Source: Thiomicrorhabdus arctica DSM 13458 (GTDB lineage: Bacteria; Pseudomonadota; Gammaproteobacteria; Thiomicrospirales; Thiomicrospiraceae). From it: DNA of 64,000 bases. The notes below the pieces were generated by a model. The model saw nothing but the letters and a program-made list of their open reading frames with translations. It was not told the origin of the DNA and made no database searches. The position numbers and the translations under genes are program-made. The DNA is taken from NCBI RefSeq assembly GCF_000381085.1, contig NZ_KB905899.1, forward strand, positions 1,426,001-1,490,000, in the 5' to 3' direction. Positions 1 through 64,000 of the stretch are shown here, piece after piece (position 1 is the first letter of the stretch; every line of letters begins with the position of its first letter).

Positions 1-372
1 GACATTGGGACTGCTACCCGATGTAGACATGGCAATCACCACATCTTTAGACTTAGCCAACCCTTCAATTTGACGTGAGAAGACCGTGTCAAAATGATAG
101 TCATTACTGTGTGCCGTTAAGATAGAGGAATCCGTCGTTAAAGCTAGCGAAGCGATAGGTTTTCTATTTTTGACGTAACGCACCATCAATTCAGCCGCCA
201 TATGTTGTGCATCGGCGGCACTCCCACCATTGCCCAACCAAATAACCTTACCACCCCCTGAAACAGCTTCTAAAATCTGCTCGACGACTTCAATAACTTT
301 ATCCGATTGATTTAAAACTGACTCGATCGCTTTTTGGTGCTCATTAATTGCGTGCGCAAATTCTATTTTCAT
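1..372 (-). CDS. gmhA: Phosphoheptose isomerase GmhA, partial (C-terminus outside window)
   Basis: Cytosolic SIS-domain enzyme that isomerises sedoheptulose 7-phosphate to D-glycero-D-manno-heptose 7-phosphate, the first step of ADP-heptose synthesis for the LPS inner core. I translated the reverse strand from the ATG at 372-370. The first 124 codons are present, with the SIS phosphosugar-binding segment WLGNGGSAADAQHMAAEL and the second binding loop STSGSSPNV at the window edge. The start overlaps the hldE stop as ATGA (369-372), so gmhA is probably translationally coupled behind hldE, which makes the next heptose intermediates. The residual family ambiguity is DiaA, but the hldE linkage favours GmhA. 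Confidence 0.88.
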   Translation of the reverse strand, partial: MKIEFAHAINEHQKAIESVLNQSDKVIEVVEQILEAVSGGGKVIWLGNGGSAADAQHMAAELMVRYVKNRKPIASLALTTDSSILTAHSNDYHFDTVFSRQIEGLAKSKDVVIAMSTSGSSPNV

Positions 373-1850
373 TCGACACACTCTTGTGGAGTTAAATTAG
401 ATTCAATGGCTTCTGATTCCTGAATTTTATTCACTAGGCCAGTTGTCGAGTAGCCCTTCCAAAAAGAGAGCACTTCAACTTGTCCGCCACTGTCCCAGAC
501 ACATTTTGAACCCGCTATCTCAGAAGGCTGATAATCTCCACCTTTCACTAAAACGTCAGGTTTGATTTTACAGACCAACCGCTCAGGTGTCTCTTCATTA
601 AAAGGAACCACCCAATCAACGCAACTTAATGCAGACAACAATTCCATCCGCCCTTCCAAGCCAACGATTGGACGGGTAGGCCCTTTGAGTATTTGCACGG
701 ACTCATCCGAATTGACTGCAACAATCAAACGTTCGCCTAATTTAGCAGCTTCATTTAAGTAACGGACATGGCCACTGTGCAATAGGTCAAAACAGCCGTT
801 GGTAATCACGACTCTCTCACCATTTTTCTGTGCGAGCTGAACTAACTCAAGCAGTTCATCTTCATTCATGGCTACATACCCTTTATGGCGCATGGAAGCC
901 TTAATCACTTCATCTAGCTCTACTTTAGAAACTGTTGATGTGCCTACTTTGCGCACCACAATGCTCGCGGCTTGGTTCGCCAGATGTACTGCATTTTGCA
1001 AACTCATGCCGCTTGCAAATCCCGTTGCCAATGCGGCCATTACGGTATCGCCAGCCCCCGTAACATCAAATACTTCTTGAGCTTGAGACTGTAGTAGATA
1101 AGGCATTTCATTAGACGTCACCAAGGCCATACCATGTTCGCTGCGCGTCACCAGTAAAGCCTCTAATTGCAACTTTTTGATTAATACTTCGGCTTTCGAT
1201 ACCAGATCCGCAGTCTCTAATGCTTCTCCAACAACCGACTCAAACTCACTTTGATTCGGTTTAATCAAAGTGGCACCTTGATAACGGCTAAAATCCAACC
1301 CCTTAGGATCCACCAAAACCGGCACATTGACGGCAATAGCAGCCGTTATCATCTGTTCGACAAACTGTAAGGCGCCTTTAGCGTAATCAGAAATGACCAA
1401 TACATTGTAGTTTGCGATCTGTTCTTTAAGTCTCTCCACCAACTCTAAAGCGGGGGTTTCAGGCACCGGATTTTCGAAATCCATACGAATCAATTGCTGA
1501 TGGTGACTTAAAACTCTTAATTTACAAATGGTGCCGCTGTCTGATAAAGCCCAGTCGTAACTCACACCTGCTTGGGTCATCAACTGGCTTAACTGTTGAC
1601 CGTGTGCATCTATCTGGCCTGAGATATCTTTACCAACAATGCCTAAAAGATGCGCATTTGCGCCTAATGCAGCAATATTCAGCGCCACGTTAGCCGCGCC
1701 ACCAGCACGAACCTCTTCCGTCGCGACCTTAACCACAGGTACGGGTGCTTCGGGTGAAATTCGACCGGCTCGGCCCGTCCAATATTGGTCTAACATTACG
1801 TCGCCAACGACCAAAATATTCGCGTGTGAAAAATCGTGCATAGGATTCAT
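369..1850 (-). CDS. hldE: Bifunctional heptose 7-phosphate kinase / heptose 1-phosphate adenylyltransferase HldE
   Basis: Catalyses two steps of ADP-L-glycero-D-manno-heptose synthesis for the LPS core. The N-terminal ribokinase-fold half (to about residue 320) begins with VVGDVMLDQYW and has the PfkB signature DVTGAGDTVMAALATGF. The C-terminal nucleotidyltransferase half begins near residue 345 with TNGCFDLLHSGHVRYL, containing the HxGH motif. Length (about 493 aa) fits the fused gammaproteobacterial enzyme. I chose the ATG at 1850; a TTG two codons upstream is possible, and an ATG at 1841 would also keep the whole kinase domain. It is followed by gmhA with a 4-base overlap, forming a heptose operon. 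Confidence 0.95.
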   Translation of the reverse strand: MNPMHDFSHANILVVGDVMLDQYWTGRAGRISPEAPVPVVKVATEEVRAGGAANVALNIAALGANAHLLGIVGKDISGQIDAHGQQLSQLMTQAGVSYDWALSDSGTICKLRVLSHHQQLIRMDFENPVPETPALELVERLKEQIANYNVLVISDYAKGALQFVEQMITAAIAVNVPVLVDPKGLDFSRYQGATLIKPNQSEFESVVGEALETADLVSKAEVLIKKLQLEALLVTRSEHGMALVTSNEMPYLLQSQAQEVFDVTGAGDTVMAALATGFASGMSLQNAVHLANQAASIVVRKVGTSTVSKVELDEVIKASMRHKGYVAMNEDELLELVQLAQKNGERVVITNGCFDLLHSGHVRYLNEAAKLGERLIVAVNSDESVQILKGPTRPIVGLEGRMELLSALSCVDWVVPFNEETPERLVCKIKPDVLVKGGDYQPSEIAGSKCVWDSGGQVEVLSFWKGYSTTGLVNKIQESEAIESNLTPQECVE

Positions 1851-1909
1851 TACCAAAGGGTTTTAATATCGATTAAAATAATGGTAATAGTTTATCAGGA
1901 TTCACTTAC

Positions 1910-2569
1910 ATGCATAGTTCCAAAACCTTTTTTTCTAGCTTATTAATGGCCTTATTTACTTTAAGCCTACTATTTTCAACTCAAACACAGGCCAAACAAG
2001 AGAACAATGATCTAATGTCATTCGCCATCCTCGGCGCCATAGGCTCTTTGGGGTTGGCCTGTTACGAAGGTAAAGCACCTTGTTCACTTTCACCTGGCGT
2101 GGATACCAACAAACTGACTTTCAGCTTGGACATGGGATCGGATCGAACCACTGACCAATTGCGTTTAGGCATTGGTGCAGATTGGAAAGAAGCCGTTTTT
2201 GAAACACCCTCGTGGGAAATTGTGGGACGCTTGGAAGGAAGCCTACATCGTTGGTCATCCACCTTAGATAACCCTAAAAATGAGTCTGGTTACATTATTG
2301 GCATCACCCCTGTGTTTCACTATCAGCCTAAAAATTATACTTATACACCTTTTATTGAAATGGGGGGCGGGCCACATCTATTAAGTGATATAACCATTGA
2401 AAACGAGTATAAATCAACTCAATTTCAGTTCGGGAGTATCTTTGGACTCGGGATTAAAAACCAAAATTTCGAAATCAGTTATCGTTACCTGCATATTTCC
2501 AACGCAGGTATTGAAATGCCTAATCCAGGTACCGACTTCCACAATATACATATCGGTTACTATTTTTAA
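1910..2569 (+). CDS. PagL-like lipid A 3-O-deacylase (acyloxyacyl hydrolase family)
   Basis: Outer-membrane beta-barrel hydrolase that in characterised relatives removes the 3-O-linked acyl chain from lipid A. The 219-aa product starts with a Sec signal peptide (about residues 1-28, ending TQAKQ). The C-terminus holds the PagL signature RYLHISNAGIEMPNPG, with His195 and Ser197 in the positions of the PagL catalytic His-x-Ser. The last residues alternate and end in Phe, as expected for an outer-membrane barrel. Start at ATG 1910 is preceded by CAGGA. It faces away from hldE and leads into kdsD and waaA, so LPS modification and synthesis sit together. Function is from the family motif; substrate is inferred. 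Confidence 0.8.
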   Translation: MHSSKTFFSSLLMALFTLSLLFSTQTQAKQENNDLMSFAILGAIGSLGLACYEGKAPCSLSPGVDTNKLTFSLDMGSDRTTDQLRLGIGADWKEAVFETPSWEIVGRLEGSLHRWSSTLDNPKNESGYIIGITPVFHYQPKNYTYTPFIEMGGGPHLLSDITIENEYKSTQFQFGSIFGLGIKNQNFEISYRYLHISNAGIEMPNPGTDFHNIHIGYYF

Positions 2570-2637
2570 GCTCATTTTTACACCCAAATGTATTGCACTG
2601 ACTAGGCAATATCTAAGCAAACCCAAAAGAGAGTGTT

Positions 2638-3579
2638 ATGCCACAAGATTACCTCACCATCGCCAAACAAGTTTTTGACATAGAAGCAGAAGCGATCTTA
2701 AACCTTAAAAGCCAACTTGATAACGATTTTAATGGCAGCGTTGAAGCCATCATGAATACTCAAGGCCGTGTTGTCATCTGTGGCATGGGAAAATCAGGGT
2801 TAATCGGTAAAAAAATCATGGCGACCTTCGCTAGCACGGGAACACCCTGCTTCTTTATGCATCCCGGCGAGGCATTTCATGGCGACCTCGGCATGGTCTC
2901 TCCAAATGATGTGTTCTTAGCGCTTTCTAACTCGGGTGAAACAGAAGAAGTGATTCGCTTACTGCCGTTTTTAAAAGACAATGGTAATATCGTTATCTCA
3001 ATGACTGGTAAGCCAGAATCAACCCTGTCTAAAAATGCTGACTTCCATCTGAATATTGCCGTCCCGAGAGAAGCCTGTCCGCATCAACTAGCACCAACCT
3101 CTTCCACTACGGCTACTTTGGTGATGGGTGATGCTTTAGCCGTCGCTCTAATGGACGCTCGAAATTTCCAGCCGCATGAATTTGCTCGTTTCCATCCCGG
3201 TGGTAGCTTAGGTAGAAAACTTCTTACGCGCGTAAAACATGAAATGAAAAGCAAAAATTTACCGTTAATTACGGCTTCCGCTCCTATGAAAGAGGTCATT
3301 CACACAATGAATGATGGTCGCTTGGGATTGTGTATTGTCGATAATGGCAAAGGCATTATCACAGACGGTGATTTACGTCGACATATGGAAACGGACAGTG
3401 GCAACTTTATGAACCTAACCGCAGGTGATATTATGAAAGTGCATCCGAAAATGATTTCCAGCGAAGCCCGCTTAAATGAAGCGGAAGAGCTGATGAATAG
3501 TCACAAAATCACCGCACTATTAGTCGAAGAAGATGGCCAAGCGGTCGGTGTTATTCAAATTTACGATTTGAATGGTTAA
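2638..3579 (+). CDS. kdsD: Arabinose-5-phosphate isomerase KdsD/KpsF
   Basis: Interconverts D-ribulose 5-phosphate and D-arabinose 5-phosphate, the first committed step toward Kdo for LPS. The 313-aa protein has an N-terminal SIS domain (about residues 35-170) with GMGKSGLIGKKIMATFASTG and SNSGETEEV, then two CBS domains (about 195-313) with the usual DGDLRR and VGVIQIYDL ends. Length and architecture match E. coli KdsD and KpsF. An AAAGAGAG element precedes the ATG. waaA lies 36 bp downstream on the same strand, so a Kdo synthesis and transfer unit is likely. Assignment to housekeeping KdsD over capsule KpsF rests on this neighbour. Confidence 0.95.
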   Translation: MPQDYLTIAKQVFDIEAEAILNLKSQLDNDFNGSVEAIMNTQGRVVICGMGKSGLIGKKIMATFASTGTPCFFMHPGEAFHGDLGMVSPNDVFLALSNSGETEEVIRLLPFLKDNGNIVISMTGKPESTLSKNADFHLNIAVPREACPHQLAPTSSTTATLVMGDALAVALMDARNFQPHEFARFHPGGSLGRKLLTRVKHEMKSKNLPLITASAPMKEVIHTMNDGRLGLCIVDNGKGIITDGDLRRHMETDSGNFMNLTAGDIMKVHPKMISSEARLNEAEELMNSHKITALLVEEDGQAVGVIQIYDLNG

Positions 3580-3615
3580 GCTGAACCAAGCATATATGAC
3601 TCTTAAGCAGACTGA

Positions 3616-4938
3616 ATGAACCTATTTACCTATCGTTTCCTCACCACTTTAGCGCTACCGCTGATTGCCTATTCAGGGTGGAAACGCTGCCGAAAACATC
3701 TCTTAGAGCAAGCCAAACATCCAGAGCTGCCTGACATTGTTGACTGCTTTCGATCTCGTTTTGGCTTTAATCGCCAAAAAATGCAAACCGGTGGTATTTG
3801 GATTCATGCTGTTTCAGTAGGGGAAACCCGCTCGATCTTCCCTCTTTTATCTCGACTCAAGCAAGACCACCCGAACCGACCACTCACGCTGACCAGTGGC
3901 TCAACCCAAGGCGCCTTACAAGCGTTACAGTTTTCACCGGTTCAGATTCAACATCAAATGATTCCGTATGATTACGCTTTTGCCGTCAATCGCTTTTTGG
4001 ATCAACTCCAACCCCAACTCGTTATTATGGTTGAAACTGAAATATGGCCCAACCTCTACCAGGCCTGTTCAGAGCGCAAGATCCCAATTATGCTGATTAA
4101 TGCACGGTTAAAAGAGCAGTCATTCCTTGCTTATAAGAAGTGGGGTGGCAAGATGCTGAGCAATGCTTTAAACCAAACTCAACTGATTGCCGCGCAATTT
4201 CCGATTGATGCACAGCACTTTGAATCACTCGGCGTAAACTCACAAAAAATCAAAGTGTTAGGCAGTCTAAAATTTGATTTAAACATTCCACCAGGCCTGG
4301 TTAAAGACTCTGAACGTTGGAAATCTGAAAACCAACTTGATCATCGGTTTATTTGGGTTGCAGCCAGTACCCACGCACATCCACAAAATCTTCAGGATTC
4401 AGAAGAACAACGGCTATTGCAAGCTCATCAACAGCTATTGGCAAACAGACCAGATGCCTTATTAATTCTGGCACCACGCCATCCGGAGCGCTTTGATGAA
4501 GTCGCCGCACAAATTAAAGCCTCTGGATTGAACTTTGCCAGACGAAGCCTAAGTCAAGACATTACAGCAAACACTCAAGTCTACCTAGCAGACAGTGTCG
4601 GCGAATTAATGTTGTGGTTTTCAGCGGGTGACGTAGCCTTTATTGGAGGCAGCTTAGTGCCTTTTGGTGGACATAATATTCTAGAACCGGCTGCGCTCAA
4701 AAAACCGGTTTTATCCGGGCCCCACTTTGCCAATTTGCAGGCATTGTATGACTCTTTTATGGACGACGAGGCATTAACAATCGTGAATGATACAACCGCT
4801 TTAGGCCGTGTACTGATCAAACTCACACATTCATCAGACAGTCGTCAAGCACTGGGTGAACTTGCTTATCAGAGCTTCAGTCGACAAAGCGGCACCTTAG
4901 ACCTGCTGATGCAAGAAATTCAACCGTTAATTAAGTAG
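3616..4938 (+). CDS. waaA: Kdo transferase WaaA (KdtA)
   Basis: Inner-membrane glycosyltransferase that adds Kdo from CMP-Kdo to lipid IVA, facing the cytoplasm. The 440-aa product has an N-terminal hydrophobic anchor (about residues 5-22), the GIWIHAVSVGE motif, the acceptor-side segment VETEIWPNLY with MLINARL, and the donor-site region GGSLVPFGGHNILEPAA near residue 355. All are typical of GT30. It follows kdsD by 36 bp. The coding sequence contains an exact copy of the repeated palindrome at 4290-4301, read as PGLV, plus a near copy at 4058-4069. The segment around residue 255-275 (STHAHPQNLQDSEEQ) is slightly longer than I recall in relatives. Confidence 0.94.
   Translation: MNLFTYRFLTTLALPLIAYSGWKRCRKHLLEQAKHPELPDIVDCFRSRFGFNRQKMQTGGIWIHAVSVGETRSIFPLLSRLKQDHPNRPLTLTSGSTQGALQALQFSPVQIQHQMIPYDYAFAVNRFLDQLQPQLVIMVETEIWPNLYQACSERKIPIMLINARLKEQSFLAYKKWGGKMLSNALNQTQLIAAQFPIDAQHFESLGVNSQKIKVLGSLKFDLNIPPGLVKDSERWKSENQLDHRFIWVAASTHAHPQNLQDSEEQRLLQAHQQLLANRPDALLILAPRHPERFDEVAAQIKASGLNFARRSLSQDITANTQVYLADSVGELMLWFSAGDVAFIGGSLVPFGGHNILEPAALKKPVLSGPHFANLQALYDSFMDDEALTIVNDTTALGRVLIKLTHSSDSRQALGELAYQSFSRQSGTLDLLMQEIQPLIK
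4290..4301. repeat. Repeated palindrome ACCAGGCCTGGT inside waaA
   Basis: Exact 12-bp copy of the dispersed palindrome, in frame to encode Pro-Gly-Leu-Val in WaaA. A one-mismatch copy (ACCAGGCCTGTT) lies upstream in the same gene at 4058-4069. Confidence 0.9.
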
Positions 4939-5058
4939 TAGTTCATAACCTTGACGATAACGGCGTCTTCACCCTGAAAACACTCACGGCTTAAAATTAA
5001 GGCGCGCGTCTGGGTAAATGCATAGATTAATCCATAGAAGGGTCTATTTCTTAAATCA

Positions 5059-5070
5059 ACCAGGCCTGGT
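5059..5070. repeat. Repeated palindrome ACCAGGCCTGGT between waaA and the YqhA-family gene
   Basis: Exact copy of the dispersed palindrome in the gap between two convergent genes. The rest of the gap (4939-5219) holds the terminator at 5116-5150 and no gene that I can see. Confidence 0.9.
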
Positions 5071-5115
5071 CAGTTCGAGCACCCCCACCAATAGACTTCT
5101 AACCTCCTTTAAAAG

Positions 5116-5150
5116 CAAAAAGCCCGCTATTCGCAAATAGAGGGCTTTTT
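5116..5150. terminator. Bidirectional intrinsic terminator
   Basis: Inverted repeat AAAAAGCCC...GGGCTTTTT with an inner CTATT/AATAG pairing, and an A run on the left and T run on the right. It lies in the gap between waaA (+) and the YqhA-family gene (-), so it can end transcription from both sides. Confidence 0.85.
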
Positions 5151-5219
5151 CTTCTTCAGTCAATTGACCATCCTATTCGGCCTTATCAACCAAACAATCG
5201 CCAGGATTAAACACGATTC

Positions 5220-5792
5220 TTAATGTTTTGACGAAGACATATGTGACAAGTACAGTGCTAAAGAAACCATCATAATGGCTAAGGCATAATACAACAGCTC
5301 CAACGGTTCAGTTGGCTTTAAGAAAATTGCCTGCTCAAAAAACATAACAATCAAAATCATGATAATGACTTTTGCGAGTTTGTCTTTTAAATCATCTAAA
5401 GAGTTGATCATTAAAATTTTGCTGGCCCCTTTATCACCTTCTGCAATATCAATCTTAGAGATGAATAACTCATACAAACCCAGTGAGAAAATCAACATAA
5501 TCGCACCGAGTAAAAAACCATCAACCGCCCCTACCACGTGCGCCACGGTTTGCGACTTCAAGAGAGCACGCCCGGCATCATCTAACGAGTGATAATTTGA
5601 TAGGTGTGAGATGGTGTAATAGACATCAATCGCTGTGGTGTAAAAAACAGCAAATGCCGTTAATAAACTGGCAACAACAGCAATCAACACCACAAAGCGA
5701 CTATTCCATAAAGCTGATTCAAAAACCCTCTCACCCACTCCTTGGACTTTATGCTCAGTTGTTTTAGAAATATCTTCGTGATTATCCGACAT
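5220..5792 (-). CDS. YqhA / UPF0114-family inner-membrane protein
   Basis: Membrane protein of the UPF0114 (YqhA) family; no biochemical role is established. After a short polar N-terminus comes the family-typical segment ESALWNSRFVVLIAVVASLL, then hydrophobic stretches at about residues 30-55, 85-110 and 140-180, suggesting four membrane spans. I chose the ATG at 5792 because AGGAGAG lies seven bases upstream; the in-frame ATG at 5807 lies within that ribosome-binding region. It stands alone, convergent with waaA and just downstream of hslV on the same strand. Confidence 0.8.
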   Translation of the reverse strand: MSDNHEDISKTTEHKVQGVGERVFESALWNSRFVVLIAVVASLLTAFAVFYTTAIDVYYTISHLSNYHSLDDAGRALLKSQTVAHVVGAVDGFLLGAIMLIFSLGLYELFISKIDIAEGDKGASKILMINSLDDLKDKLAKVIIMILIVMFFEQAIFLKPTEPLELLYYALAIMMVSLALYLSHMSSSKH

Positions 5793-5822
5793 ACATACTC
5801 TCCTCATTAATCTTGTTTAACA

Positions 5823-6368
5823 TTACTTTTCGGTACGGGGAATGGTTTCTATGGTGAGGTTGTGATTGGTGTAGATACATAAATCACCAGCGATATGCAA
5901 CGCTTTTTCAACCACCTCACGTGCTGGAAGATCTGTATTAGCCATTAAAGCTTGAGCTGCGGCATGAGCGTAACTTCCACCGGAACCAATCGCAATAAAG
6001 TCATCTTGCGGCTCAATCACATCGCCCGTTCCAGAAATCAATAACATATTATCTTGATCTGCCACCAGCATCATCGCCTCAAGCTTTCTCAAAGCGCGAT
6101 CCGTACGCCAATCTTTGGCCATCTCCACCGCCGCACGCATCAATTGACCATTATGGGTTTGTAAGCGTGCTTCAAAACGTTCGAACAGCGTAAATGCATC
6201 GGCGGTCGCCCCTGCAAAACCGGCAATAACCTGCTGATTGTATAAACGACGTACTTTGCGGGCATTGCCCTTCATAACAATATGTCCCAATGTCACCTGA
6301 CCATCGCCACCGATGACCATTTCGCCATTGCGTTTTGCACATAAGATTGTGGTTCCATGAAATGACAT
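5823..6368 (-). CDS. hslV: ATP-dependent protease peptidase subunit HslV
   Basis: Threonine peptidase of the HslUV (ClpYQ) cytosolic protease. The 181-aa sequence has [12 protein letters not shown] near the N-terminus, where the first Thr becomes the catalytic N-terminus after removal of the MSFHG leader; then [11 protein letters not shown] and [17 protein letters not shown], all standard. The HG-TT leader type is known from beta- and alphaproteobacterial HslV rather than the short E. coli MTTI form. The partner hslU is not adjacent: it lies at 9189 on the other strand, with xerC, DUF484 and dapF between them. Confidence 0.97.
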
Positions 6369-6490
6369 GCTTGAATCCTTTATTGTCCGATTGACTTGAT
6401 TTGGCTTAATGCTGGCTATTTTAAATGAAAACGCCTGGCGATTCGATAGGATTCGTTTTTTCTTGCGTCGTTTTCCTTAAAGAATTTAAA

Positions 6491-7456
6491 TTAAGAGTTT
6501 TTCTTTTTGGCTCGAGGATGGGCTTGATCATAGACTTGTGCGAGATGTTGCAAATCCAGCTTGGTATATATTTGAGTCGTAGAAAGATTCGCGTGGCCTA
6601 AAATCTCCTGTACAGCACGCAGGTCGCCACTGGACTCCAATACATGTGTGGCACAGGCATGTCTTAATCGGTGAGGTGACATTTTAGTCGGCAGACCGGC
6701 TTGCAAAGTGCGTTTATCAAGCTGATTTTGGATAGAACGCACACTTAACCGCCCACCACGCTGATTGACAAAAACGGCTTGTTCAATGGCTGCAGCATGC
6801 TGATCTCTAATCTGTAACCACATTTGAATCGCTTGTAACGCTTTTGAACCAACGGGTGCAAGGCGCTCTTTCATACCTTTTCCCAAAACACGGACCCAAC
6901 CTGACTGCATTTCATCCAGGCCTGGTGACAGGTCCAATTCAGCGCATTCTGAAACTCTTAAGCCAGCAGAGTACAGCAGCTCGAAAATAGCCTGATCTCG
7001 AACATCTTGCCAAGTCTCTAAGGGTTGCTCTAACAGCCTCTGCGTCAAATCGACATCCAAACTTTTCGGCAAAGGTTGGGGTTGCTTCGGTGCTTTTAAG
7101 CCCTTAGCGGGATTTTTAATGACTTGGTTTTCAAATAATAGATAATCATAAAAAGAGCGAATTGCCGACAACTGTCTGGCAAGGGTTCTGGCACTGATAC
7201 CGTTTTGAACCCGAAAAGCTAAAAAAGCGCGAATGGTCTCCGAATCAATGCTTTGCCACTCAGAAAAGTTTTTAACCAGTGAATTTTGATACTCAACCGC
7301 CGTTAAGAAAGAGTTTTCACTCACATCGGTTTCAGACAACAACTCCCCCGACAGATAAAACCCCAAAAAGGCTTCAATATCACGCTGATAATTGGAGACC
7401 GTATGCACCGATTTATTCTGTGATTGCAACTGCCTTAGATAGTCGTTTAATTGCAT
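6491..7456 (-). CDS. xerC: Site-specific tyrosine recombinase XerC
   Basis: Resolves chromosome dimers at dif together with XerD. The 321-aa product has an N-terminal SAM-like core-binding domain and a C-terminal catalytic domain. Visible catalytic residues are Arg in SAGLRVSECAEL, Lys in GKGMKERLAPV, His-x-x-Arg in HRLRHACATH, His in ILGHANLSTTQ and the Tyr nucleophile in TQIYTKLD. It is longer than E. coli XerC (298 aa) because of an insertion near residues 40-60. It lies directly downstream of the DUF484 gene (11 bp), in the dapF-DUF484-xerC order widely seen in gammaproteobacteria. A near copy of the repeated palindrome (CCAGGCCTGGT) lies at 6916-6926. Confidence 0.94.
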   Translation of the reverse strand: MQLNDYLRQLQSQNKSVHTVSNYQRDIEAFLGFYLSGELLSETDVSENSFLTAVEYQNSLVKNFSEWQSIDSETIRAFLAFRVQNGISARTLARQLSAIRSFYDYLLFENQVIKNPAKGLKAPKQPQPLPKSLDVDLTQRLLEQPLETWQDVRDQAIFELLYSAGLRVSECAELDLSPGLDEMQSGWVRVLGKGMKERLAPVGSKALQAIQMWLQIRDQHAAAIEQAVFVNQRGGRLSVRSIQNQLDKRTLQAGLPTKMSPHRLRHACATHVLESSGDLRAVQEILGHANLSTTQIYTKLDLQHLAQVYDQAHPRAKKKNS

Positions 7457-7467
7457 CTACATCAACT

Positions 7468-8133
7468 TTAAAAAAGGTGATTCATTTTAGCCGTCACTAA
7501 CTCAGCCATCATTTTTAAAAAATAGGTGCCTAAACTTGGATGAAAACGCTCGGTTTGGCTGCCTAATGCCAAGACACCCCAAACGTTATCCGTGCCCAAG
7601 GGTAAAACACAAACCGAAGTCATTGGATCTTGCGTATGAAACAAACCATTTTGCCACTCTTTTTCTAATAAACCACATGCCGGTTGATTGGCGCGCATAC
7701 GGCTTTTCAAGGTTTCAGACCAAGTTTGACTGACGCCTAATTGACTGACCCCTCTCAAACTGACTTTGGGCACGTCCCATGTGACCAAGGAAATGTAATC
7801 TACGTCAAACAGCCCCCCCATATATTCATAGATACAATCCACTGCTTGCTGATCGGTTTGGGTCGCCATCAGTGCTTTGGTAAAGTCTTGTACCTTCTGG
7901 AACAACAGACTATTTTCGCCCGCCACATCCATTAACCCATCGACTTCTATCTGTAAGCCATCGCGTTGTTCCCGCAATTGATAAACTTGGCGTTCCAGTA
8001 ACGAAACGGCTTTACCACTTTTAGGGTGCGGTAGACTTAACTCGTCCAATAAATTCGGAAAAACATGAAAAAAAGTTCGATTTTTATCTAAATAGTTGGC
8101 AATATCTTCAGCGTGTAATGCGGTATTACTCAT
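7468..8133 (-). CDS. DUF484 family protein
   Basis: 221-aa protein of the DUF484 family, which has a GAF-like fold and no proven function. The N-terminal IANYLDKNRTFFHVFPNLL and the C-terminal VLPLGTDNVWGVLALGSQ with ERFHPSLGTYFLKMM are characteristic. A coiled segment (about residues 45-65) links the N-terminus to the GAF-like part. Its start overlaps the dapF stop by four bases (ATGA at 8130-8133), so it is probably translationally coupled to dapF; xerC follows 11 bp later. This fixed neighbourhood is the best evidence for its identity. Confidence 0.88.
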   Translation of the reverse strand: MSNTALHAEDIANYLDKNRTFFHVFPNLLDELSLPHPKSGKAVSLLERQVYQLREQRDGLQIEVDGLMDVAGENSLLFQKVQDFTKALMATQTDQQAVDCIYEYMGGLFDVDYISLVTWDVPKVSLRGVSQLGVSQTWSETLKSRMRANQPACGLLEKEWQNGLFHTQDPMTSVCVLPLGTDNVWGVLALGSQTERFHPSLGTYFLKMMAELVTAKMNHLF

Positions 8134-8963
8134 ACCTCTAAACTCCCTTCAAAAACCGTAACCGTCGGGCCACTCATCCAAAGGGGTGAATCCATGTCAC
8201 CACTCCAACGAATGACTAAATCGCCACCGGGCAAGCTCACATTAACCTGATCCGCGAGCAATCCCCATTTTTTCAAAACGGCCACTGCCGCACAAGCACC
8301 TGTCCCGCACGCTAAAGTTTCCGCAGCCCCGCGTTCATAGACGCGCAGTTTAATATGGGTCGGATCGATGATCTGTGCAAACCCGACATTTACACGCTCT
8401 GGAAAAAGCGCATGTGACTCTAACGCCTCACCCAAAGCTTCTACGGGAGCGGACTGAATATCATTGACCAAAACAAGTGCATGCGGATTACCCATTGACA
8501 CCGCGCCTAAAGAGATTTTTTGCCCCCCCACATCCACTGAATAATGATCCTGCTGCTCTGTTTGACTAAAAGGCAAACTGGCCGGATTAAAATTGGGTGC
8601 GCCCATATTCACACGTACAAGACCATCGTCTTCAATATAAAGCACAATTACTCCAGAGGCCGTTTCGACTTGAATCTCTGTTTTATCCGTCAAGCCTTTG
8701 TCATGCACAAAACGCGCAAAACAGCGTGCACCATTACCACATTGCTGAACCTCTGAGCCATCCGCATTAAAAATTCGATAGCGAAAATCCACACCCATCT
8801 GCATCGCTTGTTCCACGACCAACAGCTGATCAAAGCCAATGCCAAAGTGTCTATCCGACCATTGGCGGATCTTATCGGCTGAAAACTCGATCTTTTGTCC
8901 AATGGCATCAATCACCATAAAATCGTTTCCAAGGCCGTGCATTTTTGTAAAATTAAGTGTCAT
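8130..8963 (-). CDS. dapF: Diaminopimelate epimerase DapF
   Basis: Converts LL- to meso-diaminopimelate for lysine and peptidoglycan synthesis, in the cytosol. The sequence begins MTLNFTKMHGLGNDFMVID, has the first catalytic Cys in QQCGNGARCFARF and the second in TLACGTGACAAVAVLKK. Length (277 aa) is normal. I start at the ATG at 8963; a GTG directly before it is less likely. It is the first gene of a dapF-DUF484-xerC unit. The 225-bp gap to the divergent hslU must hold both promoters; a TATAAT at 9107-9112 is a candidate -10 toward hslU but has no convincing -35. Confidence 0.97.
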   Translation of the reverse strand: MTLNFTKMHGLGNDFMVIDAIGQKIEFSADKIRQWSDRHFGIGFDQLLVVEQAMQMGVDFRYRIFNADGSEVQQCGNGARCFARFVHDKGLTDKTEIQVETASGVIVLYIEDDGLVRVNMGAPNFNPASLPFSQTEQQDHYSVDVGGQKISLGAVSMGNPHALVLVNDIQSAPVEALGEALESHALFPERVNVGFAQIIDPTHIKLRVYERGAAETLACGTGACAAVAVLKKWGLLADQVNVSLPGGDLVIRWSGDMDSPLWMSGPTVTVFEGSLEV

Positions 8964-9188
8964 CACGATGCGGTTTTCTTCTTCTCATTCATGTTTGGTT
9001 TGGGTTCTTTGTATCGCAACCCACAGATTATTATGGGTTACTATGAATTTAGCATGCAAAACCGCAATACGCAAACCATCAACACGCAAAATATCGCCTT
9101 TTACTTTATAATGTGTCTTCACAGAATTTATCACTTTGCATAAGTTTGGTATAAATTAGTCTACGTAAGCGTTTGAAGGATAATGTAA

Positions 9189-10505
9189 ATGATGACCCCT
9201 AATGAAATTGTTCACAGTCTAGATGCCCATATTGTTGGCCAGGCAGAAGCCAAGCGTGCCGTTGCCATTGCTCTGCGTAATCGCTGGCGCCGTAACCAAC
9301 TGCCCGAAGCCTTACGCCAAGAAGTCACGCCCAAAAACATTTTAATGATTGGACCCACAGGGGTCGGTAAAACTGAAATTGCTCGTCGGCTGGCAAAATT
9401 AACCAATGCCCCCTTCTTAAAGATTGAAGCGACAAAATTTACTGAAGTTGGTTATGTCGGTCGCGACGTCGACTCGATTATTCGTGACTTAGTCGAAAAC
9501 GCCATGAAAATTACCCGTGAACACGCGATGAAAAGTGTGCAACGCAAAGCCGAAGACACGGCTGAAGAACGCATATTGGACATTTTATTACCGCCTGCAC
9601 GAGGTCGAGAGGAGGAGAGTCATGGCACTATGGCTGAAACTCGTCAGAAATTTCGTAAGCGTTTGCGTGAAGGTGACTTGGATGATAAAGAGATTGAATT
9701 AGACTTAAGTGCCGCGCCTGCGCATGTTGAAATCATGGGCGCACCTGGCATGGAAGAGATGACACAACAACTTCAAGGTATGTTTGAAGGTTTAGGGCAA
9801 ACTAAAAAAGAGAAGCGTAAATTATCGATTAAAAATGCCCTAAAAGCCTTGATTGAAGAAGAAGCCTCGCGCCTCGTAAAAGATGAAGACATTAAAGCCC
9901 TGGCGATTGAAAATGTCGAGCAAAACGGCATTGTCTTTATTGATGAAATCGATAAAGTGGCCAAAGGCAATGAAAATAGCGGAGGGGTCTCCCGTGAAGG
10001 TGTGCAACGCGACTTACTGCCATTGATAGAAGGTTGTACTGTTTCGACAAAATATGGCACGATTAAAACGGATCATATTTTATTTATTGCATCTGGTGCG
10101 TTCCATGTTGCCAAACCTTCTGACCTTATTCCAGAACTACAAGGTCGCTTACCGATTCGAGTTGAACTGAAGTCTTTACGAGTAGAAGACTTTGTCCGCA
10201 TTCTCACTGAACCAACCGCTTCTTTAACACGTCAAGCCATCGCTCTGTTAAAAACAGAAGGGGTTGATTTAAGGTTTACCGACGCGGGCATTCAACGTTT
10301 GGCGCAAATTGCCTTTGACGTCAATGAAGGCACCGAGAACATTGGTGCGCGTCGTTTACACACGGTATTGGAACGTTTACTAGAAGAGATATCATTTGAT
10401 GCACCCAACATGTCTGGCACACAGGTAGAGATTACCGCTGAGTTTGTTGAAGAACGCCTAGGCGAATTGGCTGTGAATCAAGATTTATCACAGTACATTC
10501 TGTAA
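9189..10505 (+). CDS. hslU: HslU ATPase (ClpY), unfoldase of HslUV
   Basis: AAA+ unfoldase that feeds substrates to HslV. The 438-aa protein opens with [20 protein letters not shown], has Walker [17 protein letters not shown], the pore motif [10 protein letters not shown], an I-domain (about residues 110-240), Walker B VFIDEIDK and sensor region [23 protein letters not shown]. The C-terminus ends in LSQYIL, the tail that docks into HslV. Two ATGs are adjacent (9189 and 9192), with AAGGA upstream. It is followed by DUF971 and ubiE on the same strand. No consensus heat-shock promoter was seen upstream. Confidence 0.97.
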
Positions 10506-10561
10506 CAGACGTCTTCTAATAGATAAATCGCTGAAACACTAAAAAAGAGTAGCTGAACAGT

Positions 10562-10951
10562 ATGACAACGACTCCAAACCTAACCGAACTAAAATTACAC
10601 CAAGTTTCGCGCAAACTCGAGATTCATTTCGACAGTGGTGAGACCTTTGAGTTAAGCTGTGAATATCTGCGTGTTTATTCACAATCCGCTGATGTCACAG
10701 GTCATGCGCCAGGCCAAGAAGTTCTGCAGGTTGGTAAGCAAGATGTGTCAATTGAAGACATCACGCCAGTCGGAAACTATGCCGTAAAACTACACTTTAG
10801 CGATGGTCATGACAGCGGTATTTATACTTGGAAACGGTTGTATGACCTCGGTAAAAACCAACAAGACTACTGGGTCGATTATCTACGCCGCTTAATGCGT
10901 GCTGGCCATCAACATCCTGAGTTAGATAAACTCAAACAAGAGAATCGTTAA
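10562..10951 (+). CDS. DUF971 (GBBH-like N-terminal domain) protein
   Basis: 129-aa protein consisting of one DUF971 domain, related to the N-terminal zinc-binding region of gamma-butyrobetaine hydroxylases but without the oxygenase part. Motifs seen are LELSCEYLRVYSPSA-like ELSCEYLRVYSQSADVTG and the C-terminal SDGHDSGIYTWKRLYDLG. It lies 56 bp after hslU and 44 bp before ubiE; this hslU-DUF971-ubiE order recurs in gammaproteobacteria. A role in iron-sulfur or cofactor handling has been suggested for the domain, but nothing in this sequence proves it. Confidence 0.88.
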   Translation: MTTTPNLTELKLHQVSRKLEIHFDSGETFELSCEYLRVYSQSADVTGHAPGQEVLQVGKQDVSIEDITPVGNYAVKLHFSDGHDSGIYTWKRLYDLGKNQQDYWVDYLRRLMRAGHQHPELDKLKQENR

Positions 10952-10995
10952 GCATTGCTGAATACGAATCAAAACGTAACTAAAGAGTTCAGATT

Positions 10996-11748
10996 ATGAG
11001 TCAAAACAAACCAACCATCGATTTCGGTTTTGCGGAAGTTCCGTTAGAAGAAAAAGTCAAAAAGGTCAAAGGCGTATTTGACTCAGTCTCAAGTAATTAC
11101 GACATAATGAACGATGTTATGTCGATGGGAGTACACCGTCTATGGAAACGCCACACTATTGAACTCAGCGGCATACGCCCTGGTAATGTAGTATTGGATT
11201 TAGCGGGAGGTACCGGTGATTTAACCAAAGAATTTGCCAAACGCGTCGGTAAAACGGGGCGTGTGGTGTTAGCGGATATTAACGAAAGCATGGTGCGTGT
11301 TGGCCGTGATCGTTTAATTAATGCAGGCATCGCGGGTAATGTTGAATACACCATTACCAATGCCGAAGCCTTAGCATTCCCAGACAATACCTTTGATGTG
11401 TGCACCATCGCTTTCGGTCTGCGTAACGTCACCAATAAAGACAAAGCACTTGAAGAACTTTACCGCGTCTTAAAGCCTGGCGGCCAGCTAATGATTTTAG
11501 AGTTTTCTAAAGTCACACAGCCGCTGTTAGCGAAGTTCTATGATTTTTATTCCTTTAATATACTGCCTAAAATGGGCAAATTAATTGCCAATGATGAAGA
11601 CAGTTACCAGTATTTAGCCGAGTCGATTCGTATGCATCCAGATCAAGAAACCCTTAAGCAGATGATGTTAGATGCCGGATTTGATAAGGTGGAATATCTA
11701 AACATGTCCGAGGGGATAGTGGCCTTACACAGAGGCTGGAAGTACTAA
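10996..11748 (+). CDS. ubiE: Ubiquinone/menaquinone C-methyltransferase UbiE
   Basis: SAM-dependent C-methyltransferase of ubiquinone (and, where present, menaquinone) biosynthesis. The 250-aa sequence has the UbiE signatures [18 protein letters not shown] and the SAM loop [18 protein letters not shown], then [20 protein letters not shown] and LEFSK. ubiJ and ubiB follow, the standard ubiE-ubiJ-ubiB cluster. The 164-bp gap before ubiJ has a loose inverted repeat (about 11764-11847, CTTAAAACCCGG versus CCCGGCTTTAAG) of unclear meaning. Confidence 0.96.
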
Positions 11749-11912
11749 TAGTCCAGACAAGCCCTTAAAACCCGGAACCTCTTCGTTAGAAACGGTCGAG
11801 TACATTTGTACACTCCCTTTTTCAGCCTCGACTTCCCGGCTTTAAGAGCTTTCTGAATCTATTAACCTTATCAATCTATTACGTTATCAAACCTTACGAC
11901 AAGAGTTTAACT

Positions 11913-12518
11913 ATGAGCAAACAACCAGGCCTGGTGAATATTTCTTTATCGAAAACCATTGAATCGGTTTTAAATACGGCTATTCGTTTAGATGAAGAGC
12001 AAGGGCAAGCTTTTAAAGGATTGGAAGATAAGGTGATTAAGGTCACTTTGACGCCGGTCACCTCGCCTGTGTATTTTTTGTTTACCAGCTATATGGTCAG
12101 CGTGCAAAATCAGTTGACTGGCGAGCCTGATGCCGCTTTAGAATGTACTTTGTTTGATTTCATGAGCTTGCCGTTAAACCGAACGTTACCCACGAGTTTG
12201 ATGGAAGGTGATACCGACCTTGCTATGCAATTTATCGACGGGCTTTGCGGCCTAGATATTGATTGGGAAGAGCACCTGTCGCATTATACGGGCGATTTAG
12301 TTGCTTTTAAAATCGGCCATGGCATTCGCAGTTTTTTTGAACAAAAACAAACCACCAAAAACAACCTTGGCGAAACAGTTAAAGAGTATCTACAGTTTGA
12401 GATTAATGCCTTACCAACTCAAAGCCAAGTGAAACGCTTTGTACAGCAAGTGCAACAAACCCAGGATGAAATTGACCAGTTGGCTTTACGCATTGAGGCC
12501 TTGCTCACAAAAACATGA
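11913..12518 (+). CDS. ubiJ: Ubiquinone biosynthesis accessory factor UbiJ (SCP2 domain)
   Basis: SCP2-type lipid-binding accessory protein of the soluble ubiquinone-synthesis complex, partner of UbiK. The 201-aa product has an N-terminal SCP2-like domain (about residues 15-115), a hydrophilic middle and a C-terminal coiled coil (LEINALPTQSQV...VQQTQDEIDQLALRIEALL). Identity rests on position between ubiE and ubiB and on this architecture, because sequence conservation of UbiJ is low. The fourth to seventh codons (PGLV) are encoded by an exact copy of the repeated palindrome at 11924-11935, close to the translation start. Confidence 0.85.
   Translation: MSKQPGLVNISLSKTIESVLNTAIRLDEEQGQAFKGLEDKVIKVTLTPVTSPVYFLFTSYMVSVQNQLTGEPDAALECTLFDFMSLPLNRTLPTSLMEGDTDLAMQFIDGLCGLDIDWEEHLSHYTGDLVAFKIGHGIRSFFEQKQTTKNNLGETVKEYLQFEINALPTQSQVKRFVQQVQQTQDEIDQLALRIEALLTKT
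11924..11935. repeat. Repeated palindrome ACCAGGCCTGGT at the start of ubiJ
   Basis: Exact 12-bp copy beginning 11 bases after the ubiJ ATG and encoding Pro-Gly-Leu-Val. This close to the start it could affect initiation by local RNA pairing. Confidence 0.9.
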
Positions 12519-12589
12519 CACCACACTTAAAAACCATTTAGCCGTCCTCTTAACCAGACATTTAACTAGATACTAAAAGATTATTCAGC

Positions 12590-14212
12590 ATGAAGCCAAT
12601 TAAACAATTTTTCCGCATGATTAAGATCAATCGCGTTTTAACCTATTATCAAATCGATAAGATGGTTTTAACCGAGACCAAATATAGCTGGTTAATATGG
12701 CTGAATCTTATTTTTCCGTGGAACTGGCGTAAAAAATCCGTTGCTGGCCGGGGTGAACAAATCCGTCTGGCACTGGAAGAACTTGGCCCTATTTTCATTA
12801 AATTGGGTCAAGCACTCTCTACACGTAAAGATCTCTTGCCCCACGACATTTCGATAGAGTTGGTTAAATTGCAGGACGACTGTCCGCCATTTGATGAAGT
12901 ACATTCGAAACAGTTGATTGAAGAAGGGCTGAAACAAACAGTCGAAGAGGCGTTTGCCGAATTCGATCCGATTCCGATGGCATCCGCGTCTATTGCGCAA
13001 GTTCATGCCGCAACCCTTCACACCGGTACAAAAGTCATTGTTAAGGTCGTCAGGCCAGACATCAAACCCATCATCGAACAAGATGTCGCCATTATGTTTG
13101 GTCTCGCCAAATTGTTTGAAGCGGCTGTGCAAATCGCTAAACGCCTCCACCCGGTCGAAGTGGTTGCTGAGTTTGAAAAAACCATTCTTGATGAACTCGA
13201 CATGATGCGCGAAGCCGCCAATGCCACTCAGCTTAGACGTAACTTTGAAGACTCTGATCTGCTTTATGTCCCTGAAATCTATTGGTCACACACCAGTCAA
13301 AGCGTAATGACTATGGAACGTATCTACGGGATTCGCATCAGTGAGACTGAAAAATTGATCGAAGCCGGAATCGATTTAACAGATCTATCGGCAAAAGGTG
13401 TCGTCATCTTCTTTACCCAAGTCTTTAAGCACAACTTTTTTCATGCCGATATGCATCCCGGCAATATCTTTGTTCTGCCAGATGGCCGTTATGCCGCCAT
13501 CGACTTCGGCATTATGGGTACGCTGGCGCCGGATGACCAACGTTACTTGGCAGAGAACTTTTTAGCGTTCTTTAATCGTGATTATCTGCGTGTCTCTGAA
13601 CTGCACATTGAATCTGAATGGGTACCAAAAGGCACGCGTGTTAACGAGTTTGAATCGGCGATTCGTTCTGTCTGCGAACCTATCTGGGATCGCCCGCTCA
13701 AAGACATCTCTTTCGGTTTAGTGTTAATGCGCCTTTTCCAAACCGCTCGTCGTTTTGGCATGGAAGTTCAACCACAGTTGGTATTGCTGCAAAAAACCCT
13801 GTTGAACATTGAAGGTTTGGGGCGACAGTTAGATGATGAACTCGATCTTTGGGATACCGCTAAACCTTTCTTAGAAGATTGGATGCAAGAGCGAGTGGGT
13901 CCAAAAGGTCTGGTCAAAAACATTAAAGCGAATCTGCCTTTCTGGATTGAACAAGCTCCCGAATTGCCTGGGTTACTGCATGCCAGTTTAAACAAACTAG
14001 CGCACATCGACATACATCAACAATCAGATCAGATCGCTCGGTTAGAGAAACAGATTGAAGCGCAAACGACCGCTCAGCGTAATCGCACTATTGGCGTACT
14101 GATTATCCTATTTGCATTGTTACCAGGCCTGGTCAATCAAGAGTGGATTAATGAAAGTTGGTTACAAGTCGTACTGGTCGTTTTCGGGGCTTACTTTATT
14201 ATTAAAAAGTAA
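12590..14212 (+). CDS. ubiB: Ubiquinone biosynthesis protein kinase-like UbiB
   Basis: Atypical ADCK/ABC1-family kinase or ATPase required for ubiquinone biosynthesis. The 540-aa protein shows the KxGQ motif in FIKLGQALSTRKDLLP, the alanine-rich loop PMASASIAQVHAA, Lys in KVIVKVVRP, the HPGN motif in HADMHPGNIFV and IDFGIMG in place of DFG. Two hydrophobic C-terminal segments (about residues 498-538, IGVLIILFALLPGLV and LQVVLVVFGAYFII) anchor it in the inner membrane. A palindrome copy at 14122-14133 encodes PGLV inside the first of these. It is the last gene of ubiE-ubiJ-ubiB. Confidence 0.96.
   Translation: MKPIKQFFRMIKINRVLTYYQIDKMVLTETKYSWLIWLNLIFPWNWRKKSVAGRGEQIRLALEELGPIFIKLGQALSTRKDLLPHDISIELVKLQDDCPPFDEVHSKQLIEEGLKQTVEEAFAEFDPIPMASASIAQVHAATLHTGTKVIVKVVRPDIKPIIEQDVAIMFGLAKLFEAAVQIAKRLHPVEVVAEFEKTILDELDMMREAANATQLRRNFEDSDLLYVPEIYWSHTSQSVMTMERIYGIRISETEKLIEAGIDLTDLSAKGVVIFFTQVFKHNFFHADMHPGNIFVLPDGRYAAIDFGIMGTLAPDDQRYLAENFLAFFNRDYLRVSELHIESEWVPKGTRVNEFESAIRSVCEPIWDRPLKDISFGLVLMRLFQTARRFGMEVQPQLVLLQKTLLNIEGLGRQLDDELDLWDTAKPFLEDWMQERVGPKGLVKNIKANLPFWIEQAPELPGLLHASLNKLAHIDIHQQSDQIARLEKQIEAQTTAQRNRTIGVLIILFALLPGLVNQEWINESWLQVVLVVFGAYFIIKK
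14122..14133. repeat. Repeated palindrome ACCAGGCCTGGT inside ubiB
   Basis: Exact copy, in frame as Pro-Gly-Leu-Val, within a C-terminal membrane segment. No gene or other element is seen in the following gap 14213-14504. Confidence 0.9.
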
Positions 14213-14504
14213 GCCCTCTAGAACAGTAAACTATTCAAGAAGCGTGTTCACCGCCCTTTTTTGAACCTTTTATCCATGCCAATTTTGATTTCAAGCCTGT
14301 AAATCCACTGCCGTGATAATGAACTATTCATGACTAAAGATTGAATGTTTACGTAGAGCGCTAGAAGCCATGCATAAACTATGGGACACTCTTTGAGCAT
14401 GATTGAATAGGTCAGCTAAACTTATGATTAGGATTGGATATACGTTTAAACATTTCTAACGAACATCTAACCGACAATAGGCTTTTCCTTAAAAAGGACT
14501 TTAA

Positions 14505-15155
14505 ATGAAAAAACTGCTCTTAATGACCTCGCTGCTGTTACTACTCAGTGCCTGTGCCAGCCCTTACCCACTTGGCATGGATGAAACTCAGTGGAATGCC
14601 CTCACAGTAGAGGAACGTCAAGCTTTACTACTGAAACAGCAACAGTACCGTGAAGAGCAACGCCTGGTACAAATGAAAGCCGATGCCGAAGCACGTAAGT
14701 TACGCATTCAACAAGAAATGGTTGAAAGTAGACGGCTTGAAAAACTCTACAATCATCCACAAGATGGCAATGTCATTATGGTTAATCTCTTAGGTGGCGA
14801 ATATCGTCATGGCAAGCGCAGTAAACGTCTGATGGAAGCCACATACCAAGTCGCTCGTGGTGAAACTAAACAAATTGAATTGATTCTAGAAGATACCAAG
14901 AAACACTACACTTCAACCGAAACCGCTTACTTAAGTTATGACGTAAATGGCAATGGGGTATATCTCTCTTTAGACAATCCAGGCTATAATTCAAGTAAGC
15001 GGATTGCTCTGTTGCGCGATGGCCACTGGCCATGCGGTTCAAATTACACCAAGAATTTACATGGCTCTTACGAGAAGTTAATCGGCGTTAAGGTTTTTGT
15101 GAAAGAGAGTGGTAGCCGTTGCCGCGGAAACCATCAGCCCTATCGTCGTTATTAA
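14505..15155 (+). CDS. Hypothetical lipoprotein with N-terminal coiled segment
   Basis: 216-aa predicted lipoprotein. The start MKKLLLMTSLLLLLSAC gives a clear lipobox (LSAC, Cys17), so the mature protein is lipid-anchored, probably at the outer membrane. Residues 18-80 are hydrophilic and helical (YPLGMDETQWNALTVEER followed by a Gln- and Glu-rich stretch), a pattern seen in other unassigned gammaproteobacterial lipoproteins. The C-terminal half is likely beta-rich and has two Cys (near residues 175 and 206) that could form a disulfide. The ribosome-binding site AAAAAGGAC is strong. A secreted thioredoxin-fold gene follows 87 bp later on the same strand. I do not recognise a function. Confidence 0.75.
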   Translation: MKKLLLMTSLLLLLSACASPYPLGMDETQWNALTVEERQALLLKQQQYREEQRLVQMKADAEARKLRIQQEMVESRRLEKLYNHPQDGNVIMVNLLGGEYRHGKRSKRLMEATYQVARGETKQIELILEDTKKHYTSTETAYLSYDVNGNGVYLSLDNPGYNSSKRIALLRDGHWPCGSNYTKNLHGSYEKLIGVKVFVKESGSRCRGNHQPYRRY

Positions 15156-15242
15156 TATCAAACCAAGTGCGTGTTGCCTTTAAAGACACACGTCATAAAT
15201 CGGTGAAACTAGACCCTCTAGGAGTAGCAACCAAGGATCATT

Positions 15243-15773
15243 ATGAACAGACAACTCAACACTCTCCTAATCTCCACTATACTTGCGTTCACAACTTTAC
15301 AAGCCCACGCCAGCGAGTATTTGCCGCTCGCTGTAGACTTACAAAAAACCGCCGTTGTCGCTGAAAATAATAAAGTGCCAATTGTTATTTTTGCGACGGC
15401 GACTTGGTGTAACTACTGCAAGAAATTGGAAGAAAACATTCTCGAGCCATTGTTTGTGACTACCGATTTAGAAAAGTATGGTGCGTTTAAGCAACTGTTA
15501 TTGGATAAAGCTCATTGGATGATGAAAGATTTTGCTGGCAATGATGTTGAGATGAAAACTTATGGCCCAAGCCTTGGCGTTAAAGTCGCACCAACGACAC
15601 TGTTTTTTAACAGCAAGGGCGAACAGATTGCCGACCCTATTATCGGCTTAACCCTAGAAGAGTTTTATCCAGGTAATTTAGAACGTTCGCTCAATCAGGC
15701 TCTAAAGGCTTTAGGCAACCCAAAACGCGTCGATATCTATAAAATGATCAACGAAAGCAAAGTAAACTATTGA
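15243..15773 (+). CDS. Periplasmic thioredoxin-fold protein with CNYC motif
   Basis: 176-aa secreted protein with a signal peptide (about residues 1-22, cleavage after AHA) and a thioredoxin-like domain. The redox motif is FATATWCNYCKKLEE and the cis-proline loop is VKVAPTTLFFN, consistent with the thioredoxin_7/SoxW-like group acting on periplasmic disulfides. CNYC is unusual next to the CGPC of thioredoxin and the CPYC or CGYC of related secreted proteins. A bidirectional terminator follows at 15841-15876. The partner substrate is unknown; the upstream lipoprotein with two Cys is one possibility by proximity only. Confidence 0.8.
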   Translation: MNRQLNTLLISTILAFTTLQAHASEYLPLAVDLQKTAVVAENNKVPIVIFATATWCNYCKKLEENILEPLFVTTDLEKYGAFKQLLLDKAHWMMKDFAGNDVEMKTYGPSLGVKVAPTTLFFNSKGEQIADPIIGLTLEEFYPGNLERSLNQALKALGNPKRVDIYKMINESKVNY

Positions 15774-15840
15774 ATCTATAACAATAGAATTCCAATAAAA
15801 GCTATGTTTATTCCTATCAAGACTTACCGTTGAAACAAAA

Positions 15841-15876
15841 AAAACCAGGTATCCAACTGAATACCTGGCTTTTTTG
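15841..15876. terminator. Bidirectional intrinsic terminator
   Basis: Stem CCAGGTAT (15845-15852) / ATACCTGG (15861-15868), with an A run on the left and T run on the right. It lies between the thioredoxin-fold gene (+) and the gene at 15984 (-), so it can serve both. It shares CCAGG with the repeated palindrome but is not a copy. Confidence 0.88.
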
Positions 15877-15983
15877 TTCACAGAACGTTCATGCGGCCCG
15901 CTAAAACATGATTCACGTGGAACACTCTTTGCTATCATCAAACAGACTTAAACCCTATCTTAACCAAAGCTAAAGAGTGGTTA

Positions 15984-16562
15984 CTAACGAGTTCGGTAAC
16001 GTGGTTCACTGAATAAAGGCACTGCATACTCAATGTCCTTATCATTTTCCAACGTTTCTAACAGCACATCATATGAAGTTGTCGGCTTCACATCAAATAT
16101 CGCCATACGTGGGTTTGGAAGTTGCGTCAGCATCTTAAAGCCATAAGTCGATTCCATCGTATACAAGTCTTCTTCTTGGTAAGTTTTAATAATCAAACTG
16201 CCTATAACCACCGCACTCGAACCAGATTGTTTATTCAATAACACAGGCATAAAGTCATAAACCTTACCCTCATATTCTCTCTGTAAAGGTGCACACGTTC
16301 CCGGCGAAAACCAAGACTTCGTGGTTTGATAAATATGCCAAGCACCGTTACGTTCCAGTAAGGTGAGTTCAAACTCTTTCGGTAACTGAGCAAGTGATAA
16401 CAAGCTAGCAATACGCTTTGGCTCAGGTTGGTAGGTCTGCGCGCCTGCCTTGGTAGCGACTTCAAAACAGGGCTCACCAAACGACCAGGCCTGGTAACTT
16501 ATCAATAGACCAAAAAACAGTATAAAGGCACGTAGTAGAGTTTTATTTTGATTAGTAAGCAT
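15984..16562 (-). CDS. Secreted propeptide-like protein, candidate external chaperone/inhibitor of the upstream subtilase
   Basis: 192-aa secreted protein (signal peptide about residues 1-29). The last 80 residues read like a subtilase propeptide: a beta-type start SSAVVIGSLIIKTY, a middle YGFKMLTQLPNPRMAIFDV, then a helix-to-strand end LLETLENDKDIEYAVPLF, matching the usual x-L-x-x-DPxVEYAEP pattern of I9-type prosegments. I chose the ATG at 16562, two bases after the stop of the subtilase gene; an upstream overlapping start (16592) gives a poorer signal peptide. Aeromonas sobria ASP, a kexin-like protease without a propeptide, needs a separately encoded chaperone (ORF2) just downstream; this pair has the same arrangement. 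Function is inference. Confidence 0.65.
   Translation of the reverse strand: MLTNQNKTLLRAFILFFGLLISYQAWSFGEPCFEVATKAGAQTYQPEPKRIASLLSLAQLPKEFELTLLERNGAWHIYQTTKSWFSPGTCAPLQREYEGKVYDFMPVLLNKQSGSSAVVIGSLIIKTYQEEDLYTMESTYGFKMLTQLPNPRMAIFDVKPTTSYDVLLETLENDKDIEYAVPLFSEPRYRTR
16484..16495. repeat. Repeated palindrome ACCAGGCCTGGT near the signal-peptide end of the chaperone-like gene
   Basis: Exact copy; on the reverse strand it encodes YQAWS near the predicted cleavage site. Confidence 0.9.
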
Positions 16563-16564
16563 AT

Positions 16565-18619
16565 TTAATGTCCATAAAATTTGAGTGACCATTTGGCCAG
16601 TTTACCAAGTCCAACGCCATCCACAGTATTATCTAAATCCCGGATGATAAGCTTCCAGTCTCCATTCATAGATTCACCATAGAACGCGTGACTGATTAAG
16701 CTTAAGCCTGTCATATCATAATGTGGTTGGTAGGCATTAAAAGGTGTTAACAAAATGCTTTCAGTACCTGCTGGTGACTTCAAAATGATTTGATAGTCGC
16801 TGATATCGATATTATGGCCCGCTGAACCATTTGTATTATTATCCAGCCCTTCAACAGTCAGAGTTAGAGTTACACTTTCAGCAACATTTGTTTGAACGAC
16901 ACTGGTTGTTTCAGTTAAGCCCACAGCACTGTTATCAGGAATGTTGTTACTAGTAGACAATATAAAGGGCCCTTTGGTAACCGTTTGCAATGCAGGTAAA
17001 GTGGTGGAGCCCGTTTTCCACTGCAATGCCATGGTGATGGCAGCATCAATATTTAACGCGCCAAATCCATAAGCATTACTATACTTATAACCTGCCACAT
17101 TCGTCACCCAACCCGACTCCAATGTCACATTAGTCGTGCCGACCAGTAACGTCTTACTAGAAAGTGTTGTATCAATTTGACGAGCCGTCGTTGCTAAAAT
17201 ATGTTTAATATCACGCCAGTTTAAAGCTGGGTTTGCTTCTAATAATAGCGCAACCGCCCCGCTGACCATTGGCGTGGCAGCTGAGGTGCCGTTGAAACCT
17301 GCAAAGTAATCACAATTAACATCGTAGCCAACTGTCGTTTTGTTATAACCACTACTACAGCCACTTTGATCCGTCGTCAATATAGAAGGTGAATCTCCGC
17401 CTGGTGCAGATAACCATAAAGCGGATCCTGTATTAGAATAACTGGCTCGAACATCATTCGCATTAAATGCCCCTATCACTATTTCGAAAGGCGAGGCATG
17501 TTCCGTTTCCATATTTACATTGTAGCAAGTTAAATTATTATCGATCGCTTGCTGACATTCTGTAGTGGTAAAAACGTTGCCTCCACCAAACTCATTACCC
17601 CCAGCTTTAACATAAATAGCCCCTTTCCCAGAACGCAGATTATTAGTTCCCCATTCCATGGCGCCAATTAAAGAGTCGTAGTAGGCTAATGCACTGCCGG
17701 TTGGTGTAAGGATAGCGTTACGACCATAGCTTTTATTGAAGATATCAACCTCAGTAGAGGTTAGCCCTGTAAACGTATCCGCGGATGGTTTATAACCAAG
17801 AGAGGCCAACTCTTCATTAAATTCTTGCGTGGCCAAAAAATTAAACCCCTTCAATTCAGCACTCGGAGCAACCCCCCAAATACCGATACCATTTCCACCA
17901 CGAGCGGCTGCTAAACCGGCGACACCCGTGCCATGATCCCCATTTGTATTAGTCGCTGTTGGGTCAAACAACCCTTTAGTGTTATTTGGGTAAGAAAAAT
18001 TATAAGAGCCATTCAACATTACATTCAAATTTAAATCAGCATGTAGTATCTCAAGCCCCGTATCAACAATGGCAATTTGAATTCCATTACCGGTATACCC
18101 TTGGGCATAGTCCAACACATTATTATTAGCAGGCACACTCCCCACTGCAAACACTCCAATATCTGCACCAGCAGTGCCAGATCCTGTAATGGTTGCTTGA
18201 CCCGTGTTCTTTAAATACCATTGATCACTGATTAATGGATCACTAAAAGCCTCTATTGGACTAATCAATAAGGTCACTATCGCATCATTAATGTCTCCAT
18301 TGATATCGGTCAAAGAATAAGTAAAAGTTACACTCCCCACAAATCCTTGGGCCGGATAATAGGTAAAACGGCCATTACTGTTGACGACAACACGCCCTTG
18401 AGCAGGATCAGTGGCCAATGCCCAGACATTTCCTCCATCAACACTAATTGTGTCGTTAGCACCTAAGTCCCCTTCAAAAGCGGCGTAGGAATCCAATGTA
18501 AACCGATCATCGGCAGCGACCGGTGCCGCATTATTCACAGACGAAGAAGAACCACCACCTCCGCAACTGGTGAGCATGAATAAAACCACAAGAACTGATA
18601 CATTTTTTGTAAACGACAT
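16565..18619 (-). CDS. Kexin-like subtilisin-family serine protease lipoprotein with P domain
   Basis: 684-aa S8 protease. From the ATG at 18619: lipobox LTSCGGGGSSSS (Cys19, so probably surface or outer-membrane anchored); an Ig/cadherin-like repeat (about residues 35-120, VTFTYSLTDINGD); the catalytic domain with Asp186 in IAIVDTGLEI, His229 in NGDHGTGVAG, oxyanion Asn342 in KAGGNEFGG and Ser446 in NGTSAATPMVSGA; then a proprotein-convertase P domain (about 545-684, GDWKLIIRDL...LAKWSLKFYGH). I see no I9 propeptide between the Ig-like part and the catalytic domain, although most secreted S8 enzymes need one. The next gene starts two bases after the stop and may supply that role in trans. 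Confidence 0.88.
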   Translation of the reverse strand: MSFTKNVSVLVVLFMLTSCGGGGSSSSVNNAAPVAADDRFTLDSYAAFEGDLGANDTISVDGGNVWALATDPAQGRVVVNSNGRFTYYPAQGFVGSVTFTYSLTDINGDINDAIVTLLISPIEAFSDPLISDQWYLKNTGQATITGSGTAGADIGVFAVGSVPANNNVLDYAQGYTGNGIQIAIVDTGLEILHADLNLNVMLNGSYNFSYPNNTKGLFDPTATNTNGDHGTGVAGLAAARGGNGIGIWGVAPSAELKGFNFLATQEFNEELASLGYKPSADTFTGLTSTEVDIFNKSYGRNAILTPTGSALAYYDSLIGAMEWGTNNLRSGKGAIYVKAGGNEFGGGNVFTTTECQQAIDNNLTCYNVNMETEHASPFEIVIGAFNANDVRASYSNTGSALWLSAPGGDSPSILTTDQSGCSSGYNKTTVGYDVNCDYFAGFNGTSAATPMVSGAVALLLEANPALNWRDIKHILATTARQIDTTLSSKTLLVGTTNVTLESGWVTNVAGYKYSNAYGFGALNIDAAITMALQWKTGSTTLPALQTVTKGPFILSTSNNIPDNSAVGLTETTSVVQTNVAESVTLTLTVEGLDNNTNGSAGHNIDISDYQIILKSPAGTESILLTPFNAYQPHYDMTGLSLISHAFYGESMNGDWKLIIRDLDNTVDGVGLGKLAKWSLKFYGH

Positions 18620-18825
18620 TACGGGACCAATCAATCATCAGAAATAGTCAAAAAGAATGAGAACATTACAACACGATACAGCTGAGTAAAGAGAGCTCAT
18701 TTAAAGACACTTATACATTCTAAACGAAACAATATTATCAGCACAGCACTAACTCTGATTATTAAGACTTAAGCAAAGAGGATATCGAATAAAATAGATG
18801 AATGAAGGCAATAATGGTTGAAACG

Positions 18826-18865
18826 AAAAAGCCCACATTTACAGACGTAAATGCGGGCTTTTAAA
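18826..18865 (-). terminator. Intrinsic terminator downstream of tRNA-Met
   Basis: Stem AAAAGCCCACATTTAC / GTAAATGCGGGCTTTT around an AGAC loop, ending in a T run on the reverse strand, immediately after the tRNA-Met. Confidence 0.85.
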
Positions 18866-18868
18866 ATA

Positions 18869-18945
18869 TGGTGGCTACACCGGGATTTGAACCTGGGACC
18901 CCATCATTATGAGTGATGTGCTCTAACCAGCTGAGCTATGTAGCC
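18869..18945 (-). tRNA. tRNA-Met (anticodon CAT), elongator type
   Basis: The reverse strand folds as a 77-nt tRNA with encoded CCA. The acceptor stem pairs GGCTACA with TGTAGCC, the D arm is GCTCAGCTGGTTAGAGC, the anticodon loop is CTCATAA (CAT anticodon) on a CATCA/TGATG stem, and the T arm contains GGTTCAAATCC. A Watson-Crick first pair (G-C) argues for elongator rather than initiator Met. An Ile2 tRNA (lysidine-modified CAT) cannot be excluded by eye. Confidence 0.93.
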
Positions 18946-19020
18946 AAATGTGCGCGTATTATAGAACCTGATAGAAATATGTCAACCAAATAGCATCACT
19001 ATTTGATTTTTTTTACAATT

Positions 19021-19033
19021 GACCAAGCCTGGT
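19021..19033. repeat. Degenerate palindrome copy between ychF and tRNA-Met
   Basis: GACCAAGCCTGGT, one mismatch from the repeated palindrome, in the gap 18946-19204 that otherwise shows only a small CTTACA/TGTAAG hairpin (about 19135-19148). Confidence 0.6.
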
Positions 19034-19204
19034 AACTTTAAATATTAAACTAAGAAATCAATTTACATAAAAAGAGTGTAATTTGATTCTTATTGGGTTC
19101 TTGGATTGCTTCAAGACAAGGTAATAAATGTGAGCTTACAAATGTAAGTGATCATTTTTTAAACGCCGTATTGGAGCAAGCCAAGAACTCTAGAAGAACG
19201 AAAT

Positions 19205-20296
19205 TTAGACGTTGAAACGAAAATGCATGACATCCCCGTCTTTAACAATATATTCTTTGCCTTCTAAACGCTGCTTACCGGCCGTCTTGGAACCGGCATC
19301 GCCTTTAAATTGAATAAAGTCTTCATAGGCCGTAACCTCTGCACGGATAAAACCTTTTTCAAAGTCAGAGTGAATCACGCCAGCGGCCTGAGGTGCTGTA
19401 GCGCCCTTCTTAACCGTCCAAGAGCGTACTTCTTTAACACCGGCCGTAAAATAGGTTTGCAACCCGAGTAACTCGTAGGCCGCGCGAATGACACGATTTA
19501 AACCCGGTTCATCTTGCCCCATCCCTTCTAAGAAATCCGCTTTGTCTTCATCATCCAATTCAGCAATTTCTTCTTCAAGTGCCGCACAAACCGCAACGAC
19601 AATCGCGTTTTGTTTAGTGGCTAATTCAGTGACGGCATCTAACAGAGGATTATTTTCAAAGCCATCTTCATTAACGTTAGCAATATACATCATCGGCTTA
19701 ACGGTCAACAGATGTAAGTCTTGAAGCTCCAACAACTCCTCTTCCGTCAATCCCATGAGACGGATCAATGTGCCGTCTTGAATCTTTTCTGATACCTTTT
19801 CCAGTAGAGCGTAACGTGCTGCCGCAGCTTTGTCACCACTGTTAGCAATACGCTTAACTTTAGCAATCGCTTTGTCGATGGATTCCATATCGGCTAATGC
19901 AAGTTCCATATTGATGATTTCAATATCGTTTATAGGATCTACTTTACCGGCAACATGCACAATATCATCATTTTCAAAACAACGAACCACTTGAACGATC
20001 GCATCCGTTTCACGTATATTCGCTAGGAATTTATTACCTAGGCCCTCACCTTTAGAAGCACCCTCTACCAAACCCGCGATATCCATAAAATCTACCGTTG
20101 CAGACATGACTCGTTCTGGTATGACGATTGCTGCCAAAGCCGCTTCACGGTCATCAGGAACTGCCACAACACCGACATTCGGTTCAATAGTACAGAACGG
20201 GTAGTTAGCAGATTCAATTCCTGCATTGGTTAATGCATTAAATAGCGTTGATTTTCCAACATTTGGTAATCCAACGATTCCACATTTAATTGCCAT
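19205..20296 (-). CDS. ychF: Redox-responsive ATPase YchF (Obg-like OLA1 family)
   Basis: 363-aa ribosome-associated ATPase of the Obg-HflX superfamily. The sequence begins [22 protein letters not shown] (G1), has [17 protein letters not shown] (G3) and a variant G4 (ANVNEDG, as in YchF, which binds ATP rather than GTP), then a helical insertion and a C-terminal TGS domain ending [15 protein letters not shown]. It lies 52 bp after pth on the same strand, the usual pth-ychF pairing. Confidence 0.97.
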
Positions 20297-20348
20297 TGAG
20301 TTCTCTCCTAATGAAAATAAGGCTAAAGGCTTAGATTAAGCTTGTTTA

Positions 20349-20921
20349 TTATTTGGTATGCAGGATGTGCATGGCTTTTTGAAGATCACCCAATACTAAT
20401 TCTGGAATGACCTTGCTGGCTTGGTAACTGGCATCTTCAATCAATTGAAAATCGGGTTTTGAAGGCGCTTTGAGGACATAATCCACCACCTGATCTCGAT
20501 GCCCGGGATGACCTACCCCCAATCGTAAGCGGATAAAGGCATTACCCATGGCCGCAATGGTATCACGCAGGCCATTATGCCCGCCGTGCCCACCACCTAT
20601 TTTTAATTTGGCAACACCAGGCTCTAAATCCAACTCATCATGAGCCACTAAAATGGATTCTACCGAGATTTTATAAAACTGAGCGATCGCCTGAATAGAC
20701 TGCCCACTGCGATTCATAAAAGTGGCTGGTTTTAATAACCAGAAATCCATTCCATTGGACTGCACCCGAGCGACATGACCTTGAAATTTGGTCTCTGGAC
20801 GAAATACAACCCCATATTGGCGCGCTACTTCGTCCACAAACCAAAAACCGGCGTTATGTCGTGTCTGTTCATATTTTTCGCCTGGATTTCCCAGACCAAC
20901 AATAAGTTGAACAGATGACAT
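20349..20921 (-). CDS. pth: Peptidyl-tRNA hydrolase Pth
   Basis: Recycles peptidyl-tRNA released from stalled ribosomes. The 190-aa sequence opens with QLIVGLGNPGEKYEQTRHNAGFWFVD, where the His of RHNAG is catalytic, followed by PATFMNRSGQSIQAI, VAHDELDLEPG and GGHGGHNGLRD. All are the standard Pth motifs. It lies between rplY (upstream) and ychF (downstream) on the same strand. Confidence 0.97.
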   Translation of the reverse strand: MSSVQLIVGLGNPGEKYEQTRHNAGFWFVDEVARQYGVVFRPETKFQGHVARVQSNGMDFWLLKPATFMNRSGQSIQAIAQFYKISVESILVAHDELDLEPGVAKLKIGGGHGGHNGLRDTIAAMGNAFIRLRLGVGHPGHRDQVVDYVLKAPSKPDFQLIEDASYQASKVIPELVLGDLQKAMHILHTK

Positions 20922-20969
20922 AAGCCGGCTCTCGATTACTTAAAATAATAAGTTATAAATAACGAATTA

Positions 20970-21554
20970 TTACTTACTACGCTTAGCTTTACCAATGTTT
21001 ACAATCGATTGATCATAATCAGAGCTACCATGCGAAAGTGCTGTAAGACTAACGCCTTCAGGCAATACGATTTCAGATAGACGCATGCTAGTGCCTTCTT
21101 CCATCGTAGAAACATCAACGTTAATCGTTGTAGGTAAGTTTTTAGCAACGCAACTCACTTCTACAGATGACTGTAGGAATGACATCAAGCCACCTGCTTT
21201 AACACCAGGAGCGCGTGAATTGCCGACAAAAGTAAGAGGTACTTTCTTAACAAGGATATTGTCTGCCGCACGTTGGAAATCAATGTGAAATGCGGCACCC
21301 GTTGCTGGGTGACGTTGCATATCTTTAATAACACAAGTTTCAGTTTCACCACCTTCAACTTCAAGGGTTAATACGGTGTTAAACATTGCTGGATTTTCTA
21401 ATGCGCGCTTTACAGCGTTCGCTGTCAAAGAGACAGATACTGCATCTTTTCCTGCACCGTAAATTACTGCGGGTACTTTATTCGCATGACGAAGGCGGCG
21501 GCTCGCACCTTTCCCTTCATCAGTACGGATTTCTGCTGTCCAAATATGGCTCAT
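20970..21554 (-). CDS. rplY: 50S ribosomal protein L25, long (CTC/TL5) form
   Basis: 5S-rRNA-binding ribosomal protein. The N-terminal L25 domain (about residues 1-90: IWTAEIRTDEGKGASRRLRH, VPAVIYGAGKD) is followed by a C-terminal beta domain (about 95-185), as in the CTC/TL5 form, so at 194 aa it is twice the length of E. coli L25. The charged KRSK end is typical. It is followed 48 bp later by pth. The order prs-rplY-pth-ychF matches many gammaproteobacteria. Confidence 0.95.
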   Translation of the reverse strand: MSHIWTAEIRTDEGKGASRRLRHANKVPAVIYGAGKDAVSVSLTANAVKRALENPAMFNTVLTLEVEGGETETCVIKDMQRHPATGAAFHIDFQRAADNILVKKVPLTFVGNSRAPGVKAGGLMSFLQSSVEVSCVAKNLPTTINVDVSTMEEGTSMRLSEIVLPEGVSLTALSHGSSDYDQSIVNIGKAKRSK

Positions 21555-21764
21555 GTTTCTTTCTCCAATAACGATAGTTTTCTGTGTTGATGGGCAAAAC
21601 CATCAAACTCATTTTTAATGAAACTATCTAAATTTTAATTTCTTACCGTTTGCGACCAACCGTAAGGGAAGCGGGGATTATACTGAAATAAATATTTTAT
21701 GCCACTGTTTTTTATGATATTCATTAAAACAATCAACAACTTCTAGGCAAAGATACGGGACATA

Positions 21765-21790
21765 AAAAACGCCCAACAAGGGCGTTTTTC
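21765..21790. terminator. Intrinsic terminator between prs and rplY
   Basis: Perfect stem AAAAACGCCC (21765-21774) / GGGCGTTTTT (21780-21789) just after the prs stop on the reverse strand, with a T run. It suggests prs ends here and rplY has its own promoter in the gap 21555-21764. Confidence 0.9.
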
Positions 21791-21812
21791 AACTCAAAAC
21801 TTCTTTCAAAGC

Positions 21813-22769
21813 CTAGTGTTTCATTAAAGAGGTTACTGATTCATCTTGGTTAATACGACGAATCGTTTCACCTAATATTTCAGCAATCGTAACTGTACGA
21901 ATTTTTTTGCTTGCCATCACAGCAGCGGTATGCGGAATTGAATCCGTCACAACCAACTCTTTTAAGACTGAACTTTCAATGTTATCCAGCGCAGGACCCG
22001 ATAACACGGCATGCACGACATAAGCCGAAACACTTTTAGCACCGCGCTCCATTAAGGCACTCGCCGCTTTACATAAAGTGCCCGCTGTATCAACCATGTC
22101 ATCCACGATAATGCAGTCACGGCCTTCTATATCACCAATAATATTCATCACTTCTGAAACATTGGCTTTCGGACGACGTTTATCGATAATCGCCATCTCG
22201 GCGTTTACAGCCTTGGCCACCGCACGAGCTCGAACCACCCCACCCATGTCTGGAGAAACAATCATGACATTCTTTAAATCACAGTTCTTTTGCATATCTT
22301 CAACCAATAGAGGTGAAGCATATAAATTATCTACTGGAATATCAAAGAAACCTTGAATTTGGTCTGAATGCAAATCAACGGTTACAACTTGGTGTGCGCC
22401 AGCGGCACTAATCATGTCCGCTGTTAAACGGGCTGTAATAGGCACACGTGCTGAGTGTGGACGACGATCTTGACGAGCAAAACCATAGTAAGGAATAACG
22501 GCCGTAATACGGGCTGCTGATGCACGTTTAAGCGCATCAATCATCACTAACATTTCCATTAGGTTGACAGCGGGCTCTGGCGTACAAGTTGGTTGTAAAA
22601 CATAGACATCTTGACCACGCACAGACTCTTTAATCTCAACCATGATTTCGCCGTCACTAAAACGACCGACATCGGCATTTCCTAAGGGTATATCTAGATA
22701 TTGTGAGATTTTTTCTGCGAGATTGACATTTGCGTTTCCCGCAAAAATCATGACATTTTTATTGGCCAT
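21813..22769 (-). CDS. prs: Ribose-phosphate pyrophosphokinase Prs
   Basis: Makes PRPP from ribose 5-phosphate and ATP for nucleotide, His and Trp synthesis. The 318-aa class I enzyme has [14 protein letters not shown] at the N-terminus, the flexible loop [10 protein letters not shown], the signature [19 protein letters not shown] and the PRPP loop [15 protein letters not shown]. The tRNA-Gln lies just upstream on the same strand and a terminator follows. Confidence 0.97.
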
Positions 22770-22822
22770 TACAGGCGCTCCTGTTCGGGGTAAAAATGAT
22801 TTGGGGAATTAGGATAGGATAT

Positions 22823-22897
22823 TGGCAGGGCTGGCAGGATTCGAACCTGCGGTACACTGGATCAAAACCAGATGCCTTACCGCTTGGCTACAGCCCT
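22823..22897 (-). tRNA. tRNA-Gln (anticodon TTG)
   Basis: 75-nt tRNA with encoded CCA on the reverse strand. The acceptor stem pairs AGGGCTG with CAGCCCT, the D arm includes GCCAAGCGGTAAGGC, the anticodon loop TTTTGAT carries TTG on a CTGG/CCAG stem, and the T arm contains GGTTCGAATCC. Its place just before prs is the usual gammaproteobacterial location, though ispE, which normally precedes it, is missing here. Confidence 0.95.
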
Positions 22898-22961
22898 AAA
22901 ATATCGTTGTCGTTAATGACAGGTGCGTATTATCCATGTATTCATTCTAAGTTCAAGGGAA

Positions 22962-22993
22962 AAGTTAAAACTTTATCAAAAAAGTTTTAACTT
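22962..22993 (-). terminator. AT-rich hairpin after the TPR lipoprotein gene
   Basis: Perfect inverted repeat AAGTTAAAACTTT (22962-22974) / AAAGTTTTAACTT (22981-22993) 19 bp after the TPR gene stop. It is a plausible terminator, though AT-rich and without a long U run. Confidence 0.55.
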
Positions 22994-23011
22994 CGTAACC
23001 AAACTATTTTT

Positions 23012-24808
23012 TTACAACTTTTCGAGTTCATGGATTAAACCCTGTAAGCGCTTATTTTGCAAAAATTTATTATGGTGACGCAGCCATAATGCGCGCGCTT
23101 TTTCATCATTGCCTTGCTTCCAATAGGTCGAAATCAAATGAATTAAAACTTCATCATCTACCTGAATAGCCAAAGCTTTCTGTAAATATTCTTCCGCTAA
23201 AGCATAATTTTTCTTTTGGAAATAGAACCACCCCAAACTGTCTAATACATAATAATTTTTGGGCGCCAAACGATAGGCTTTTTTCAGTAAACTTTCTGCA
23301 GCCTCGTAATGACTGTTTTGTTCCACATAAAAATAGCCCAAGGCATTGAGCGCATCGACCTCATTCGGGGCTAACTCTATAACGTGTTTTAGATTACGTT
23401 CATACGCACTAAACTGCTCTAGCTTATAGAATAATAATGCTTGAGCCATCAACACTTCGATATGATCCGAATCGATTGCTAACACTTTATTATATTGCTC
23501 AATGGCTTTTGTATATTCATTTTCATAGCTATAGAAAACCCCCTTTGCTCGATATACTTTAATTTTATCCTCGGGGCTGTCAACGTCAATCAGATCTAAT
23601 ACTTTAATGGCTTTCGCCATGTCATTCATTGAAAAATAAATCTCAGCGCGGTGTAGCTGGGCATCCAAATAATAATTACCTGACATCACACTGGCAAAAT
23701 GATGCAACGCTTTTTCATGATTATTTTGTTCCTGATGTAATAAACCCAAATAATAATTCGCTACATTCGTATAGCCTTTTATAAGCATGACTTGATCTAA
23801 ATTCACTTCGGCTTGGGCATAAGATTTACGTTCAATCTGCAAAAGAGCCAACGACAATCTAGAGGTATAAGCATCGGGTACAGATTTTAGAATTTTTTCG
23901 TAACGGGCTTCAGCGGCGTCATAATGTTTGGCTTGCACTTCTAATCGGGCGACACCTTCTTGAACGGCCCAATCTTCTGGATATTTTTTCAAATAAGGCT
24001 TAAGTGCATCAATCCCTTTTTGGGGTGAGTCTAACTGTAAATACAGCTTCACTAATTGTCTATTTATCTGCGGTTCAGACGCTGTAGTTTGCAGAGTCTT
24101 AGCTTTTTCAAGCGCCGTCAAGGCGACATCAAGTTGACCGTGAACCTGGGCGACATAACCCAATGAAAAATAAGCGGCCCATGAGTCAGGAAAGTCTTTC
24201 GTAAGAGACTGCATAAAGACAACACTTTGATCAGATCGAACAGAGGTCGATACCCGCTGTGCCGTTAACAACAGATCCTTATCCAAACCTTCTTCTGAAA
24301 GGCTGTGATAGCGATGCCACTGCTTTAATGCTAAATCTACCGAGCCTTGACTCAGCGATATCAAAAATGAAGCACGCCATGCAATGGGCGCTTGTGGAGA
24401 GATTTCACGCCATAATATGGTAGCCGCTTCAATTTTTTTCGCATCATAGGTTGTTATTGACAGCTCAAACGCTCTTTCTGCCAACTCCGCATCTCGCGTA
24501 TGCAGCGCCACTTCATAAATCAGATCGAAAGCTTGTGCAGGCTGACCTTTTTGCACCATCATTTCTGCCGCTAATATCTGAAACATGGTATTAGCATCAA
24601 CATGAGCAGAGCGTTCAGGTGTCTTCGACAAAACATCGTCAGGCGCTTCTACAGTCACCGATGCAGGTAGCGCGACACCCGACACATTAGAGTCACTTGA
24701 TGTCAGAAAGCCCGCACTACAACCTGACAGCAACACAAGACTGCTGATTAGCGCAAATTGCATACCCTGAAAAATACGAGTGCGATTACTTGAATATTTT
24801 AATGTCAA
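23012..24808 (-). CDS. TPR-repeat lipoprotein of the hemA-divergent locus
   Basis: 598-aa predicted outer-membrane lipoprotein made almost entirely of tetratricopeptide repeats. The signal region QFALISSLVLLSGCSAGF contains lipobox LSGC. Clear TPRs include YDAAEARYEKILKSVPDAY, YTKAIEQYNKVLAIDSDH, YEAAESLLKKAYRLAPKNY and YALAEEYLQKALAIQVDD. The best-supported start is TTG at 24808 with GAGAG upstream; the ATG at 24763 has SD-like bases too close to it. Divergent from hemA, it holds the position of the TPR gene that in relatives precedes lolB and ispE. Neither follows here: after its stop come a hairpin and tRNA-Gln. Role probably in envelope protein or lipoprotein assembly, unproven. Confidence 0.85.
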   Translation of the reverse strand: MTLKYSSNRTRIFQGMQFALISSLVLLSGCSAGFLTSSDSNVSGVALPASVTVEAPDDVLSKTPERSAHVDANTMFQILAAEMMVQKGQPAQAFDLIYEVALHTRDAELAERAFELSITTYDAKKIEAATILWREISPQAPIAWRASFLISLSQGSVDLALKQWHRYHSLSEEGLDKDLLLTAQRVSTSVRSDQSVVFMQSLTKDFPDSWAAYFSLGYVAQVHGQLDVALTALEKAKTLQTTASEPQINRQLVKLYLQLDSPQKGIDALKPYLKKYPEDWAVQEGVARLEVQAKHYDAAEARYEKILKSVPDAYTSRLSLALLQIERKSYAQAEVNLDQVMLIKGYTNVANYYLGLLHQEQNNHEKALHHFASVMSGNYYLDAQLHRAEIYFSMNDMAKAIKVLDLIDVDSPEDKIKVYRAKGVFYSYENEYTKAIEQYNKVLAIDSDHIEVLMAQALLFYKLEQFSAYERNLKHVIELAPNEVDALNALGYFYVEQNSHYEAAESLLKKAYRLAPKNYYVLDSLGWFYFQKKNYALAEEYLQKALAIQVDDEVLIHLISTYWKQGNDEKARALWLRHHNKFLQNKRLQGLIHELEKL

Positions 24809-25205
24809 AATTTGACTCTCTTGATAATGAGTGACTGGCCGGTTTAAACTCTATAAACCACGACTTAAACGGTTGAGATCTTGGCACAAAGCATAGCATA
24901 GAGCTTGTTTACAGTAAAAAATTCCCAACTCAACTCACTCATTGTAGGTAATTTATGATAAAGATAAAGTGATTGTGTAATATTATTACTTCTTTAGCGC
25001 TTACTCTAGAATATTTGGAGTGTAATGCAACCCCTTCATTTCAAATTGATTTGTGCCTTAATCTCTCGTTCAATAGTCCATACCTAACCTAAGGTCATTG
25101 CATAGAAAACTTGCAATTCGTCTCATAATTGAGCAAAATTATCGCTTTTAGTTTAGCAGAATTGATTTCTGTTACTTTCTGAACAATGGTAAAGCCTCTA
25201 TATAT
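24809..25205. other. Intergenic region between divergent TPR-lipoprotein and hemA genes
   Basis: 397 bp with no gene-like open frame. It must hold promoters in both directions. A possible hemA promoter is TTGCAA (about 25110) with CAAAAT 17 bp later, a weak match. No repeat or hairpin of note. Confidence 0.4.
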
Positions 25206-26486
25206 ATGAAACTTATTACACTGGGTGTTAATCACGAAACGGCGCCCGTCGACATTCGTGAAACAGTTTCATTTGCGCCGGAGTCCTTACAGCAGGCGTT
25301 ATCTGAACTTAAAGCTCAAGATCTGATTTCAGAGTGCATTATCTTATCGACCTGCAACCGCACTGAAATCTACGGCATAATGAAAAACACAACAGCCGAG
25401 CGCGAGATACAAAACTGGTTACATCAATTTTTTGAACTAGAGGCCGAGGTGTTAACCCCTTATCTTTATATTCATCACGACTTGGAAGCTGTTAAGCATA
25501 TTATGCGTGTTTCCAGTGGTCTAAACTCCCTCGTGCTAGGCGAACCACAAATATTTGGCCAGATTAAAGATGCCTATAATTCGGCGCATAAAGCCGACAG
25601 TATTCATCAAACTTTAGAAAACTTGTTTCAGCATATTTTTAGAACCGTTAAACAAGTTCGAACCGACACCTCCATCGGTTCAAGCCCTGTTTCAGTGGCT
25701 TTTTCGGCCGTTTCTTTGTCCAAACAATTTTTCGGTGACTTATCAACAAAGACTGCGTTGTTACTGGGCGCTGGAGAAACCATAGAATTGGTTTCAAGAC
25801 ACTTAAAAGAAGCCAATATTGGCAACATCATTATCGCCAACCGAACATTGGAAAAAGCGCATACATTAGCGGAAAGCCTGGGTGGTTATGCCATTGAGTT
25901 AGATGAGATTGATAATCACCTGCATGAAGCCGATATTATAATCGGCTCGACAGGAAGCCCGCATGCCATTCTAAAACAAGCTCAGGTCATATCCGCTCTT
26001 AAAAAACGTAAGAATCGCCCGATTTTTATGATTGATATTGCAGTACCGCGAGACATTGAAGCCAGCATTAATGAGCTCGACAATGTATACCTGTACACCG
26101 TTGATGATTTAAAAGAGATTATTGAGGTCAATAAACAATCTAGACAAGCGGCTGCGATTGAAGCGGAAGAAATTATTAAGCTGCAGGCGCATAATTTCAT
26201 GGTCAAGTTGCACGCAATCCAACAGGTTAAACCGATTATTCAAGTCTATCGCCAACAAGCGATGCGCCAGAAAGAAGAGTCGTTAAACCATGCACTTCAC
26301 CAGTTAGAACAAGGTTGCGAGCCAGAAGAGATCATTAAACGTCTGGCAAACCAGTTAACCAATAAATTAATTCATACTCCAACATCACAATTAAACCATG
26401 CCGGTATTGAAGGCAATAAGACACTTATCGAGTGCGCTGAAACCCTTTTAATTTGCGATCAAAAAGCACATCATCCGAACGTTTAG
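25206..26486 (+). CDS. hemA: Glutamyl-tRNA reductase HemA
   Basis: Reduces glutamyl-tRNA to glutamate-1-semialdehyde, the first step of C5-pathway tetrapyrrole synthesis. The 426-aa sequence begins KLITLGVNHETAPVDIRE, has the nucleophile Cys in ILSTCNRTEIYG, SGLNSLVLGEPQIFGQIK, the NADPH loop LLLGAGETIELVSRHL and a C-terminal dimerisation helix. It is followed by prfA and prmC, the conserved hemA-prfA-prmC operon. A hairpin (GAACGTTTA/TAAACGTTC, 26477-26500) spans the stop codon and may modulate read-through to prfA. Confidence 0.97.
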   Translation: MKLITLGVNHETAPVDIRETVSFAPESLQQALSELKAQDLISECIILSTCNRTEIYGIMKNTTAEREIQNWLHQFFELEAEVLTPYLYIHHDLEAVKHIMRVSSGLNSLVLGEPQIFGQIKDAYNSAHKADSIHQTLENLFQHIFRTVKQVRTDTSIGSSPVSVAFSAVSLSKQFFGDLSTKTALLLGAGETIELVSRHLKEANIGNIIIANRTLEKAHTLAESLGGYAIELDEIDNHLHEADIIIGSTGSPHAILKQAQVISALKKRKNRPIFMIDIAVPRDIEASINELDNVYLYTVDDLKEIIEVNKQSRQAAAIEAEEIIKLQAHNFMVKLHAIQQVKPIIQVYRQQAMRQKEESLNHALHQLEQGCEPEEIIKRLANQLTNKLIHTPTSQLNHAGIEGNKTLIECAETLLICDQKAHHPNV

Positions 26487-26525
26487 ACATTTAAACGTTC
26501 TAAACATAAATAATTGAGACCCCCT

Positions 26526-27614
26526 GTGAAAGCTTCTATACGTAGTAAATTAGAAACCTTGGTTGAACGCCTTGATGAAGTCAATGCTTTAATCTGTTCG
26601 CCTGAAACCATGAATGACCAGAATAAATTTATTGCCCTAAGCAAAGAGTACTCAAAATTAGAACCTATTGTAGAAACCTTTAACAGCTTCATGAGTGCAC
26701 AAGATGACCTAGATGAAGCGATGGATATGATCAACTCTGGCGATGCTGAACTAAAAGAGATGGCTCAAGAAGAACTCCCTGATTTAAAAGTTCAAGTCAG
26801 CGAACTTGAGCTGTCTTTACAGACCATGTTATTGCCAACGGACCCCAATGATGATTCGAATATTTTCTTAGAAATTCGAGCAGGAACTGGCGGCGATGAA
26901 GCGGCAATTTTTTCCGGCGACCTATTTAAAATGTACAGTCGTTTTGCTGAAAAAGAAGGTTGGCAGGTGGAAATCATCAACACCAATATTGGTGAACACG
27001 GTGGTTACAAAGAGATTATCGCCCGCATCATCGGCGATGGCGCTTACTCAAAACTTAAGTTTGAATCTGGCGCACATCGTGTCCAACGAGTGCCTGCAAC
27101 AGAAACCCAAGGCCGTGTTCATACCTCCGCAGCAACCGTGGTCATCATGGCAGAGGCGGCTGATATTGAGCAAATTGAACTGAATCCTGCAGACCTTAAA
27201 GTGGATACCTTCCGCGCCTCGGGTGCGGGTGGACAGCATGTCAACAAAACCGATTCAGCCATTCGTATTACTCACATCCCGACTGGCACCGTTGTCGAAT
27301 GTCAGGATGAACGTTCGCAACATAAAAACCGTGCTCGTGCGATGTCATTGCTCGCGGCCCGAATCATGGATGCAAGACAGCAAGTTCATGATGATGCCAT
27401 TTCAGAAGAGCGCAAAAGCCTCGTCGGCACTGGAGATCGTTCTGCCCGAATCCGCACCTACAACTATCCTCAAGGACGTGTGACAGACCACCGTATTAAC
27501 CTGACACTCTATAAACTAGATGAAGTCATGAACGGTGGATTGGATCAGATCATCAGTCCTCTACTCGCCGAGCACCAAGCAGAGATGCTGGCATCCTTAA
27601 GCTCTAGCGACTAA
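26526..27614 (+). CDS. prfA: Peptide chain release factor 1 PrfA
   Basis: Terminates translation at UAA and UAG. RF1 identity is given by the PAT codon-recognition tripeptide in [17 protein letters not shown]; the GGQ catalytic motif is in [16 protein letters not shown]. From the GTG at 26526 the protein starts [15 protein letters not shown] after Met, aligning with E. coli RF1; a TTG at 26514 would add RPP residues with no homology support. It sits between hemA and prmC, whose product methylates the GGQ glutamine. Confidence 0.96.
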
Positions 27615-27627
27615 TTCATTTTATATT

Positions 27628-28530
27628 GTGAATGACTCTTCTACGATCGAAAACTGTCTTAGGGCTGCAAATCAACAACTGATTCAAGCAGGCCTGGTCG
27701 ATTCCTATCGACTGGATGCCGAACTACTACTGGCTCATAGTTTACACGTCTCGAGAACTTACCTATTCACTTGGTCGGACAAATTACTTGATTGTCAGCA
27801 ACAACTCGCGTTTGACGAAGTGCTGCAGCAAAGACTGCAAGGCAAGCCGATTGCCCACATTCTCGGTGAACGTGAATTCTGGGGACTCAACCTGAGAGTA
27901 ACGGTCGATACCTTGATTCCCCGCCCTGACAGTGAAACACTTGTGGAAGCGGCCTTAGAGCTCCACCAGCAGACTCAAGACTCTCCAAGCACCCCTGACT
28001 CTAAACCTGAAATTAAAACCGACCAGGCCTGGTCAATCTTAGATTTAGGCACAGGCAGTGGTGCGATTGCCCTCGCGTTAAAAAGTGAATGCCCACTTTG
28101 TATGGTCACCGCAGTAGATTTTAGCCAGAAAGCGTTACAAGTCGCTTCAGAGAATGCCTTAAACCTGCAACTAGACATTAAATTTTTACAGAGTGATTGG
28201 TTTTCAGCCATTCAAGCAACACAATCGTTTGATTGCATCGTCTCCAATCCGCCTTACATTGAAGATGCCGATCCTCACTTATTTCAAGGCGATGTTCGAT
28301 TTGAACCGATTACTGCGTTAACCTCAGGCCAGGATGGATTAGACGATATCCGAAAAATAACGGACCAGGCCTGGTCGTTTTTAAACCCGAATGGCTGGCT
28401 ATTGATCGAGCACGGTTATCATCAAGCCAAATCGGTGGCAGCACTATTCAAGTCACATCACTACAGCAATATCAGAGGCGTTAAAGACTTGGGTGGCAAC
28501 CCTCGTATCACCCTTGGACAAAAACGGTAA
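27628..28530 (+). CDS. prmC: Release-factor glutamine methyltransferase PrmC (HemK) with embedded palindromes
   Basis: Methylates the Gln of the GGQ motif in RF1 and RF2. The 300-aa sequence has the N-terminal helical domain, RPDSETLVEAAL, the SAM loop ILDLGTGSGAIALAL and the catalytic NPPY in CIVSNPPYIEDAD. The start is a GTG at 27628, 13 bp after prfA. Two exact copies of the repeated palindrome lie inside (28021-28034 and 28363-28376), both read as DQAWS, and a near copy at 27688-27699 encodes part of AGLVD. The first exact copy falls in an extended linker (about residues 114-133) between the domains, just where the family varies in length. Confidence 0.95.
   Translation: MNDSSTIENCLRAANQQLIQAGLVDSYRLDAELLLAHSLHVSRTYLFTWSDKLLDCQQQLAFDEVLQQRLQGKPIAHILGEREFWGLNLRVTVDTLIPRPDSETLVEAALELHQQTQDSPSTPDSKPEIKTDQAWSILDLGTGSGAIALALKSECPLCMVTAVDFSQKALQVASENALNLQLDIKFLQSDWFSAIQATQSFDCIVSNPPYIEDADPHLFQGDVRFEPITALTSGQDGLDDIRKITDQAWSFLNPNGWLLIEHGYHQAKSVAALFKSHHYSNIRGVKDLGGNPRITLGQKR
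28021..28034. repeat. Repeated palindrome GACCAGGCCTGGTC inside prmC (first exact copy)
   Basis: Exact 14-bp copy in the interdomain linker, encoding Asp-Gln-Ala-Trp-Ser directly before the SAM-binding strand. Confidence 0.92.
28363..28376. repeat. Repeated palindrome GACCAGGCCTGGTC inside prmC (second exact copy)
   Basis: Exact 14-bp copy in the same frame as the one 342 bp upstream, again encoding Asp-Gln-Ala-Trp-Ser. Confidence 0.92.
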
Positions 28531-28569
28531 ACTCTGCATAATATAAAACCCTTTAGAAGATAAAAGCCC

Positions 28570-29337
28570 ATGACTGATACGACTAAAACCGAATTAAATG
28601 ATGCTGAACTTTCTCGTTATAGCCGGCAGATATTACTGCCGGAAATCGATTACACAGGCCAGCTTAAATTGGCACAATCGCATGCCGTAATTTTTGGCCT
28701 AGGTGGACTCGGCTCTCCTGTTTCACTCTATCTGGCCGCGGCAGGAGTTGGGCATTTAACCTTGGTGGACTTTGATGATGTGGATGACTCTAACCTTCAG
28801 CGCCAAATCGTTCACCGTGAAGCGAATATTGGTCAAGCTAAAGTTGCTTCTGCACAGTCCAATTTAAAGGCTTTAAACCACCATATCAAGATTGATACGC
28901 TGTCTCGTAAATTAAAAGCATCTGATGTTTTAGAATTGATCCAAACTGCGGATGTGGTCTTGGATTGCACGGATAACTTCGATGCTCGGTTTGCACTCAA
29001 CCAGGCTTGTTTCAAAGCCAAAAAGCCCTTAGTTTCTGGCGCGGCAATTCGCTGGGAAGGTCAATTGAGCACTTATGATTTTAGGCAAGAAAACAGTCCA
29101 TGTTATCAATGTTTGTATCCCGAAAATAACGGTCAGGAATTAACCTGTAGTCAAAGTGGTATTTTGTCGCCGGTGGTGGGGATGGTCGGAAGCATGCAAG
29201 CGATTGAGGCGGTAAAAGCGCTGCTTGATTTACCGACCTTGACGGGAAAACTGATGATTATGGATGCCTACACGATGATGATACGGACCCTGAACTTGAA
29301 AAAAGATCCTGCATGCAAACAGTGCGGCAAGCTATAA
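28570..29337 (+). CDS. HesA/MoeB/ThiF family adenylyltransferase
   Basis: 255-aa E1-like enzyme that adenylates the C-terminal Gly of a ubiquitin-like sulfur carrier (MoaD for molybdopterin or ThiS for thiazole). Motifs: RYSRQILLPEID, the nucleotide loop IFGLGGLGSPVSLYLAAAG, VDFDDVDDSNLQRQIVHR and two CxxC zinc pairs (CYQCLYP and CKQCGKL). MoeB and ThiF cannot be told apart by eye, and no moa or thi gene is nearby. It follows prmC by 39 bp, a placement also seen in E. coli relatives of this operon. Confidence 0.88.
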   Translation: MTDTTKTELNDAELSRYSRQILLPEIDYTGQLKLAQSHAVIFGLGGLGSPVSLYLAAAGVGHLTLVDFDDVDDSNLQRQIVHREANIGQAKVASAQSNLKALNHHIKIDTLSRKLKASDVLELIQTADVVLDCTDNFDARFALNQACFKAKKPLVSGAAIRWEGQLSTYDFRQENSPCYQCLYPENNGQELTCSQSGILSPVVGMVGSMQAIEAVKALLDLPTLTGKLMIMDAYTMMIRTLNLKKDPACKQCGKL

Positions 29338-29350
29338 AAAAGGCTCTTAT

Positions 29351-30049
29351 TTAAGGGCTCTTTGGAGGCTTTTTATTGATGGTGATAATCACACGTCGAT
29401 TCAGGGAGCGGCCGTAAGCGGTTTTATTGGATGCCACTTCTACATTATCCGCATTGCCTTGAATCCGCACTAAGTTTTTATCCACACCCATATAAATAAA
29501 AGTTCGAGCAACAGTAGCCGCTCTCGCCGCTGATAACTCCCAGTTGGAAGGGAATTGAAAGTTATTAATGGGCCTATCATCGGTATAACCCGCAATCACC
29601 ATATCTTGATCTCGCCCTGCTATCGTCTCACCTAACAGCTCGATCTGTTCACGTGTTTTGTCACTGATGGTCGCACGACCACTTTCAAAAAAGCTATCTG
29701 ATTTAAGGGTAATACGAGTAAATTCATCTGTCTCTTCTATATTGATGTCTTTCGGATTCACATCCTTCATAGCCTCTTCAATCTCCGCTTTAGATACCGG
29801 TGGCTTTAAATCGAGTTCAATCAATTCTTCTTGAGGCGTCACTTTTTCGTCAGGTTGTATTTCCGAGGATTTCGGCTGTATCCCGCCAATGCCATCCACA
29901 AATGCCTGACGATCTTCTGGTTCGACAACGGCCATTAACCACATAACAAGGAAAAAAACCATTAACACCGTCATCAAATCGGCTAAGGCTATCTTCCATG
30001 AGCCGCCATGCGCTCCGCCCCCTGCATGCCCTCCACGTCGACGTGACAT
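29351..30049 (-). CDS. motB: Flagellar motor protein MotB
   Basis: Stator subunit that anchors the proton or sodium channel to peptidoglycan. The 232-aa product has a short cytoplasmic basic N-terminus (SRRRGGHAGGGAHGGSWK), one membrane helix with the channel Asp (ALADLMTVLMVFFLVMWLM), a plug and linker region, and a C-terminal OmpA-like domain (about residues 110-228, GYTDDRP, NWELSAARAATVAR). It is shorter than E. coli MotB (308 aa) because the linker is compact. It follows motA by 64 bp. No other flagellar genes are in the window. The stop lies 13 bp from that of the convergent moeB-like gene. Confidence 0.93.
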   Translation of the reverse strand: MSRRRGGHAGGGAHGGSWKIALADLMTVLMVFFLVMWLMAVVEPEDRQAFVDGIGGIQPKSSEIQPDEKVTPQEELIELDLKPPVSKAEIEEAMKDVNPKDINIEETDEFTRITLKSDSFFESGRATISDKTREQIELLGETIAGRDQDMVIAGYTDDRPINNFQFPSNWELSAARAATVARTFIYMGVDKNLVRIQGNADNVEVASNKTAYGRSLNRRVIITINKKPPKSP

Positions 30050-30113
30050 TAAAAGACCTCTGCCAATAAGCCAGCTGAAACTGCGGATGTTTTATAAAGC
30101 ACTCTTAACACGC

Positions 30114-30953
30114 TTACCCCTCTTCCCGAGGAATTTCAAATTGAGGAGGAACACGTTGGCGACCAATTTCTACGGCTAAGCTAGGTGAAACACCATTAGA
30201 GTAGGCCGATAGAAATGCAGCCGTCATTTCAAGTAATGAACGATCTTGACGAATCATGACTTCTATCGCATGTACAAACGGTGCAAGAACAGCGAAGGCA
30301 AAAAACACCCCCGTCAAGGTACCGACCAAAGCGGCACCAATTGCCGTGCCGATTTTAGCCACATCCATATCACCCCCCAGCATCTCCATGGTCAAGATAA
30401 CCCCTAACACGGCCGCGACAATACCAAAACCTGGCAACCAATCGGCCACCTTGCCGATTGACATAGGGACTTCCATCATTGAGTTACAAATATCTTCAAT
30501 CTGATCTTCAAGATGATGTTGAAAATTTTGGCTTTGAGGTGGATTCAATAATAGGTAACTAAAATTGTCGACAATGAATTTCTTGAGGTCTTTATGCTTC
30601 AAAACTGATGAATAATGCATGAAAATGGGACTATTATCAGGGTCCACGACATGTTTCTCTAACGCCAACACTCCAGAAGAACGCGAGAGACGCGCTAACT
30701 CTTCTAGCAATCCTAAACTATCTGCGTAGAGTTTTTTAGTCACACTCTCGCCAGCAAAGTAACGTCCCAAAAACCGCATACTACGTGTCCAAACGTACAC
30801 GGGCGTTGAAGCGAAGAATGTTCCTAAAGCAATCCCTAAGATAACGACAAGCTCTGAAGGGTGCCATAAAGAGAGGAGGTTCCCCCCCATTAATATGAAT
30901 CCTCCAAAGAAACTGATGGTGATCAGCAGAATACCTATTGGCTTTCCAAACAT
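30114..30953 (-). CDS. motA: Flagellar motor stator protein MotA
   Basis: Ion-channel subunit of the flagellar stator. The 279-aa protein has four membrane segments: two N-terminal (about residues 4-24 and 33-50) and two C-terminal (about 165-185 and 195-220, with LPGFGIVAAVLGVILTMEMLGG and GTAIGAALVGTLTGVFFAF). The cytoplasmic loop between them carries the rotor-facing charged residues. The signature PGFGIVAAVLGVI is typical of MotA. motB follows. No clear sigma-28 promoter (TAAA-N15-GCCGATAA) was found in the gap 30954-31116. Confidence 0.93.
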   Translation of the reverse strand: MFGKPIGILLITISFFGGFILMGGNLLSLWHPSELVVILGIALGTFFASTPVYVWTRSMRFLGRYFAGESVTKKLYADSLGLLEELARLSRSSGVLALEKHVVDPDNSPIFMHYSSVLKHKDLKKFIVDNFSYLLLNPPQSQNFQHHLEDQIEDICNSMMEVPMSIGKVADWLPGFGIVAAVLGVILTMEMLGGDMDVAKIGTAIGAALVGTLTGVFFAFAVLAPFVHAIEVMIRQDRSLLEMTAAFLSAYSNGVSPSLAVEIGRQRVPPQFEIPREEG

Positions 30954-31116
30954 AGTTTTTCACTTATTTTAGTTTAAAGAAGCCTGCACGTTTCACCTAA
31001 AGCGATCACGATTCAACCCCATAAAAAATCTGTGCGCTCTAATCAATATATTATTGGCAGAACTAATCTAGTTGCAACTAAAGCAACTCTTATACCAGAG
31101 TTTAAAAGAAGAGGTG

Positions 31117-31147
31117 AAACAGACAGGCAAGAATGGGCTGTCTGTTT
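31117..31147 (-). terminator. Hairpin after parC
   Basis: 10-bp perfect stem AAACAGACAG (31117-31126) / CTGTCTGTTT (31138-31147) starting nine bases past the parC stop. The U run is short on the reverse strand, so termination strength is uncertain. Confidence 0.65.
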
Positions 31148-31155
31148 AATTAGAG

Positions 31156-33384
31156 TTAATTTGCGAGACGAATCTGGGTTACTTTTTTCAAGGTACGTGG
31201 CAATACAAGGCCTTTCTTAGCACGACTGGAAAAGGCTTCTTCTATGGCCGTAGGGCCAAATGTTTTTTCATAAGAGCCGGCAACCAGTGTCACTTTTTGG
31301 CCAGGCGTAAAGGCAAATATGGCACAGACGGTTTCACCTTTTGGCATCTGAATCAGTTTATTGCCCTTACCTTTTGCCAACACAGGCAATTCGTCGACAG
31401 GAAACACGAGCATAGTCGGTTCACTGGTGACGACCATAATAAATTGACCAAGTTGTACTGTTGCAGGCGTTAACACTTGACTGCCCGTTGGCACACTAAT
31501 GGTGGTTTTACCGGCTTTATTTTTTGAGTAGAGATTCTCTAATTGCGTCACAAAACCATAACCAGCACTGGACGCCAAAATTAATTTATCGGAAGGTTGC
31601 CCCATGAGTACTTGGGTAAAGCTCGCGCCCTTCGGTAGATTCAGACGACCGGTTAAAGGCTCTCCATGCGAACGTGCTGATGGCAGACTATGCGCCGGTA
31701 ACGCATAGGCGCGTCCAGTATTGTCCATAAAGATTGTCATCTGGCGGCTCTGACCAGAAGCCTGCGCACAGAAAGCATCTCCCGATTTATAACCTAAAGC
31801 GACTCCATCAATGTCATGCCCTTTAGCGGCTCTGACCCATCCATTTTCAGAGAGCACTACAGTAACCGCTTCTGAGGGCAATAGGTCCTGTTCACTCATT
31901 GCTTGTGCAGGTCTTCCCTCTATTAATGGTGAACGACGATCATCACCATATTCATCAGCGTCTTTTTGTAATTCAGTTTTAACCAACGTCTTCAGACGTG
32001 CCGCACTGCCTAGAATTAGCTCAAGTTTCTTGCGTTCATTTTCTAACTCCGCTTGCTCGGTACGGATTCGCATCTCTTCTAAACGCGCGAGGTGTCTTAA
32101 TTTTAGTTCCAGAACCGATTCGGCTTGAATATCCGTTAAACCAAAACGTTTAATTAGGGCTGGTTTAGGTTTGTCTTCTTCACGGATAATCGCAATCACT
32201 TCATCGATATTTAGAAAAGCAATCAACATCCCGTCTAAAATATGCAAACGAGCAAGCACTTTGTCCAAGCGGAACTGTAAACGGCGACGCACCGTTTCAG
32301 TACGATAGACCAGCCACTCCGTGAGCATCATATGCAGGTTTTTTACCTGAGGACGACCATTAAGACCGATCACATTAAAGTTTGCTCGGTAACTTTTCTC
32401 TAAGTCCGTCGTCGCAAACAGATGTAACATTGCGATCTCTACATCCACGCGTTTAGAGCGTAATTCGACCACAAAACGTACCGGATTCTCATGATCGGAT
32501 TCATCGCGTAAATCCACGACCATCGGCAACTTTTTGGCGCGCATTTGTGCCGCGACTTGCTCCATTAATTTGCTGCCAGAAACCTGATAAGGCAAGGCAT
32601 CAATTACCACATTTACACCATCCTCGACCTCGTAATGTGCACGTTGACGAATTGAACCATGCCCGGTTGTGTAGAGCTTTATCAGCTCTTCTTTGGAGGT
32701 AATAATTTGCGCTTCATTAGGATAATCTGGTGCTGGAATGAACTCCATTAACTCTTCAATAGAGGTATTGGGGTTCTCTAAAAGCGCCACACAGCCCGCA
32801 ATCACTTCACGTAGATTGTGTGGAGGCACATCGGTAGCCATCCCTACAGCAATCCCTGAAGTTCCATTTAACAAAATATGCGGTACACGTGCGGGCAAAA
32901 CGCTAGGTTCATCCAATGTCCCATCAAAGTTAGGCGTCCAGTCAACCGTCCCTAAAGAAGTCTCTTCAAGTAATAACTGACTGAATTTCGACAGGCGAGC
33001 TTCGGTATAACGCATCGCAGCAAACGACTTTGGATCGTCCATCGAGCCCCAGTTCCCCTGACCATCGACCAAGGTATAGCGGAAAGAGAAATTTTGTGCC
33101 ATTAAGACCATGGCTTCATAACAAGCACTGTCGCCATGTGGATGGAATTTACCCAATACATCCCCTACGGTACGCGCTGATTTTTTATGCTTTGAAGACG
33201 CTTTCAAACCCAGTTCAGACATTGCATAAATAATACGTCTTTGAACGGGCTTTAAGCCATCACCAATGTGCGGTAAGGCTCGATCTAGGATGACATACAT
33301 TGCATAATCTAAATAGGCTTTTTCACTGAATTCAGCGACACTTTTTTGCTCAATACCTTCATAGTTAATGGTTTGTTGTGACAC
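31156..33384 (-). CDS. parC: DNA topoisomerase IV subunit A ParC
   Basis: Catalytic breakage-reunion subunit of topoisomerase IV, which decatenates daughter chromosomes. The 742-aa protein has [14 protein letters not shown], the quinolone-region segment [13 protein letters not shown] (Ser86 in the wild-type, quinolone-sensitive position) and the active-site Tyr126 in [10 protein letters not shown]. The C-terminal beta-pinwheel (about 490-742) lacks the GyrA box, supporting ParC over GyrA. GTG start at 33384 is preceded by AGGAG. parE is in the window at 60223, about 27 kb away, so the subunits are not in one operon. Confidence 0.96.
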
Positions 33385-33431
33385 CCTTCTCTCCTTTCAA
33401 ATCGTATTTAAAACCGTATGTACTAGCTGCT

Positions 33432-33728
33432 TTACTCTGAATCAGTCATTTTGCCGACCGCACACGAAACAAATGATTTCGCTTTAGCGCCTGCCGCTTT
33501 AAGTCCTTCTACCGAGCCAACGGTCGGATAACCCATTGCTAACAGTTTATCTTTAACAGTCGTGAGTACTTGCTGTTGATCGACCTCTGTATCGAACTTG
33601 ATGGCAACAGAACCTGCATCAACGTCAACCATGGTCTCGACTACGCCCGGTAAAGCATTCATCTTTTGTTTAATGCTATTCGCGCAACCACCGCACTTTA
33701 TATTTTCAACGTTTATAACGATAGACAT
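33432..33728 (-). CDS. Heavy-metal-associated (HMA) domain protein
   Basis: 98-aa soluble metal-binding protein. The HMA domain (residues 1-68) has the metal site in NIKCGGCANSIKQKM (CxxC) and the usual VDVDAGSVAIKFD strand. The CGGC form with an Asn following is less common than the MxCxHC of copper chaperones, so the metal is uncertain. A 28-residue tail with one extra Cys (SFVSCAVGKMTDSE) is unusual for a CopZ-type chaperone. I start at the ATG at 33728 with GGAGAG six bases upstream; the longer frame to 33755 lacks this support. No copper-export gene is adjacent. Confidence 0.85.
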   Translation of the reverse strand: MSIVINVENIKCGGCANSIKQKMNALPGVVETMVDVDAGSVAIKFDTEVDQQQVLTTVKDKLLAMGYPTVGSVEGLKAAGAKAKSFVSCAVGKMTDSE

Positions 33729-33975
33729 ATTTCTCTCCATTGCTGCAAGCAGCACATTATCATGATCAAAAACAGACTGATTAATCAGCCAACGTGTAGA
33801 CCCTATTTAACTATCGCTATAATTTACCACACAATGAAGAGAATCTCCCTCTTAGAAATACGCCCTTTAGATTAACGATAATATCCTAGTAAATTACTCA
33901 GGTATTTATCAGCCATTACCGTTAAACTAAACAGACAATTCCTCTAAATTTAACTTTCTATTGAATGATATAACC

Positions 33976-35427
33976 ATGACTCTTTTCGAAAACAGCTACT
34001 GCGAACTTCCAAAAACCTTTTATCGGGCGGCCATGCCTGAACCTTTAGTCGATGCTCTGTTAATTCACACGAACCAGAAGCTACTGGCTGAGTTATCACT
34101 CGATTTTGATGCGGAGACCCTTTTAAAGATGACCAAAGGTGAATCTTTTCCTGAAGGCTTTAAGCCTATTGCACAAAAATATACGGGACATCAATTTGGT
34201 TACTATAATCCAGATTTAGGAGATGGCCGTGGCCTGCTATTAGGGCAAGTAAAAGATGCTCAACAACAACCTTGGGATTTGCATTTAAAAGGCTCAGGCG
34301 TTACACCCTACTCTCGACGTGGAGATGGTCGAGCCGTACTGCGCTCTTCAATTCGCGAGTATTTAATCGGTGAAGCTTTACATGCCTTAGGCGTGCCAAG
34401 CGCGCGTTGCCTCTCAATATGCCATAGTCCAGAGCCGGTCAGGCGAGAGCAGATTGAGGATCGCGCAACCTATATCCGCGTCGCTAAAACCCACGTTCGT
34501 TTTGGTCACTTTGAATGGTTGGCACAACTCGGCAATCAAGCAGATTTTAAACAACTTGCTCATTATGTTATTAAAACGGTCTACCCTGAGCATCAAAATT
34601 TACCTGAAGAAATTCGTTACGCAGCACTGCTCAATAGCATCAACGAACGTACTGCTTACTTAATGGCTTGCTGGCAAGCCAGTGGCTTCTGCCATGGGGT
34701 GATGAACACCGACAATATGTCCGTTGCGGGGGAAACGCTCGATTTTGGCCCCTATGCTTTTTTAGACGATTGCAAGATTCATTACATTTGCAACCATTCT
34801 GATACAGAGGGGCGTTATGCTTATAGCCAACAGCCTAATATTGGCTTATGGAACTGTCAGGTATTAGGCCAAGCTTTTTCAATGCTTTTAAGCTCCGAAC
34901 AGATTGAAGCCGCCATCAATGGTTATATCGAAACCTACAACCAAACCTATCTGACAAAGATGTGTGCAAAATTCGGTTTAAGTCACCCACAACCTGACGA
35001 TAAACACTTCATTGCCGACAGTTTGATTTTAATGGATCAATCTAGTTTAGATTTTCACTATTTTTTCCAAATGTTGGCTCTGTTTGCAACCCCAGAGCAT
35101 GCTCAGTTCGAGGAGTTTTTACCCGACTCAAAAGCCTGGAGACTCTGGATGGCTCGATATCAAGAACGTATTGATGTGGAGAAAAATGAGCCACAACGTC
35201 AACAGCTCATTCAAAAGAATACCCCTAAACTCATCTTACGTAACTATATTGCGCAAGAAATTATTGAAGCCGCTGAACAGGGTGATTATGAGCCATTGGA
35301 TAACTGGTTTAACTGGCTGATAACACCTTATGACGTGCCAGAAATATTCAAGACACCTGAGTATGCTCATTACCTTTTGCCCCCCGCAGCGCATCATAAA
35401 GAGATGGCCTTAAGCTGTTCTTCATAA
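33976..35427 (+). CDS. selO: Protein adenylyltransferase SelO (YdiU)
   Basis: Pseudokinase-fold enzyme that transfers AMP to protein hydroxyl groups. The 483-aa sequence from the ATG at 33976 (a TTG at 33961 adds five residues) contains DLHLKGSGVTPYSRRGDGRA, RSSIREYLIGEALHALGVP, SGFCHGVMNTDNMSV and DFGPYAFLD, the standard SelO motifs. The protein ends CSS, with the Cys in the position that is selenocysteine in animal SelO. Its gene stands alone between divergent HMA and downstream PilZ-like genes; it probably acts under oxidative stress, as in E. coli. Confidence 0.95.
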   Translation: MTLFENSYCELPKTFYRAAMPEPLVDALLIHTNQKLLAELSLDFDAETLLKMTKGESFPEGFKPIAQKYTGHQFGYYNPDLGDGRGLLLGQVKDAQQQPWDLHLKGSGVTPYSRRGDGRAVLRSSIREYLIGEALHALGVPSARCLSICHSPEPVRREQIEDRATYIRVAKTHVRFGHFEWLAQLGNQADFKQLAHYVIKTVYPEHQNLPEEIRYAALLNSINERTAYLMACWQASGFCHGVMNTDNMSVAGETLDFGPYAFLDDCKIHYICNHSDTEGRYAYSQQPNIGLWNCQVLGQAFSMLLSSEQIEAAINGYIETYNQTYLTKMCAKFGLSHPQPDDKHFIADSLILMDQSSLDFHYFFQMLALFATPEHAQFEEFLPDSKAWRLWMARYQERIDVEKNEPQRQQLIQKNTPKLILRNYIAQEIIEAAEQGDYEPLDNWFNWLITPYDVPEIFKTPEYAHYLLPPAAHHKEMALSCSS

Positions 35428-35665
35428 ATTTTTGAGTACAACTTATAGATTAAAGGGCTTTGCAGACGCACAGGAAACTTAGAAACACTCAAGACCTTAG
35501 AATTCAGCAATATTAAATCAAGCCCCTCAAAAGCGGTACATAGTCAAAGGGTTAAACATAGAAATTTAACCGGTTGACTCTTCCCTAGCCTTACATTACA
35601 TAAAAATTTAATCATTAAAGCTTAGGTCAACTTTCATCGATGCTTTCGGGCATAATGGAGGCATT

Positions 35666-35677
35666 GAACAGTTGTTC
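35666..35677. promoter_or_regulatory. GAAC-N4-GTTC inverted repeat upstream of the PilZ-like gene
   Basis: GAACAGTTGTTC, a perfect short palindrome 46 bp before the PilZ-like start, positioned to act as an operator. The binding protein is unknown. The gap 35428-35723 shows nothing else clear. Confidence 0.3.
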
Positions 35678-35723
35678 ACACGCATTTAACAAAACCCACT
35701 GAACTTATCTCTTGAGCACCTTA

Positions 35724-36083
35724 ATGATAAACAAAATGAATAATCAGATGGTTAAAACGGACCGAAAAATTACTTTAATTGGTCAAAATGGTCAGGCCGA
35801 AGGTCAATTAGTGGATCTATCCCTTATTGAAGCGGGGGTTTTAACCAAACGAGGCGCCCGAGAAGGTACTCACCTTGAGCTCGTGTTTGAAGTGCCTGCA
35901 CTTAAGGAGTTCATTACACTACACATCAATGCCACCGTTATCCATCGGCACAATTCTGAGAATGCAATCTACCTTAAATTAAGCTTTTCGCCCCTCAACG
36001 AGAGTGATAGCTTAGCGCTTGCGGACTTTGTTGACTATAAAACGCGCCTATTAGAACTCGGACAGCACAAGTACAAAAACTAA
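35724..36083 (+). CDS. PilZ-like domain protein
   Basis: 119-aa protein that looks like a divergent PilZ (c-di-GMP receptor) domain: a short basic N-terminus (VKTDRKITLIGQ), a QLVDLSLIEAGVLTKRG segment in place of the D/NxSxxG motif, and beta strands THLELVFEVP, FITLHINATVIHR and AIYLKLSFSPL. The RxxxR motif is not clearly conserved, so c-di-GMP binding is doubtful. ATGs at 35724 and 35736 are both possible. The next element downstream is a c-di-GMP-I riboswitch and a chemoreceptor, which supports a second-messenger link by context. Confidence 0.6.
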   Translation: MINKMNNQMVKTDRKITLIGQNGQAEGQLVDLSLIEAGVLTKRGAREGTHLELVFEVPALKEFITLHINATVIHRHNSENAIYLKLSFSPLNESDSLALADFVDYKTRLLELGQHKYKN

Positions 36084-36179
36084 AGCACGCTGCCAGAAAA
36101 TCATCCCGTCATTGTCCCCTTATTTTTAACCCAGAACCTTCTCACACAACACCCCCCCAAAAAAAAGTTAACTTTTAAC

Positions 36180-36207
36180 TTGAGCGTTCCCCTATTTATC
36201 GTATAAT
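36180..36207 (+). promoter_or_regulatory. Sigma-70-type promoter for the c-di-GMP riboswitch / chemoreceptor
   Basis: TTGAGC (36180-36185) and TATAAT (36202-36207) separated by 16 bp. Transcription would start near 36214, about 40 bases before the aptamer. It is the best-looking promoter I found in the window. Confidence 0.65.
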
Positions 36208-36250
36208 TCAACCACTTTTAAATTAACCTAATCATCGTAAGGTTATTTAA

Positions 36251-36325
36251 GGGATTTGGCCAAACTTGTTGTGAAGCAAGGACGGAAAGTCATGGATCTT
36301 TTTACTAAAAAAGACTGCCAGCCTG
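36251..36325 (+). ncRNA. Cyclic di-GMP-I (GEMM-I) riboswitch
   Basis: The sequence has the GEMM-I layout. A closing stem pairs TTGGC near 36256-36260 with GCCAG near 36317-36321. After CAAA, a P2 stem CTTGTT/AGCAAG is capped by a GNRA tetraloop (GTGA, 36271-36274). The core GGACGGAAAG (36280-36289) differs by one base from the consensus GGACGCAAAG. A second hairpin (ATCTTTTT/AAAAAGA) and the 3' GACTGCC close the aptamer. In known cases this class binds c-di-GMP and controls motility, chemotaxis or matrix genes; here a PAS chemoreceptor starts 227 bases later. A CTCTCGA/TCGAGGG hairpin (36461-36480) may belong to the expression platform. Confidence 0.8.
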
Positions 36326-36551
36326 CAAAGTAAGATACTTTAATCAAACTTCTGCTTTATTTTGTCCTTTCTTCTGTAGCAATGGATGTGAATAAGAGAC
36401 TCACTCTTACTTACCAGCCCACATAGTGACACAAGCCATAAATAACAAGCATGTATCAGACTCTCGACTTATATCGAGGGTAGACAGTAAGTGCTCTGTT
36501 TCTAAAAACAACTTGGCTCTTGCGAGACAATTTACAATATAGGATTTTTTT

Positions 36552-38849
36552 ATGCGAAATAACGGCACCGTTACACAAAAAGAGTACATTTTAAAACCAG
36601 ATATCACGATTGTCTCTCGCACCGATATCCATGGCAAGATTACCTCAGCAAATGAAGCATTCATTGAGGCCAGCGGCTTTGAATGGAAAGACTTAGTGGG
36701 TCAACCGCATAATATACTTAGACATCCCGATGTACCTGAAGCCGTATTTAAAGATTTTTGGACAACGCTACAAGCAGGCAAACCTTGGAGCCAAATTGTC
36801 AAAAATAGACGTAAAAATGGCGATCATTACTGGGTCATTGCCAAGGCCACACCCATCTTCGAAAAGGGTGTTATTACAGGCTATATGTCGGTTCGAAATG
36901 CTGCAAGCAGCGCACAAAAAGTGGCGGCTGAACAGGCCTATAAGGCGATTGCAAATGGTAAAGCCAAACTCGTTAATGGCCATATCGCCAGCCTAAAAGA
37001 CACGTTAAATCCATTGCTACATTTTAACCTAGCACCGATTATCTCCGTCTTGGCTATTTTAATGTTGATCTCAGCCCTCATTCCGGTCACATTTAGTAAT
37101 ATAACCACGCTCATTCCTAAGGGTATCTTAGAAACCGTAGGTATTCTTCTTGTTCTACTGCTTATGCTTGCCTCGCGAAGCAATGCCAAACAGCTTAAGC
37201 GTTTACATACGCATATTACAGAGATAACGACTGGAAACTTTAAGACACTAATTGATTCTAAAGGGTCAAGTTTATTGCCACAAATTCTAGGATGTCTTGA
37301 CTCATTACAAATAAAACTCGGCACGGATATTGATGATGTTAAATCGGCATTAAACAGTTCACAACGCATCGAAAGTGCTTTAAACGCCACCTCCTCTAAT
37401 ATTATGGTCATTGACCGTTTTCACAGTATCATCTTCGTAAATGCCTCTTTAGGAAAAATGTTTCATTCTGCCGAAAGCGAATTGAAAGCAGGGTTGCCAG
37501 ATTTTGAAGGTGACAACCTCCTTAGAAAAAACATTGATGTCTTGTTCCAAGAACCTGAACAACAGATTCAACTGTTGGACCATGCAAGCAAAACCTATAA
37601 AACGCGAATGAACATTGGTTCAATTGTTTTAGATACGGTAACAGACCCTATTTTCGGAGCGAATGGTGAGCGTTTGGGTACGGTGATTGAATGGATTAAT
37701 ATGACGGAACAATTAGCTATCGAGGCCAATATTGAACGTATTGTTAATGATGCTTCTAAAGGCACACTCAGCGGAAAGATCCCCACCGACAACCTAAATG
37801 GTTTTGAACGCAATATTTCGTATTCAATGAATGCGTTATTAGAAAGCTTTTGCCAAACGACCCAAACACTTAACAGAATCCTTTCTGGTATGAGCAAGGG
37901 GGATTTAACCTTACGTATTGAAAATGACTACGAAGGAGATCTGCTTGTCATGAAGACCGCTGTAAACAGCGCCTTAAACAACATTGAAGCCACTTTCGGA
38001 CACATTAAACGCGGAGCAACTGAAATCGGTACCATGTCGAATGATGTCGCCGTTGCCAGTGATAACCTATCGCAACGCACACAACAGCAAGCCGCCTCTT
38101 TGGAAGAGACCGCCGCCAGCATGGAAGAGCTGACCTCAACCGTGCAACAATCAACCCAACATACCGCTCAAGCCAATACACTCGCGCATACCGCCGCCCA
38201 AGAAGCAGACGAAGGCATTATTGTCATGCGTCGCACGATTGAAGCGATGAATAACATCACCGAGTTAAGTCATAAAATTGGGGACATTACGAGTGTTATT
38301 GACAGCATTGCTTTCCAAACGAATCTACTGGCACTCAACGCTGCTGTTGAAGCTGCACGAGCCGGTGAACATGGACGAGGCTTTGCCGTCGTAGCCAGCG
38401 AAGTGCGTAGTCTGGCGCAAAAGTCTGCGGCGGCGGCTAAAGACATCTCAACATTAATCACCTCTGCCACTCAACAAATTGAAGCGGGGACATCCCTCGT
38501 TGAGCAGACAAATACCGTCTTCGAACAGATGGTAAACAAAATAAGAAGTGTTGAAGATCTCGTATCAGAAGTCGCATCAACGGCTCTGGAACAGTCAAAA
38601 GGGCTGGATCAAATCAACACAGCCGTCTCTAATTTAGACCAAACGACACAGCAAAACTCGGCGCTTGTGGAAGAGCTCTCGGCAACCGCTGGCAGTATGA
38701 GTGAACAAGCGGAAGAACAGGTTGAATTTGTAGGGCACTTTAAGATTACCCCTGATGTAGATAAAGTTACTCAAACAGAGCTTTTAGCAATCGACGCACC
38801 CATTAAGAGCACTGAAATATTAAATGAACAGAGAGCTTCTCAAGTCTAA
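36552..38849 (+). CDS. Aer-like methyl-accepting chemotaxis protein with two PAS domains
   Basis: 765-aa chemoreceptor. The N-terminal PAS domain (about residues 15-125: TDIHGKITSANEAFIEASGF, GQPHNILRHPDVP) resembles the FAD-binding PAS of Aer. Two closely spaced membrane helices (about 160-210) follow, with no periplasmic domain, then HAMP, a second PAS (about 275-400) and a long cytoplasmic signalling coil with the tip motif SIAFQTNLLALNAAVEAARAG. It probably senses internal redox or energy state and signals through CheA/CheW, which are not in the window. Start has AGGA seven bases upstream. Expression is probably under the c-di-GMP riboswitch at 36251. Its stop overlaps the convergent cysQ stop by four bases. 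Confidence 0.92.
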   Translation: MRNNGTVTQKEYILKPDITIVSRTDIHGKITSANEAFIEASGFEWKDLVGQPHNILRHPDVPEAVFKDFWTTLQAGKPWSQIVKNRRKNGDHYWVIAKATPIFEKGVITGYMSVRNAASSAQKVAAEQAYKAIANGKAKLVNGHIASLKDTLNPLLHFNLAPIISVLAILMLISALIPVTFSNITTLIPKGILETVGILLVLLLMLASRSNAKQLKRLHTHITEITTGNFKTLIDSKGSSLLPQILGCLDSLQIKLGTDIDDVKSALNSSQRIESALNATSSNIMVIDRFHSIIFVNASLGKMFHSAESELKAGLPDFEGDNLLRKNIDVLFQEPEQQIQLLDHASKTYKTRMNIGSIVLDTVTDPIFGANGERLGTVIEWINMTEQLAIEANIERIVNDASKGTLSGKIPTDNLNGFERNISYSMNALLESFCQTTQTLNRILSGMSKGDLTLRIENDYEGDLLVMKTAVNSALNNIEATFGHIKRGATEIGTMSNDVAVASDNLSQRTQQQAASLEETAASMEELTSTVQQSTQHTAQANTLAHTAAQEADEGIIVMRRTIEAMNNITELSHKIGDITSVIDSIAFQTNLLALNAAVEAARAGEHGRGFAVVASEVRSLAQKSAAAAKDISTLITSATQQIEAGTSLVEQTNTVFEQMVNKIRSVEDLVSEVASTALEQSKGLDQINTAVSNLDQTTQQNSALVEELSATAGSMSEQAEEQVEFVGHFKITPDVDKVTQTELLAIDAPIKSTEILNEQRASQV

Positions 38850-39772
38850 AACACTTCTGGAAAATGCGGCCACGGATAGTTTTTATCGCAAACCGCAATA
38901 AAGAAGGGATTGAGAAGCGATTTAGTTTGTACATACTGCAAAGGGTGTCCTGCTGCATTCAGCAGTGCACCCCCTGCGGATTCAAGAATGCAGTGAGATG
39001 CCGCGGTATCCCACAACGAGGTCGGGCCAAACCGTGGGTAGATATCAACCTTACCTTCAGCGACCAAACAGGTTTTTAAGGCAGAACCCATTTTAATTAA
39101 AGAGACTTCTCCCAATTGCGCTGTGAAGCGTTGTAATACGCCGCCATGCCGCCGACTTATTGCGACTTTAATTTTTTCACCAACGTGACCATCCAACCCC
39201 TTCGAAACCCGATCTTGTTGTTTTACAGAGTGTTTGTCTTGCAAAGAATTGACTTGGATCGACGGTGCTTTTTCTAATATAGACAGCCATTGATGATGAG
39301 ATAAACCTGCTGTCAGACCGCTTAATTTAAACGCCTTCTGGCCTTTAATCGAGAAGTATAAGCTCCCTATTTCAGGACCATATACCACACCTAACACTGG
39401 CTGATGATCTACGATCAGTGCAATATTCACACTGTACTCTCCGGTGCGACCAATGAACTCTTTAGTGCCATCCAAGGGGTCGACTAACCAATAAGTCGAC
39501 CAGGCCTGACGACTTTCAAACGGCACGTCCGCAACACTCTCTTCGGTAATCAATGGAATCGTCGACACCAGAGCCTGTAAAGCCATAGTGATCATTTTAT
39601 CGGCTTGTTTGTCGGCCTCGGTCACGGGCGAACCATCCGTTTTATCCTCGACATCTAACCTCTTAGACTGGTGATATAAAGTTGATATATGTTGACCGGC
39701 AAGATATGCGATATGGCAAACTTCGGGCAACCACTTAACCAACTCTTCAGATGTAACTGCACGCGAGTTCAT
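38846..39772 (-). CDS. cysQ: 3'(2'),5'-bisphosphate nucleotidase CysQ
   Basis: Inositol-monophosphatase-fold phosphatase that hydrolyses PAP (3'-phosphoadenosine 5'-phosphate), a by-product of sulfate assimilation. Metal-site motifs are visible: TEADKQAD, ITEESV, LVDPLDGTKEFI and SLWDTAASHCILESAGG. At 308 aa it is longer than E. coli CysQ (246 aa) because of a polar insertion near residues 165-205. It overlaps nudE by four bases (39769-39772), so the two are co-translated. A near copy of the repeated palindrome at 39500-39511 falls in a QAWS-encoding frame. Confidence 0.92.
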   Translation of the reverse strand: MNSRAVTSEELVKWLPEVCHIAYLAGQHISTLYHQSKRLDVEDKTDGSPVTEADKQADKMITMALQALVSTIPLITEESVADVPFESRQAWSTYWLVDPLDGTKEFIGRTGEYSVNIALIVDHQPVLGVVYGPEIGSLYFSIKGQKAFKLSGLTAGLSHHQWLSILEKAPSIQVNSLQDKHSVKQQDRVSKGLDGHVGEKIKVAISRRHGGVLQRFTAQLGEVSLIKMGSALKTCLVAEGKVDIYPRFGPTSLWDTAASHCILESAGGALLNAAGHPLQYVQTKSLLNPFFIAVCDKNYPWPHFPEVF

Positions 39773-40317
39773 ATTTTCCCCATCTCTTTTAAGACCAACA
39801 TCAGCGCGGCGTAAGCACGACCTTCGCTAAAGTCGGGGTCCGCCAACAATCCCTGCCAATCATCCAAATGCCACGGCACTACCTCGAGGGGCTCTGGTTC
39901 ATCACCTTCGGCATTTTGTGGCGTCAACCCTGTCGCCAACACAATGTGAGTATGATGCGTCATATAACCTGCTGCCAAACTCACCGAATCCAGTAATTTG
40001 ACCTCTTGAGGTAAAAATCCAATCTCTTCCTGACTCTCACGAATAGAGGCCTCTCGCCAAGTCTCCCCCGGGTCAATCTTGCCTTTCGGAAAGCCCAGTT
40101 CATAACGCCCGACCCCGGCGCCATACTCTCTAATTAACAGTAAAGTACCATCTTCAAGCATTGGAATTATCAATACCGCACCGTCGACACTGCCCAGCAA
40201 ACGTTCATACGTCACGGTGGTACCATTCGAAAAAGTGATATCTTGAGACTGCACCGTAAAAATCCGTGACTGCGAAGCGATTTTTTCCGATAAAATAGTA
40301 GGTGCTTTTTTAGACAT
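39769..40317 (-). CDS. nudE: ADP compounds hydrolase NudE (Nudix)
   Basis: Nudix hydrolase active on ADP-ribose, NADH and related ADP sugars in E. coli. The 182-aa protein contains a full Nudix box from residue 75: GKIDPGETWREASIRESQEE followed by IGF. The C-terminus (EPLEVVPWHLDDWQGLL) matches NudE. It is first in a nudE-cysQ pair, an arrangement that recurs in gammaproteobacteria, linking clean-up of ADP-type and PAP-type nucleotides. Divergent from the nucleotidase gene at 40381. Confidence 0.92.
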   Translation of the reverse strand: MSKKAPTILSEKIASQSRIFTVQSQDITFSNGTTVTYERLLGSVDGAVLIIPMLEDGTLLLIREYGAGVGRYELGFPKGKIDPGETWREASIRESQEEIGFLPQEVKLLDSVSLAAGYMTHHTHIVLATGLTPQNAEGDEPEPLEVVPWHLDDWQGLLADPDFSEGRAYAALMLVLKEMGKI

Positions 40318-40380
40318 GCTGAATAACCGTTAAACTAAAAATATTCTTTTCATAATAACGCTAAGGGTTCCTGATTACCA

Positions 40381-41049
40381 ATGAATGCAAATCTTAACTG
40401 GTCACAAATAGACACTGTCCTACTCGACATGGACGGTACCTTGTTGGATTTACATTTCGACTGGCATTTTTGGATGGAAGTGATTCCCCAGGCCTATGCA
40501 TCCAAAAACAAAGTGTCGCTTGAATCCACAAAAGCCCTGATTCATGAAAAGATTCATTCGCAAACCGGGACTTTAAATTGGTATTGTTTGGATTACTGGA
40601 CCGAAGCATTGGATTTACCCGTCGCCCAGTTGAAGCGTGAGTTAAAGCATCAAATTCAAGTACATCCAGAGGTAATGGAGTTTTTAGCCGCACTTAAGGC
40701 CAACAATAAAACGGTGGTGATGGTCACTAACGCACACCGCGATAGCTTGGTGATTAAGCTAGAGATGACCGAAATAGGTGACTATTTTGATGAACTGATT
40801 TCAGCACATGATTTTGGCATGCCGAAAGAGGACATCACCATCTGGTCAAAAATTCAGGACGTCATCGCTTACGACCCACAGCGCACGTTATTGATTGATG
40901 ATAACCTACGCGCGTTACAGACCGCCAAAGAGTATGGCATTGCTTACCCATTATGCGCCACGTATGTCAGCCCAAAGTTGGATAAAATTGACCCTAAAGA
41001 CTTTGCAAGCTTTGAATTTTATTCAGAGATTATGCCGAACGAATCTTGA
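40381..41049 (+). CDS. yrfG: GMP/IMP nucleotidase YrfG (HAD family)
   Basis: HAD-superfamily 5'-nucleotidase; the E. coli homologue acts on GMP and IMP. Motif I is LLDMDGTLLDLHFDWHFW, motif II VMVTNAHRDS, motif III near LKRELKHQIQ and motif IV LLIDDNLRALQTAKEYG. The DLxFDxxFW sequence after motif I is distinctive of YrfG. Length (222 aa) is normal. Divergent from nudE, as in E. coli, where the two genes are also adjacent. The final residues (IDPKDFASFEFY) are slightly extended. Confidence 0.9.
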   Translation: MNANLNWSQIDTVLLDMDGTLLDLHFDWHFWMEVIPQAYASKNKVSLESTKALIHEKIHSQTGTLNWYCLDYWTEALDLPVAQLKRELKHQIQVHPEVMEFLAALKANNKTVVMVTNAHRDSLVIKLEMTEIGDYFDELISAHDFGMPKEDITIWSKIQDVIAYDPQRTLLIDDNLRALQTAKEYGIAYPLCATYVSPKLDKIDPKDFASFEFYSEIMPNES

Positions 41050-41059
41050 TGTACAAAAC

Positions 41060-41073
41060 GACCAGGCCTGGTC
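41060..41073. repeat. Repeated palindrome GACCAGGCCTGGTC between yrfG and the AraC-family gene
   Basis: Exact 14-bp copy 10 bp after the yrfG stop, in a gap between convergent genes. Confidence 0.92.
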
Positions 41074-41222
41074 ATTCTCGATTTCGTTCTGTTTTAAATC
41101 CTTTAAAGTGTCCCCCTAAAGGCTACATACTTGTCACAAAGACAATTTAGTTCCTCAAATACCTTTGTGAAGAAAACTCAGACCGTATCAGTACCGTAAT
41201 CTAGGTCTGTTAAAAGGGATGC

Positions 41223-42131
41223 CTAAAACTTTGATTTATATTCCGATGCTGTACACCCATAAAGATTTTTAAAACGGTGACAAAAGTGGCTAGGCGTATT
41301 AAACCCTAGGTCATAACTTACCACAGTGATTAACTCTCCATTTTTAATTCTTTCTGCGGCTAATGTCAGACGCGTTTGCTGCTGCCACTCCACTGGTGAA
41401 CAGCCGAGTTGTTTTCTAAATAATTCATAAAGACTACTTCTACTCATACAAGCGTGTTTTGACAATGCATCAATATCAAGCGGCTTTATTAAGTTTTTAT
41501 TTATCCAATAAAGTGCTGCCACTAGGCTGTTAGCTTCGGGATCTCTATTGCAATAACGTAATAAAAACGCTCTAGTTGTATGCCGTAACATTCGAACAAT
41601 TAGCTCAGAAATATGTAAATCGATTAACAATTTTCTGTCAGGATGATTTTCAGTAAATAAATGAGTTAATTGATTTAAAAGTTCTTGGGTTTCATGTGAG
41701 TGATGTGTATGCAAAACCGGGAATGAAGTTCCTGGCTGCCAGATAGAATCTCCGCTAAGAGCAGGAAAGTTTTCATACATGCGTTCATGAATCTTCAGCA
41801 CTTTTTCTTTTGCTATCTCAACCGTCAGACAAATTGTAGGGTGGCTCATTGTTGCATCAGGAAAGTCTATTTCAACACTTTCACCAGGGGCCATAATAAA
41901 ACTTTCATGCGGCAGAAAAACTTGTTCATCGATTCTACTTTTTACACCTTCAGAGTGCATGATTTTTTTCCCAGACACCATCCCGCAAAGCAGTAACTCA
42001 TCTGCTTTTAAGTGTACTCTACTGGCCTTTTCATAAGTATCATAAATACTAACTTCTGACTCATCAGCGGCAAAACTAATTTTGTTTTCCACTAGAGTTT
42101 TAGGCTTACGGATATCTTTAAGAGAATTCAT
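41223..42131 (-). CDS. AraC-family transcriptional regulator of the divergent aldehyde dehydrogenase
   Basis: About 302 aa from the ATG at 42131, with an N-terminal cupin-like effector domain (about residues 1-180, HESFIMAPGESVEIDFPD) and C-terminal double HTH (about 205-302: LSKHACMSRSSLYELFRKQLG and GFNTPSHFCHRFKNLYGCTASEY). The open frame extends upstream to 42353 but would overlap the dehydrogenase start and has no ribosome-binding support. Divergent placement from the ExaC-type dehydrogenase and DUF779 gene suggests local control in response to an alcohol or aldehyde. Confidence 0.88.
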   Translation of the reverse strand: MNSLKDIRKPKTLVENKISFAADESEVSIYDTYEKASRVHLKADELLLCGMVSGKKIMHSEGVKSRIDEQVFLPHESFIMAPGESVEIDFPDATMSHPTICLTVEIAKEKVLKIHERMYENFPALSGDSIWQPGTSFPVLHTHHSHETQELLNQLTHLFTENHPDRKLLIDLHISELIVRMLRHTTRAFLLRYCNRDPEANSLVAALYWINKNLIKPLDIDALSKHACMSRSSLYELFRKQLGCSPVEWQQQTRLTLAAERIKNGELITVVSYDLGFNTPSHFCHRFKNLYGCTASEYKSKF

Positions 42132-42337
42132 TCGGTAATAAATTTTTCCTAGATGTTGTAAGTTTGGACTGAGCTTGAATTTTCCTGGACGTTCAGACAA
42201 TCGCTCAAGACCACTAAAGATTATATTACAAGCAAGCTGATTATTAAGAAAAAAAGATATGAATGAGCTTCTTTGCTTTTTGTCGAACGTTATGACAATC
42301 GAAAGCCTATATAAACAATCATTAGATGGAGACGACG

Positions 42338-43834
42338 ATGTCAGGTCAAACACATGGTTTTAAAGAACAGTATGAGAATTTCATTGGTGGAAAATGGGTC
42401 CCACCAGTCGATGGAAAATACTTTGAAAACACTTCTCCTGTTTCAGGTGAATTTATCAACAGAATTCCTAGATCATCTAATAAAGACATTGATCTTGCGG
42501 TTGCGGCTGCCACAAAAGCGTCTACAGCTTGGGGGAAAACTTCCGCCACTGACAGAAGCAATATACTGCTTAAAATAGCCGATGCGATGGAACAGAATCT
42601 CGAAGCGATAGCACATGCAGAAACGTGGGATAACGGTAAGGCCATTCGTGAAACGATGGCTGCGGATATTCCTTTGTCCATTGATCACTTCAGATATTTT
42701 GCAGGCGTCATTAGAGCGGACTCAGGAGAAATTTCTGATCTTGATGCAAATACGGTCTCCATGGAAGTGCACGAACCATTAGGGGTTGTTGCACAAATAA
42801 TTCCTTGGAATTTTCCAATCTTAATGGCCTGTTGGAAAATTGCGCCTGCTCTAGCCGCGGGTAACTGCGTAGTGCTAAAACCTGCAGAGCAAACCCCATC
42901 TTCAATCCTAGTGATGATGGAAATTATTCAAGATCTACTCCCTCAAGGCGTTTTAAATATTGTGAACGGTTTTGGGCTTGAAGCGGGTAAACCCTTAGCA
43001 ACACACCCTGATATTCGTAAAGTAGCCTTTACAGGTGAAACGACTACTGGACGTTTAATCATGCAGTATGCCTCTGAAAATATTGTGCCTGTCACGTTAG
43101 AGTTAGGCGGCAAGTCTCCCAATGTTTTCTTTGAAAGCATTATGGAAGAAGATGATGCCTTTTTTGACAAAGCGATTGAAGGTTTGGTTTTATTTGCCTT
43201 TAACCAAGGGGAAGTCTGTACTTGTCCCTCTCGAGCATTAATTCAAGAAAGTATTTATGAAAAATTCATGGCACGTTGTCTTGAAAGAATTAGCGCTATC
43301 AAGATGGGTGATACGCTAGATTCTAGCACTATGATGGGGGCTCAAGCCTCAAGTGACCAATATGAAAAAATCTTAAATTATATTGAAATCGGTAAAGCCG
43401 AAGGTGCTGAGATATTATGTGGCGGTGGCGCTTTCAAAAATAAAACCTTTCCAAATGGTTATTACATCCAGCCGACACTATTAAAAGGTAACAACAACAT
43501 GAGAGTCTTCCAAGAGGAGATTTTTGGACCCGTTCTTTGTGTAACAACTTTTAAAGATGAAGATGAAGCACTCAAAATTGCAAATGACACCATGTATGGA
43601 TTAGGTGCCGGGGTTTGGACAAGAGATGTTCATCAGATGCATAAAATGACCCGGGGAATAGATGCTGGTCGTGTTTGGGCTAACTGCTATCATACCTATC
43701 CTGCTCACGCCTCTTTCGGTGGGCATAAAAAGTCTGGTATCGGGCGTGAAACGCACAAAATGATGTTGAATCATTATCGTAAAACTAAAAACATTCTGAT
43801 CTCTTATGATAAAAACGCATTAGGTTTTTTCTAA
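42338..43834 (+). CDS. NAD-dependent aldehyde dehydrogenase, ExaC/acetaldehyde dehydrogenase type
   Basis: 498-aa oxidising aldehyde dehydrogenase. Catalytic Cys is in [13 protein letters not shown], the Glu in [13 protein letters not shown], the cofactor segment is [22 protein letters not shown], and the C-terminus [15 protein letters not shown] is typical. I chose the ATG at 42338, with GGAG six bases upstream; the track ATG at 42326 overlaps that site. In relatives this enzyme (ExaC/AcoD) converts acetaldehyde from ethanol to acetate. The adjacent DUF779 gene and divergent AraC regulator repeat a known neighbourhood. Confidence 0.92.
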
Positions 43835-43873
43835 ACTAACGATTGATTTTTAAAGCTGTTTTTAAAAAATAAG

Positions 43874-43897
43874 TTGCCGTAGCTAAAGCTTCGGCAA
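43874..43897 (+). promoter_or_regulatory. Hairpin between the aldehyde dehydrogenase and DUF779 genes
   Basis: TTGCCG/CGGCAA outer stem with AGCT/AGCT inner pairing and one T-T mismatch. There is no U run, so it is more likely an RNA-stability or attenuation element than a full terminator. Confidence 0.5.
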
Positions 43898-43925
43898 TTA
43901 ATATTTATGTTTAAGAGAAAGAAAT

Positions 43926-44303
43926 ATGAACACTGAAAAATTGAGTGATCGTGTTGATGTGACCGATAAAGCTAGAGACGTCATTGATAGACTAAGAGCA
44001 AACAACGGAGAGTTAATGTTTCATCAAAGTGGTGGCTGTTGCGATGGTTCAGCACCCATGTGTTTTGTCGTCGGTGACTTTATGACGGGATCACGAGATG
44101 TTATGCTTGGAAAGATACATGGTTGTGAATTTTATATGGCAGCAGACCAATTTGAATTTTGGAAAAACACCCATCTTACAATCGATGTTTCAGAAGGTAG
44201 AGGCTCTAGTTTTTCTTTGGAAATCCCCTTAGGTTTGCGATTTATGACCATTTCTAGGCTATTTACCGATGATGAACTTAAACGGTTAAGACCCATCATA
44301 TGA
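43926..44303 (+). CDS. DUF779 family protein linked to aldehyde dehydrogenase
   Basis: 125-aa protein of the DUF779 family, commonly encoded next to ExaC-type acetaldehyde dehydrogenases. Key features are LMFHQSGGCCDGSAPMCF with conserved neighbouring Cys, a mid-protein GCEFYMAADQFEFWK and the C-terminal TIDVSEGRGSSFSLEIPLG. Cys clusters suggest metal or aldehyde handling, but function is unproven. It follows the dehydrogenase by 91 bp, with the hairpin at 43874 between them. Confidence 0.88.
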   Translation: MNTEKLSDRVDVTDKARDVIDRLRANNGELMFHQSGGCCDGSAPMCFVVGDFMTGSRDVMLGKIHGCEFYMAADQFEFWKNTHLTIDVSEGRGSSFSLEIPLGLRFMTISRLFTDDELKRLRPII

Positions 44304-44670
44304 TTTTTGCTCAACACGTTTATCGCAAAACATTTTAAGCTCAAAACCCCATTCGATCCATTCATTGCAAATAACTCCAGCATTTATTGGCGTTGAAATA
44401 CTCAACTTCATTTCCCGTTGGATGCTTACAATCTCTTCATCCTCTAGCTCGATCTAAATAATGTCCCTATAAAGGCATCAAGACTATTTAAGGTCTCGTC
44501 AAGGCAAGCAGTTGTTGAAACTTGCTTGCATATTGACTCCAAACGATCATTATGACTCGCGCCATCACAGTTATGATCTGCACTAAACTGGTTGTACTGA
44601 ATCCGTATGGATAAACCGTTATAATATATCGCTTATTATACAAACAACCCAACAAAACAGAATCTAAAAT
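44304..44670. other. Intergenic region without a recognisable gene
   Basis: 367 bp with no supported frame. A hairpin GCAAGC-AGTT/AACT-GCTTGC lies near 44514-44529 but has no U run. TATAAT-like sequence near 44620 may serve the downstream gene. Confidence 0.4.
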
Positions 44671-45237
44671 ATGTCCTTAAAACACTCCGACACGCCTGAA
44701 AAACAACCTGACGCAGCCCCACCGTTTTGGAAAAAGAATTGGGTTAAAAATACCTTGACTGGTTTGCTTTTTGTAGGCGTATTTTTATTGCTACGCCCTT
44801 ATATGCAAGGCGATGTGGTACAAGGGCAAGCGCCGATTATGCACGTACAGAGCATCACCGGAAAAACCATTGACCTGCAAGCATTAAACCAACAAGGTAA
44901 ACCCGTGTTAATCCACATCTGGGCAACTTGGTGTCCTATATGTGACATCAGTAAAGGGGGTATTGAATCGGTGGCAAAAGAGTATGCGGTGATTAATATC
45001 GCCTCCCAGTCGGCAGATGATGACCAACTACTGACCTTTGCCAAAAACAATGAGATGAACCCCGATATTATCGTCAACGATTTAGAAGGCAAGTGGCTAA
45101 AAGTGCTTGGCGCTAAAGCCGTGCCCGCTGATTTTGTCATCGCACCAAACGGCGAAATTGCGTTTGTTGAAGTCGGTTTAACCACTAGTATGGGCTTAAG
45201 ACTTCGTCTATGGTGGACCGCATTGATGGCGGATTAA
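44671..45237 (+). CDS. Membrane-anchored thioredoxin-like protein (TlpA/ScsD-like)
   Basis: 188-aa protein with one N-terminal membrane anchor (about residues 29-44, NTLTGLLFVGVFLLLRPY) and a periplasmic thioredoxin domain. The redox motif is IHIWATWCPICDISKGG, CPIC with flanks like ScsD, and the cis-Pro loop is AKAVPADFVIAPNG. It likely reduces or isomerises periplasmic disulfides, though no ScsB/DsbD partner is in the window. Its stop overlaps the start of the spermidine-synthase-like gene (TAATG). Confidence 0.82.
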   Translation: MSLKHSDTPEKQPDAAPPFWKKNWVKNTLTGLLFVGVFLLLRPYMQGDVVQGQAPIMHVQSITGKTIDLQALNQQGKPVLIHIWATWCPICDISKGGIESVAKEYAVINIASQSADDDQLLTFAKNNEMNPDIIVNDLEGKWLKVLGAKAVPADFVIAPNGEIAFVEVGLTTSMGLRLRLWWTALMAD

Positions 45238-45986
45238 TGACGAATAAAGCGAACGACTCAGAGTTAAATATCGATCTAAAAACCAAGCAGAAATATGGCG
45301 GTTCATTGATACATTGTCAACGTGATGAGTTTGGTTTGATTGAAGTGGTTGATACCCCCCAAATGCGCAGTCTATTTTTTGGCTCGCCAGTGGAACAGAG
45401 TCGGCTCTTTTTTCATGCGCCGATGACCTTGTCGTTTGAATACCAGCAAGTCATCGAAGCACAAATTTTAGACTTTCATGAAAAACATCCGCTCAAACGG
45501 GTCTTGATGCTGGGTATGGGTGGCGGATCCATTGCCAGCCATCTCAATGCTCTACAGCCAGAGATGCAAATTCATATTGTTGAACTGCGCCAAGCGGTGA
45601 TCGATATCGCTTATGACTATTTTCATTTGCCAAAAGTACCTGAGATTGAAGCCATGCAAGAAGATGCTTGGGACTTTATTGCAGAGGGCCTAACGAAGTA
45701 TGATGTGATTATTGTCGATGTCTTTGATGAAGAAGGATTACCGAATGACTTTACTGAGCTGGAATTTCAAAAGAATCTATTGAACAACTTAAAGTCACCA
45801 GGCCTGGTGTTATTTAATTTGTGGAACCATAAAGACAAACATATTAAACAGCAAACAGATTTAATCGTTAAATATTGGCAACAACAAGCTTTATCAAGCT
45901 TATCGGGCAAGCAGCACCACAAAATCCGGGTCGATAGCTACCCAATTCACTCCAGTGAGAATATAATCCTCAGCATTCAGGTATAG
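45237..45986 (+). CDS. Spermidine-synthase-like Rossmann-fold protein
   Basis: 249-aa protein of the spermine/spermidine-synthase superfamily without N-terminal oligomerisation strands. The SAM-type nucleotide loop is VLMLGMGGGSIASHL, followed by IHIVELRQAVIDIA and DAWDFI. The catalytic-loop region is IIVDVFDEEGLPN in place of the D-x-T-DPxGP of true SpeE, so polyamine synthesis is doubtful and another methyl or aminopropyl transfer is possible. Start at ATG 45237 overlaps the preceding stop (TAATG), so translation is coupled. A palindrome copy at 45797-45808 encodes PGLV. Confidence 0.7.
   Translation: MTNKANDSELNIDLKTKQKYGGSLIHCQRDEFGLIEVVDTPQMRSLFFGSPVEQSRLFFHAPMTLSFEYQQVIEAQILDFHEKHPLKRVLMLGMGGGSIASHLNALQPEMQIHIVELRQAVIDIAYDYFHLPKVPEIEAMQEDAWDFIAEGLTKYDVIIVDVFDEEGLPNDFTELEFQKNLLNNLKSPGLVLFNLWNHKDKHIKQQTDLIVKYWQQQALSSLSGKQHHKIRVDSYPIHSSENIILSIQV
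45797..45808. repeat. Repeated palindrome ACCAGGCCTGGT inside the spermidine-synthase-like gene
   Basis: Exact copy in frame as Ser-Pro-Gly-Leu-Val before a hydrophobic strand. Confidence 0.9.
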
Positions 45987-46093
45987 TAACCAGATATTTA
46001 AACCTCTACCAAAGAGATACGGTTTCTATACCTCCAACTTAAAACTCCTCATTCAAAATGGATGATGAATTTACAATAAAAAGACTCTCTATT

Positions 46094-48061
46094 ATGGCGC
46101 TACTATTTTTACGTGAAATGTCCCTCAGCTTCGGCTCGGCTCCCTTATTCAACAAAGCTTCTTTACAGATCGAAGCCAATGAACGTGTCTGTCTAGTCGG
46201 CCGTAACGGCGAAGGTAAGTCGACCCTGTTGAAAGTCATTGAAGGTGAGATTCAGGCTGATGGCGGAACCCGCATTGTGCAAGATGGCGTGACCATCGCC
46301 AAACTGCAACAAGAAGTACCGCATGATATGCACGGCTCTGTGTTTCACGTTATTTCGGAAGGGTTAGGCAATGCCGGTCAGTTGATTGAGGAGTTTCATG
46401 AAATCAGTGTTCAGATGGAGCAGAATTACACCGATGAACTGATGGAACGGTTTTCCAAGGTCCAAGAAGGCATCGAAAAGCAAAACGGTTGGGAGCTACA
46501 GCAAAAAGTCGACACCATTATCTCTAAATTAGAGTTACAGGCCGATGCAGAGTTTTCGAGATTATCAGGGGGGATGAAACGCCGAGTGCTTCTTGCCCAG
46601 GCGTTGGTTCAAGCGCCTGATATTCTGTTACTCGATGAGCCGACGAACCACTTGGATATTCCCTCCATTCAATGGCTAGAAGGCTTTCTCAAAGGCGTGA
46701 ACTGTTCACTCGTTTTTATCACGCATGATAGAGCATTCTTGCAAGCCCTAGCAACCCGTATTATCGAACTCGATCGCGGTAAGCTCGCCAATTGGCAGTG
46801 TGATTATCACACCTACCTAGAACGTAAAGAGGCTGTCTTAGAAAATGAAGCCAGACAAAATGCACTGTTTGATAAAAAATTAGCCCAAGAAGAGGTCTGG
46901 ATTCGTCAAGGCATCAAAGCACGCCGTACCCGTAACGAAGGTCGTGTTCGCGAGTTGGAAAAACTGCGTTCAGAGCATCAGTCACGTCGTAATCAGCAAG
47001 GTAAAGCGAACTTACAACTTAACCGTGCAGACCTATCTGGCAAACAGGTTGTTGAGTTAAAGAATGTGACCTTTGGCTGGCCTGGCAGAACCATTATTGA
47101 AGACTTCAGTGGCGTCATTATGCGTGGCGACAAGGTGGGGATTATCGGAGAGAACGGTTGTGGTAAATCGACTCTAATCGGATTACTGCTTGGTAAACAA
47201 GCGCCGTCTTCCGGAACCATCACTATGGGAACCAACCTCGATATCGCCTACTTCGATCAACACCGTGCGCAATTGGATGAAAATAAGCCAGTGGTCGAAA
47301 GTGTGATTGAAGAGAGTGATTACGTTGAAATCAATGGTCAACGTAAACATATTATGGGCTATTTGGCGGACTTCCTCTTCTCACCAGAACGTGCTCGTCA
47401 AAAAGTGAAGTCTTTGTCGGGGGGAGAGCGTAATCGTCTGCTACTAGCACGCGTATTCGCTAAACCGTCTAACCTACTGATCCTCGATGAGCCGACCAAC
47501 GATTTAGATGTTGAAACACTAGAGCTGTTGGAAGAGTTATTGATGAACTATAAAGGTACGGTCTTAATCGTCAGCCACGATCGTGCTTTCTTAAACAATG
47601 TCTGTACTAGCTCAATCGTGTTTGATGCACCGGGCGATGTGAATGAATATATCGGTGGTTATGACGACTGGTTACGTCAGCGTCCGGCTAAATATGCCAA
47701 TACGCGTTCGGCGGCACGTTTAGAGTCGGCTCATCCAAAGATGACGACCTCTGAAATCAAAGCAGAAAAAGCCCCTAAAACTGAAAAACCCAAAGAAATT
47801 GTGGCCACGCCAGTCGCTAAAAAAGCCATCAAGCTAAGCTTTAAAGATCAGCGTGAATATGATGCCTTACCGGCTTTAATTGAGGGCTTGGAAACTGAAT
47901 TAGAAGCCTTGGCTGAAAAAGTCGGCAGCAGCGAGTTTTATCAAAATGATAATGAAACCGTACAGGCCACGCTGAAACAATTAGAAGACAAAGAAGGCGA
48001 ACTTGAAGGCGCTTTTGAACGTTGGGAAATTTTAGAGCGTATCGTGATGGGCGACGCCTAA
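46094..48061 (+). CDS. uup: ABC-F family ATPase Uup
   Basis: Soluble ATPase with two ABC cassettes and no membrane part, of the ribosome-associated ABC-F group; Uup also affects transposon excision and branched DNA. The first cassette has Walker A VGRNGEGKSTLLKVIEG and signature RLSGGMKRR; the second has GENGCGKSTLIGLLLG and SLSGGERNRLLLARVF. Uup identity is supported by the C-terminal coiled domain (about residues 540-655: KKAIKLSFKDQREYDALPA and a charged helix). I chose the ATG at 46094, since the 12 residues before it have no family match. Confidence 0.92.
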   Translation: MALLFLREMSLSFGSAPLFNKASLQIEANERVCLVGRNGEGKSTLLKVIEGEIQADGGTRIVQDGVTIAKLQQEVPHDMHGSVFHVISEGLGNAGQLIEEFHEISVQMEQNYTDELMERFSKVQEGIEKQNGWELQQKVDTIISKLELQADAEFSRLSGGMKRRVLLAQALVQAPDILLLDEPTNHLDIPSIQWLEGFLKGVNCSLVFITHDRAFLQALATRIIELDRGKLANWQCDYHTYLERKEAVLENEARQNALFDKKLAQEEVWIRQGIKARRTRNEGRVRELEKLRSEHQSRRNQQGKANLQLNRADLSGKQVVELKNVTFGWPGRTIIEDFSGVIMRGDKVGIIGENGCGKSTLIGLLLGKQAPSSGTITMGTNLDIAYFDQHRAQLDENKPVVESVIEESDYVEINGQRKHIMGYLADFLFSPERARQKVKSLSGGERNRLLLARVFAKPSNLLILDEPTNDLDVETLELLEELLMNYKGTVLIVSHDRAFLNNVCTSSIVFDAPGDVNEYIGGYDDWLRQRPAKYANTRSAARLESAHPKMTTSEIKAEKAPKTEKPKEIVATPVAKKAIKLSFKDQREYDALPALIEGLETELEALAEKVGSSEFYQNDNETVQATLKQLEDKEGELEGAFERWEILERIVMGDA

Positions 48062-48140
48062 GTTTCAGCTTTCATGATTAAGTTAAGCTTAGTTTCTCGC
48101 TTAAGTTAACCACGAAGGCATGAATTTTAAAACGTGAATT

Positions 48141-48232
48141 AACCAGGTCTGGCCAAATGCAAAGGAACAATTAATATTAAAAAGGCCTCTCAAGCATTGA
48201 TGACCATTCAAATAAATCGAGTCTGACCCCAG
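48141..48232 (+). repeat. Degenerate member of the accessory-region composite repeat
   Basis: Begins with a decayed palindrome (ACCAGGTCTGGC, 48142-48153) and ends with GAGTCTGACCCCAG (48219-48232), the tail shared with the two better copies at 49189 and 50133. The middle differs and contains the separate repeat at 48173-48206. Confidence 0.55.
48173..48206 (+). repeat. Short dispersed repeat, copy 1
   Basis: AATATTAAAAAGGC and TCTCAA, then ATTGATGA, shared with a second copy at 56472-56505 with a few mismatches. Function unknown. Confidence 0.6.
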
Positions 48233-48511
48233 TTATTTTTTACCCGCCAACATCACCTTACGTTCTTGAGTAAATTCCCACCATTTTTTAGGTGGACCGC
48301 CCTGCATGTAGTTTACAGCTGAAATAAAGACATCTAACACACAGGGATCCTGCTTCTGCTGTGTCACATAACAAAGCTCTTGATACATTTGATATGGATC
48401 TTTGTTGGCTAACTCCATGGGTTCTTTCAAGCCTATCAGAATAAAATCCTTTTCCATGGCTTTGCCAATATTTGGAATGTCTTGAAAGTTTTTTATCTCA
48501 CTCCGAATCAT
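48233..48511 (-). CDS. Helix-hairpin-helix protein, Cdd1 (pathogenicity locus) family
   Basis: 92-aa protein matching the Cdd1 family (PF11731), with an N-terminal helix-hairpin-helix in FQDIPNIGKAMEKDFILIG and the typical end GGPPKKWWEFTQERK. Cdd1 proteins are small and of unknown role; a DNA-binding function is guessed from the HhH motif. It lies downstream of the RibD-C-domain gene on the same strand, with only 37 bp between. Such genes often travel in cassettes or islands. Confidence 0.8.
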   Translation of the reverse strand: MIRSEIKNFQDIPNIGKAMEKDFILIGLKEPMELANKDPYQMYQELCYVTQQKQDPCVLDVFISAVNYMQGGPPKKWWEFTQERKVMLAGKK

Positions 48512-48528
48512 CTCTTTTACCTTTCTAT

Positions 48529-48553
48529 CCTAATGGTTGAGTGGCTTGTTATA
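48529..48553 (-). other. attC-like remnant at the 3' end of the reductase gene
   Basis: On the reverse strand, TATAACAAGCC directly at the stop codon, then a short spacer and ATTAGG. The same TATAACAAGCC and ATTAGG elements bound a longer spacer at 50535-50589. They resemble the outer boxes of integron attC sites, but this one is too short to be a full site. Confidence 0.35.
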
Positions 48554-49109
48554 AGGAATTTACACGGTACTTAACTTGGATAAAATTATTTGGAAATGCT
48601 GAGGCCCTAGCCTTTTCAAGCTTTACACTTTTATTGATTTTGCCAAAGAGGGGAATCCCGGCACCTAAAAGCACTGGAGCTGTCGTAATGGTCATTTCAT
48701 TAATAAGGTTAAGATTCATAAAAGAGGTAATGGTTGCGCCACCATCAACGTAGGCATGTGTAAAGCCACTTCTCTCTAACGTTATCATTAGCTCTTGAAT
48801 ATCGCCAGAGTACATTTCAACCTTTTCTCTTAGATTCTCGGGCGGCTCTTTCACGGTCTTACTTAACACAACAATATGCACATCACCGTAAGGCCATTGA
48901 TCAGGGGTTAAGTTCATGCTCGAAATCATGTCCATGCACTTACGCCCCATAATCATGCAATCTACCGAATCCATAAAAAACTGAAAACCCATGTCTTCAG
49001 AATCCATATCGGTTTCCAAATTACCTGCGGTATGAAGCCAGTCGACCCCACCATCAGGTGTTGCAATATACCCATCGGCACTTGTTGCAATAAAAACTGA
49101 GCATTTCAT
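48549..49109 (-). CDS. Dihydrofolate-reductase-like protein (RibD C-terminal domain)
   Basis: 186-aa protein of the RibD C-terminal / DHFR-like family. The N-terminal strand KCSVFIATSADGYIATPDGGVDWL and the later FTHAYVDGGATITSFMNLNLINEMTI followed by LLGAGIPLFG are characteristic. Relatives bind NADPH; the substrate is unknown and folate reduction should not be assumed. Start ATG 49109 is supported by AGGA eight bases upstream. It sits among small accessory genes and is followed by a Cdd1-type gene. Confidence 0.85.
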   Translation of the reverse strand: MKCSVFIATSADGYIATPDGGVDWLHTAGNLETDMDSEDMGFQFFMDSVDCMIMGRKCMDMISSMNLTPDQWPYGDVHIVVLSKTVKEPPENLREKVEMYSGDIQELMITLERSGFTHAYVDGGATITSFMNLNLINEMTITTAPVLLGAGIPLFGKINKSVKLEKARASAFPNNFIQVKYRVNSL

Positions 49110-49181
49110 ATTTTTATTCCTAAGCACTCCGTTAAAAATGACTTATAACGATTATCACACAGCCAAACACCTGTCCAAAAA

Positions 49182-49209
49182 TAAAGCCGACCAGGCCTGG
49201 TCGGCTTTA
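49182..49209 (-). terminator. 28-bp perfect palindrome built on the repeated motif, acting as an intrinsic terminator
   Basis: The repeated palindrome (49189-49202 core) is extended on both sides by TAAAGCC/GGCTTTA, giving a perfect 28-bp inverted repeat. On the reverse strand the hairpin is followed by TTTTTGG, so it can end the nitroreductase transcript. It is the clearest case of the motif serving a visible RNA role. Confidence 0.8.
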
Positions 49210-49267
49210 AAATGCACTTGCACATGAATGGATTGTAGGGTTATTTAATTTTACTCTGCCCCCCAAT
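49189..49267 (+). repeat. Composite repeat, copy B (palindrome plus GGGGCAGAG-type tail)
   Basis: GACCAGGCCTGGTCGG, then an AAAATG-rich spacer, then GGGTTATTTAATTTTACTCT followed by GCCCCCC. It aligns over about 80 bp with copy C at 50133-50213. Confidence 0.75.
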
Positions 49268-49282
49268 GATTGACTCTATGTT

Positions 49283-49888
49283 CTATGAAAATCTATTCTT
49301 GATAACCACTTCATCTAGCGCCAATTGACCGCCTCGTGGCCAGGCCTCTTTTGTGCTCTTCCCTATGGCAACAAACATAGCAATCACATGATCGTCCGGA
49401 AGGTTAATAAGCTCAGCGACCTTTTCAAAATCGAAACCGTCCATTGGGCAGGAATCATATCCCATTGATTTTGCCGTAAGCATTAAGGTTTGCGCGGTTA
49501 TGCCACAAGATCTCATAGCCTCATCTCTTTGTACCTGGTCTTTGCCTCGATAGTAATCATCGATCGCTGGGAGCATAAAATCCTGAACGTCTTTAGAGGC
49601 ATTTTTCCAGTAACGATCAGGCTGTTTTTCCCATGATTTAAGGTCTGCACATAAAATAAAGAATAACGAGGCATCGGTCACCTGTGCTTGACCCCAAGCC
49701 ACCTCTCTAATTTGGGTTCTTAGTGCCGGGTCAGTCACCATGACATAGCGCCAATTTTGAATATTGAACGCCGTTGGAGAAAGCACCGCCAAGGAGAGAA
49801 ACTCATTGATTTCATCTTCCGTCATACGATGGTTTGCATCAAAATGTTTGACGGCACGACGGGAACGTATTGCATCTACTGTCTTCAT
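49283..49888 (-). CDS. Nitroreductase-family flavoprotein
   Basis: 201-aa FMN-dependent nitroreductase-fold protein. It begins KTVDAIRSRRAVKHFDANH and has AVLSPTAFNIQNWRYVMV, the FMN-binding segment, and ITAQTLMLTAKSMGYDSCPMDGFD, near the second flavin contact; the end is KSTKEAWPRGGQLALDEV. Relatives reduce quinones or nitroaromatics using NAD(P)H; the physiological substrate is unknown. AGGAG lies upstream of the ATG at 49888. The 28-bp palindromic terminator follows the gene. Confidence 0.88.
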   Translation of the reverse strand: MKTVDAIRSRRAVKHFDANHRMTEDEINEFLSLAVLSPTAFNIQNWRYVMVTDPALRTQIREVAWGQAQVTDASLFFILCADLKSWEKQPDRYWKNASKDVQDFMLPAIDDYYRGKDQVQRDEAMRSCGITAQTLMLTAKSMGYDSCPMDGFDFEKVAELINLPDDHVIAMFVAIGKSTKEAWPRGGQLALDEVVIKNRFS

Positions 49889-50132
49889 AATATTTCTCCT
49901 ATTTATTTAAATATTAAACATCCAAATATCTGTGCAAATTAAGTCAAAACCTGTCTATTCCAGTCGTTTTAACAGGATATTAAGGATGAATATCGTCATT
50001 GTGAATTTTTGAATGGCTTAATCTAAGCACATCGTTGATCGCTCTTCCCAACCCAAGCCATAAAAAAGCTGTAGTGAGTATAGAGACAAACTAGTAAAGT
50101 TACCAATCTATTTTTTCGTAAAAAATGAAGAT

Positions 50133-50213
50133 GACCAGGCCTGGTCGGTTTTTAAAATGAGCTTAAGGATGAGTTGATAGCAGGGTCATTTAATTTCAGT
50201 CTGACCCCTCATG
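50133..50213 (+). repeat. Composite repeat, copy C, with exact palindrome
   Basis: GACCAGGCCTGGTCGG (50133-50148), AAAATGAGC spacer, then GGGTCATTTAATTTCAGTCT followed by GACCCCTC. It aligns with copy B with scattered differences. It lies in the 380-bp gap 49889-50268, which has no gene I can support. Confidence 0.78.
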
Positions 50214-50268
50214 GTTAGGCGAGAATACGGATGTTATTTTGCATTCAACGTTTGCCCTAACGGGGCTA

Positions 50269-50487
50269 TTACGTATGGGTATTTCCAGAGTTCGGCCACT
50301 TAGAAAACGCAAGAAAATACAGAAGAATTAAGTTTAACAGGGGGATCACCATCAGAAGACTCAGCCACTTAGAGTAACCAGCTTTCGAAAAAATAAACCA
50401 GAACGGCACAATAATAACCGCAGCCATGACTAAGACCATAAGTGGGCCAGAAGGCCAAACTCCAGCATCAAGCATTGTTTCAGACAT
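50269..50487 (-). CDS. Small two-span membrane protein
   Basis: 72-aa protein with two hydrophobic helices (about residues 16-36, MVLVMAAVIIVPFWFIFSKA, and 43-62, LLMVIPLLNLILLYFLAF) separated by GYSKWLS. It has a good ribosome-binding site (GGAGAAG). Similar short proteins with a KAGYSxWLxLLxxIPLxN pattern are widespread and unassigned. No function is claimed. Confidence 0.65.
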   Translation of the reverse strand: MSETMLDAGVWPSGPLMVLVMAAVIIVPFWFIFSKAGYSKWLSLLMVIPLLNLILLYFLAFSKWPNSGNTHT

Positions 50488-50534
50488 TATACTTCTCCAT
50501 TTCTGTAAATAGTTGCACTGTGGCGGGCAACCTA

Positions 50535-50589
50535 CACCTAATACTCAGTTCAGCGTACCACGTTTTATCCGCTGTAACGGCTTGTTATA
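50535..50589 (-). other. attC-like recombination-site remnant
   Basis: Reverse strand: TATAACAAGCCGTTACAGCGG ... CGCTGAACTGAGTATTAGG. Imperfect inverted arms (AGCCGTTACAGCG against CGCTGAACTGAG) flank a short loop, like the paired boxes of attC. The core GTTRRRY is not intact (ATTAGGT), and no integrase is in the window, so this is a decayed or chance likeness. Confidence 0.35.
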
Positions 50590-50612
50590 TTTTAAACACT
50601 GACAGAGCAAAT

Positions 50613-51116
50613 TTACTTGGTAAAATGATTCATTTCTTTAACCGTTGTGATTCTATAAATAGCTTTACCTTTAGCACGAAACTGAATCTCTTCAAACAAC
50701 TCAGCAGTCCAAAACTTAGGTGATAACCGTAAGTATTTCCAGCCTGTTAAAGTACCTTTCAAAACCGAACTGCCTTCAGGCCATCCTAATGGTTTTACAA
50801 AATAGCTTTTTAATAACCTCTTAGTCACCCACCAGTAGTGAACATAATAGGGTAAATCAACGTAAATAAGCGTGTCTGCGGCATCTATACGTAACCAAAA
50901 AGAGTCTAATGTACCAAGCCCTTCAATGATCCAATTGTCAGTCTTAATCAAATCAGCATGCTTTTCTGAATACTCTTCAGGTAAAACACGCTCACCATTT
51001 TTCTGGTACTCAATTAAATCTAATGCATACAGTTTCATTCCAGTTTTATCGGAAAGCTTTTTACTCAGCGTGGATTTCCCACCTCCGGGTTTTCCAAAGA
51101 CAACCACTTTATTCAT
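50613..51116 (-). CDS. P-loop kinase-like protein (adenylate-kinase/FlaR type)
   Basis: 167-aa P-loop NTPase of the topology-modulation (FlaR-like) group. The Walker A is VVVFGKPGGGKSTLSKKLS, a lid-proximal ALDLIEYQKNG follows, and IIEGLGTLDSFWLRIDAADTLIYVD contains the Walker B-like strand. The rest is basic and helical (YWWVTKRLLKSYFVKPLGWPE). It probably phosphorylates a small molecule, but the substrate is unknown. It is followed by the attC-like sequence. Typical of mobile or cassette-borne genes. Confidence 0.8.
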   Translation of the reverse strand: MNKVVVFGKPGGGKSTLSKKLSDKTGMKLYALDLIEYQKNGERVLPEEYSEKHADLIKTDNWIIEGLGTLDSFWLRIDAADTLIYVDLPYYVHYWWVTKRLLKSYFVKPLGWPEGSSVLKGTLTGWKYLRLSPKFWTAELFEEIQFRAKGKAIYRITTVKEMNHFTK

Positions 51117-51272
51117 TTATCGACGTCATCACATGTTGCTTCTTTGTGCTCGAGCCTTAACTGAATATAATGATGATTAAACATCTTACTTACTACCTTT
51201 ATAAAGCCAGTAGAAAAAACGTGCCTCCTCTGGAAGAGTCGATACAGCAATCAATCCACGCATAAAAATGGC

Positions 51273-51725
51273 TTAATGTTTATTTTCAAGATCAATGATC
51301 AACGCTTTCATTTCGGCAATTTCCTTGCGCTGAGCCTTAATGATACTGTCTGCTAGCTCACGAACTCGAGGATCTGAAATATTGGCACGCTCACTCGTTA
51401 GAATAGCAATAGAGTGATGTGGGATCATCGCTTTCATCCAAGAAACATCTTCAACAGTCGCTTGACTACGCACCAGCCAGAGCGCAGCCACAAAGACAAC
51501 AATACTACCCAGAACAATCGTGGTATTCGTCCGTGTGTCCGTGTACATATCAAGCATAAACAGTAGCATAATAACAGCCATAACAGAACCCATCACGAGT
51601 GCCATATAAGCGCGTGTTTCACTAAAAAAAATGTGATCTATACTGAATGAATTTAAATACATCAGTGCAAACATCGTGATGGTTGCAGTCAGAATCATGG
51701 CGGCAAAATTCACATACTTTGTCAT
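51273..51725 (-). CDS. DUF305 membrane protein
   Basis: 150-aa protein with three predicted membrane spans (about residues 4-24, 33-53 and 62-80) and a C-terminal DUF305 segment: SWMKAMIPHHSIAILTSERA, then a helix with RVRELADSIIKAQRKEIAEM. The MxPHH pair is the typical DUF305 metal-type motif, seen in CopM-like copper-binding proteins. I chose the ATG at 51725, with GGAGAA upstream. Copper handling is possible by family, not shown here. Confidence 0.82.
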   Translation of the reverse strand: MTKYVNFAAMILTATITMFALMYLNSFSIDHIFFSETRAYMALVMGSVMAVIMLLFMLDMYTDTRTNTTIVLGSIVVFVAALWLVRSQATVEDVSWMKAMIPHHSIAILTSERANISDPRVRELADSIIKAQRKEIAEMKALIIDLENKH

Positions 51726-51952
51726 GGGGGCTTTCTCCAATTTAGTTATCTATTTTATAGTCGAGTACAGATCTATAACGGACGATTCCATCATCTACCG
51801 GCTCATCAATGCACCTAACCGACTTGATTTAATCAATCACGACCGTTACGACGATTAATTATATACGAACTATTACTAACCAGTAAACAACATTTCTCTC
51901 TTTAGCGCAGCTTAAATAGACTTGAAATAACTCGTATCTGTCTTTGAAAACC

Positions 51953-52366
51953 TTATGGCTTGCTGGTCATCAGTTTGTGCATGTACATTGCAGAACAGCT
52001 AATAAGAAGAAAGCCATTTAAAGCTTCAACCCCCGCCAGGAATCGCAAGTGACCTGTGGGATAGATGTCGCCCAAACCCAAGGTATTGTAATTGACCAAT
52101 GAAAAATACTGATAATCCATCATACTCATATAGTCAGTCTGCTTAAAAGAGCCTAGCCCCTCAGAGGCCCCAAAATAAAACCCAACACCATACAACGCAG
52201 CCTCCATCACATGGATAAAGACGATAAACTGTACCCCTACAGGCAAAGTGATGGCTTTATGCAACCTGGAGTTTTGCAAGTTTTCTACGATTGGGCTAAG
52301 AATAAAACCATGAATCAGGGTCGTTATGAATACGAGTAGTATCGAAATAAATATAATTGACAGCAT
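51953..52366 (-). CDS. Two-span potassium-channel-like (Ion_trans_2) protein
   Basis: 137-aa membrane protein. Two hydrophobic segments flank a pore loop with a selectivity-filter-like motif YNTLGLGDIYP (compare TxGYGD), then LRFLAGVEALNGFLLISCSAMYMHKLM, the usual second helix of small bacterial ion-channel proteins. The GLGD filter is not the classical GYGD, so potassium selectivity is unsure. Start ATG 52366 has AGGA upstream; a GTG at 52393 is an alternative. Confidence 0.75.
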   Translation of the reverse strand: MLSIIFISILLVFITTLIHGFILSPIVENLQNSRLHKAITLPVGVQFIVFIHVMEAALYGVGFYFGASEGLGSFKQTDYMSMMDYQYFSLVNYNTLGLGDIYPTGHLRFLAGVEALNGFLLISCSAMYMHKLMTSKP

Positions 52367-52729
52367 TTTAAGGTGTCCTTTTATAAAGATCACTTAGCAT
52401 AAGCATGGCTAGAAAATACCCAAAAAACTGCATACTAAAACGTAGAAAATATTGGTTAAAGACTTATTTATCGTTATTAGGATTATTGAAGTGAATCTCG
52501 TGATTCCGACCATAACCTGGTGCGATTAAAAACAATGGATGTCAAACGTAAAACGACCAAGCATAAAATATGAAATTATGTCCACTCTCTTATTTAGTGC
52601 TTGGTTAACACACGTTATGAATTCTATCTATTTACTCAAGTGCTGACTTAATAGACCAGCACTGTATTAAAGAACTGAAATCAAAGGGTTCTTATTCAGT
52701 GCGGGTCTTTAATGCCAATCAGACCATAC
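52367..52729. other. Intergenic region with two inverted repeats
   Basis: 363 bp without a supported gene. A 15-bp imperfect inverted repeat (ACCAAGCATAAAATA at 52556-52570 against TATTTAGTGCTTGGT at 52591-52605) resembles an opened-out palindrome motif. A second, perfect 7-bp hairpin AGTGCTG/CAGCACT lies at 52639-52663 and may end transcription of the hydrolase gene at 52730. Confidence 0.5.
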
Positions 52730-53851
52730 TTAATGATCATATTGCTCAAAGTTAATCACTTGTAAATCATTAGCCTCTAAAATTTTGCCTGTAAAACCTT
52801 GTGCTCGGATAAGCGTCTCCACTTGAGGGATTTTGCCTTCCGTCAGCGGCGTAATATGTGAAAGCAAGAGTGTTTTCACATTGGCTTTATGTGCCACTTC
52901 GCCAATGCGAGAAGGTGTGGTATGCAAATTATAAAAAACCTTTAATGATGGATTTGGCAGAGTATCCGTTGCCAACGAGGTATCATAAATCAACAGATCG
53001 GCACCTTCTGAAATGCCCATCATATTGCCGCCATTTAGAAGGGGATTCCCTTTCATATTCGTTTTCTTTGAACTCGTATCGCCAGAATATACAATCGTTA
53101 GGCCTTTGTACTCTATACGAAAGGCTAACGCAGGTACTGGGCCATGATTGACACCCACCGCTTTAATCACTAGACCGTCCACGCCCGACGGGGTGATGTT
53201 TGTCGGATTATAGACCTGCCAGTTTGGCGATATATTATGCGCTTCGTAGTTAAAGGTACCGCCATTAATGGCACGTGAAAATACATTTAAGTAACGCTCT
53301 ACACCCGTATTTAGATCAAAATGCTTATATACATATGCTGAGGTAGCTGGATATTGTGCCACGCCCTCATTAGCCCCAATATCGAGAGGGAACGGCACTC
53401 TATTAGCCCCAGGACCAAACACTCTAAACGGAGCTGTGCGTCCTGGAGGAAAAGCAGAAGGCTTTTGCTTAAGGTTATAAGTGCTATTATTAAAATACAT
53501 GGATTTAATGATGGAAGGTAAATCCCCAGTGTGATCGAGATGCAGATGAGATAACAAAACGATATCCAGGTCTTTTATATCCACTCCGGCCATTGCGAGA
53601 CTTTTGTAAGCACCCCCACCCGCATCCATTAAAATTCTTGGCACACCATCAACAAAAACAAGATAACTTGCACTCGCACGACCGGCTGGTGTGGCGACAG
53701 GTCCACCCGACCCTAACACCATAACGGAAAGATCGCCTTTGACGTTATCAAACGCCGTGCTCTTTTTATCCTGACCAGCCATAGCGGTTAACGGAAAAGA
53801 AAATAGTAATGCAAGCGGTACTATCTTTAATAAAATTCGTTTTCTCATCAT
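52730..53851 (-). CDS. Secreted MBL-fold metallo-hydrolase, copy 1
   Basis: 373-aa periplasmic metallo-beta-lactamase-fold hydrolase. Signal peptide about residues 1-25 (cleavage after AMA). The metal motif is LLSHLHLDHTGDLPS (His102, His104, Asp106, His107), followed by further ligands in VNHGPVPALAFRIEY, VYSGDTSS and LLLSHITP. The overall pattern resembles RNase Z/arylsulfatase-like MBL hydrolases, but a periplasmic signal rules out tRNA processing. The substrate is unknown. A near-identical copy lies at 54947 with one small unrelated gene between, so this is a recent duplication. Confidence 0.88.
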   Translation of the reverse strand: MMRKRILLKIVPLALLFSFPLTAMAGQDKKSTAFDNVKGDLSVMVLGSGGPVATPAGRASASYLVFVDGVPRILMDAGGGAYKSLAMAGVDIKDLDIVLLSHLHLDHTGDLPSIIKSMYFNNSTYNLKQKPSAFPPGRTAPFRVFGPGANRVPFPLDIGANEGVAQYPATSAYVYKHFDLNTGVERYLNVFSRAINGGTFNYEAHNISPNWQVYNPTNITPSGVDGLVIKAVGVNHGPVPALAFRIEYKGLTIVYSGDTSSKKTNMKGNPLLNGGNMMGISEGADLLIYDTSLATDTLPNPSLKVFYNLHTTPSRIGEVAHKANVKTLLLSHITPLTEGKIPQVETLIRAQGFTGKILEANDLQVINFEQYDH

Positions 53852-54318
53852 CGTAATGTTCCCTTACATTTGTTCGTATTCATTAAGCAGTAATACTAAC
53901 ATACAGTTTTCGATTAATAAACACAGATTAGTAGAGCTTATTCACATGACGATTCTTATTATCTGTAGATCTGCTTTACTCACTCATTTATTTTAATTCC
54001 TCTCTTAAATCCCATAACGGGCCTACACTCAGGCACCCGGAGTTTTGAGGTATTCTTAGCGTGAAAGGTATTTTTGACTGTTTTTGAAAGGGAGAGTTCA
54101 GGGGTGTGGATTTATTTATACAGAGAAACGTTAGATTAAGATCATTCGACCAGGCCTGATCCGTTTTAAAAGCCCATTATTTTCAGGGGGATAAAACAGG
54201 CTAATAACGTAGAAAGTTTATCTTTTGTAAGTCACTATCTTTTCACCTAACGTAGGACACGTTTAGGGAATATCAGAGGACAAGCTTAGAAAAACCGATT
54301 TAATGAAGAGAAGCATCT
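53852..54318. other. Intergenic region with MBL promoter-like sequence and a palindrome near copy
   Basis: 467 bp without a gene. AGTAATACTAACATACAGTT (about 53891-53910) recurs upstream of copy 2 (near 56100-56119), so it probably carries the shared MBL promoter on the reverse strand. A near copy of the repeated palindrome (GACCAGGCCTGATC) lies at 54148-54161. Confidence 0.5.
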
Positions 54319-54660
54319 CTATTTACCAGGCTCTCCGCCAAAAAATGATTCCATTTGCGTAATGAGTTTCTCTTGATACTGCCTCAACCAATAATCGAGA
54401 TGGAATTTATATTTGTTTTCGACCATAAGCATATGGGTATAGGACTGAACGAGCTCACGCCTTACTGTCTCTATATGCTCTGGTTTTTTATCGAATAGTT
54501 CCTCATACCAGTGAGCCACAAATTCATCATCAAATTGATATTGGCTTCGAATGGTTTTTGTTAAAAAATAGGCACACATCTGCTCTTCAGTGAATTTTTT
54601 TCTTAATTCAGCTTCTATTTTTTCTTCAGTTTCAGTCAGTTCATCGACCATTTTTGGCAT
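54319..54660 (-). CDS. Hypothetical 113-aa protein between the two MBL copies
   Basis: Small hydrophilic, mostly helical protein with no signal peptide or membrane segment. Acidic N-terminus (DELTETEEKIEAELRKKF) and aromatic-rich helices (EEQMCAYFLTKTIRSQYQF, DDEFVAHWYEELFDKK). GGAGAAAG precedes the ATG at 54660. I do not recognise the family. It lies between the duplicated hydrolases on the same strand, so it may have arrived between them or be the remnant of a larger unit. Confidence 0.6.
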   Translation of the reverse strand: MPKMVDELTETEEKIEAELRKKFTEEQMCAYFLTKTIRSQYQFDDEFVAHWYEELFDKKPEHIETVRRELVQSYTHMLMVENKYKFHLDYWLRQYQEKLITQMESFFGGEPGK

Positions 54661-54887
54661 GACTTTCTCCGTTTATTTGCTTTATACTGCTAACGGTTTT
54701 GGCCTCTCTAACGCCTGTGAAAAAACACGTAAAAACCTATCTAAAACAGAGGTTTTTAACTGGACACTTAGGCTCTATAGCATAGGGTTGAGGTTGCCCA
54801 AATGCTCCTTTTAGACTCCCAGTATCCCTCATTTGAAACGACTCCAGATGCGCACTAGCAATGATACTAATATACTCCTGCCGAAAA

Positions 54888-54926
54888 CAAAAAAATCGGC
54901 CATCCCACAATGAGATGACCGATTTT
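54888..54926 (-). terminator. Intrinsic terminator after MBL copy 2
   Basis: On the reverse strand, AAAATCGG (54926-54919) pairs with CCGATTTT (54899-54892), with inner TCATC/GATG pairing, then a T run. It ends the copy 2 transcript just before the 113-aa gene's upstream region. Confidence 0.9.
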
Positions 54927-54946
54927 AATTCTAATAAAATCCTACG

Positions 54947-56065
54947 TTATTGTTCATGTTGCTCAAAGTTAATCACCTGTAAATCATTTGCAGTGAGGAT
55001 GTTGCCTGTAAAACCTTGTGCTCGGATAAGCGTCTCCACTTGGGGGATTTTACCTTCTGTCAGTGGTGTAATATGTGAAAGCAAGAGTGTTTTCACATGA
55101 GCTTTATGCGCCACTTCGCCAATGCGAGAAGGTGTGGTATGCAAATTATAAAAAACCTTTAATGATGGGTTGGGCAGAGTATCCGTCGCCAACGAGGTAT
55201 CATAAATCAACAAGTCGGCACCTTCTGCAATGCCCATCATATTGCCGCCACTTTTAAGGGGGTTCCCCTTCATGTCCGTTTTCTTTGAACTGGTATCGCC
55301 AGAATACACAATCGTTAAACCCTTATACTCTATACGAAAGGCTAACGCAGGTACAGGGCCATGATTGACACCCACCGCTTTAATCACTAGACCGTCCACG
55401 CCCGACGGGGTGATGTTTGTCGGGTTATAGACCTGCCAGTTTGGCGAGATATCATGTGCTTCGTAGTTAAATATACCGCCACTAATGGCACGCGAAAATA
55501 CATTTAAGTAACGTTCTACACCCGTATTTAGATCGAAATGCTCATGCACATATCCTGAGGTAGCCGGATATTGTGCCACGCCCTCTTCAGCCTTAAATGC
55601 AGGGGGAAACGGCACACCGTTGGCCCCTGGACCAAACACTCTAAACGGGGCTGTACGTCCTGGAGGAAAGGCAGAAGGATTTTGCTTAAAATTGTAACTA
55701 CTGTTATTAAAATACATAGATTTAATGATGGAAGGTAGATCCCCAGTGTGATCGAGATGTAGATGAGATAACAAAACGATATCCAGGTCTTTTATATTCA
55801 CCCCAGCCATTGCAAGACTTTTATAAGCACCCCCACCTGCATCCATCAAAATTCTTGGTACACCATCAACAAAGACAAGATAACTTGCACTCGCACGGCC
55901 GGCTAGTGTGGCGACAGGTCCACCCGACCCTAACACCATAACGGAAAGGTCACCTTTGACTTTATCAAACGCCGTGTTCTTTTTATCTTGACCAGCCATG
56001 GCGGTTAACGGAATAGAAAATAGTAATACAAGCGGTATAATTTTTATCAGAATTTGTTTTCTCAT
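54947..56065 (-). CDS. Secreted MBL-fold metallo-hydrolase, copy 2
   Basis: 372-aa periplasmic hydrolase nearly identical to the one at 52730, including HLHLDH, SGDTSS and SHITP motifs. Most differences cluster in one surface stretch (GVPFPPAFKAEEGVAQYP here, RVPFPLDIGANEGVAQYP in copy 1) and around FNNSSYNFKQ. Start at 56065 aligns with the start of copy 1 and has GGAT upstream; ATGs at 56071 and 56077 are in frame. A strong terminator follows. Because it keeps all metal ligands, both copies are probably active. Confidence 0.87.
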   Translation of the reverse strand: MRKQILIKIIPLVLLFSIPLTAMAGQDKKNTAFDKVKGDLSVMVLGSGGPVATLAGRASASYLVFVDGVPRILMDAGGGAYKSLAMAGVNIKDLDIVLLSHLHLDHTGDLPSIIKSMYFNNSSYNFKQNPSAFPPGRTAPFRVFGPGANGVPFPPAFKAEEGVAQYPATSGYVHEHFDLNTGVERYLNVFSRAISGGIFNYEAHDISPNWQVYNPTNITPSGVDGLVIKAVGVNHGPVPALAFRIEYKGLTIVYSGDTSSKKTDMKGNPLKSGGNMMGIAEGADLLIYDTSLATDTLPNPSLKVFYNLHTTPSRIGEVAHKAHVKTLLLSHITPLTEGKIPQVETLIRAQGFTGNILTANDLQVINFEQHEQ

Positions 56066-56243
56066 CGTCATATCCATCCATTTTTTGTTTCTAAGTTAAG
56101 TAGTCATACTAACATACAATTTTATTCATAAGCGCACATTGGAACCACTGAAAATTTAGCTTGTGTGCCCCATATGGCGGTTGACAGTCATGTGTCTGCC
56201 TGAACTAAAAATAAAAGGGTAGCACTTGATTCTTGAATTCAAG

Positions 56244-56295
56244 CGCCTTAGAAATCAACTTGAAAGTGTTGCACTTGCAAGTTGATTCTAAGGCG
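56244..56295. repeat. Long near-perfect inverted repeat
   Basis: CGCCTTAG...CTAAGGCG outer arms, continuing inward through ATCAACTTG/CAAGTTGAT and AAGTG/CACTT to a TTG loop, with one bulged A and one mismatch. A separate perfect palindrome CTTGAATTCAAG (56232-56243) directly precedes it, and AAAAGGG/CCCTTTT flanks the whole (56212 to 56304). A fold-back DNA element, mobile remnant or small RNA are all possible. Confidence 0.75.
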
Positions 56296-56471
56296 TCCCC
56301 TTTTCCATTAGACCATTCGCGCTAAGACCTTTATCTTATTGCCCGTCGTGTTGAGTATTACCCGGGGGTTCAAAATAAAAAGGTAGCGTTCTCTTTCCCT
56401 ATTAAAGACGTTTTAACAGAGTATTTGCAGCAAATAACGGTAAACCAGAGTGATTAATTAAAAAGTCTATA

Positions 56472-56505
56472 AATATTAAAAAGGCATCTCAATTATTGAT
56501 GATTA
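56472..56505 (+). repeat. Short dispersed repeat, copy 2
   Basis: AATATTAAAAAGGC and TCTCAA followed by ATTGATGA, matching copy 1 at 48173-48206 apart from a few bases. Confidence 0.6.
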
Positions 56506-56598
56506 AATTGAAGAATTATTTATAGTAAGATACGTTGCAAACACTGATGTTTACTATAACTTCACAAATCCTAAGATCCCCCTATGAGGACAACATTT

Positions 56599-57342
56599 AT
56601 GACCATGTCTAAAAATTATTCAACAAAGCTTTTGCTGGCTTTGTTTTTCCCCTTTGCCCTGATGGGAACTGCATATGCTGAGTCCTACCAGGCGCCTGTA
56701 TACCTGGGCAGTGCTGCTACGTTTGCAGTTCTAAGTAAATCGGGCATTACTAATGTTTATCGCTCATCGATTGTTGGAGATGTTGGCACGAGCCCCATCA
56801 CAGGTGCAGCTCTGCTTCTCACCTGCGGTGAAGTGACAGGTACTATATTCACTGTTGATGCGGCAGGTCCGTTACCCTGCTCAGTCAATTCACCCAGCTT
56901 ACTGTCCTCCGCTGTGGGTGATATGGGATTTGCCTATAGTGACGCCGCAAGTCGAACGTCACCGGATTCCACTGAAATGGGTGCTGGAGAAATTGGCGGC
57001 TTGACGATTGCTCCTGGCCTCCATAAGTGGTCTACGGATGTGAATATTTCGACCGACGTCACTCTTTCTGGTGGTCCGAATGATGTGTGGATTTTCCAGG
57101 TTGCAGGTCAACTGACCGAAGCAAATGCCACGCGAGTGACTTTAGAGGGTGGCGCCTTAGCCAAAAATATTGTCTGGCAGGTTGGGGGTTCAGTGACGCT
57201 TGGAACTAACTCACATTTTGAAGGCGTAGTTCTGGGCAAAACCTTGATCGCTGTGAACACAGGTACAACCGTCAATGGCAGATTGTTTGCTCAGACAGCG
57301 GTTACTCTGCAAATGAATGCAATCACAGAGCCAGCCCTGTAA
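56599..57342 (+). CDS. Ice-binding-like protein (DUF3494), secreted
   Basis: 247-aa secreted protein of the DUF3494 ice-binding family (PF11999), a beta-helix that in many cold-living microbes binds ice and depresses freezing or inhibits recrystallisation. Family motifs: VYLGSAATFAVLSKSGITN, the GDVGTSP turn, LSGGPNDVWIFQVAGQL, AKNIVWQVGGSVTLG, HFEGVVLGKTLI and TTVNGRLFAQTAVTL. Signal peptide ends at AYA-ES. I start at the ATG at 56599, with AGGA eight bases upstream; an ATG at 56584 overlaps that site. It stands alone in the accessory region and is probably laterally acquired. Activity on ice is inferred. Confidence 0.9.
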   Translation: MTMSKNYSTKLLLALFFPFALMGTAYAESYQAPVYLGSAATFAVLSKSGITNVYRSSIVGDVGTSPITGAALLLTCGEVTGTIFTVDAAGPLPCSVNSPSLLSSAVGDMGFAYSDAASRTSPDSTEMGAGEIGGLTIAPGLHKWSTDVNISTDVTLSGGPNDVWIFQVAGQLTEANATRVTLEGGALAKNIVWQVGGSVTLGTNSHFEGVVLGKTLIAVNTGTTVNGRLFAQTAVTLQMNAITEPAL

Positions 57343-57399
57343 ATAAGTGGATAAACCGCTTATGTAGATTAACATTACTCAGCGCAGGCACTTAAAAAT

Positions 57400-57432
57400 G
57401 GTTACAGATTTGGGTCTGTAGCCTTTTTTTTT
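57400..57432 (+). terminator. Intrinsic terminator after the ice-binding gene
   Basis: 9-bp stem GGTTACAGA (57400-57408) / TCTGTAGCC (57415-57423), with one G-T pair, followed by nine T residues. Confidence 0.9.
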
Positions 57433-57469
57433 GGATAAAAACGGGTCAGGTAAACTGAATATTCAAAGC

Positions 57470-57483
57470 GACCAGGCCTGGTC
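57470..57483. repeat. Repeated palindrome GACCAGGCCTGGTC between the ice-binding and receiver-like genes
   Basis: Exact 14-bp copy in a convergent gap. Confidence 0.92.
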
Positions 57484-57550
57484 AATTGAGAATGTCTAAA
57501 GAAAAGAAGTCTGAAACAAGCCCAAAAGCTTAAGCAGGCATTGCTCTACT

Positions 57551-58015
57551 TTACTTCTCCAAGGTCGCTGCAGGCGTAATATCACCACGCATGGCTTTCC
57601 AGCGGTTTAAACGGCGCAATAACCGCAGGACAAAGGTGGCGGTCATGGGTTCTGGTGAGGTGTATTTAAAATAGCCTAAATCAATCAAACTCTGCACCGA
57701 TCTCTTTTCAGAATTCGAGCCCATTAAAATCAATGGTGTTTGCAGAATCTTTGGATTCATATGCGTTATCTCCATCCACAGCGGTTCCATGGCTTTAGCT
57801 AACTCGGCAGAGATAAAAACCGCAATGTAGGTTCGATGCGTTGAATAGCGGCGAGACTCTAAATCGGCCAACATCGTCTCTTGGCTGTTTAAGGCAATGA
57901 CCTCTAATCCATAATGTTTTAGAAAGTTACTCAACACAGCAAAACGTGCACTGTCGGCTTCACAGATTGCGATCTTTTTACCTTGTAACCACATTAACTG
58001 ATCTTTATAAGTCAC
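57551..58015 (-). CDS. Degenerate receiver-domain protein
   Basis: 154-aa CheY-like fold. The N-terminal KKIAICEADSARFAVLSNFL has the usual acidic pair region reduced to EAD. The phospho-acceptor strand reads YIAVFISAELAK, with Ser where Asp should be, while the Lys-Tyr loop region (YFKYTSPEPM) is retained. It therefore probably cannot be phosphorylated by the usual route and may be a protein-binding pseudo-receiver. No histidine kinase is adjacent; it lies divergent to nrdB. Confidence 0.7.
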   Translation of the reverse strand: MTYKDQLMWLQGKKIAICEADSARFAVLSNFLKHYGLEVIALNSQETMLADLESRRYSTHRTYIAVFISAELAKAMEPLWMEITHMNPKILQTPLILMGSNSEKRSVQSLIDLGYFKYTSPEPMTATFVLRLLRRLNRWKAMRGDITPAATLEK

Positions 58016-58251
58016 GTCTCTCCCACACCTTGATTGATGGTCTATGGCTCATTATCCAAAAAGATGACCGCAATAGACAATTATTTCGCTATTTATCTAA
58101 CGTATTATCTCTTTTAAGATCTAGAGTTATCCGCATTTAAAGGTGAATATTCTCCTTCAATCAATCCCTTATACAGTAAAGGTGTTCATAGAGTCTTATC
58201 TAGTCTAAAATAGTGCGACTAAACATCCCTTTTTCCAGGAAAAATCGATTT

Positions 58252-59385
58252 ATGAGCTGCAAAGATCAACACACCTATTCTACTTTTTGTCGTTCACCTA
58301 ACGACGCGATGAAAGAGCCTATGTTTTTTGGCCAGAACGTCAATGTTGCGCGTTATGACCAACAAAAATATCCTATTTTTGAAAAATTGATTGAGAAACA
58401 ACTGAGTTTCTTCTGGCGTCCTGAAGAGGTGGACTTATCAAGCGATCGCAGCGAATATGCCAACCTGCCAGAGAATGAACAGCATATTTTCATCAGTAAC
58501 CTAAAATATCAAACCTTGCTAGATTCGGTGCAAGGTCGTTCGCCTAATGTCGCTTTACTGCCATTGGTCTCTATTCCTGAGTTGGAAACCTGGATTGAAA
58601 CCTGGTCGTTTTCAGAGACGATTCACAGCCGTTCATACACGCATATTATTCGTAATATCGTCGCCGATCCTTCGCTGATTTTTGATGATATCGTCAACAA
58701 TGAAGAGATCACCAAACGTGCTGAGAGCGTGACGCTCTATTATGATAAGTTAATCGCCTTAACCAATCATATGTACGCCAATGAGATTGACCTGAGTAAA
58801 GACGATGCTTTCCGTAAGAAGATCAAAACGGCACTGTACTTAACGATGGTCTCGGTCAATGTGTTGGAAGCGGTTCGTTTCTATGTCTCATTTGCTTGTA
58901 GCTTTTCATTTGCCGAACGCTCTTTGATGGAAGGCAATGCCAAGGTGATCAAACTGATCGCTCGTGATGAAGCACTGCATTTATCGGGTACGCAGAACAT
59001 TATTAATATTCTGGTTGAAGGCAAAGATGACCCTGAAATGGCCGTCATTGCTCGAGAGGAAGAAGAGAATGTTTACACTATTTTCCGGGAAGCGGCACAG
59101 CAGGAAAAAGAGTGGGCAGAGTATCTGTTTAAAAATGGTTCAATGATTGGTTTGAATGCCAACATCTTAAAGGACTATGTTGAATACATTACGAATGTCC
59201 GCTTAAAAGCGGTTCGTCTGGAGCCGATATTTGAATTACGCAGCAACCCTTTACCATGGATGAACAATTGGCTTGTCAGCGATAACGTTCAGGTCGCACC
59301 GCAAGAGTCAGAAATCAGCTCTTACCTGGTCGGTCAGATTGACTCTAAAGTAGAGCAATCTGATTTTGATGACTTCTCCTTATAA
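58252..59385 (+). CDS. nrdB: Ribonucleotide reductase class Ia beta subunit NrdB
   Basis: Holds the tyrosyl radical of aerobic class Ia ribonucleotide reductase. From the ATG at 58252 the protein is 377 aa, matching E. coli NrdB, and begins [17 protein letters not shown]. The radical Tyr is in [15 protein letters not shown]; ligands include the Glu of [14 protein letters not shown] and [10 protein letters not shown]. The GTG at 58213 would add residues with no match. nrdA, normally adjacent, is absent on both sides: upstream is the receiver-like gene and downstream a terminator and a convergent gene. Confidence 0.95.
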
Positions 59386-59424
59386 AGGCGTGACGCGCTG
59401 ACTTTTTGTCAGTCACCGCTTCAA

Positions 59425-59476
59425 CAAAAAAGCCGCAAAGAGAGTATTTTATACTAAATGTCTTTGCGGCTTTTTT
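59425..59476. terminator. Bidirectional intrinsic terminator after nrdB
   Basis: Perfect 16-bp stem AAAAAAGCCGCAAAGA / TCTTTGCGGCTTTTTT around a 20-base loop, with A and T runs on each side, so it works for nrdB and for the convergent gene at 59535. Confidence 0.93.
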
Positions 59477-59507
59477 ATGGTCTTTCATAAAGTTTACCAG
59501 CCTTTCT

Positions 59508-59519
59508 ACCAGGCCTGGT
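59508..59519. repeat. Repeated palindrome ACCAGGCCTGGT in the nrdB 3' gap
   Basis: Exact copy 15 bp before the stop of the convergent gene at 59535. Confidence 0.9.
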
Positions 59520-59534
59520 CAATTTTAATCGCCT

Positions 59535-60122
59535 TTACTGGCAGATAGATTCATTCGGCGTTAATAAGGCGTTTAAGCCCTGTAACGAAAATCGGTACTG
59601 TTTTTCACCCACTCTTCTGTGCTGCAAAGTGATGTCAATTGAACGTCCTGCTTTTAGCTGATCCAACAGTGATTGATAGACAGCATGCATCCTGCCCATA
59701 GTTTTTACCTGACCACTGGCCAACTCAAGACGTACTTTATTAGAGTGTTCAGCGGCGTTGTTCATTGGGTTTAAAACGCCTTGCAAAGTAGCCGGTGAGG
59801 CATCGGTCTGACCATTAATCCGATAGGAGACATCCATCAAACCCGGAGTCTCCATCAACACTTCTTGGTTAAACAATAACACTTCAATCAGGGGAAATGG
59901 TGACATAGTTGAACAGGTCAAACCTAAGTAAACCTCCTTGTCTGGGATTTTAGTGAATAACTCAAGACTCTCTAACTGATCCTGTTGATCTTGATAAAGG
60001 CTTAAATGAAAATCACCTTCTGTTTGAGTTGTTTTCGCGGCCAGCACGCACGTGCTAAGCAGTGCTAGAGAGACGGTGAAAAGGCTTAAACTCAATGAGA
60101 CCCATTGTTGACATTTATGCAT
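59535..60122 (-). CDS. Hypothetical secreted protein
   Basis: 195-aa protein with a signal peptide (about residues 1-29, ending VLAAK). It has no lipobox. The mature part is likely beta-rich with one Cys pair candidate (Cys70 and the C-terminal Cys194). The second half has HRRVGEKQYRFSLQGLNALL, a pattern I cannot place. It lies just downstream of parE on the same strand, with a terminator between, so it is probably transcribed alone. No function claimed. Confidence 0.7.
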   Translation of the reverse strand: MHKCQQWVSLSLSLFTVSLALLSTCVLAAKTTQTEGDFHLSLYQDQQDQLESLELFTKIPDKEVYLGLTCSTMSPFPLIEVLLFNQEVLMETPGLMDVSYRINGQTDASPATLQGVLNPMNNAAEHSNKVRLELASGQVKTMGRMHAVYQSLLDQLKAGRSIDITLQHRRVGEKQYRFSLQGLNALLTPNESICQ

Positions 60123-60167
60123 CGTGTAAAACCCTTAGCGTATTCGCTCATTTTAAAAATTCAGTAA

Positions 60168-60194
60168 TAAAAAACCCCTAAAAAGGGGCTTTTA
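60168..60194 (-). terminator. Intrinsic terminator after parE
   Basis: Stem AAAAGCCCC / GGGGTTTTTT on the reverse strand with a short loop and T run, 29 bp past the parE stop. Confidence 0.9.
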
Positions 60195-60222
60195 TGGATT
60201 CGAATAGCGTGCTGAACCAACC

Positions 60223-62109
60223 TTAAACTTCGGCCAAATCGCCTTTATCTTCCAACCAACTCTTGCGATCACCTGATCGTTTTTTGGCCAATAACTTGTC
60301 CATCATTTCATTGACAACACCATGGTCATTTAACTGCAATTGCAACAAACGTCGGCTCGCGGGCAACATGGTGGTTTCGCGTAACTGCGGAGGGTTCATC
60401 TCACCCAAACCTTTAAATCGAGTGACTGATATTTTACCAGGCATTTTTTCCGCTTCGATACGATCTAAAATGCCTTGGCGTTCTGATTCATCTAAAGCGT
60501 AAAAGACTTTTTTACCGACATCAACACGGTACAGCGGTGGCATGGCGACAAACACATGACCTTGTTCAACGAGACGGGTGAAGTGGCGGACAAAGAGCGC
60601 ACAAATCAGAGTGGCGATATGCAGTCCATCGGAATCCGCATCAGCCAGAATACAAATTTTACCGTAACGTAATCCGGAGATATCATCCGACCCCGGATCG
60701 ACGCCGATGGCGACACTGATATCGTGGATTTCCTGCGATGCCAAGACTTGACCCGATTCGACTTCCCACGTATTTAAGATTTTGCCGCGCAACGGCATAA
60801 TCGCTTGAAAGTTCTTATCGCGTGCTTGCTTGGCTGACCCACCCGCAGAATCTCCCTCAACCAAAAACAGTTCAGTTCGAGTCAAATCTGTGTCAGTACA
60901 GTCAGCCAACTTACCCGGTAAAGCCGGTCCAGAAGTAATCTTTTTACGGACAACTTTCTTGGCTTTCTTACTGCGAGTAGAGGCATTTTGAATCACTAAA
61001 TCAGCGATTTTTTCAGCGACTTCAGTATGCTGGTTGAGCCATAAACTTAAAGCGTCTTTAACCACACCGGAAATAAATGGCACACACTCTCGTGAAGAGA
61101 GGCGTTCTTTAATTTGCCCGGCAAATTGTGGCTCACGTACTTTTGCTGACAGTACAAAAGCCACATTCTGCCAAGCGTCTTCAGGGGTGATTTTGATGCC
61201 ACGCGGAATCAGATTACGGAATTCACAAAACTCACGGATCGCATCGGTCGCACCGGCACGTAAACCATTTACATGCGTACCACCTTGTGGCGTTGGAATC
61301 AGGTTAACGTAACTTTCCATTAAGGTTTCACTTGGCTCTAGTAACCAAGTTATCGCCCAAGCGACCCCCTCATTTTCGGCATAACTTTCGCCAATAAACC
61401 CTTCAACCGGCACGCGTTCTAGACCATCTAAGGCATCGTTTAAATAGTCTTTTAAACCATCTTCATAAAACCACTCCGTGGTTTCATTAGAGACTTCATC
61501 GATAAAGGTCATTCTCAAGCCGGGACTCAAAACGGCCTTAGCCCTTAACAGATGCTTAAGGCGTGTTAAGGCATATTTTGGAGAGTCGAAAAATTTGGCA
61601 TCCGGCCAGAAGCGCAAAAAAGTTCCGGTATTTTTCTTACCGACTTTACCCGTCACTTCCAAAGGCGATAAGACTTCACCTTTAGCAAAACTGATGGCGT
61701 GGATTTGACCATCTCGTCGAATGACAATCTCAACCTTGTTAGATAAGGCATTCACGACGGAGATACCGACCCCGTGAAGACCACCGGAAAACTGATAGGC
61801 CTTATTAGAAAACTTTCCACCCGCATGTAGGCGAGTCATAATGACCTCTACCCCTGAAACACCCTCTTCTGGATGAATATCAATCGGCATGCCTCGACCA
61901 TTATCCAACACACTCATCGAGCCATCCGCATAATGCGTGACGGTAATATCGTCAGCAAACCCAGCAATGGCTTCATCGACACTGTTATCGATGACTTCTT
62001 GAGCAAGATGGTTAGGGCGAGTCGTATCGGTATACATCCCAGGGCGTTTGCGCACTGGATCTAACCCGGTTAAGACTTCAATTTCTGAGGCATTGTAGTT
62101 TTCACTCAC
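60223..62109 (-). CDS. parE: DNA topoisomerase IV subunit B ParE
   Basis: ATPase subunit of topoisomerase IV. The 628-aa protein begins with a GHKL fold: YNASEIEVLTGLDPVRKRPG, DNSVDEAIAGFAD, VLDNGRGMPIDIHPEEG and GGLHGVGISVVNALS. The TOPRIM domain has ELFLVEGDSAGGSAKQARD and DADSDGLHIATL, and the C-terminus has RFKGLGEMNPPQLRETTM. The length and the absence of the GyrB insertion mark ParE. Partner parC is at 31156. Convention in relatives often pairs parE with a small esterase gene, but here a hypothetical follows. Confidence 0.96.
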   Translation of the reverse strand: MSENYNASEIEVLTGLDPVRKRPGMYTDTTRPNHLAQEVIDNSVDEAIAGFADDITVTHYADGSMSVLDNGRGMPIDIHPEEGVSGVEVIMTRLHAGGKFSNKAYQFSGGLHGVGISVVNALSNKVEIVIRRDGQIHAISFAKGEVLSPLEVTGKVGKKNTGTFLRFWPDAKFFDSPKYALTRLKHLLRAKAVLSPGLRMTFIDEVSNETTEWFYEDGLKDYLNDALDGLERVPVEGFIGESYAENEGVAWAITWLLEPSETLMESYVNLIPTPQGGTHVNGLRAGATDAIREFCEFRNLIPRGIKITPEDAWQNVAFVLSAKVREPQFAGQIKERLSSRECVPFISGVVKDALSLWLNQHTEVAEKIADLVIQNASTRSKKAKKVVRKKITSGPALPGKLADCTDTDLTRTELFLVEGDSAGGSAKQARDKNFQAIMPLRGKILNTWEVESGQVLASQEIHDISVAIGVDPGSDDISGLRYGKICILADADSDGLHIATLICALFVRHFTRLVEQGHVFVAMPPLYRVDVGKKVFYALDESERQGILDRIEAEKMPGKISVTRFKGLGEMNPPQLRETTMLPASRRLLQLQLNDHGVVNEMMDKLLAKKRSGDRKSWLEDKGDLAEV

Positions 62110-62454
62110 AGTGAAGACTCCTAGTGATAAAATGAGACTATTAAACGAATTTTATTAACTGAGACCTTTGGACGAATCAGGGGCGAGAGAAAAATTAGAT
62201 AAAATTTCAGTGATTAAGGCAGAAAACGTAGTTAATAGCGAGCTATTGACAAGTTTTTAAACGCAAAGCAGTGATATTTTAGCCATTTTAATACCCTCAA
62301 GGGGTACCTCGTCCGTTTATGATCTCGTGCAAAAGTTTCTAAACTAAGGCAAACCTTTTAACGGGACCAAGGCTGTAGGATCTGAATCTTACCCAAGTTT
62401 AAGACTCAAACGGTTGCTCCGTCCAAAGATTTCCTGGAATCATATCATATTATT
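62110..62454. other. Intergenic region between divergent parE and pdxH
   Basis: 345 bp. It holds a small hairpin TACCC/GGGTA (about 62291-62307) and ACGG/CCGT (about 62409-62421). No gene, repeat copy or clear promoter box was found. Confidence 0.4.
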
Positions 62455-63102
62455 ATGCCAAATCGAGATTACCATCAAGAGCGCCGTGAGTATCAGTATT
62501 CAGGCCTAAGCAGAGAGCAATTACAAGCGTCTCCTTTTAGCCAATTCACCCAATGGATGGATGAAGCCATGCAAGCGACGGTTAAAGATCCAACGGCTAT
62601 GTCAGTGGCCACAGTAGACGCCAACGGGCAACCTCACAGCCGTATTGTTCTACTCAAAGAGTTCAATCACAATGGCTTCGTTTTCTACACGCATTATGAA
62701 AGCGATAAAGGTCAACAAATTATCGACAATCCTAAAGCCGCGTTGTTGTTCTTTTGGCCTGAACTGGATCGACAAATTCGTATCGAAGGTGTCTTAAGCA
62801 AAACGTCTTTAACGGAGTCTGAAACTTACTTCCACACTCGACCTAAGGATAGCCAATTAGCCGCCTATACTTCATCACAGAGTCATGAAGTGACCAGTCG
62901 TCTTGCACTGGAAATGGCTTTTGCCGAGAATGCTGAACGCTTTGCCAATAGTAAAGTGCCGCATCCCACCCATTGGGGAGGTTATCGTTTAACGGCGCAT
63001 AAATTTGAATTTTGGCAAGGCCGACCGAATCGGCTACATGACCGTTTTAGCTATAGCCTAGAGACAGAAGACTCCTGGCATACGGCTCGTTTATCTCCTT
63101 AA
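62455..63102 (+). CDS. pdxH: Pyridoxamine 5'-phosphate oxidase PdxH
   Basis: FMN oxidase that makes pyridoxal 5'-phosphate from PNP or PMP. The 215-aa sequence has DYHQERREYQYSGLSREQL at the N-terminus, AMSVATVDANGQPHSRIVLLK, FVFYTHYESDKGQQI and the C-terminal signature FWQGRPNRLHDRFSY with HTARLSP at the end. Length is normal. ung follows 14 bp later on the same strand. Confidence 0.97.
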   Translation: MPNRDYHQERREYQYSGLSREQLQASPFSQFTQWMDEAMQATVKDPTAMSVATVDANGQPHSRIVLLKEFNHNGFVFYTHYESDKGQQIIDNPKAALLFFWPELDRQIRIEGVLSKTSLTESETYFHTRPKDSQLAAYTSSQSHEVTSRLALEMAFAENAERFANSKVPHPTHWGGYRLTAHKFEFWQGRPNRLHDRFSYSLETEDSWHTARLSP

Positions 63103-63116
63103 AGCGTGGGTACTCT

Positions 63117-63791
63117 ATGAATTTACCCAATGAATGGCAGTCGGTTTTAGAAAACGAACTGCAACAGCCCTATATGCAAAGCTTGCAACAATTTCTAACC
63201 GTGCAACAGCAACAAGGCAAAATAATTTTACCGCCAGAAAATTGTTGGTTTAATGCTTTACAGAGCACCGCCCTCAAAGATATTAAAGTGGTGATTTTAG
63301 GCCAAGACCCTTATCCAACTATGGGGCATGCGCACGGCTTATGTTTTTCAGTACTGCCAGAGGTCAACCCTCTGCCCAAATCTTTACTGAATATCAATAA
63401 AGAGTTACTCACCGATATTCAGGTCGACAATCGCCATACCGGGTTTTTACAACCTTGGGCGCAACAAGGTGTCTTACTCCTCAATGCGGTATTAACCGTT
63501 GAAGCGGGTCAAGCCAACGCTCATCAAAACAAGGGGTGGGAAAGGTTTACCGATGCCATCATTCAAGCGGTTAATACTCAGCGCAAGCATTGTGTGTTTA
63601 TTTTGTGGGGCGCGTATGCCCAGAAAAAAGGCAAAATCATAGACCGTAATCGGCATTTAGTCATTGAAAGCCCGCACCCCTCACCGCTTTCCGCATATCG
63701 TGGTTTTTTTGGCAGTCGGCCTTTTTCGCAAACCAATGCCTATCTTATGACACACTCAAAAGCACCCATTGATTGGCAACTTCCTCGCTAA
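63117..63791 (+). CDS. ung: Uracil-DNA glycosylase Ung
   Basis: Excises uracil from DNA (family 1). The water-activating Asp is in VVILGQDPYPTMGHAHGLCFS, the pyrimidine-recognition Asn in LLLNAVLTVEAG and the catalytic His and intercalating Leu loop in ESPHPSPLSAYRGFFGSRPFS. The 224-aa length is typical. It follows pdxH by 14 bp and is probably co-transcribed. Confidence 0.97.
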   Translation: MNLPNEWQSVLENELQQPYMQSLQQFLTVQQQQGKIILPPENCWFNALQSTALKDIKVVILGQDPYPTMGHAHGLCFSVLPEVNPLPKSLLNINKELLTDIQVDNRHTGFLQPWAQQGVLLLNAVLTVEAGQANAHQNKGWERFTDAIIQAVNTQRKHCVFILWGAYAQKKGKIIDRNRHLVIESPHPSPLSAYRGFFGSRPFSQTNAYLMTHSKAPIDWQLPR

Positions 63792-63984
63792 TTTAGCGGT
63801 GCGTCTCATATTCACTTCCCTAGTTTTGGTTCTACGCACAAGTTACTGTTATCAAGACATATCAAATTCGTTTATGGACACATGGAAAACTTGAGCGACT
63901 AAAAGCATAAGAATGATAGCGACACCCCCTTTATTATCGTATGATGCGGCTAATAAATTAATGTTATCGCGAGGTAAACAGGAA

Positions 63985-64000
63985 ATGGTTTCACTGAAAA
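63985..64000 (+). CDS. Start of a further gene, truncated by the window end
   Basis: ATG at 63985 with GAGG ten bases upstream and an open frame to the end (five codons). An in-frame ATG at 63961 is possible. Too short to identify. Confidence 0.3.

Follow-up and report, generated by a model that had tools for sequence, protein, structure and literature searches.

A highly iterated palindrome of Thiomicrorhabdus arctica and its family: a candidate DNA-uptake-sequence-like system with dialects

DNA-uptake sequences are established in the Neisseriaceae and the Pasteurellaceae. No Neisseriaceae DUS dialect lacks CTG, which transformation requires, and Simonsiella muelleri has 1294 simDUS/kingDUS occurrences that overlap in a dyad (PMC3630211). 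Two dialects of the Pasteurellaceae USS are known, with PpdA/ComN as the predicted receptor (PMC12616744, PMC1852404), and both USS and DUS occur in terminators (PMC1852404). In cyanobacteria, the palindrome HIP1 and the alternate HIPs go with matching methyltransferases (PMC4390886). Here we describe a palindromic word iterated through a 64,000-nucleotide stretch of the T. arctica DSM 13458 genome (the window) and through related genomes. Judged from sequence comparison, it most likely represents an as yet unreported system akin to DNA-uptake sequences, one that has dialects and is palindromic here (probability about 0.6).

The iterated word in the window and the genome

The original prediction listed 13 exact and seven near copies of the palindrome in the window. 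All 13 exact copies were recovered at their positions, and all the near copies exist, with two starting one base earlier than listed (at 27687 rather than 27688 and at 39499 rather than 39500) and two (39499 and 48142) carrying two mismatches each. As had also been proposed, copies lie both inside genes (7/13) and between them (6/13). By contrast, the claim that most copies carry a G...C extension did not survive, since only 6/13 do so in the window and 35/103 in a sample of the same genome (70 when counted over both strands).

4290..4301, unstranded, exact copy, inside ORF 3616-4938 (+)
5059..5070, unstranded, exact copy, between convergent ORFs
11924..11935, unstranded, exact copy, close to the 5' end of ORF 11913-12518 (+)
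14122..14133, unstranded, exact copy, inside ORF 12590-14212 (+), UbiB-like by eye
16484..16495, unstranded, exact copy, inside ORF 15984-16592 (-)
28022..28033, unstranded, exact copy with G..C extension, inside ORF 27628-28530 (prmC by eye)
28364..28375, unstranded, exact copy with G..C extension, inside ORF 27628-28530 (prmC by eye)
41061..41072, unstranded, exact copy with G..C extension, between convergent ORFs
45797..45808, unstranded, exact copy, inside ORF 45210-45986 (+)
49190..49201, unstranded, exact copy with G..C extension, intergenic, tandem -/-
50134..50145, unstranded, exact copy with G..C extension, intergenic, tandem -/-
57471..57482, unstranded, exact copy with G..C extension, between convergent ORFs
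59508..59519, unstranded, exact copy, between convergent ORFs
4058..4069, unstranded, near copy, one mismatch
6915..6926, unstranded, near copy, one mismatch
19022..19033, unstranded, near copy, one mismatch
27687..27698, unstranded, near copy, one mismatch, in prmC
54149..54160, unstranded, near copy, one mismatch
39499..39510, unstranded, weak near copy, two mismatches
48142..48153, unstranded, weak near copy, two mismatches

With up to two mismatches allowed, the window holds 22 matches versus 1.31 expected from dinucleotide-preserving shuffles, and 0/100 shuffles reached 22. The excess extends far beyond the window: the 2.55-Mb genome carries 333 exact copies (reversed control, 0), and in the 684 kb sampled from it the word is ~2000-fold above an order-3 Markov model. 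A short word in hundreds of copies, far over Markov expectation, is the pattern of an uptake sequence; an iterated palindrome is equally a feature of HIPs.

The consensus is a symmetric 24-bp palindrome, AAAnYGACCAGGCCTGGTCRnTTT, in which A/T tracts lie 10-12 bp to either side of the centre, and amounts to two inverted CCTG-N5-TTT half-words fused at GGCC. These tracts are also kept in genic copies and are thus not only terminator tails. Conservation stops 12 bp from the centre, with no conserved flank past ~12 bp, which leaves a spreading element unsupported.

Gene ends, spacing, prmC and a plasmid

Using gene calls that were longest ORFs, made with no trained gene finder, the word was enriched 12.0-fold between convergent genes and 4.1-fold in tandem gaps, compared with 1.0 in divergent gaps and 0.46 inside genes. 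In the own-genome sample, 41/103 copies fell inside ORFs and 62 were intergenic; 18 of these 62 extend into longer hairpins (at least four additional pairs; 3.3% in the control), several of which have T tails, and within the window the flanks of the copy at 49190..49201 lengthen the palindrome by eight pairs to give a terminator-like hairpin. Enrichment at gene ends with apparent terminator use is a further property of uptake sequences. The convergent-gap enrichment and the T-tailed hairpins would also suit a word that is the apical part of intrinsic terminators, iterated via a common stem. We consider this origin very improbable, as the other 44 intergenic copies are unextended, 41/103 copies lie inside ORFs, close pairs are not in excess (six gaps under 500 bp versus 5.9 expected), and the asymmetric words of relatives described below have no such stem by eye. 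The putative terminator role is instead read as a secondary use, by analogy with USS and DUS (PMC1852404).

Copies are spread over the sampled stretches at 0-6 per 20 kb (mean 3.03, variance 2.33, 34 blocks), with no regional clustering in the sample. Even spacing was looked for and not found, the intervals being Poisson-like (CV 0.91). These data bear on the idea that the word is the site of a chromosomal dimeric DNA-binding protein that serves nucleoid architecture, nucleoid occlusion or segregation, with selection for the site at many positions and a specificity that shifts between lineages. The perfect 12-24 bp dyad, its A/T tracts about two helical turns apart, the spread of copies and the avoidance of genes would all suit such a site; the Poisson-like spacing and the lack of regional clustering argue against it.

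Within prmC, the copy at 28022 encodes DQAWS in a variable, indel-rich loop. At 28364 the core CAGGCCTG is present in 12/30 aligned genomes, namely in 12/16 core-rich genomes versus 0/14 others, and these copies lie in frame at homologous codons with no change in length, i.e. they were gained by substitution. The near copy at 27687 has an identical AGCAGGCCTGGT at the same place in G014, G005, G007, G011 and G012. In a prmC tree built without the motif columns, core-rich and other genomes cluster (five changes; 1/500 shuffles as low), a result that rests on this one gene; including those columns gave four changes (0/500 as low), and the tree without them is used. Residue-changing coding copies, such as QAW in prmC, are more readily explained by drive than by a requirement for several hundred protein-binding sites. 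A small MITE- or REP-like element, mobile or inserted, would explain many palindromic copies, and insertion is possible at 28022 alone because the prmC loop is indel-rich there. Such an element is nevertheless scarcely credible given that conservation ends 12 bp from the centre, that the 28364 copies preserve frame and length, and that class-wide and viral searches gave background copies only.

As a separate observation on coding copies, the Thr-Arg-Pro-Gly frame is seldom used in T. arctica (1/41 genic copies), an avoidance not repeated in two small samples of other genomes (2/9 and 2/12).

On one mobile element, the conjugative plasmid G001:C2, five copies were found versus 28.3 expected, a 5.7-fold depletion (P ~1e-7) that still leaves the word far over chance.

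Family distribution, dialects and competence machinery

The CAGGCCTG core is abundant in 32/62 genomes of one family, whose named members include Thiomicrorhabdus, Hydrogenovibrio and Thiomicrospira, and the word is confined to it: 365 other genomes of the class, all from outside this family, hold 0-5 copies each, a background level. With the excess beyond the window, this means that neither of the two outcomes named in the original prediction as refuting it was obtained. In viral contigs the 14-mer was found in 39 stretches, with one copy per stretch among the matches listed, which we take as background.

Copy-poor relatives were sampled (n = 14; a fifteenth, G048, was dropped as only 1.2 kb was obtained). 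Seven carry other iterated words, five in all, of which three are asymmetric and four are asymmetric or only partly symmetric. CCTG-N5-TTT is kept, whole or in part, in 4/5 of these words; the ACCGGCCGGT dialect has no CTG, and all the others keep the CCTG core. The dialects ACCGGCCGGT and ACCCGGCCTGTTGAGTTT were counted in samples rather than genome-wide. Asymmetric CCTGGCAGATTT has 210, 194 and 229 copies in G038, G039 and G044, divided between the strands as 115/95, 105/89 and 122/107, and no more than four in any of the 59 remaining genomes of the family; the three rich genomes hold 0 copies of ACCAGGCCTGGT. Where counted, the words are mutually exclusive. Use of both orientations, as in uptake sequences, is thus seen in the asymmetric dialect, and does not apply to a palindrome. 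No clear iterated word was found in the remaining seven relatives (G004, G010, G022, G008, G009, G030, G031), in samples of 60-100 kb each, a size at which a rare word could be missed.

These dialects weigh on an origin like that of HIP1, the analogue named in the original prediction, in which the word is made by an orphan DNA methyltransferase coupled to biased methyl-directed repair. The genome-wide palindrome is real, it contains GGCC, AGGCCT and two CCWGG sites, and cyanobacterial HIPs with matching methyltransferases provide a precedent (PMC4390886). Searches with PF00145, which covers the C5 class only, nevertheless gave no match over cut-off in 22/32 core-rich genomes (including T. arctica itself, all nine of genus g6 and G061), and matches in 10/32 core-rich versus 13/30 core-poor genomes. 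The alternates of HIP1 are also palindromes, whereas three of those found here are asymmetric; asymmetric T-tract dialects are unlike methyltransferase sites, and the strong preference for gene ends also counts against this origin. We therefore regard a HIP1-like origin as improbable, and its C5-methyltransferase cause as unsupported.

ComEC was found in 56/62 family genomes, T. arctica included, and in 31/32 core-rich versus 25/30 core-poor genomes, some of those missing it being incomplete. With ComEC in most genomes of both kinds, word and machinery are hardly linked, which is a point in favour of a dimeric chromosomal protein. Conversely, a perfect dyad sits poorly with 4/5 other words being asymmetric or only partly symmetric, and on balance we think such a protein unlikely, if the most serious of the alternatives.

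ComP_DUS (PF16732) was over cut-off in 0/60 genomes and in none of 14 control genomes, so that the search had no positive control; one weak match lay in a 1214-aa frame. Proteins with a prepilin signature in 12 genomes fell into two apparent groups, the pseudopilins of a type II secretion system and the products of a minor-pilin locus next to miaB (these names are our own, Pfam giving at most an N-terminal signature for these pilins). The minor-pilin-like proteins of the miaB locus were considered as receptors and rejected: genomes rich in the word and genomes free of it both have them, and as their similarity does not follow dialect, no receptor is proposed. Among the papers listed in a literature search, none gave uptake or transformation data for these genera.

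The uptake reading and comparison with known systems

Of the three options that the original prediction offered unranked, an uptake signal fits best, and the spreading element is unsupported. We prefer the uptake signal because of the apparent lineage dialects (some asymmetric and on both strands), the T-tract layout, intergenic enrichment at gene ends, the gain by substitution in prmC and the depletion on one plasmid. Against it, the perfect palindrome equally suits a dimeric chromosomal DNA-binding protein, ACCGGCCGGT lacks CTG, 7/14 sampled core-poor relatives showed no iterated word, plasmid copies are above chance and spacing is Poisson-like.

If the uptake reading is correct, the word would most likely be the genomic imprint of DNA-uptake specificity. 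A DNA receptor belonging to the type IV pilus competence apparatus would recognise the motif, the motif would raise uptake, and preferential uptake and recombination of own-kind DNA would let it accumulate by molecular drive; we infer that transformation drive of this kind built the word up. As a perfect palindrome, the motif would be recognised from either end or else by a dimer. This specificity may have been changed or lost in sister lineages, some of which now have other words. More tentatively, and with somewhat less than even confidence, this may be a third, family-wide uptake-sequence system, in free-living sulfur chemolithoautotrophs, with a palindromic main dialect read either way or by a dimeric receptor, and with switching between palindromic and asymmetric dialects acting as a species barrier to recombination. 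Such a system would extend uptake sequences with several dialects to a third family, one of environmental bacteria that can be cultivated. It would make it possible to study why specificity of uptake evolves, how the word of a receptor changes and whether recombination is bounded by dialects; a palindromic dialect and asymmetric sister words with the same T-tract layout would form a natural series for receptor-DNA recognition.

The word resembles HIP1 and the alternate HIPs in being a highly iterated GC-rich palindrome with other palindromes substituted in some relatives (PMC4390886), and differs in its asymmetric dialects, T-tract and gene-end bias and in the 22/32 core-rich genomes without a C5-methyltransferase. 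With the Neisseriaceae DUS it shares a short iterated word, apparent clade dialects, convergent-gene enrichment, apparent terminator use and a CTG core (PMC3630211, PMC1852404); unlike them it consists of a single exact palindrome, with GGCC in the middle and A/T tracts on the outside, has one dialect without CTG and no ComP_DUS homologue over cut-off, and is present in fewer than the 1000 or more copies usual for DUS (PMC1852404). Unlike the palindrome, the Pasteurellaceae USS is asymmetric, but the right half of the consensus, GGTCRnTTT, resembles the extended USS AAAGTGCGGTCAATTTT (PMC12616744), and the two have in common a core followed by a T-tract, the GGTCA-n-TTT of the extended USS and, apparently, occurrence in terminators (PMC12616744, PMC1852404).

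Abundance, anatomy and distribution of the word

All 13 exact copies of the 12-bp palindrome ACCAGGCCTGGT listed in the original prediction were found at their predicted positions, and 22 matches at two or fewer mismatches occurred in the window versus 1.31 expected from shuffling. The accompanying claim that most copies carry a G...C extension failed, since this was present in 6/13 window copies and 35/103 sampled copies. The genome to which the window belongs (2,552,883 bases, 6 contigs) holds 333 exact copies, versus 0 for the reversed control. Sampling of 684 kb, made up of the window and 31 further 20-kb stretches, recovered 103 copies against ~0.05 expected per strand under an order-3 Markov model, and the top-listed over-represented 10-, 12- and 14-mers under this model were all pieces of the word. 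Alignment of copies from both strands gave a 24-bp palindromic consensus, AAAnYGACCAGGCCTGGTCRnTTT, with A/T tracts 10–12 bases from the centre and little signal further out. Genic copies keep the tract (T at +4, +5 and +6 past the 12-mer: 0.67, 0.60 and 0.49; 82 oriented windows), which is stronger in intergenic copies (0.73, 0.81 and 0.67; 124 windows). One-mismatch copies numbered 46, versus a mean of 0.8 for 20 control palindromes of equal composition, with 32 of the 46 changes falling on the outer two positions.

Across a family set of 62 genomes from seven genera, 41 carried at least one exact copy (range 0–718). The 8-mer core, CAGGCCTG, was present 236–1173 times in 32 "core-rich" genomes (15 of genus g1, seven of g3, 9/9 of g6 and the single g7 genome) and 0–74 times in the other 30, with 0–36 for the reversed control. 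Outside the family, 365 genomes from a draw of 369 from the class each had five or fewer copies. Among the matches listed for the 14-mer (the extended word; at least 88) were Thiomicrorhabdus, Hydrogenovibrio and Thiomicrospira, most others being single copies in unrelated taxa; it is from these named records that the word's family is taken to be that of the three genera. A prmC match was present in 59 genomes, 30 of which were placed on a prmC tree; the core-rich label required 5 changes on it without the motif columns (1/500 shuffles as low) and 4 with them (0/500).

The 12-mer string was found in no paper of the literature searched, most subscription journals lying outside its scope, and the matches listed for uptake sequences, competence or palindromes in Thiomicrospira/Hydrogenovibrio, or for new uptake sequences generally, held nothing on the word. 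Term searches returned neither "Thiomicrospira" nor the string CCAGG from PMC5217627, PMC1852404 and PMC1939737; the terms "natural transformation", "competence" and "DNA uptake" were absent from PMC6501319, on Hydrogenovibrio genomes, which has "palindrom" solely within the CRISPR abbreviation.

Placement, gain and loss

ORFs contained 41 of the 103 sampled copies versus 89.8 expected, while convergent gaps held 26 versus 2.2 expected (12.0-fold), tandem gaps 29 (4.1-fold), divergent gaps 3 (1.0-fold) and stretch ends 4. An intergenic excess was also seen in smaller samples from two further palindrome-bearing genomes and from other dialects (different iterated words in relatives), and divergent gaps were enriched too in some relatives (3/25 sites in G001 and 4/19 in G002; small samples). 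The Thr-Arg-Pro-Gly frame was avoided in own-genome ORF copies (1/41), with 2/9 in G001 and 2/12 in G056, again from small samples. Copy number per 20 kb had a mean of 3.03 and a variance of 2.33 (34 blocks), and the spacing of 100 consecutive copies was Poisson-like (CV 0.91; simulated 5–95%, 0.85–1.16). Hairpins were longer by at least 4 pairs at 18/62 intergenic copies (control 3.3%) and 4/41 genic copies (control 1.9%). Of the 18, three gained at least 12 pairs and some had T tails; we read such extended copies as putatively recruited into terminators.

Two of the exact window copies lie within the ORF at 27628–28530, identified by eye as prmC. At the 28364 site, the core was present in 12/30 aligned genomes, comprising 12/16 core-rich genomes and 0/14 others, the latter having different codons and often different residues at unchanged length. 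At this site, then, point substitution both creates and removes copies, which can alter the encoded protein. The 28022 site is a variable, indel-rich loop, in which the whole 12-mer encodes DQAWS/NQAWS in G000, G014, G041, G046 and G036, and G015 has a version one substitution away; given this loop, insertion may have occurred here. G015, the core-rich genome with fewest copies (84 exact, 236 cores), gave no match to ComEC, and its copy in prmC is decayed. As it is 82% complete, this is only a hint that it lost the system.

Elsewhere in the window, neighbouring ORFs at 52730–53851 and 54947–56077 (−) (373 and 376 aa) were much alike by eye, with an HLHLDH motif, metallo-beta-lactamase-like, and are probably a tandem duplication.

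Dialects and plasmid depletion

Fourteen relatives in which the word occurs at most 25 times were sampled at 40–100 kb each; seven revealed an iterated word, and the samples of the other seven no clear one.

Dialects in copy-poor relatives
G006: ACCGGCCGGT, palindromic
G002: ACCCGGCCTGTTGAGTTT, asymmetric and followed ~10 bases on by another T-tract
G038: CCCAGCCTGGCAGATTT
G044 and G039: CCC(C)AACCTGGCAGATTTT
G003 and G027: a looser word centred on CAGGCCTG

The AACCTGG word of G039 and G044 has a tail, GATTTT, that was nearly invariant in 17 intergenic copies. CCTGGCAGATTT had 210, 194 and 229 copies in G038, G039 and G044, which have zero copies of the palindrome, and at most 4 in the rest of the 62 genomes. 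G038 also carries a long repeat of ~26–28 units (L210–L214), for which 8.5 kb of the 100 kb was masked before words were counted. Separately, TTTCACGTGAAA, which we take to be parS-like, occurred twice per 60-kb sample in G031 (L235–L237) and G003 (L241–L243), or 4 over both strands.

The 96.8-kb G001:C2, called a conjugative plasmid from its Rep3, ParA/ParB, TraN, TraG, TraH and TraF domains, held 5 copies versus 28.3 predicted from chromosome density (Poisson P ~1e-7), and the second contig of G059 (16 kb) held 0 versus ~3 expected. F-type transfer genes and more pilin-like genes were observed in G001:C2 (L300–L304) and L294.

Machinery and interpretation

ComEC was present in 56/62 family genomes, including that of the window; those with no match were G015 (core-rich) and G016, G023, G030, G050 and G051 (others), several of them incomplete. 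ComP_DUS was above cut-off in 0/60 genomes, in a search run without a positive control. C5-methyltransferases were above cut-off in 10/32 core-rich and 13/30 other genomes, the match in G012 being sub-threshold only. Comparison of minor pilins with dialect revealed no pattern. Fast-evolving, large minor-pilin-like proteins (~260–570 aa) were seen at L276 5110–10917 and homologous loci in L277–L292, mostly beside miaB and, in 8 genomes, with a response regulator and kinase-like protein alongside; Pfam gave them an N-terminal signature at most.

The best fit, at a probability of about 0.6, is a candidate uptake-sequence system, in which the palindrome would act as an uptake sequence favouring own-kind DNA. 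We favour it because the dialects, the asymmetric sister words on both strands, the USS-like T-tract layout, the DUS-like CTG core, the gene-end placing with some terminator use, the substitutional gain in prmC and the plasmid depletion fit together. The estimate goes no higher because the receptor search named no candidate and ComEC alone fails to part word-rich from word-poor genomes. The latter point also speaks for the main rival, that a chromosomal dimeric binding protein reads the word, which we consider unlikely.

As an uptake sequence, the word would have parallels in known systems, as far as the consulted parts of the sources describe them. Its T-tract layout resembles that of the Pasteurellaceae USS, and its CTG-containing core is shared with the Neisseriaceae DUS. 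For dyad words there is a Neisseriaceae precedent in Simonsiella muelleri, for which passages of PMC3630211 report 1294 overlapping simDUS/kingDUS and raise dimer-based recognition.
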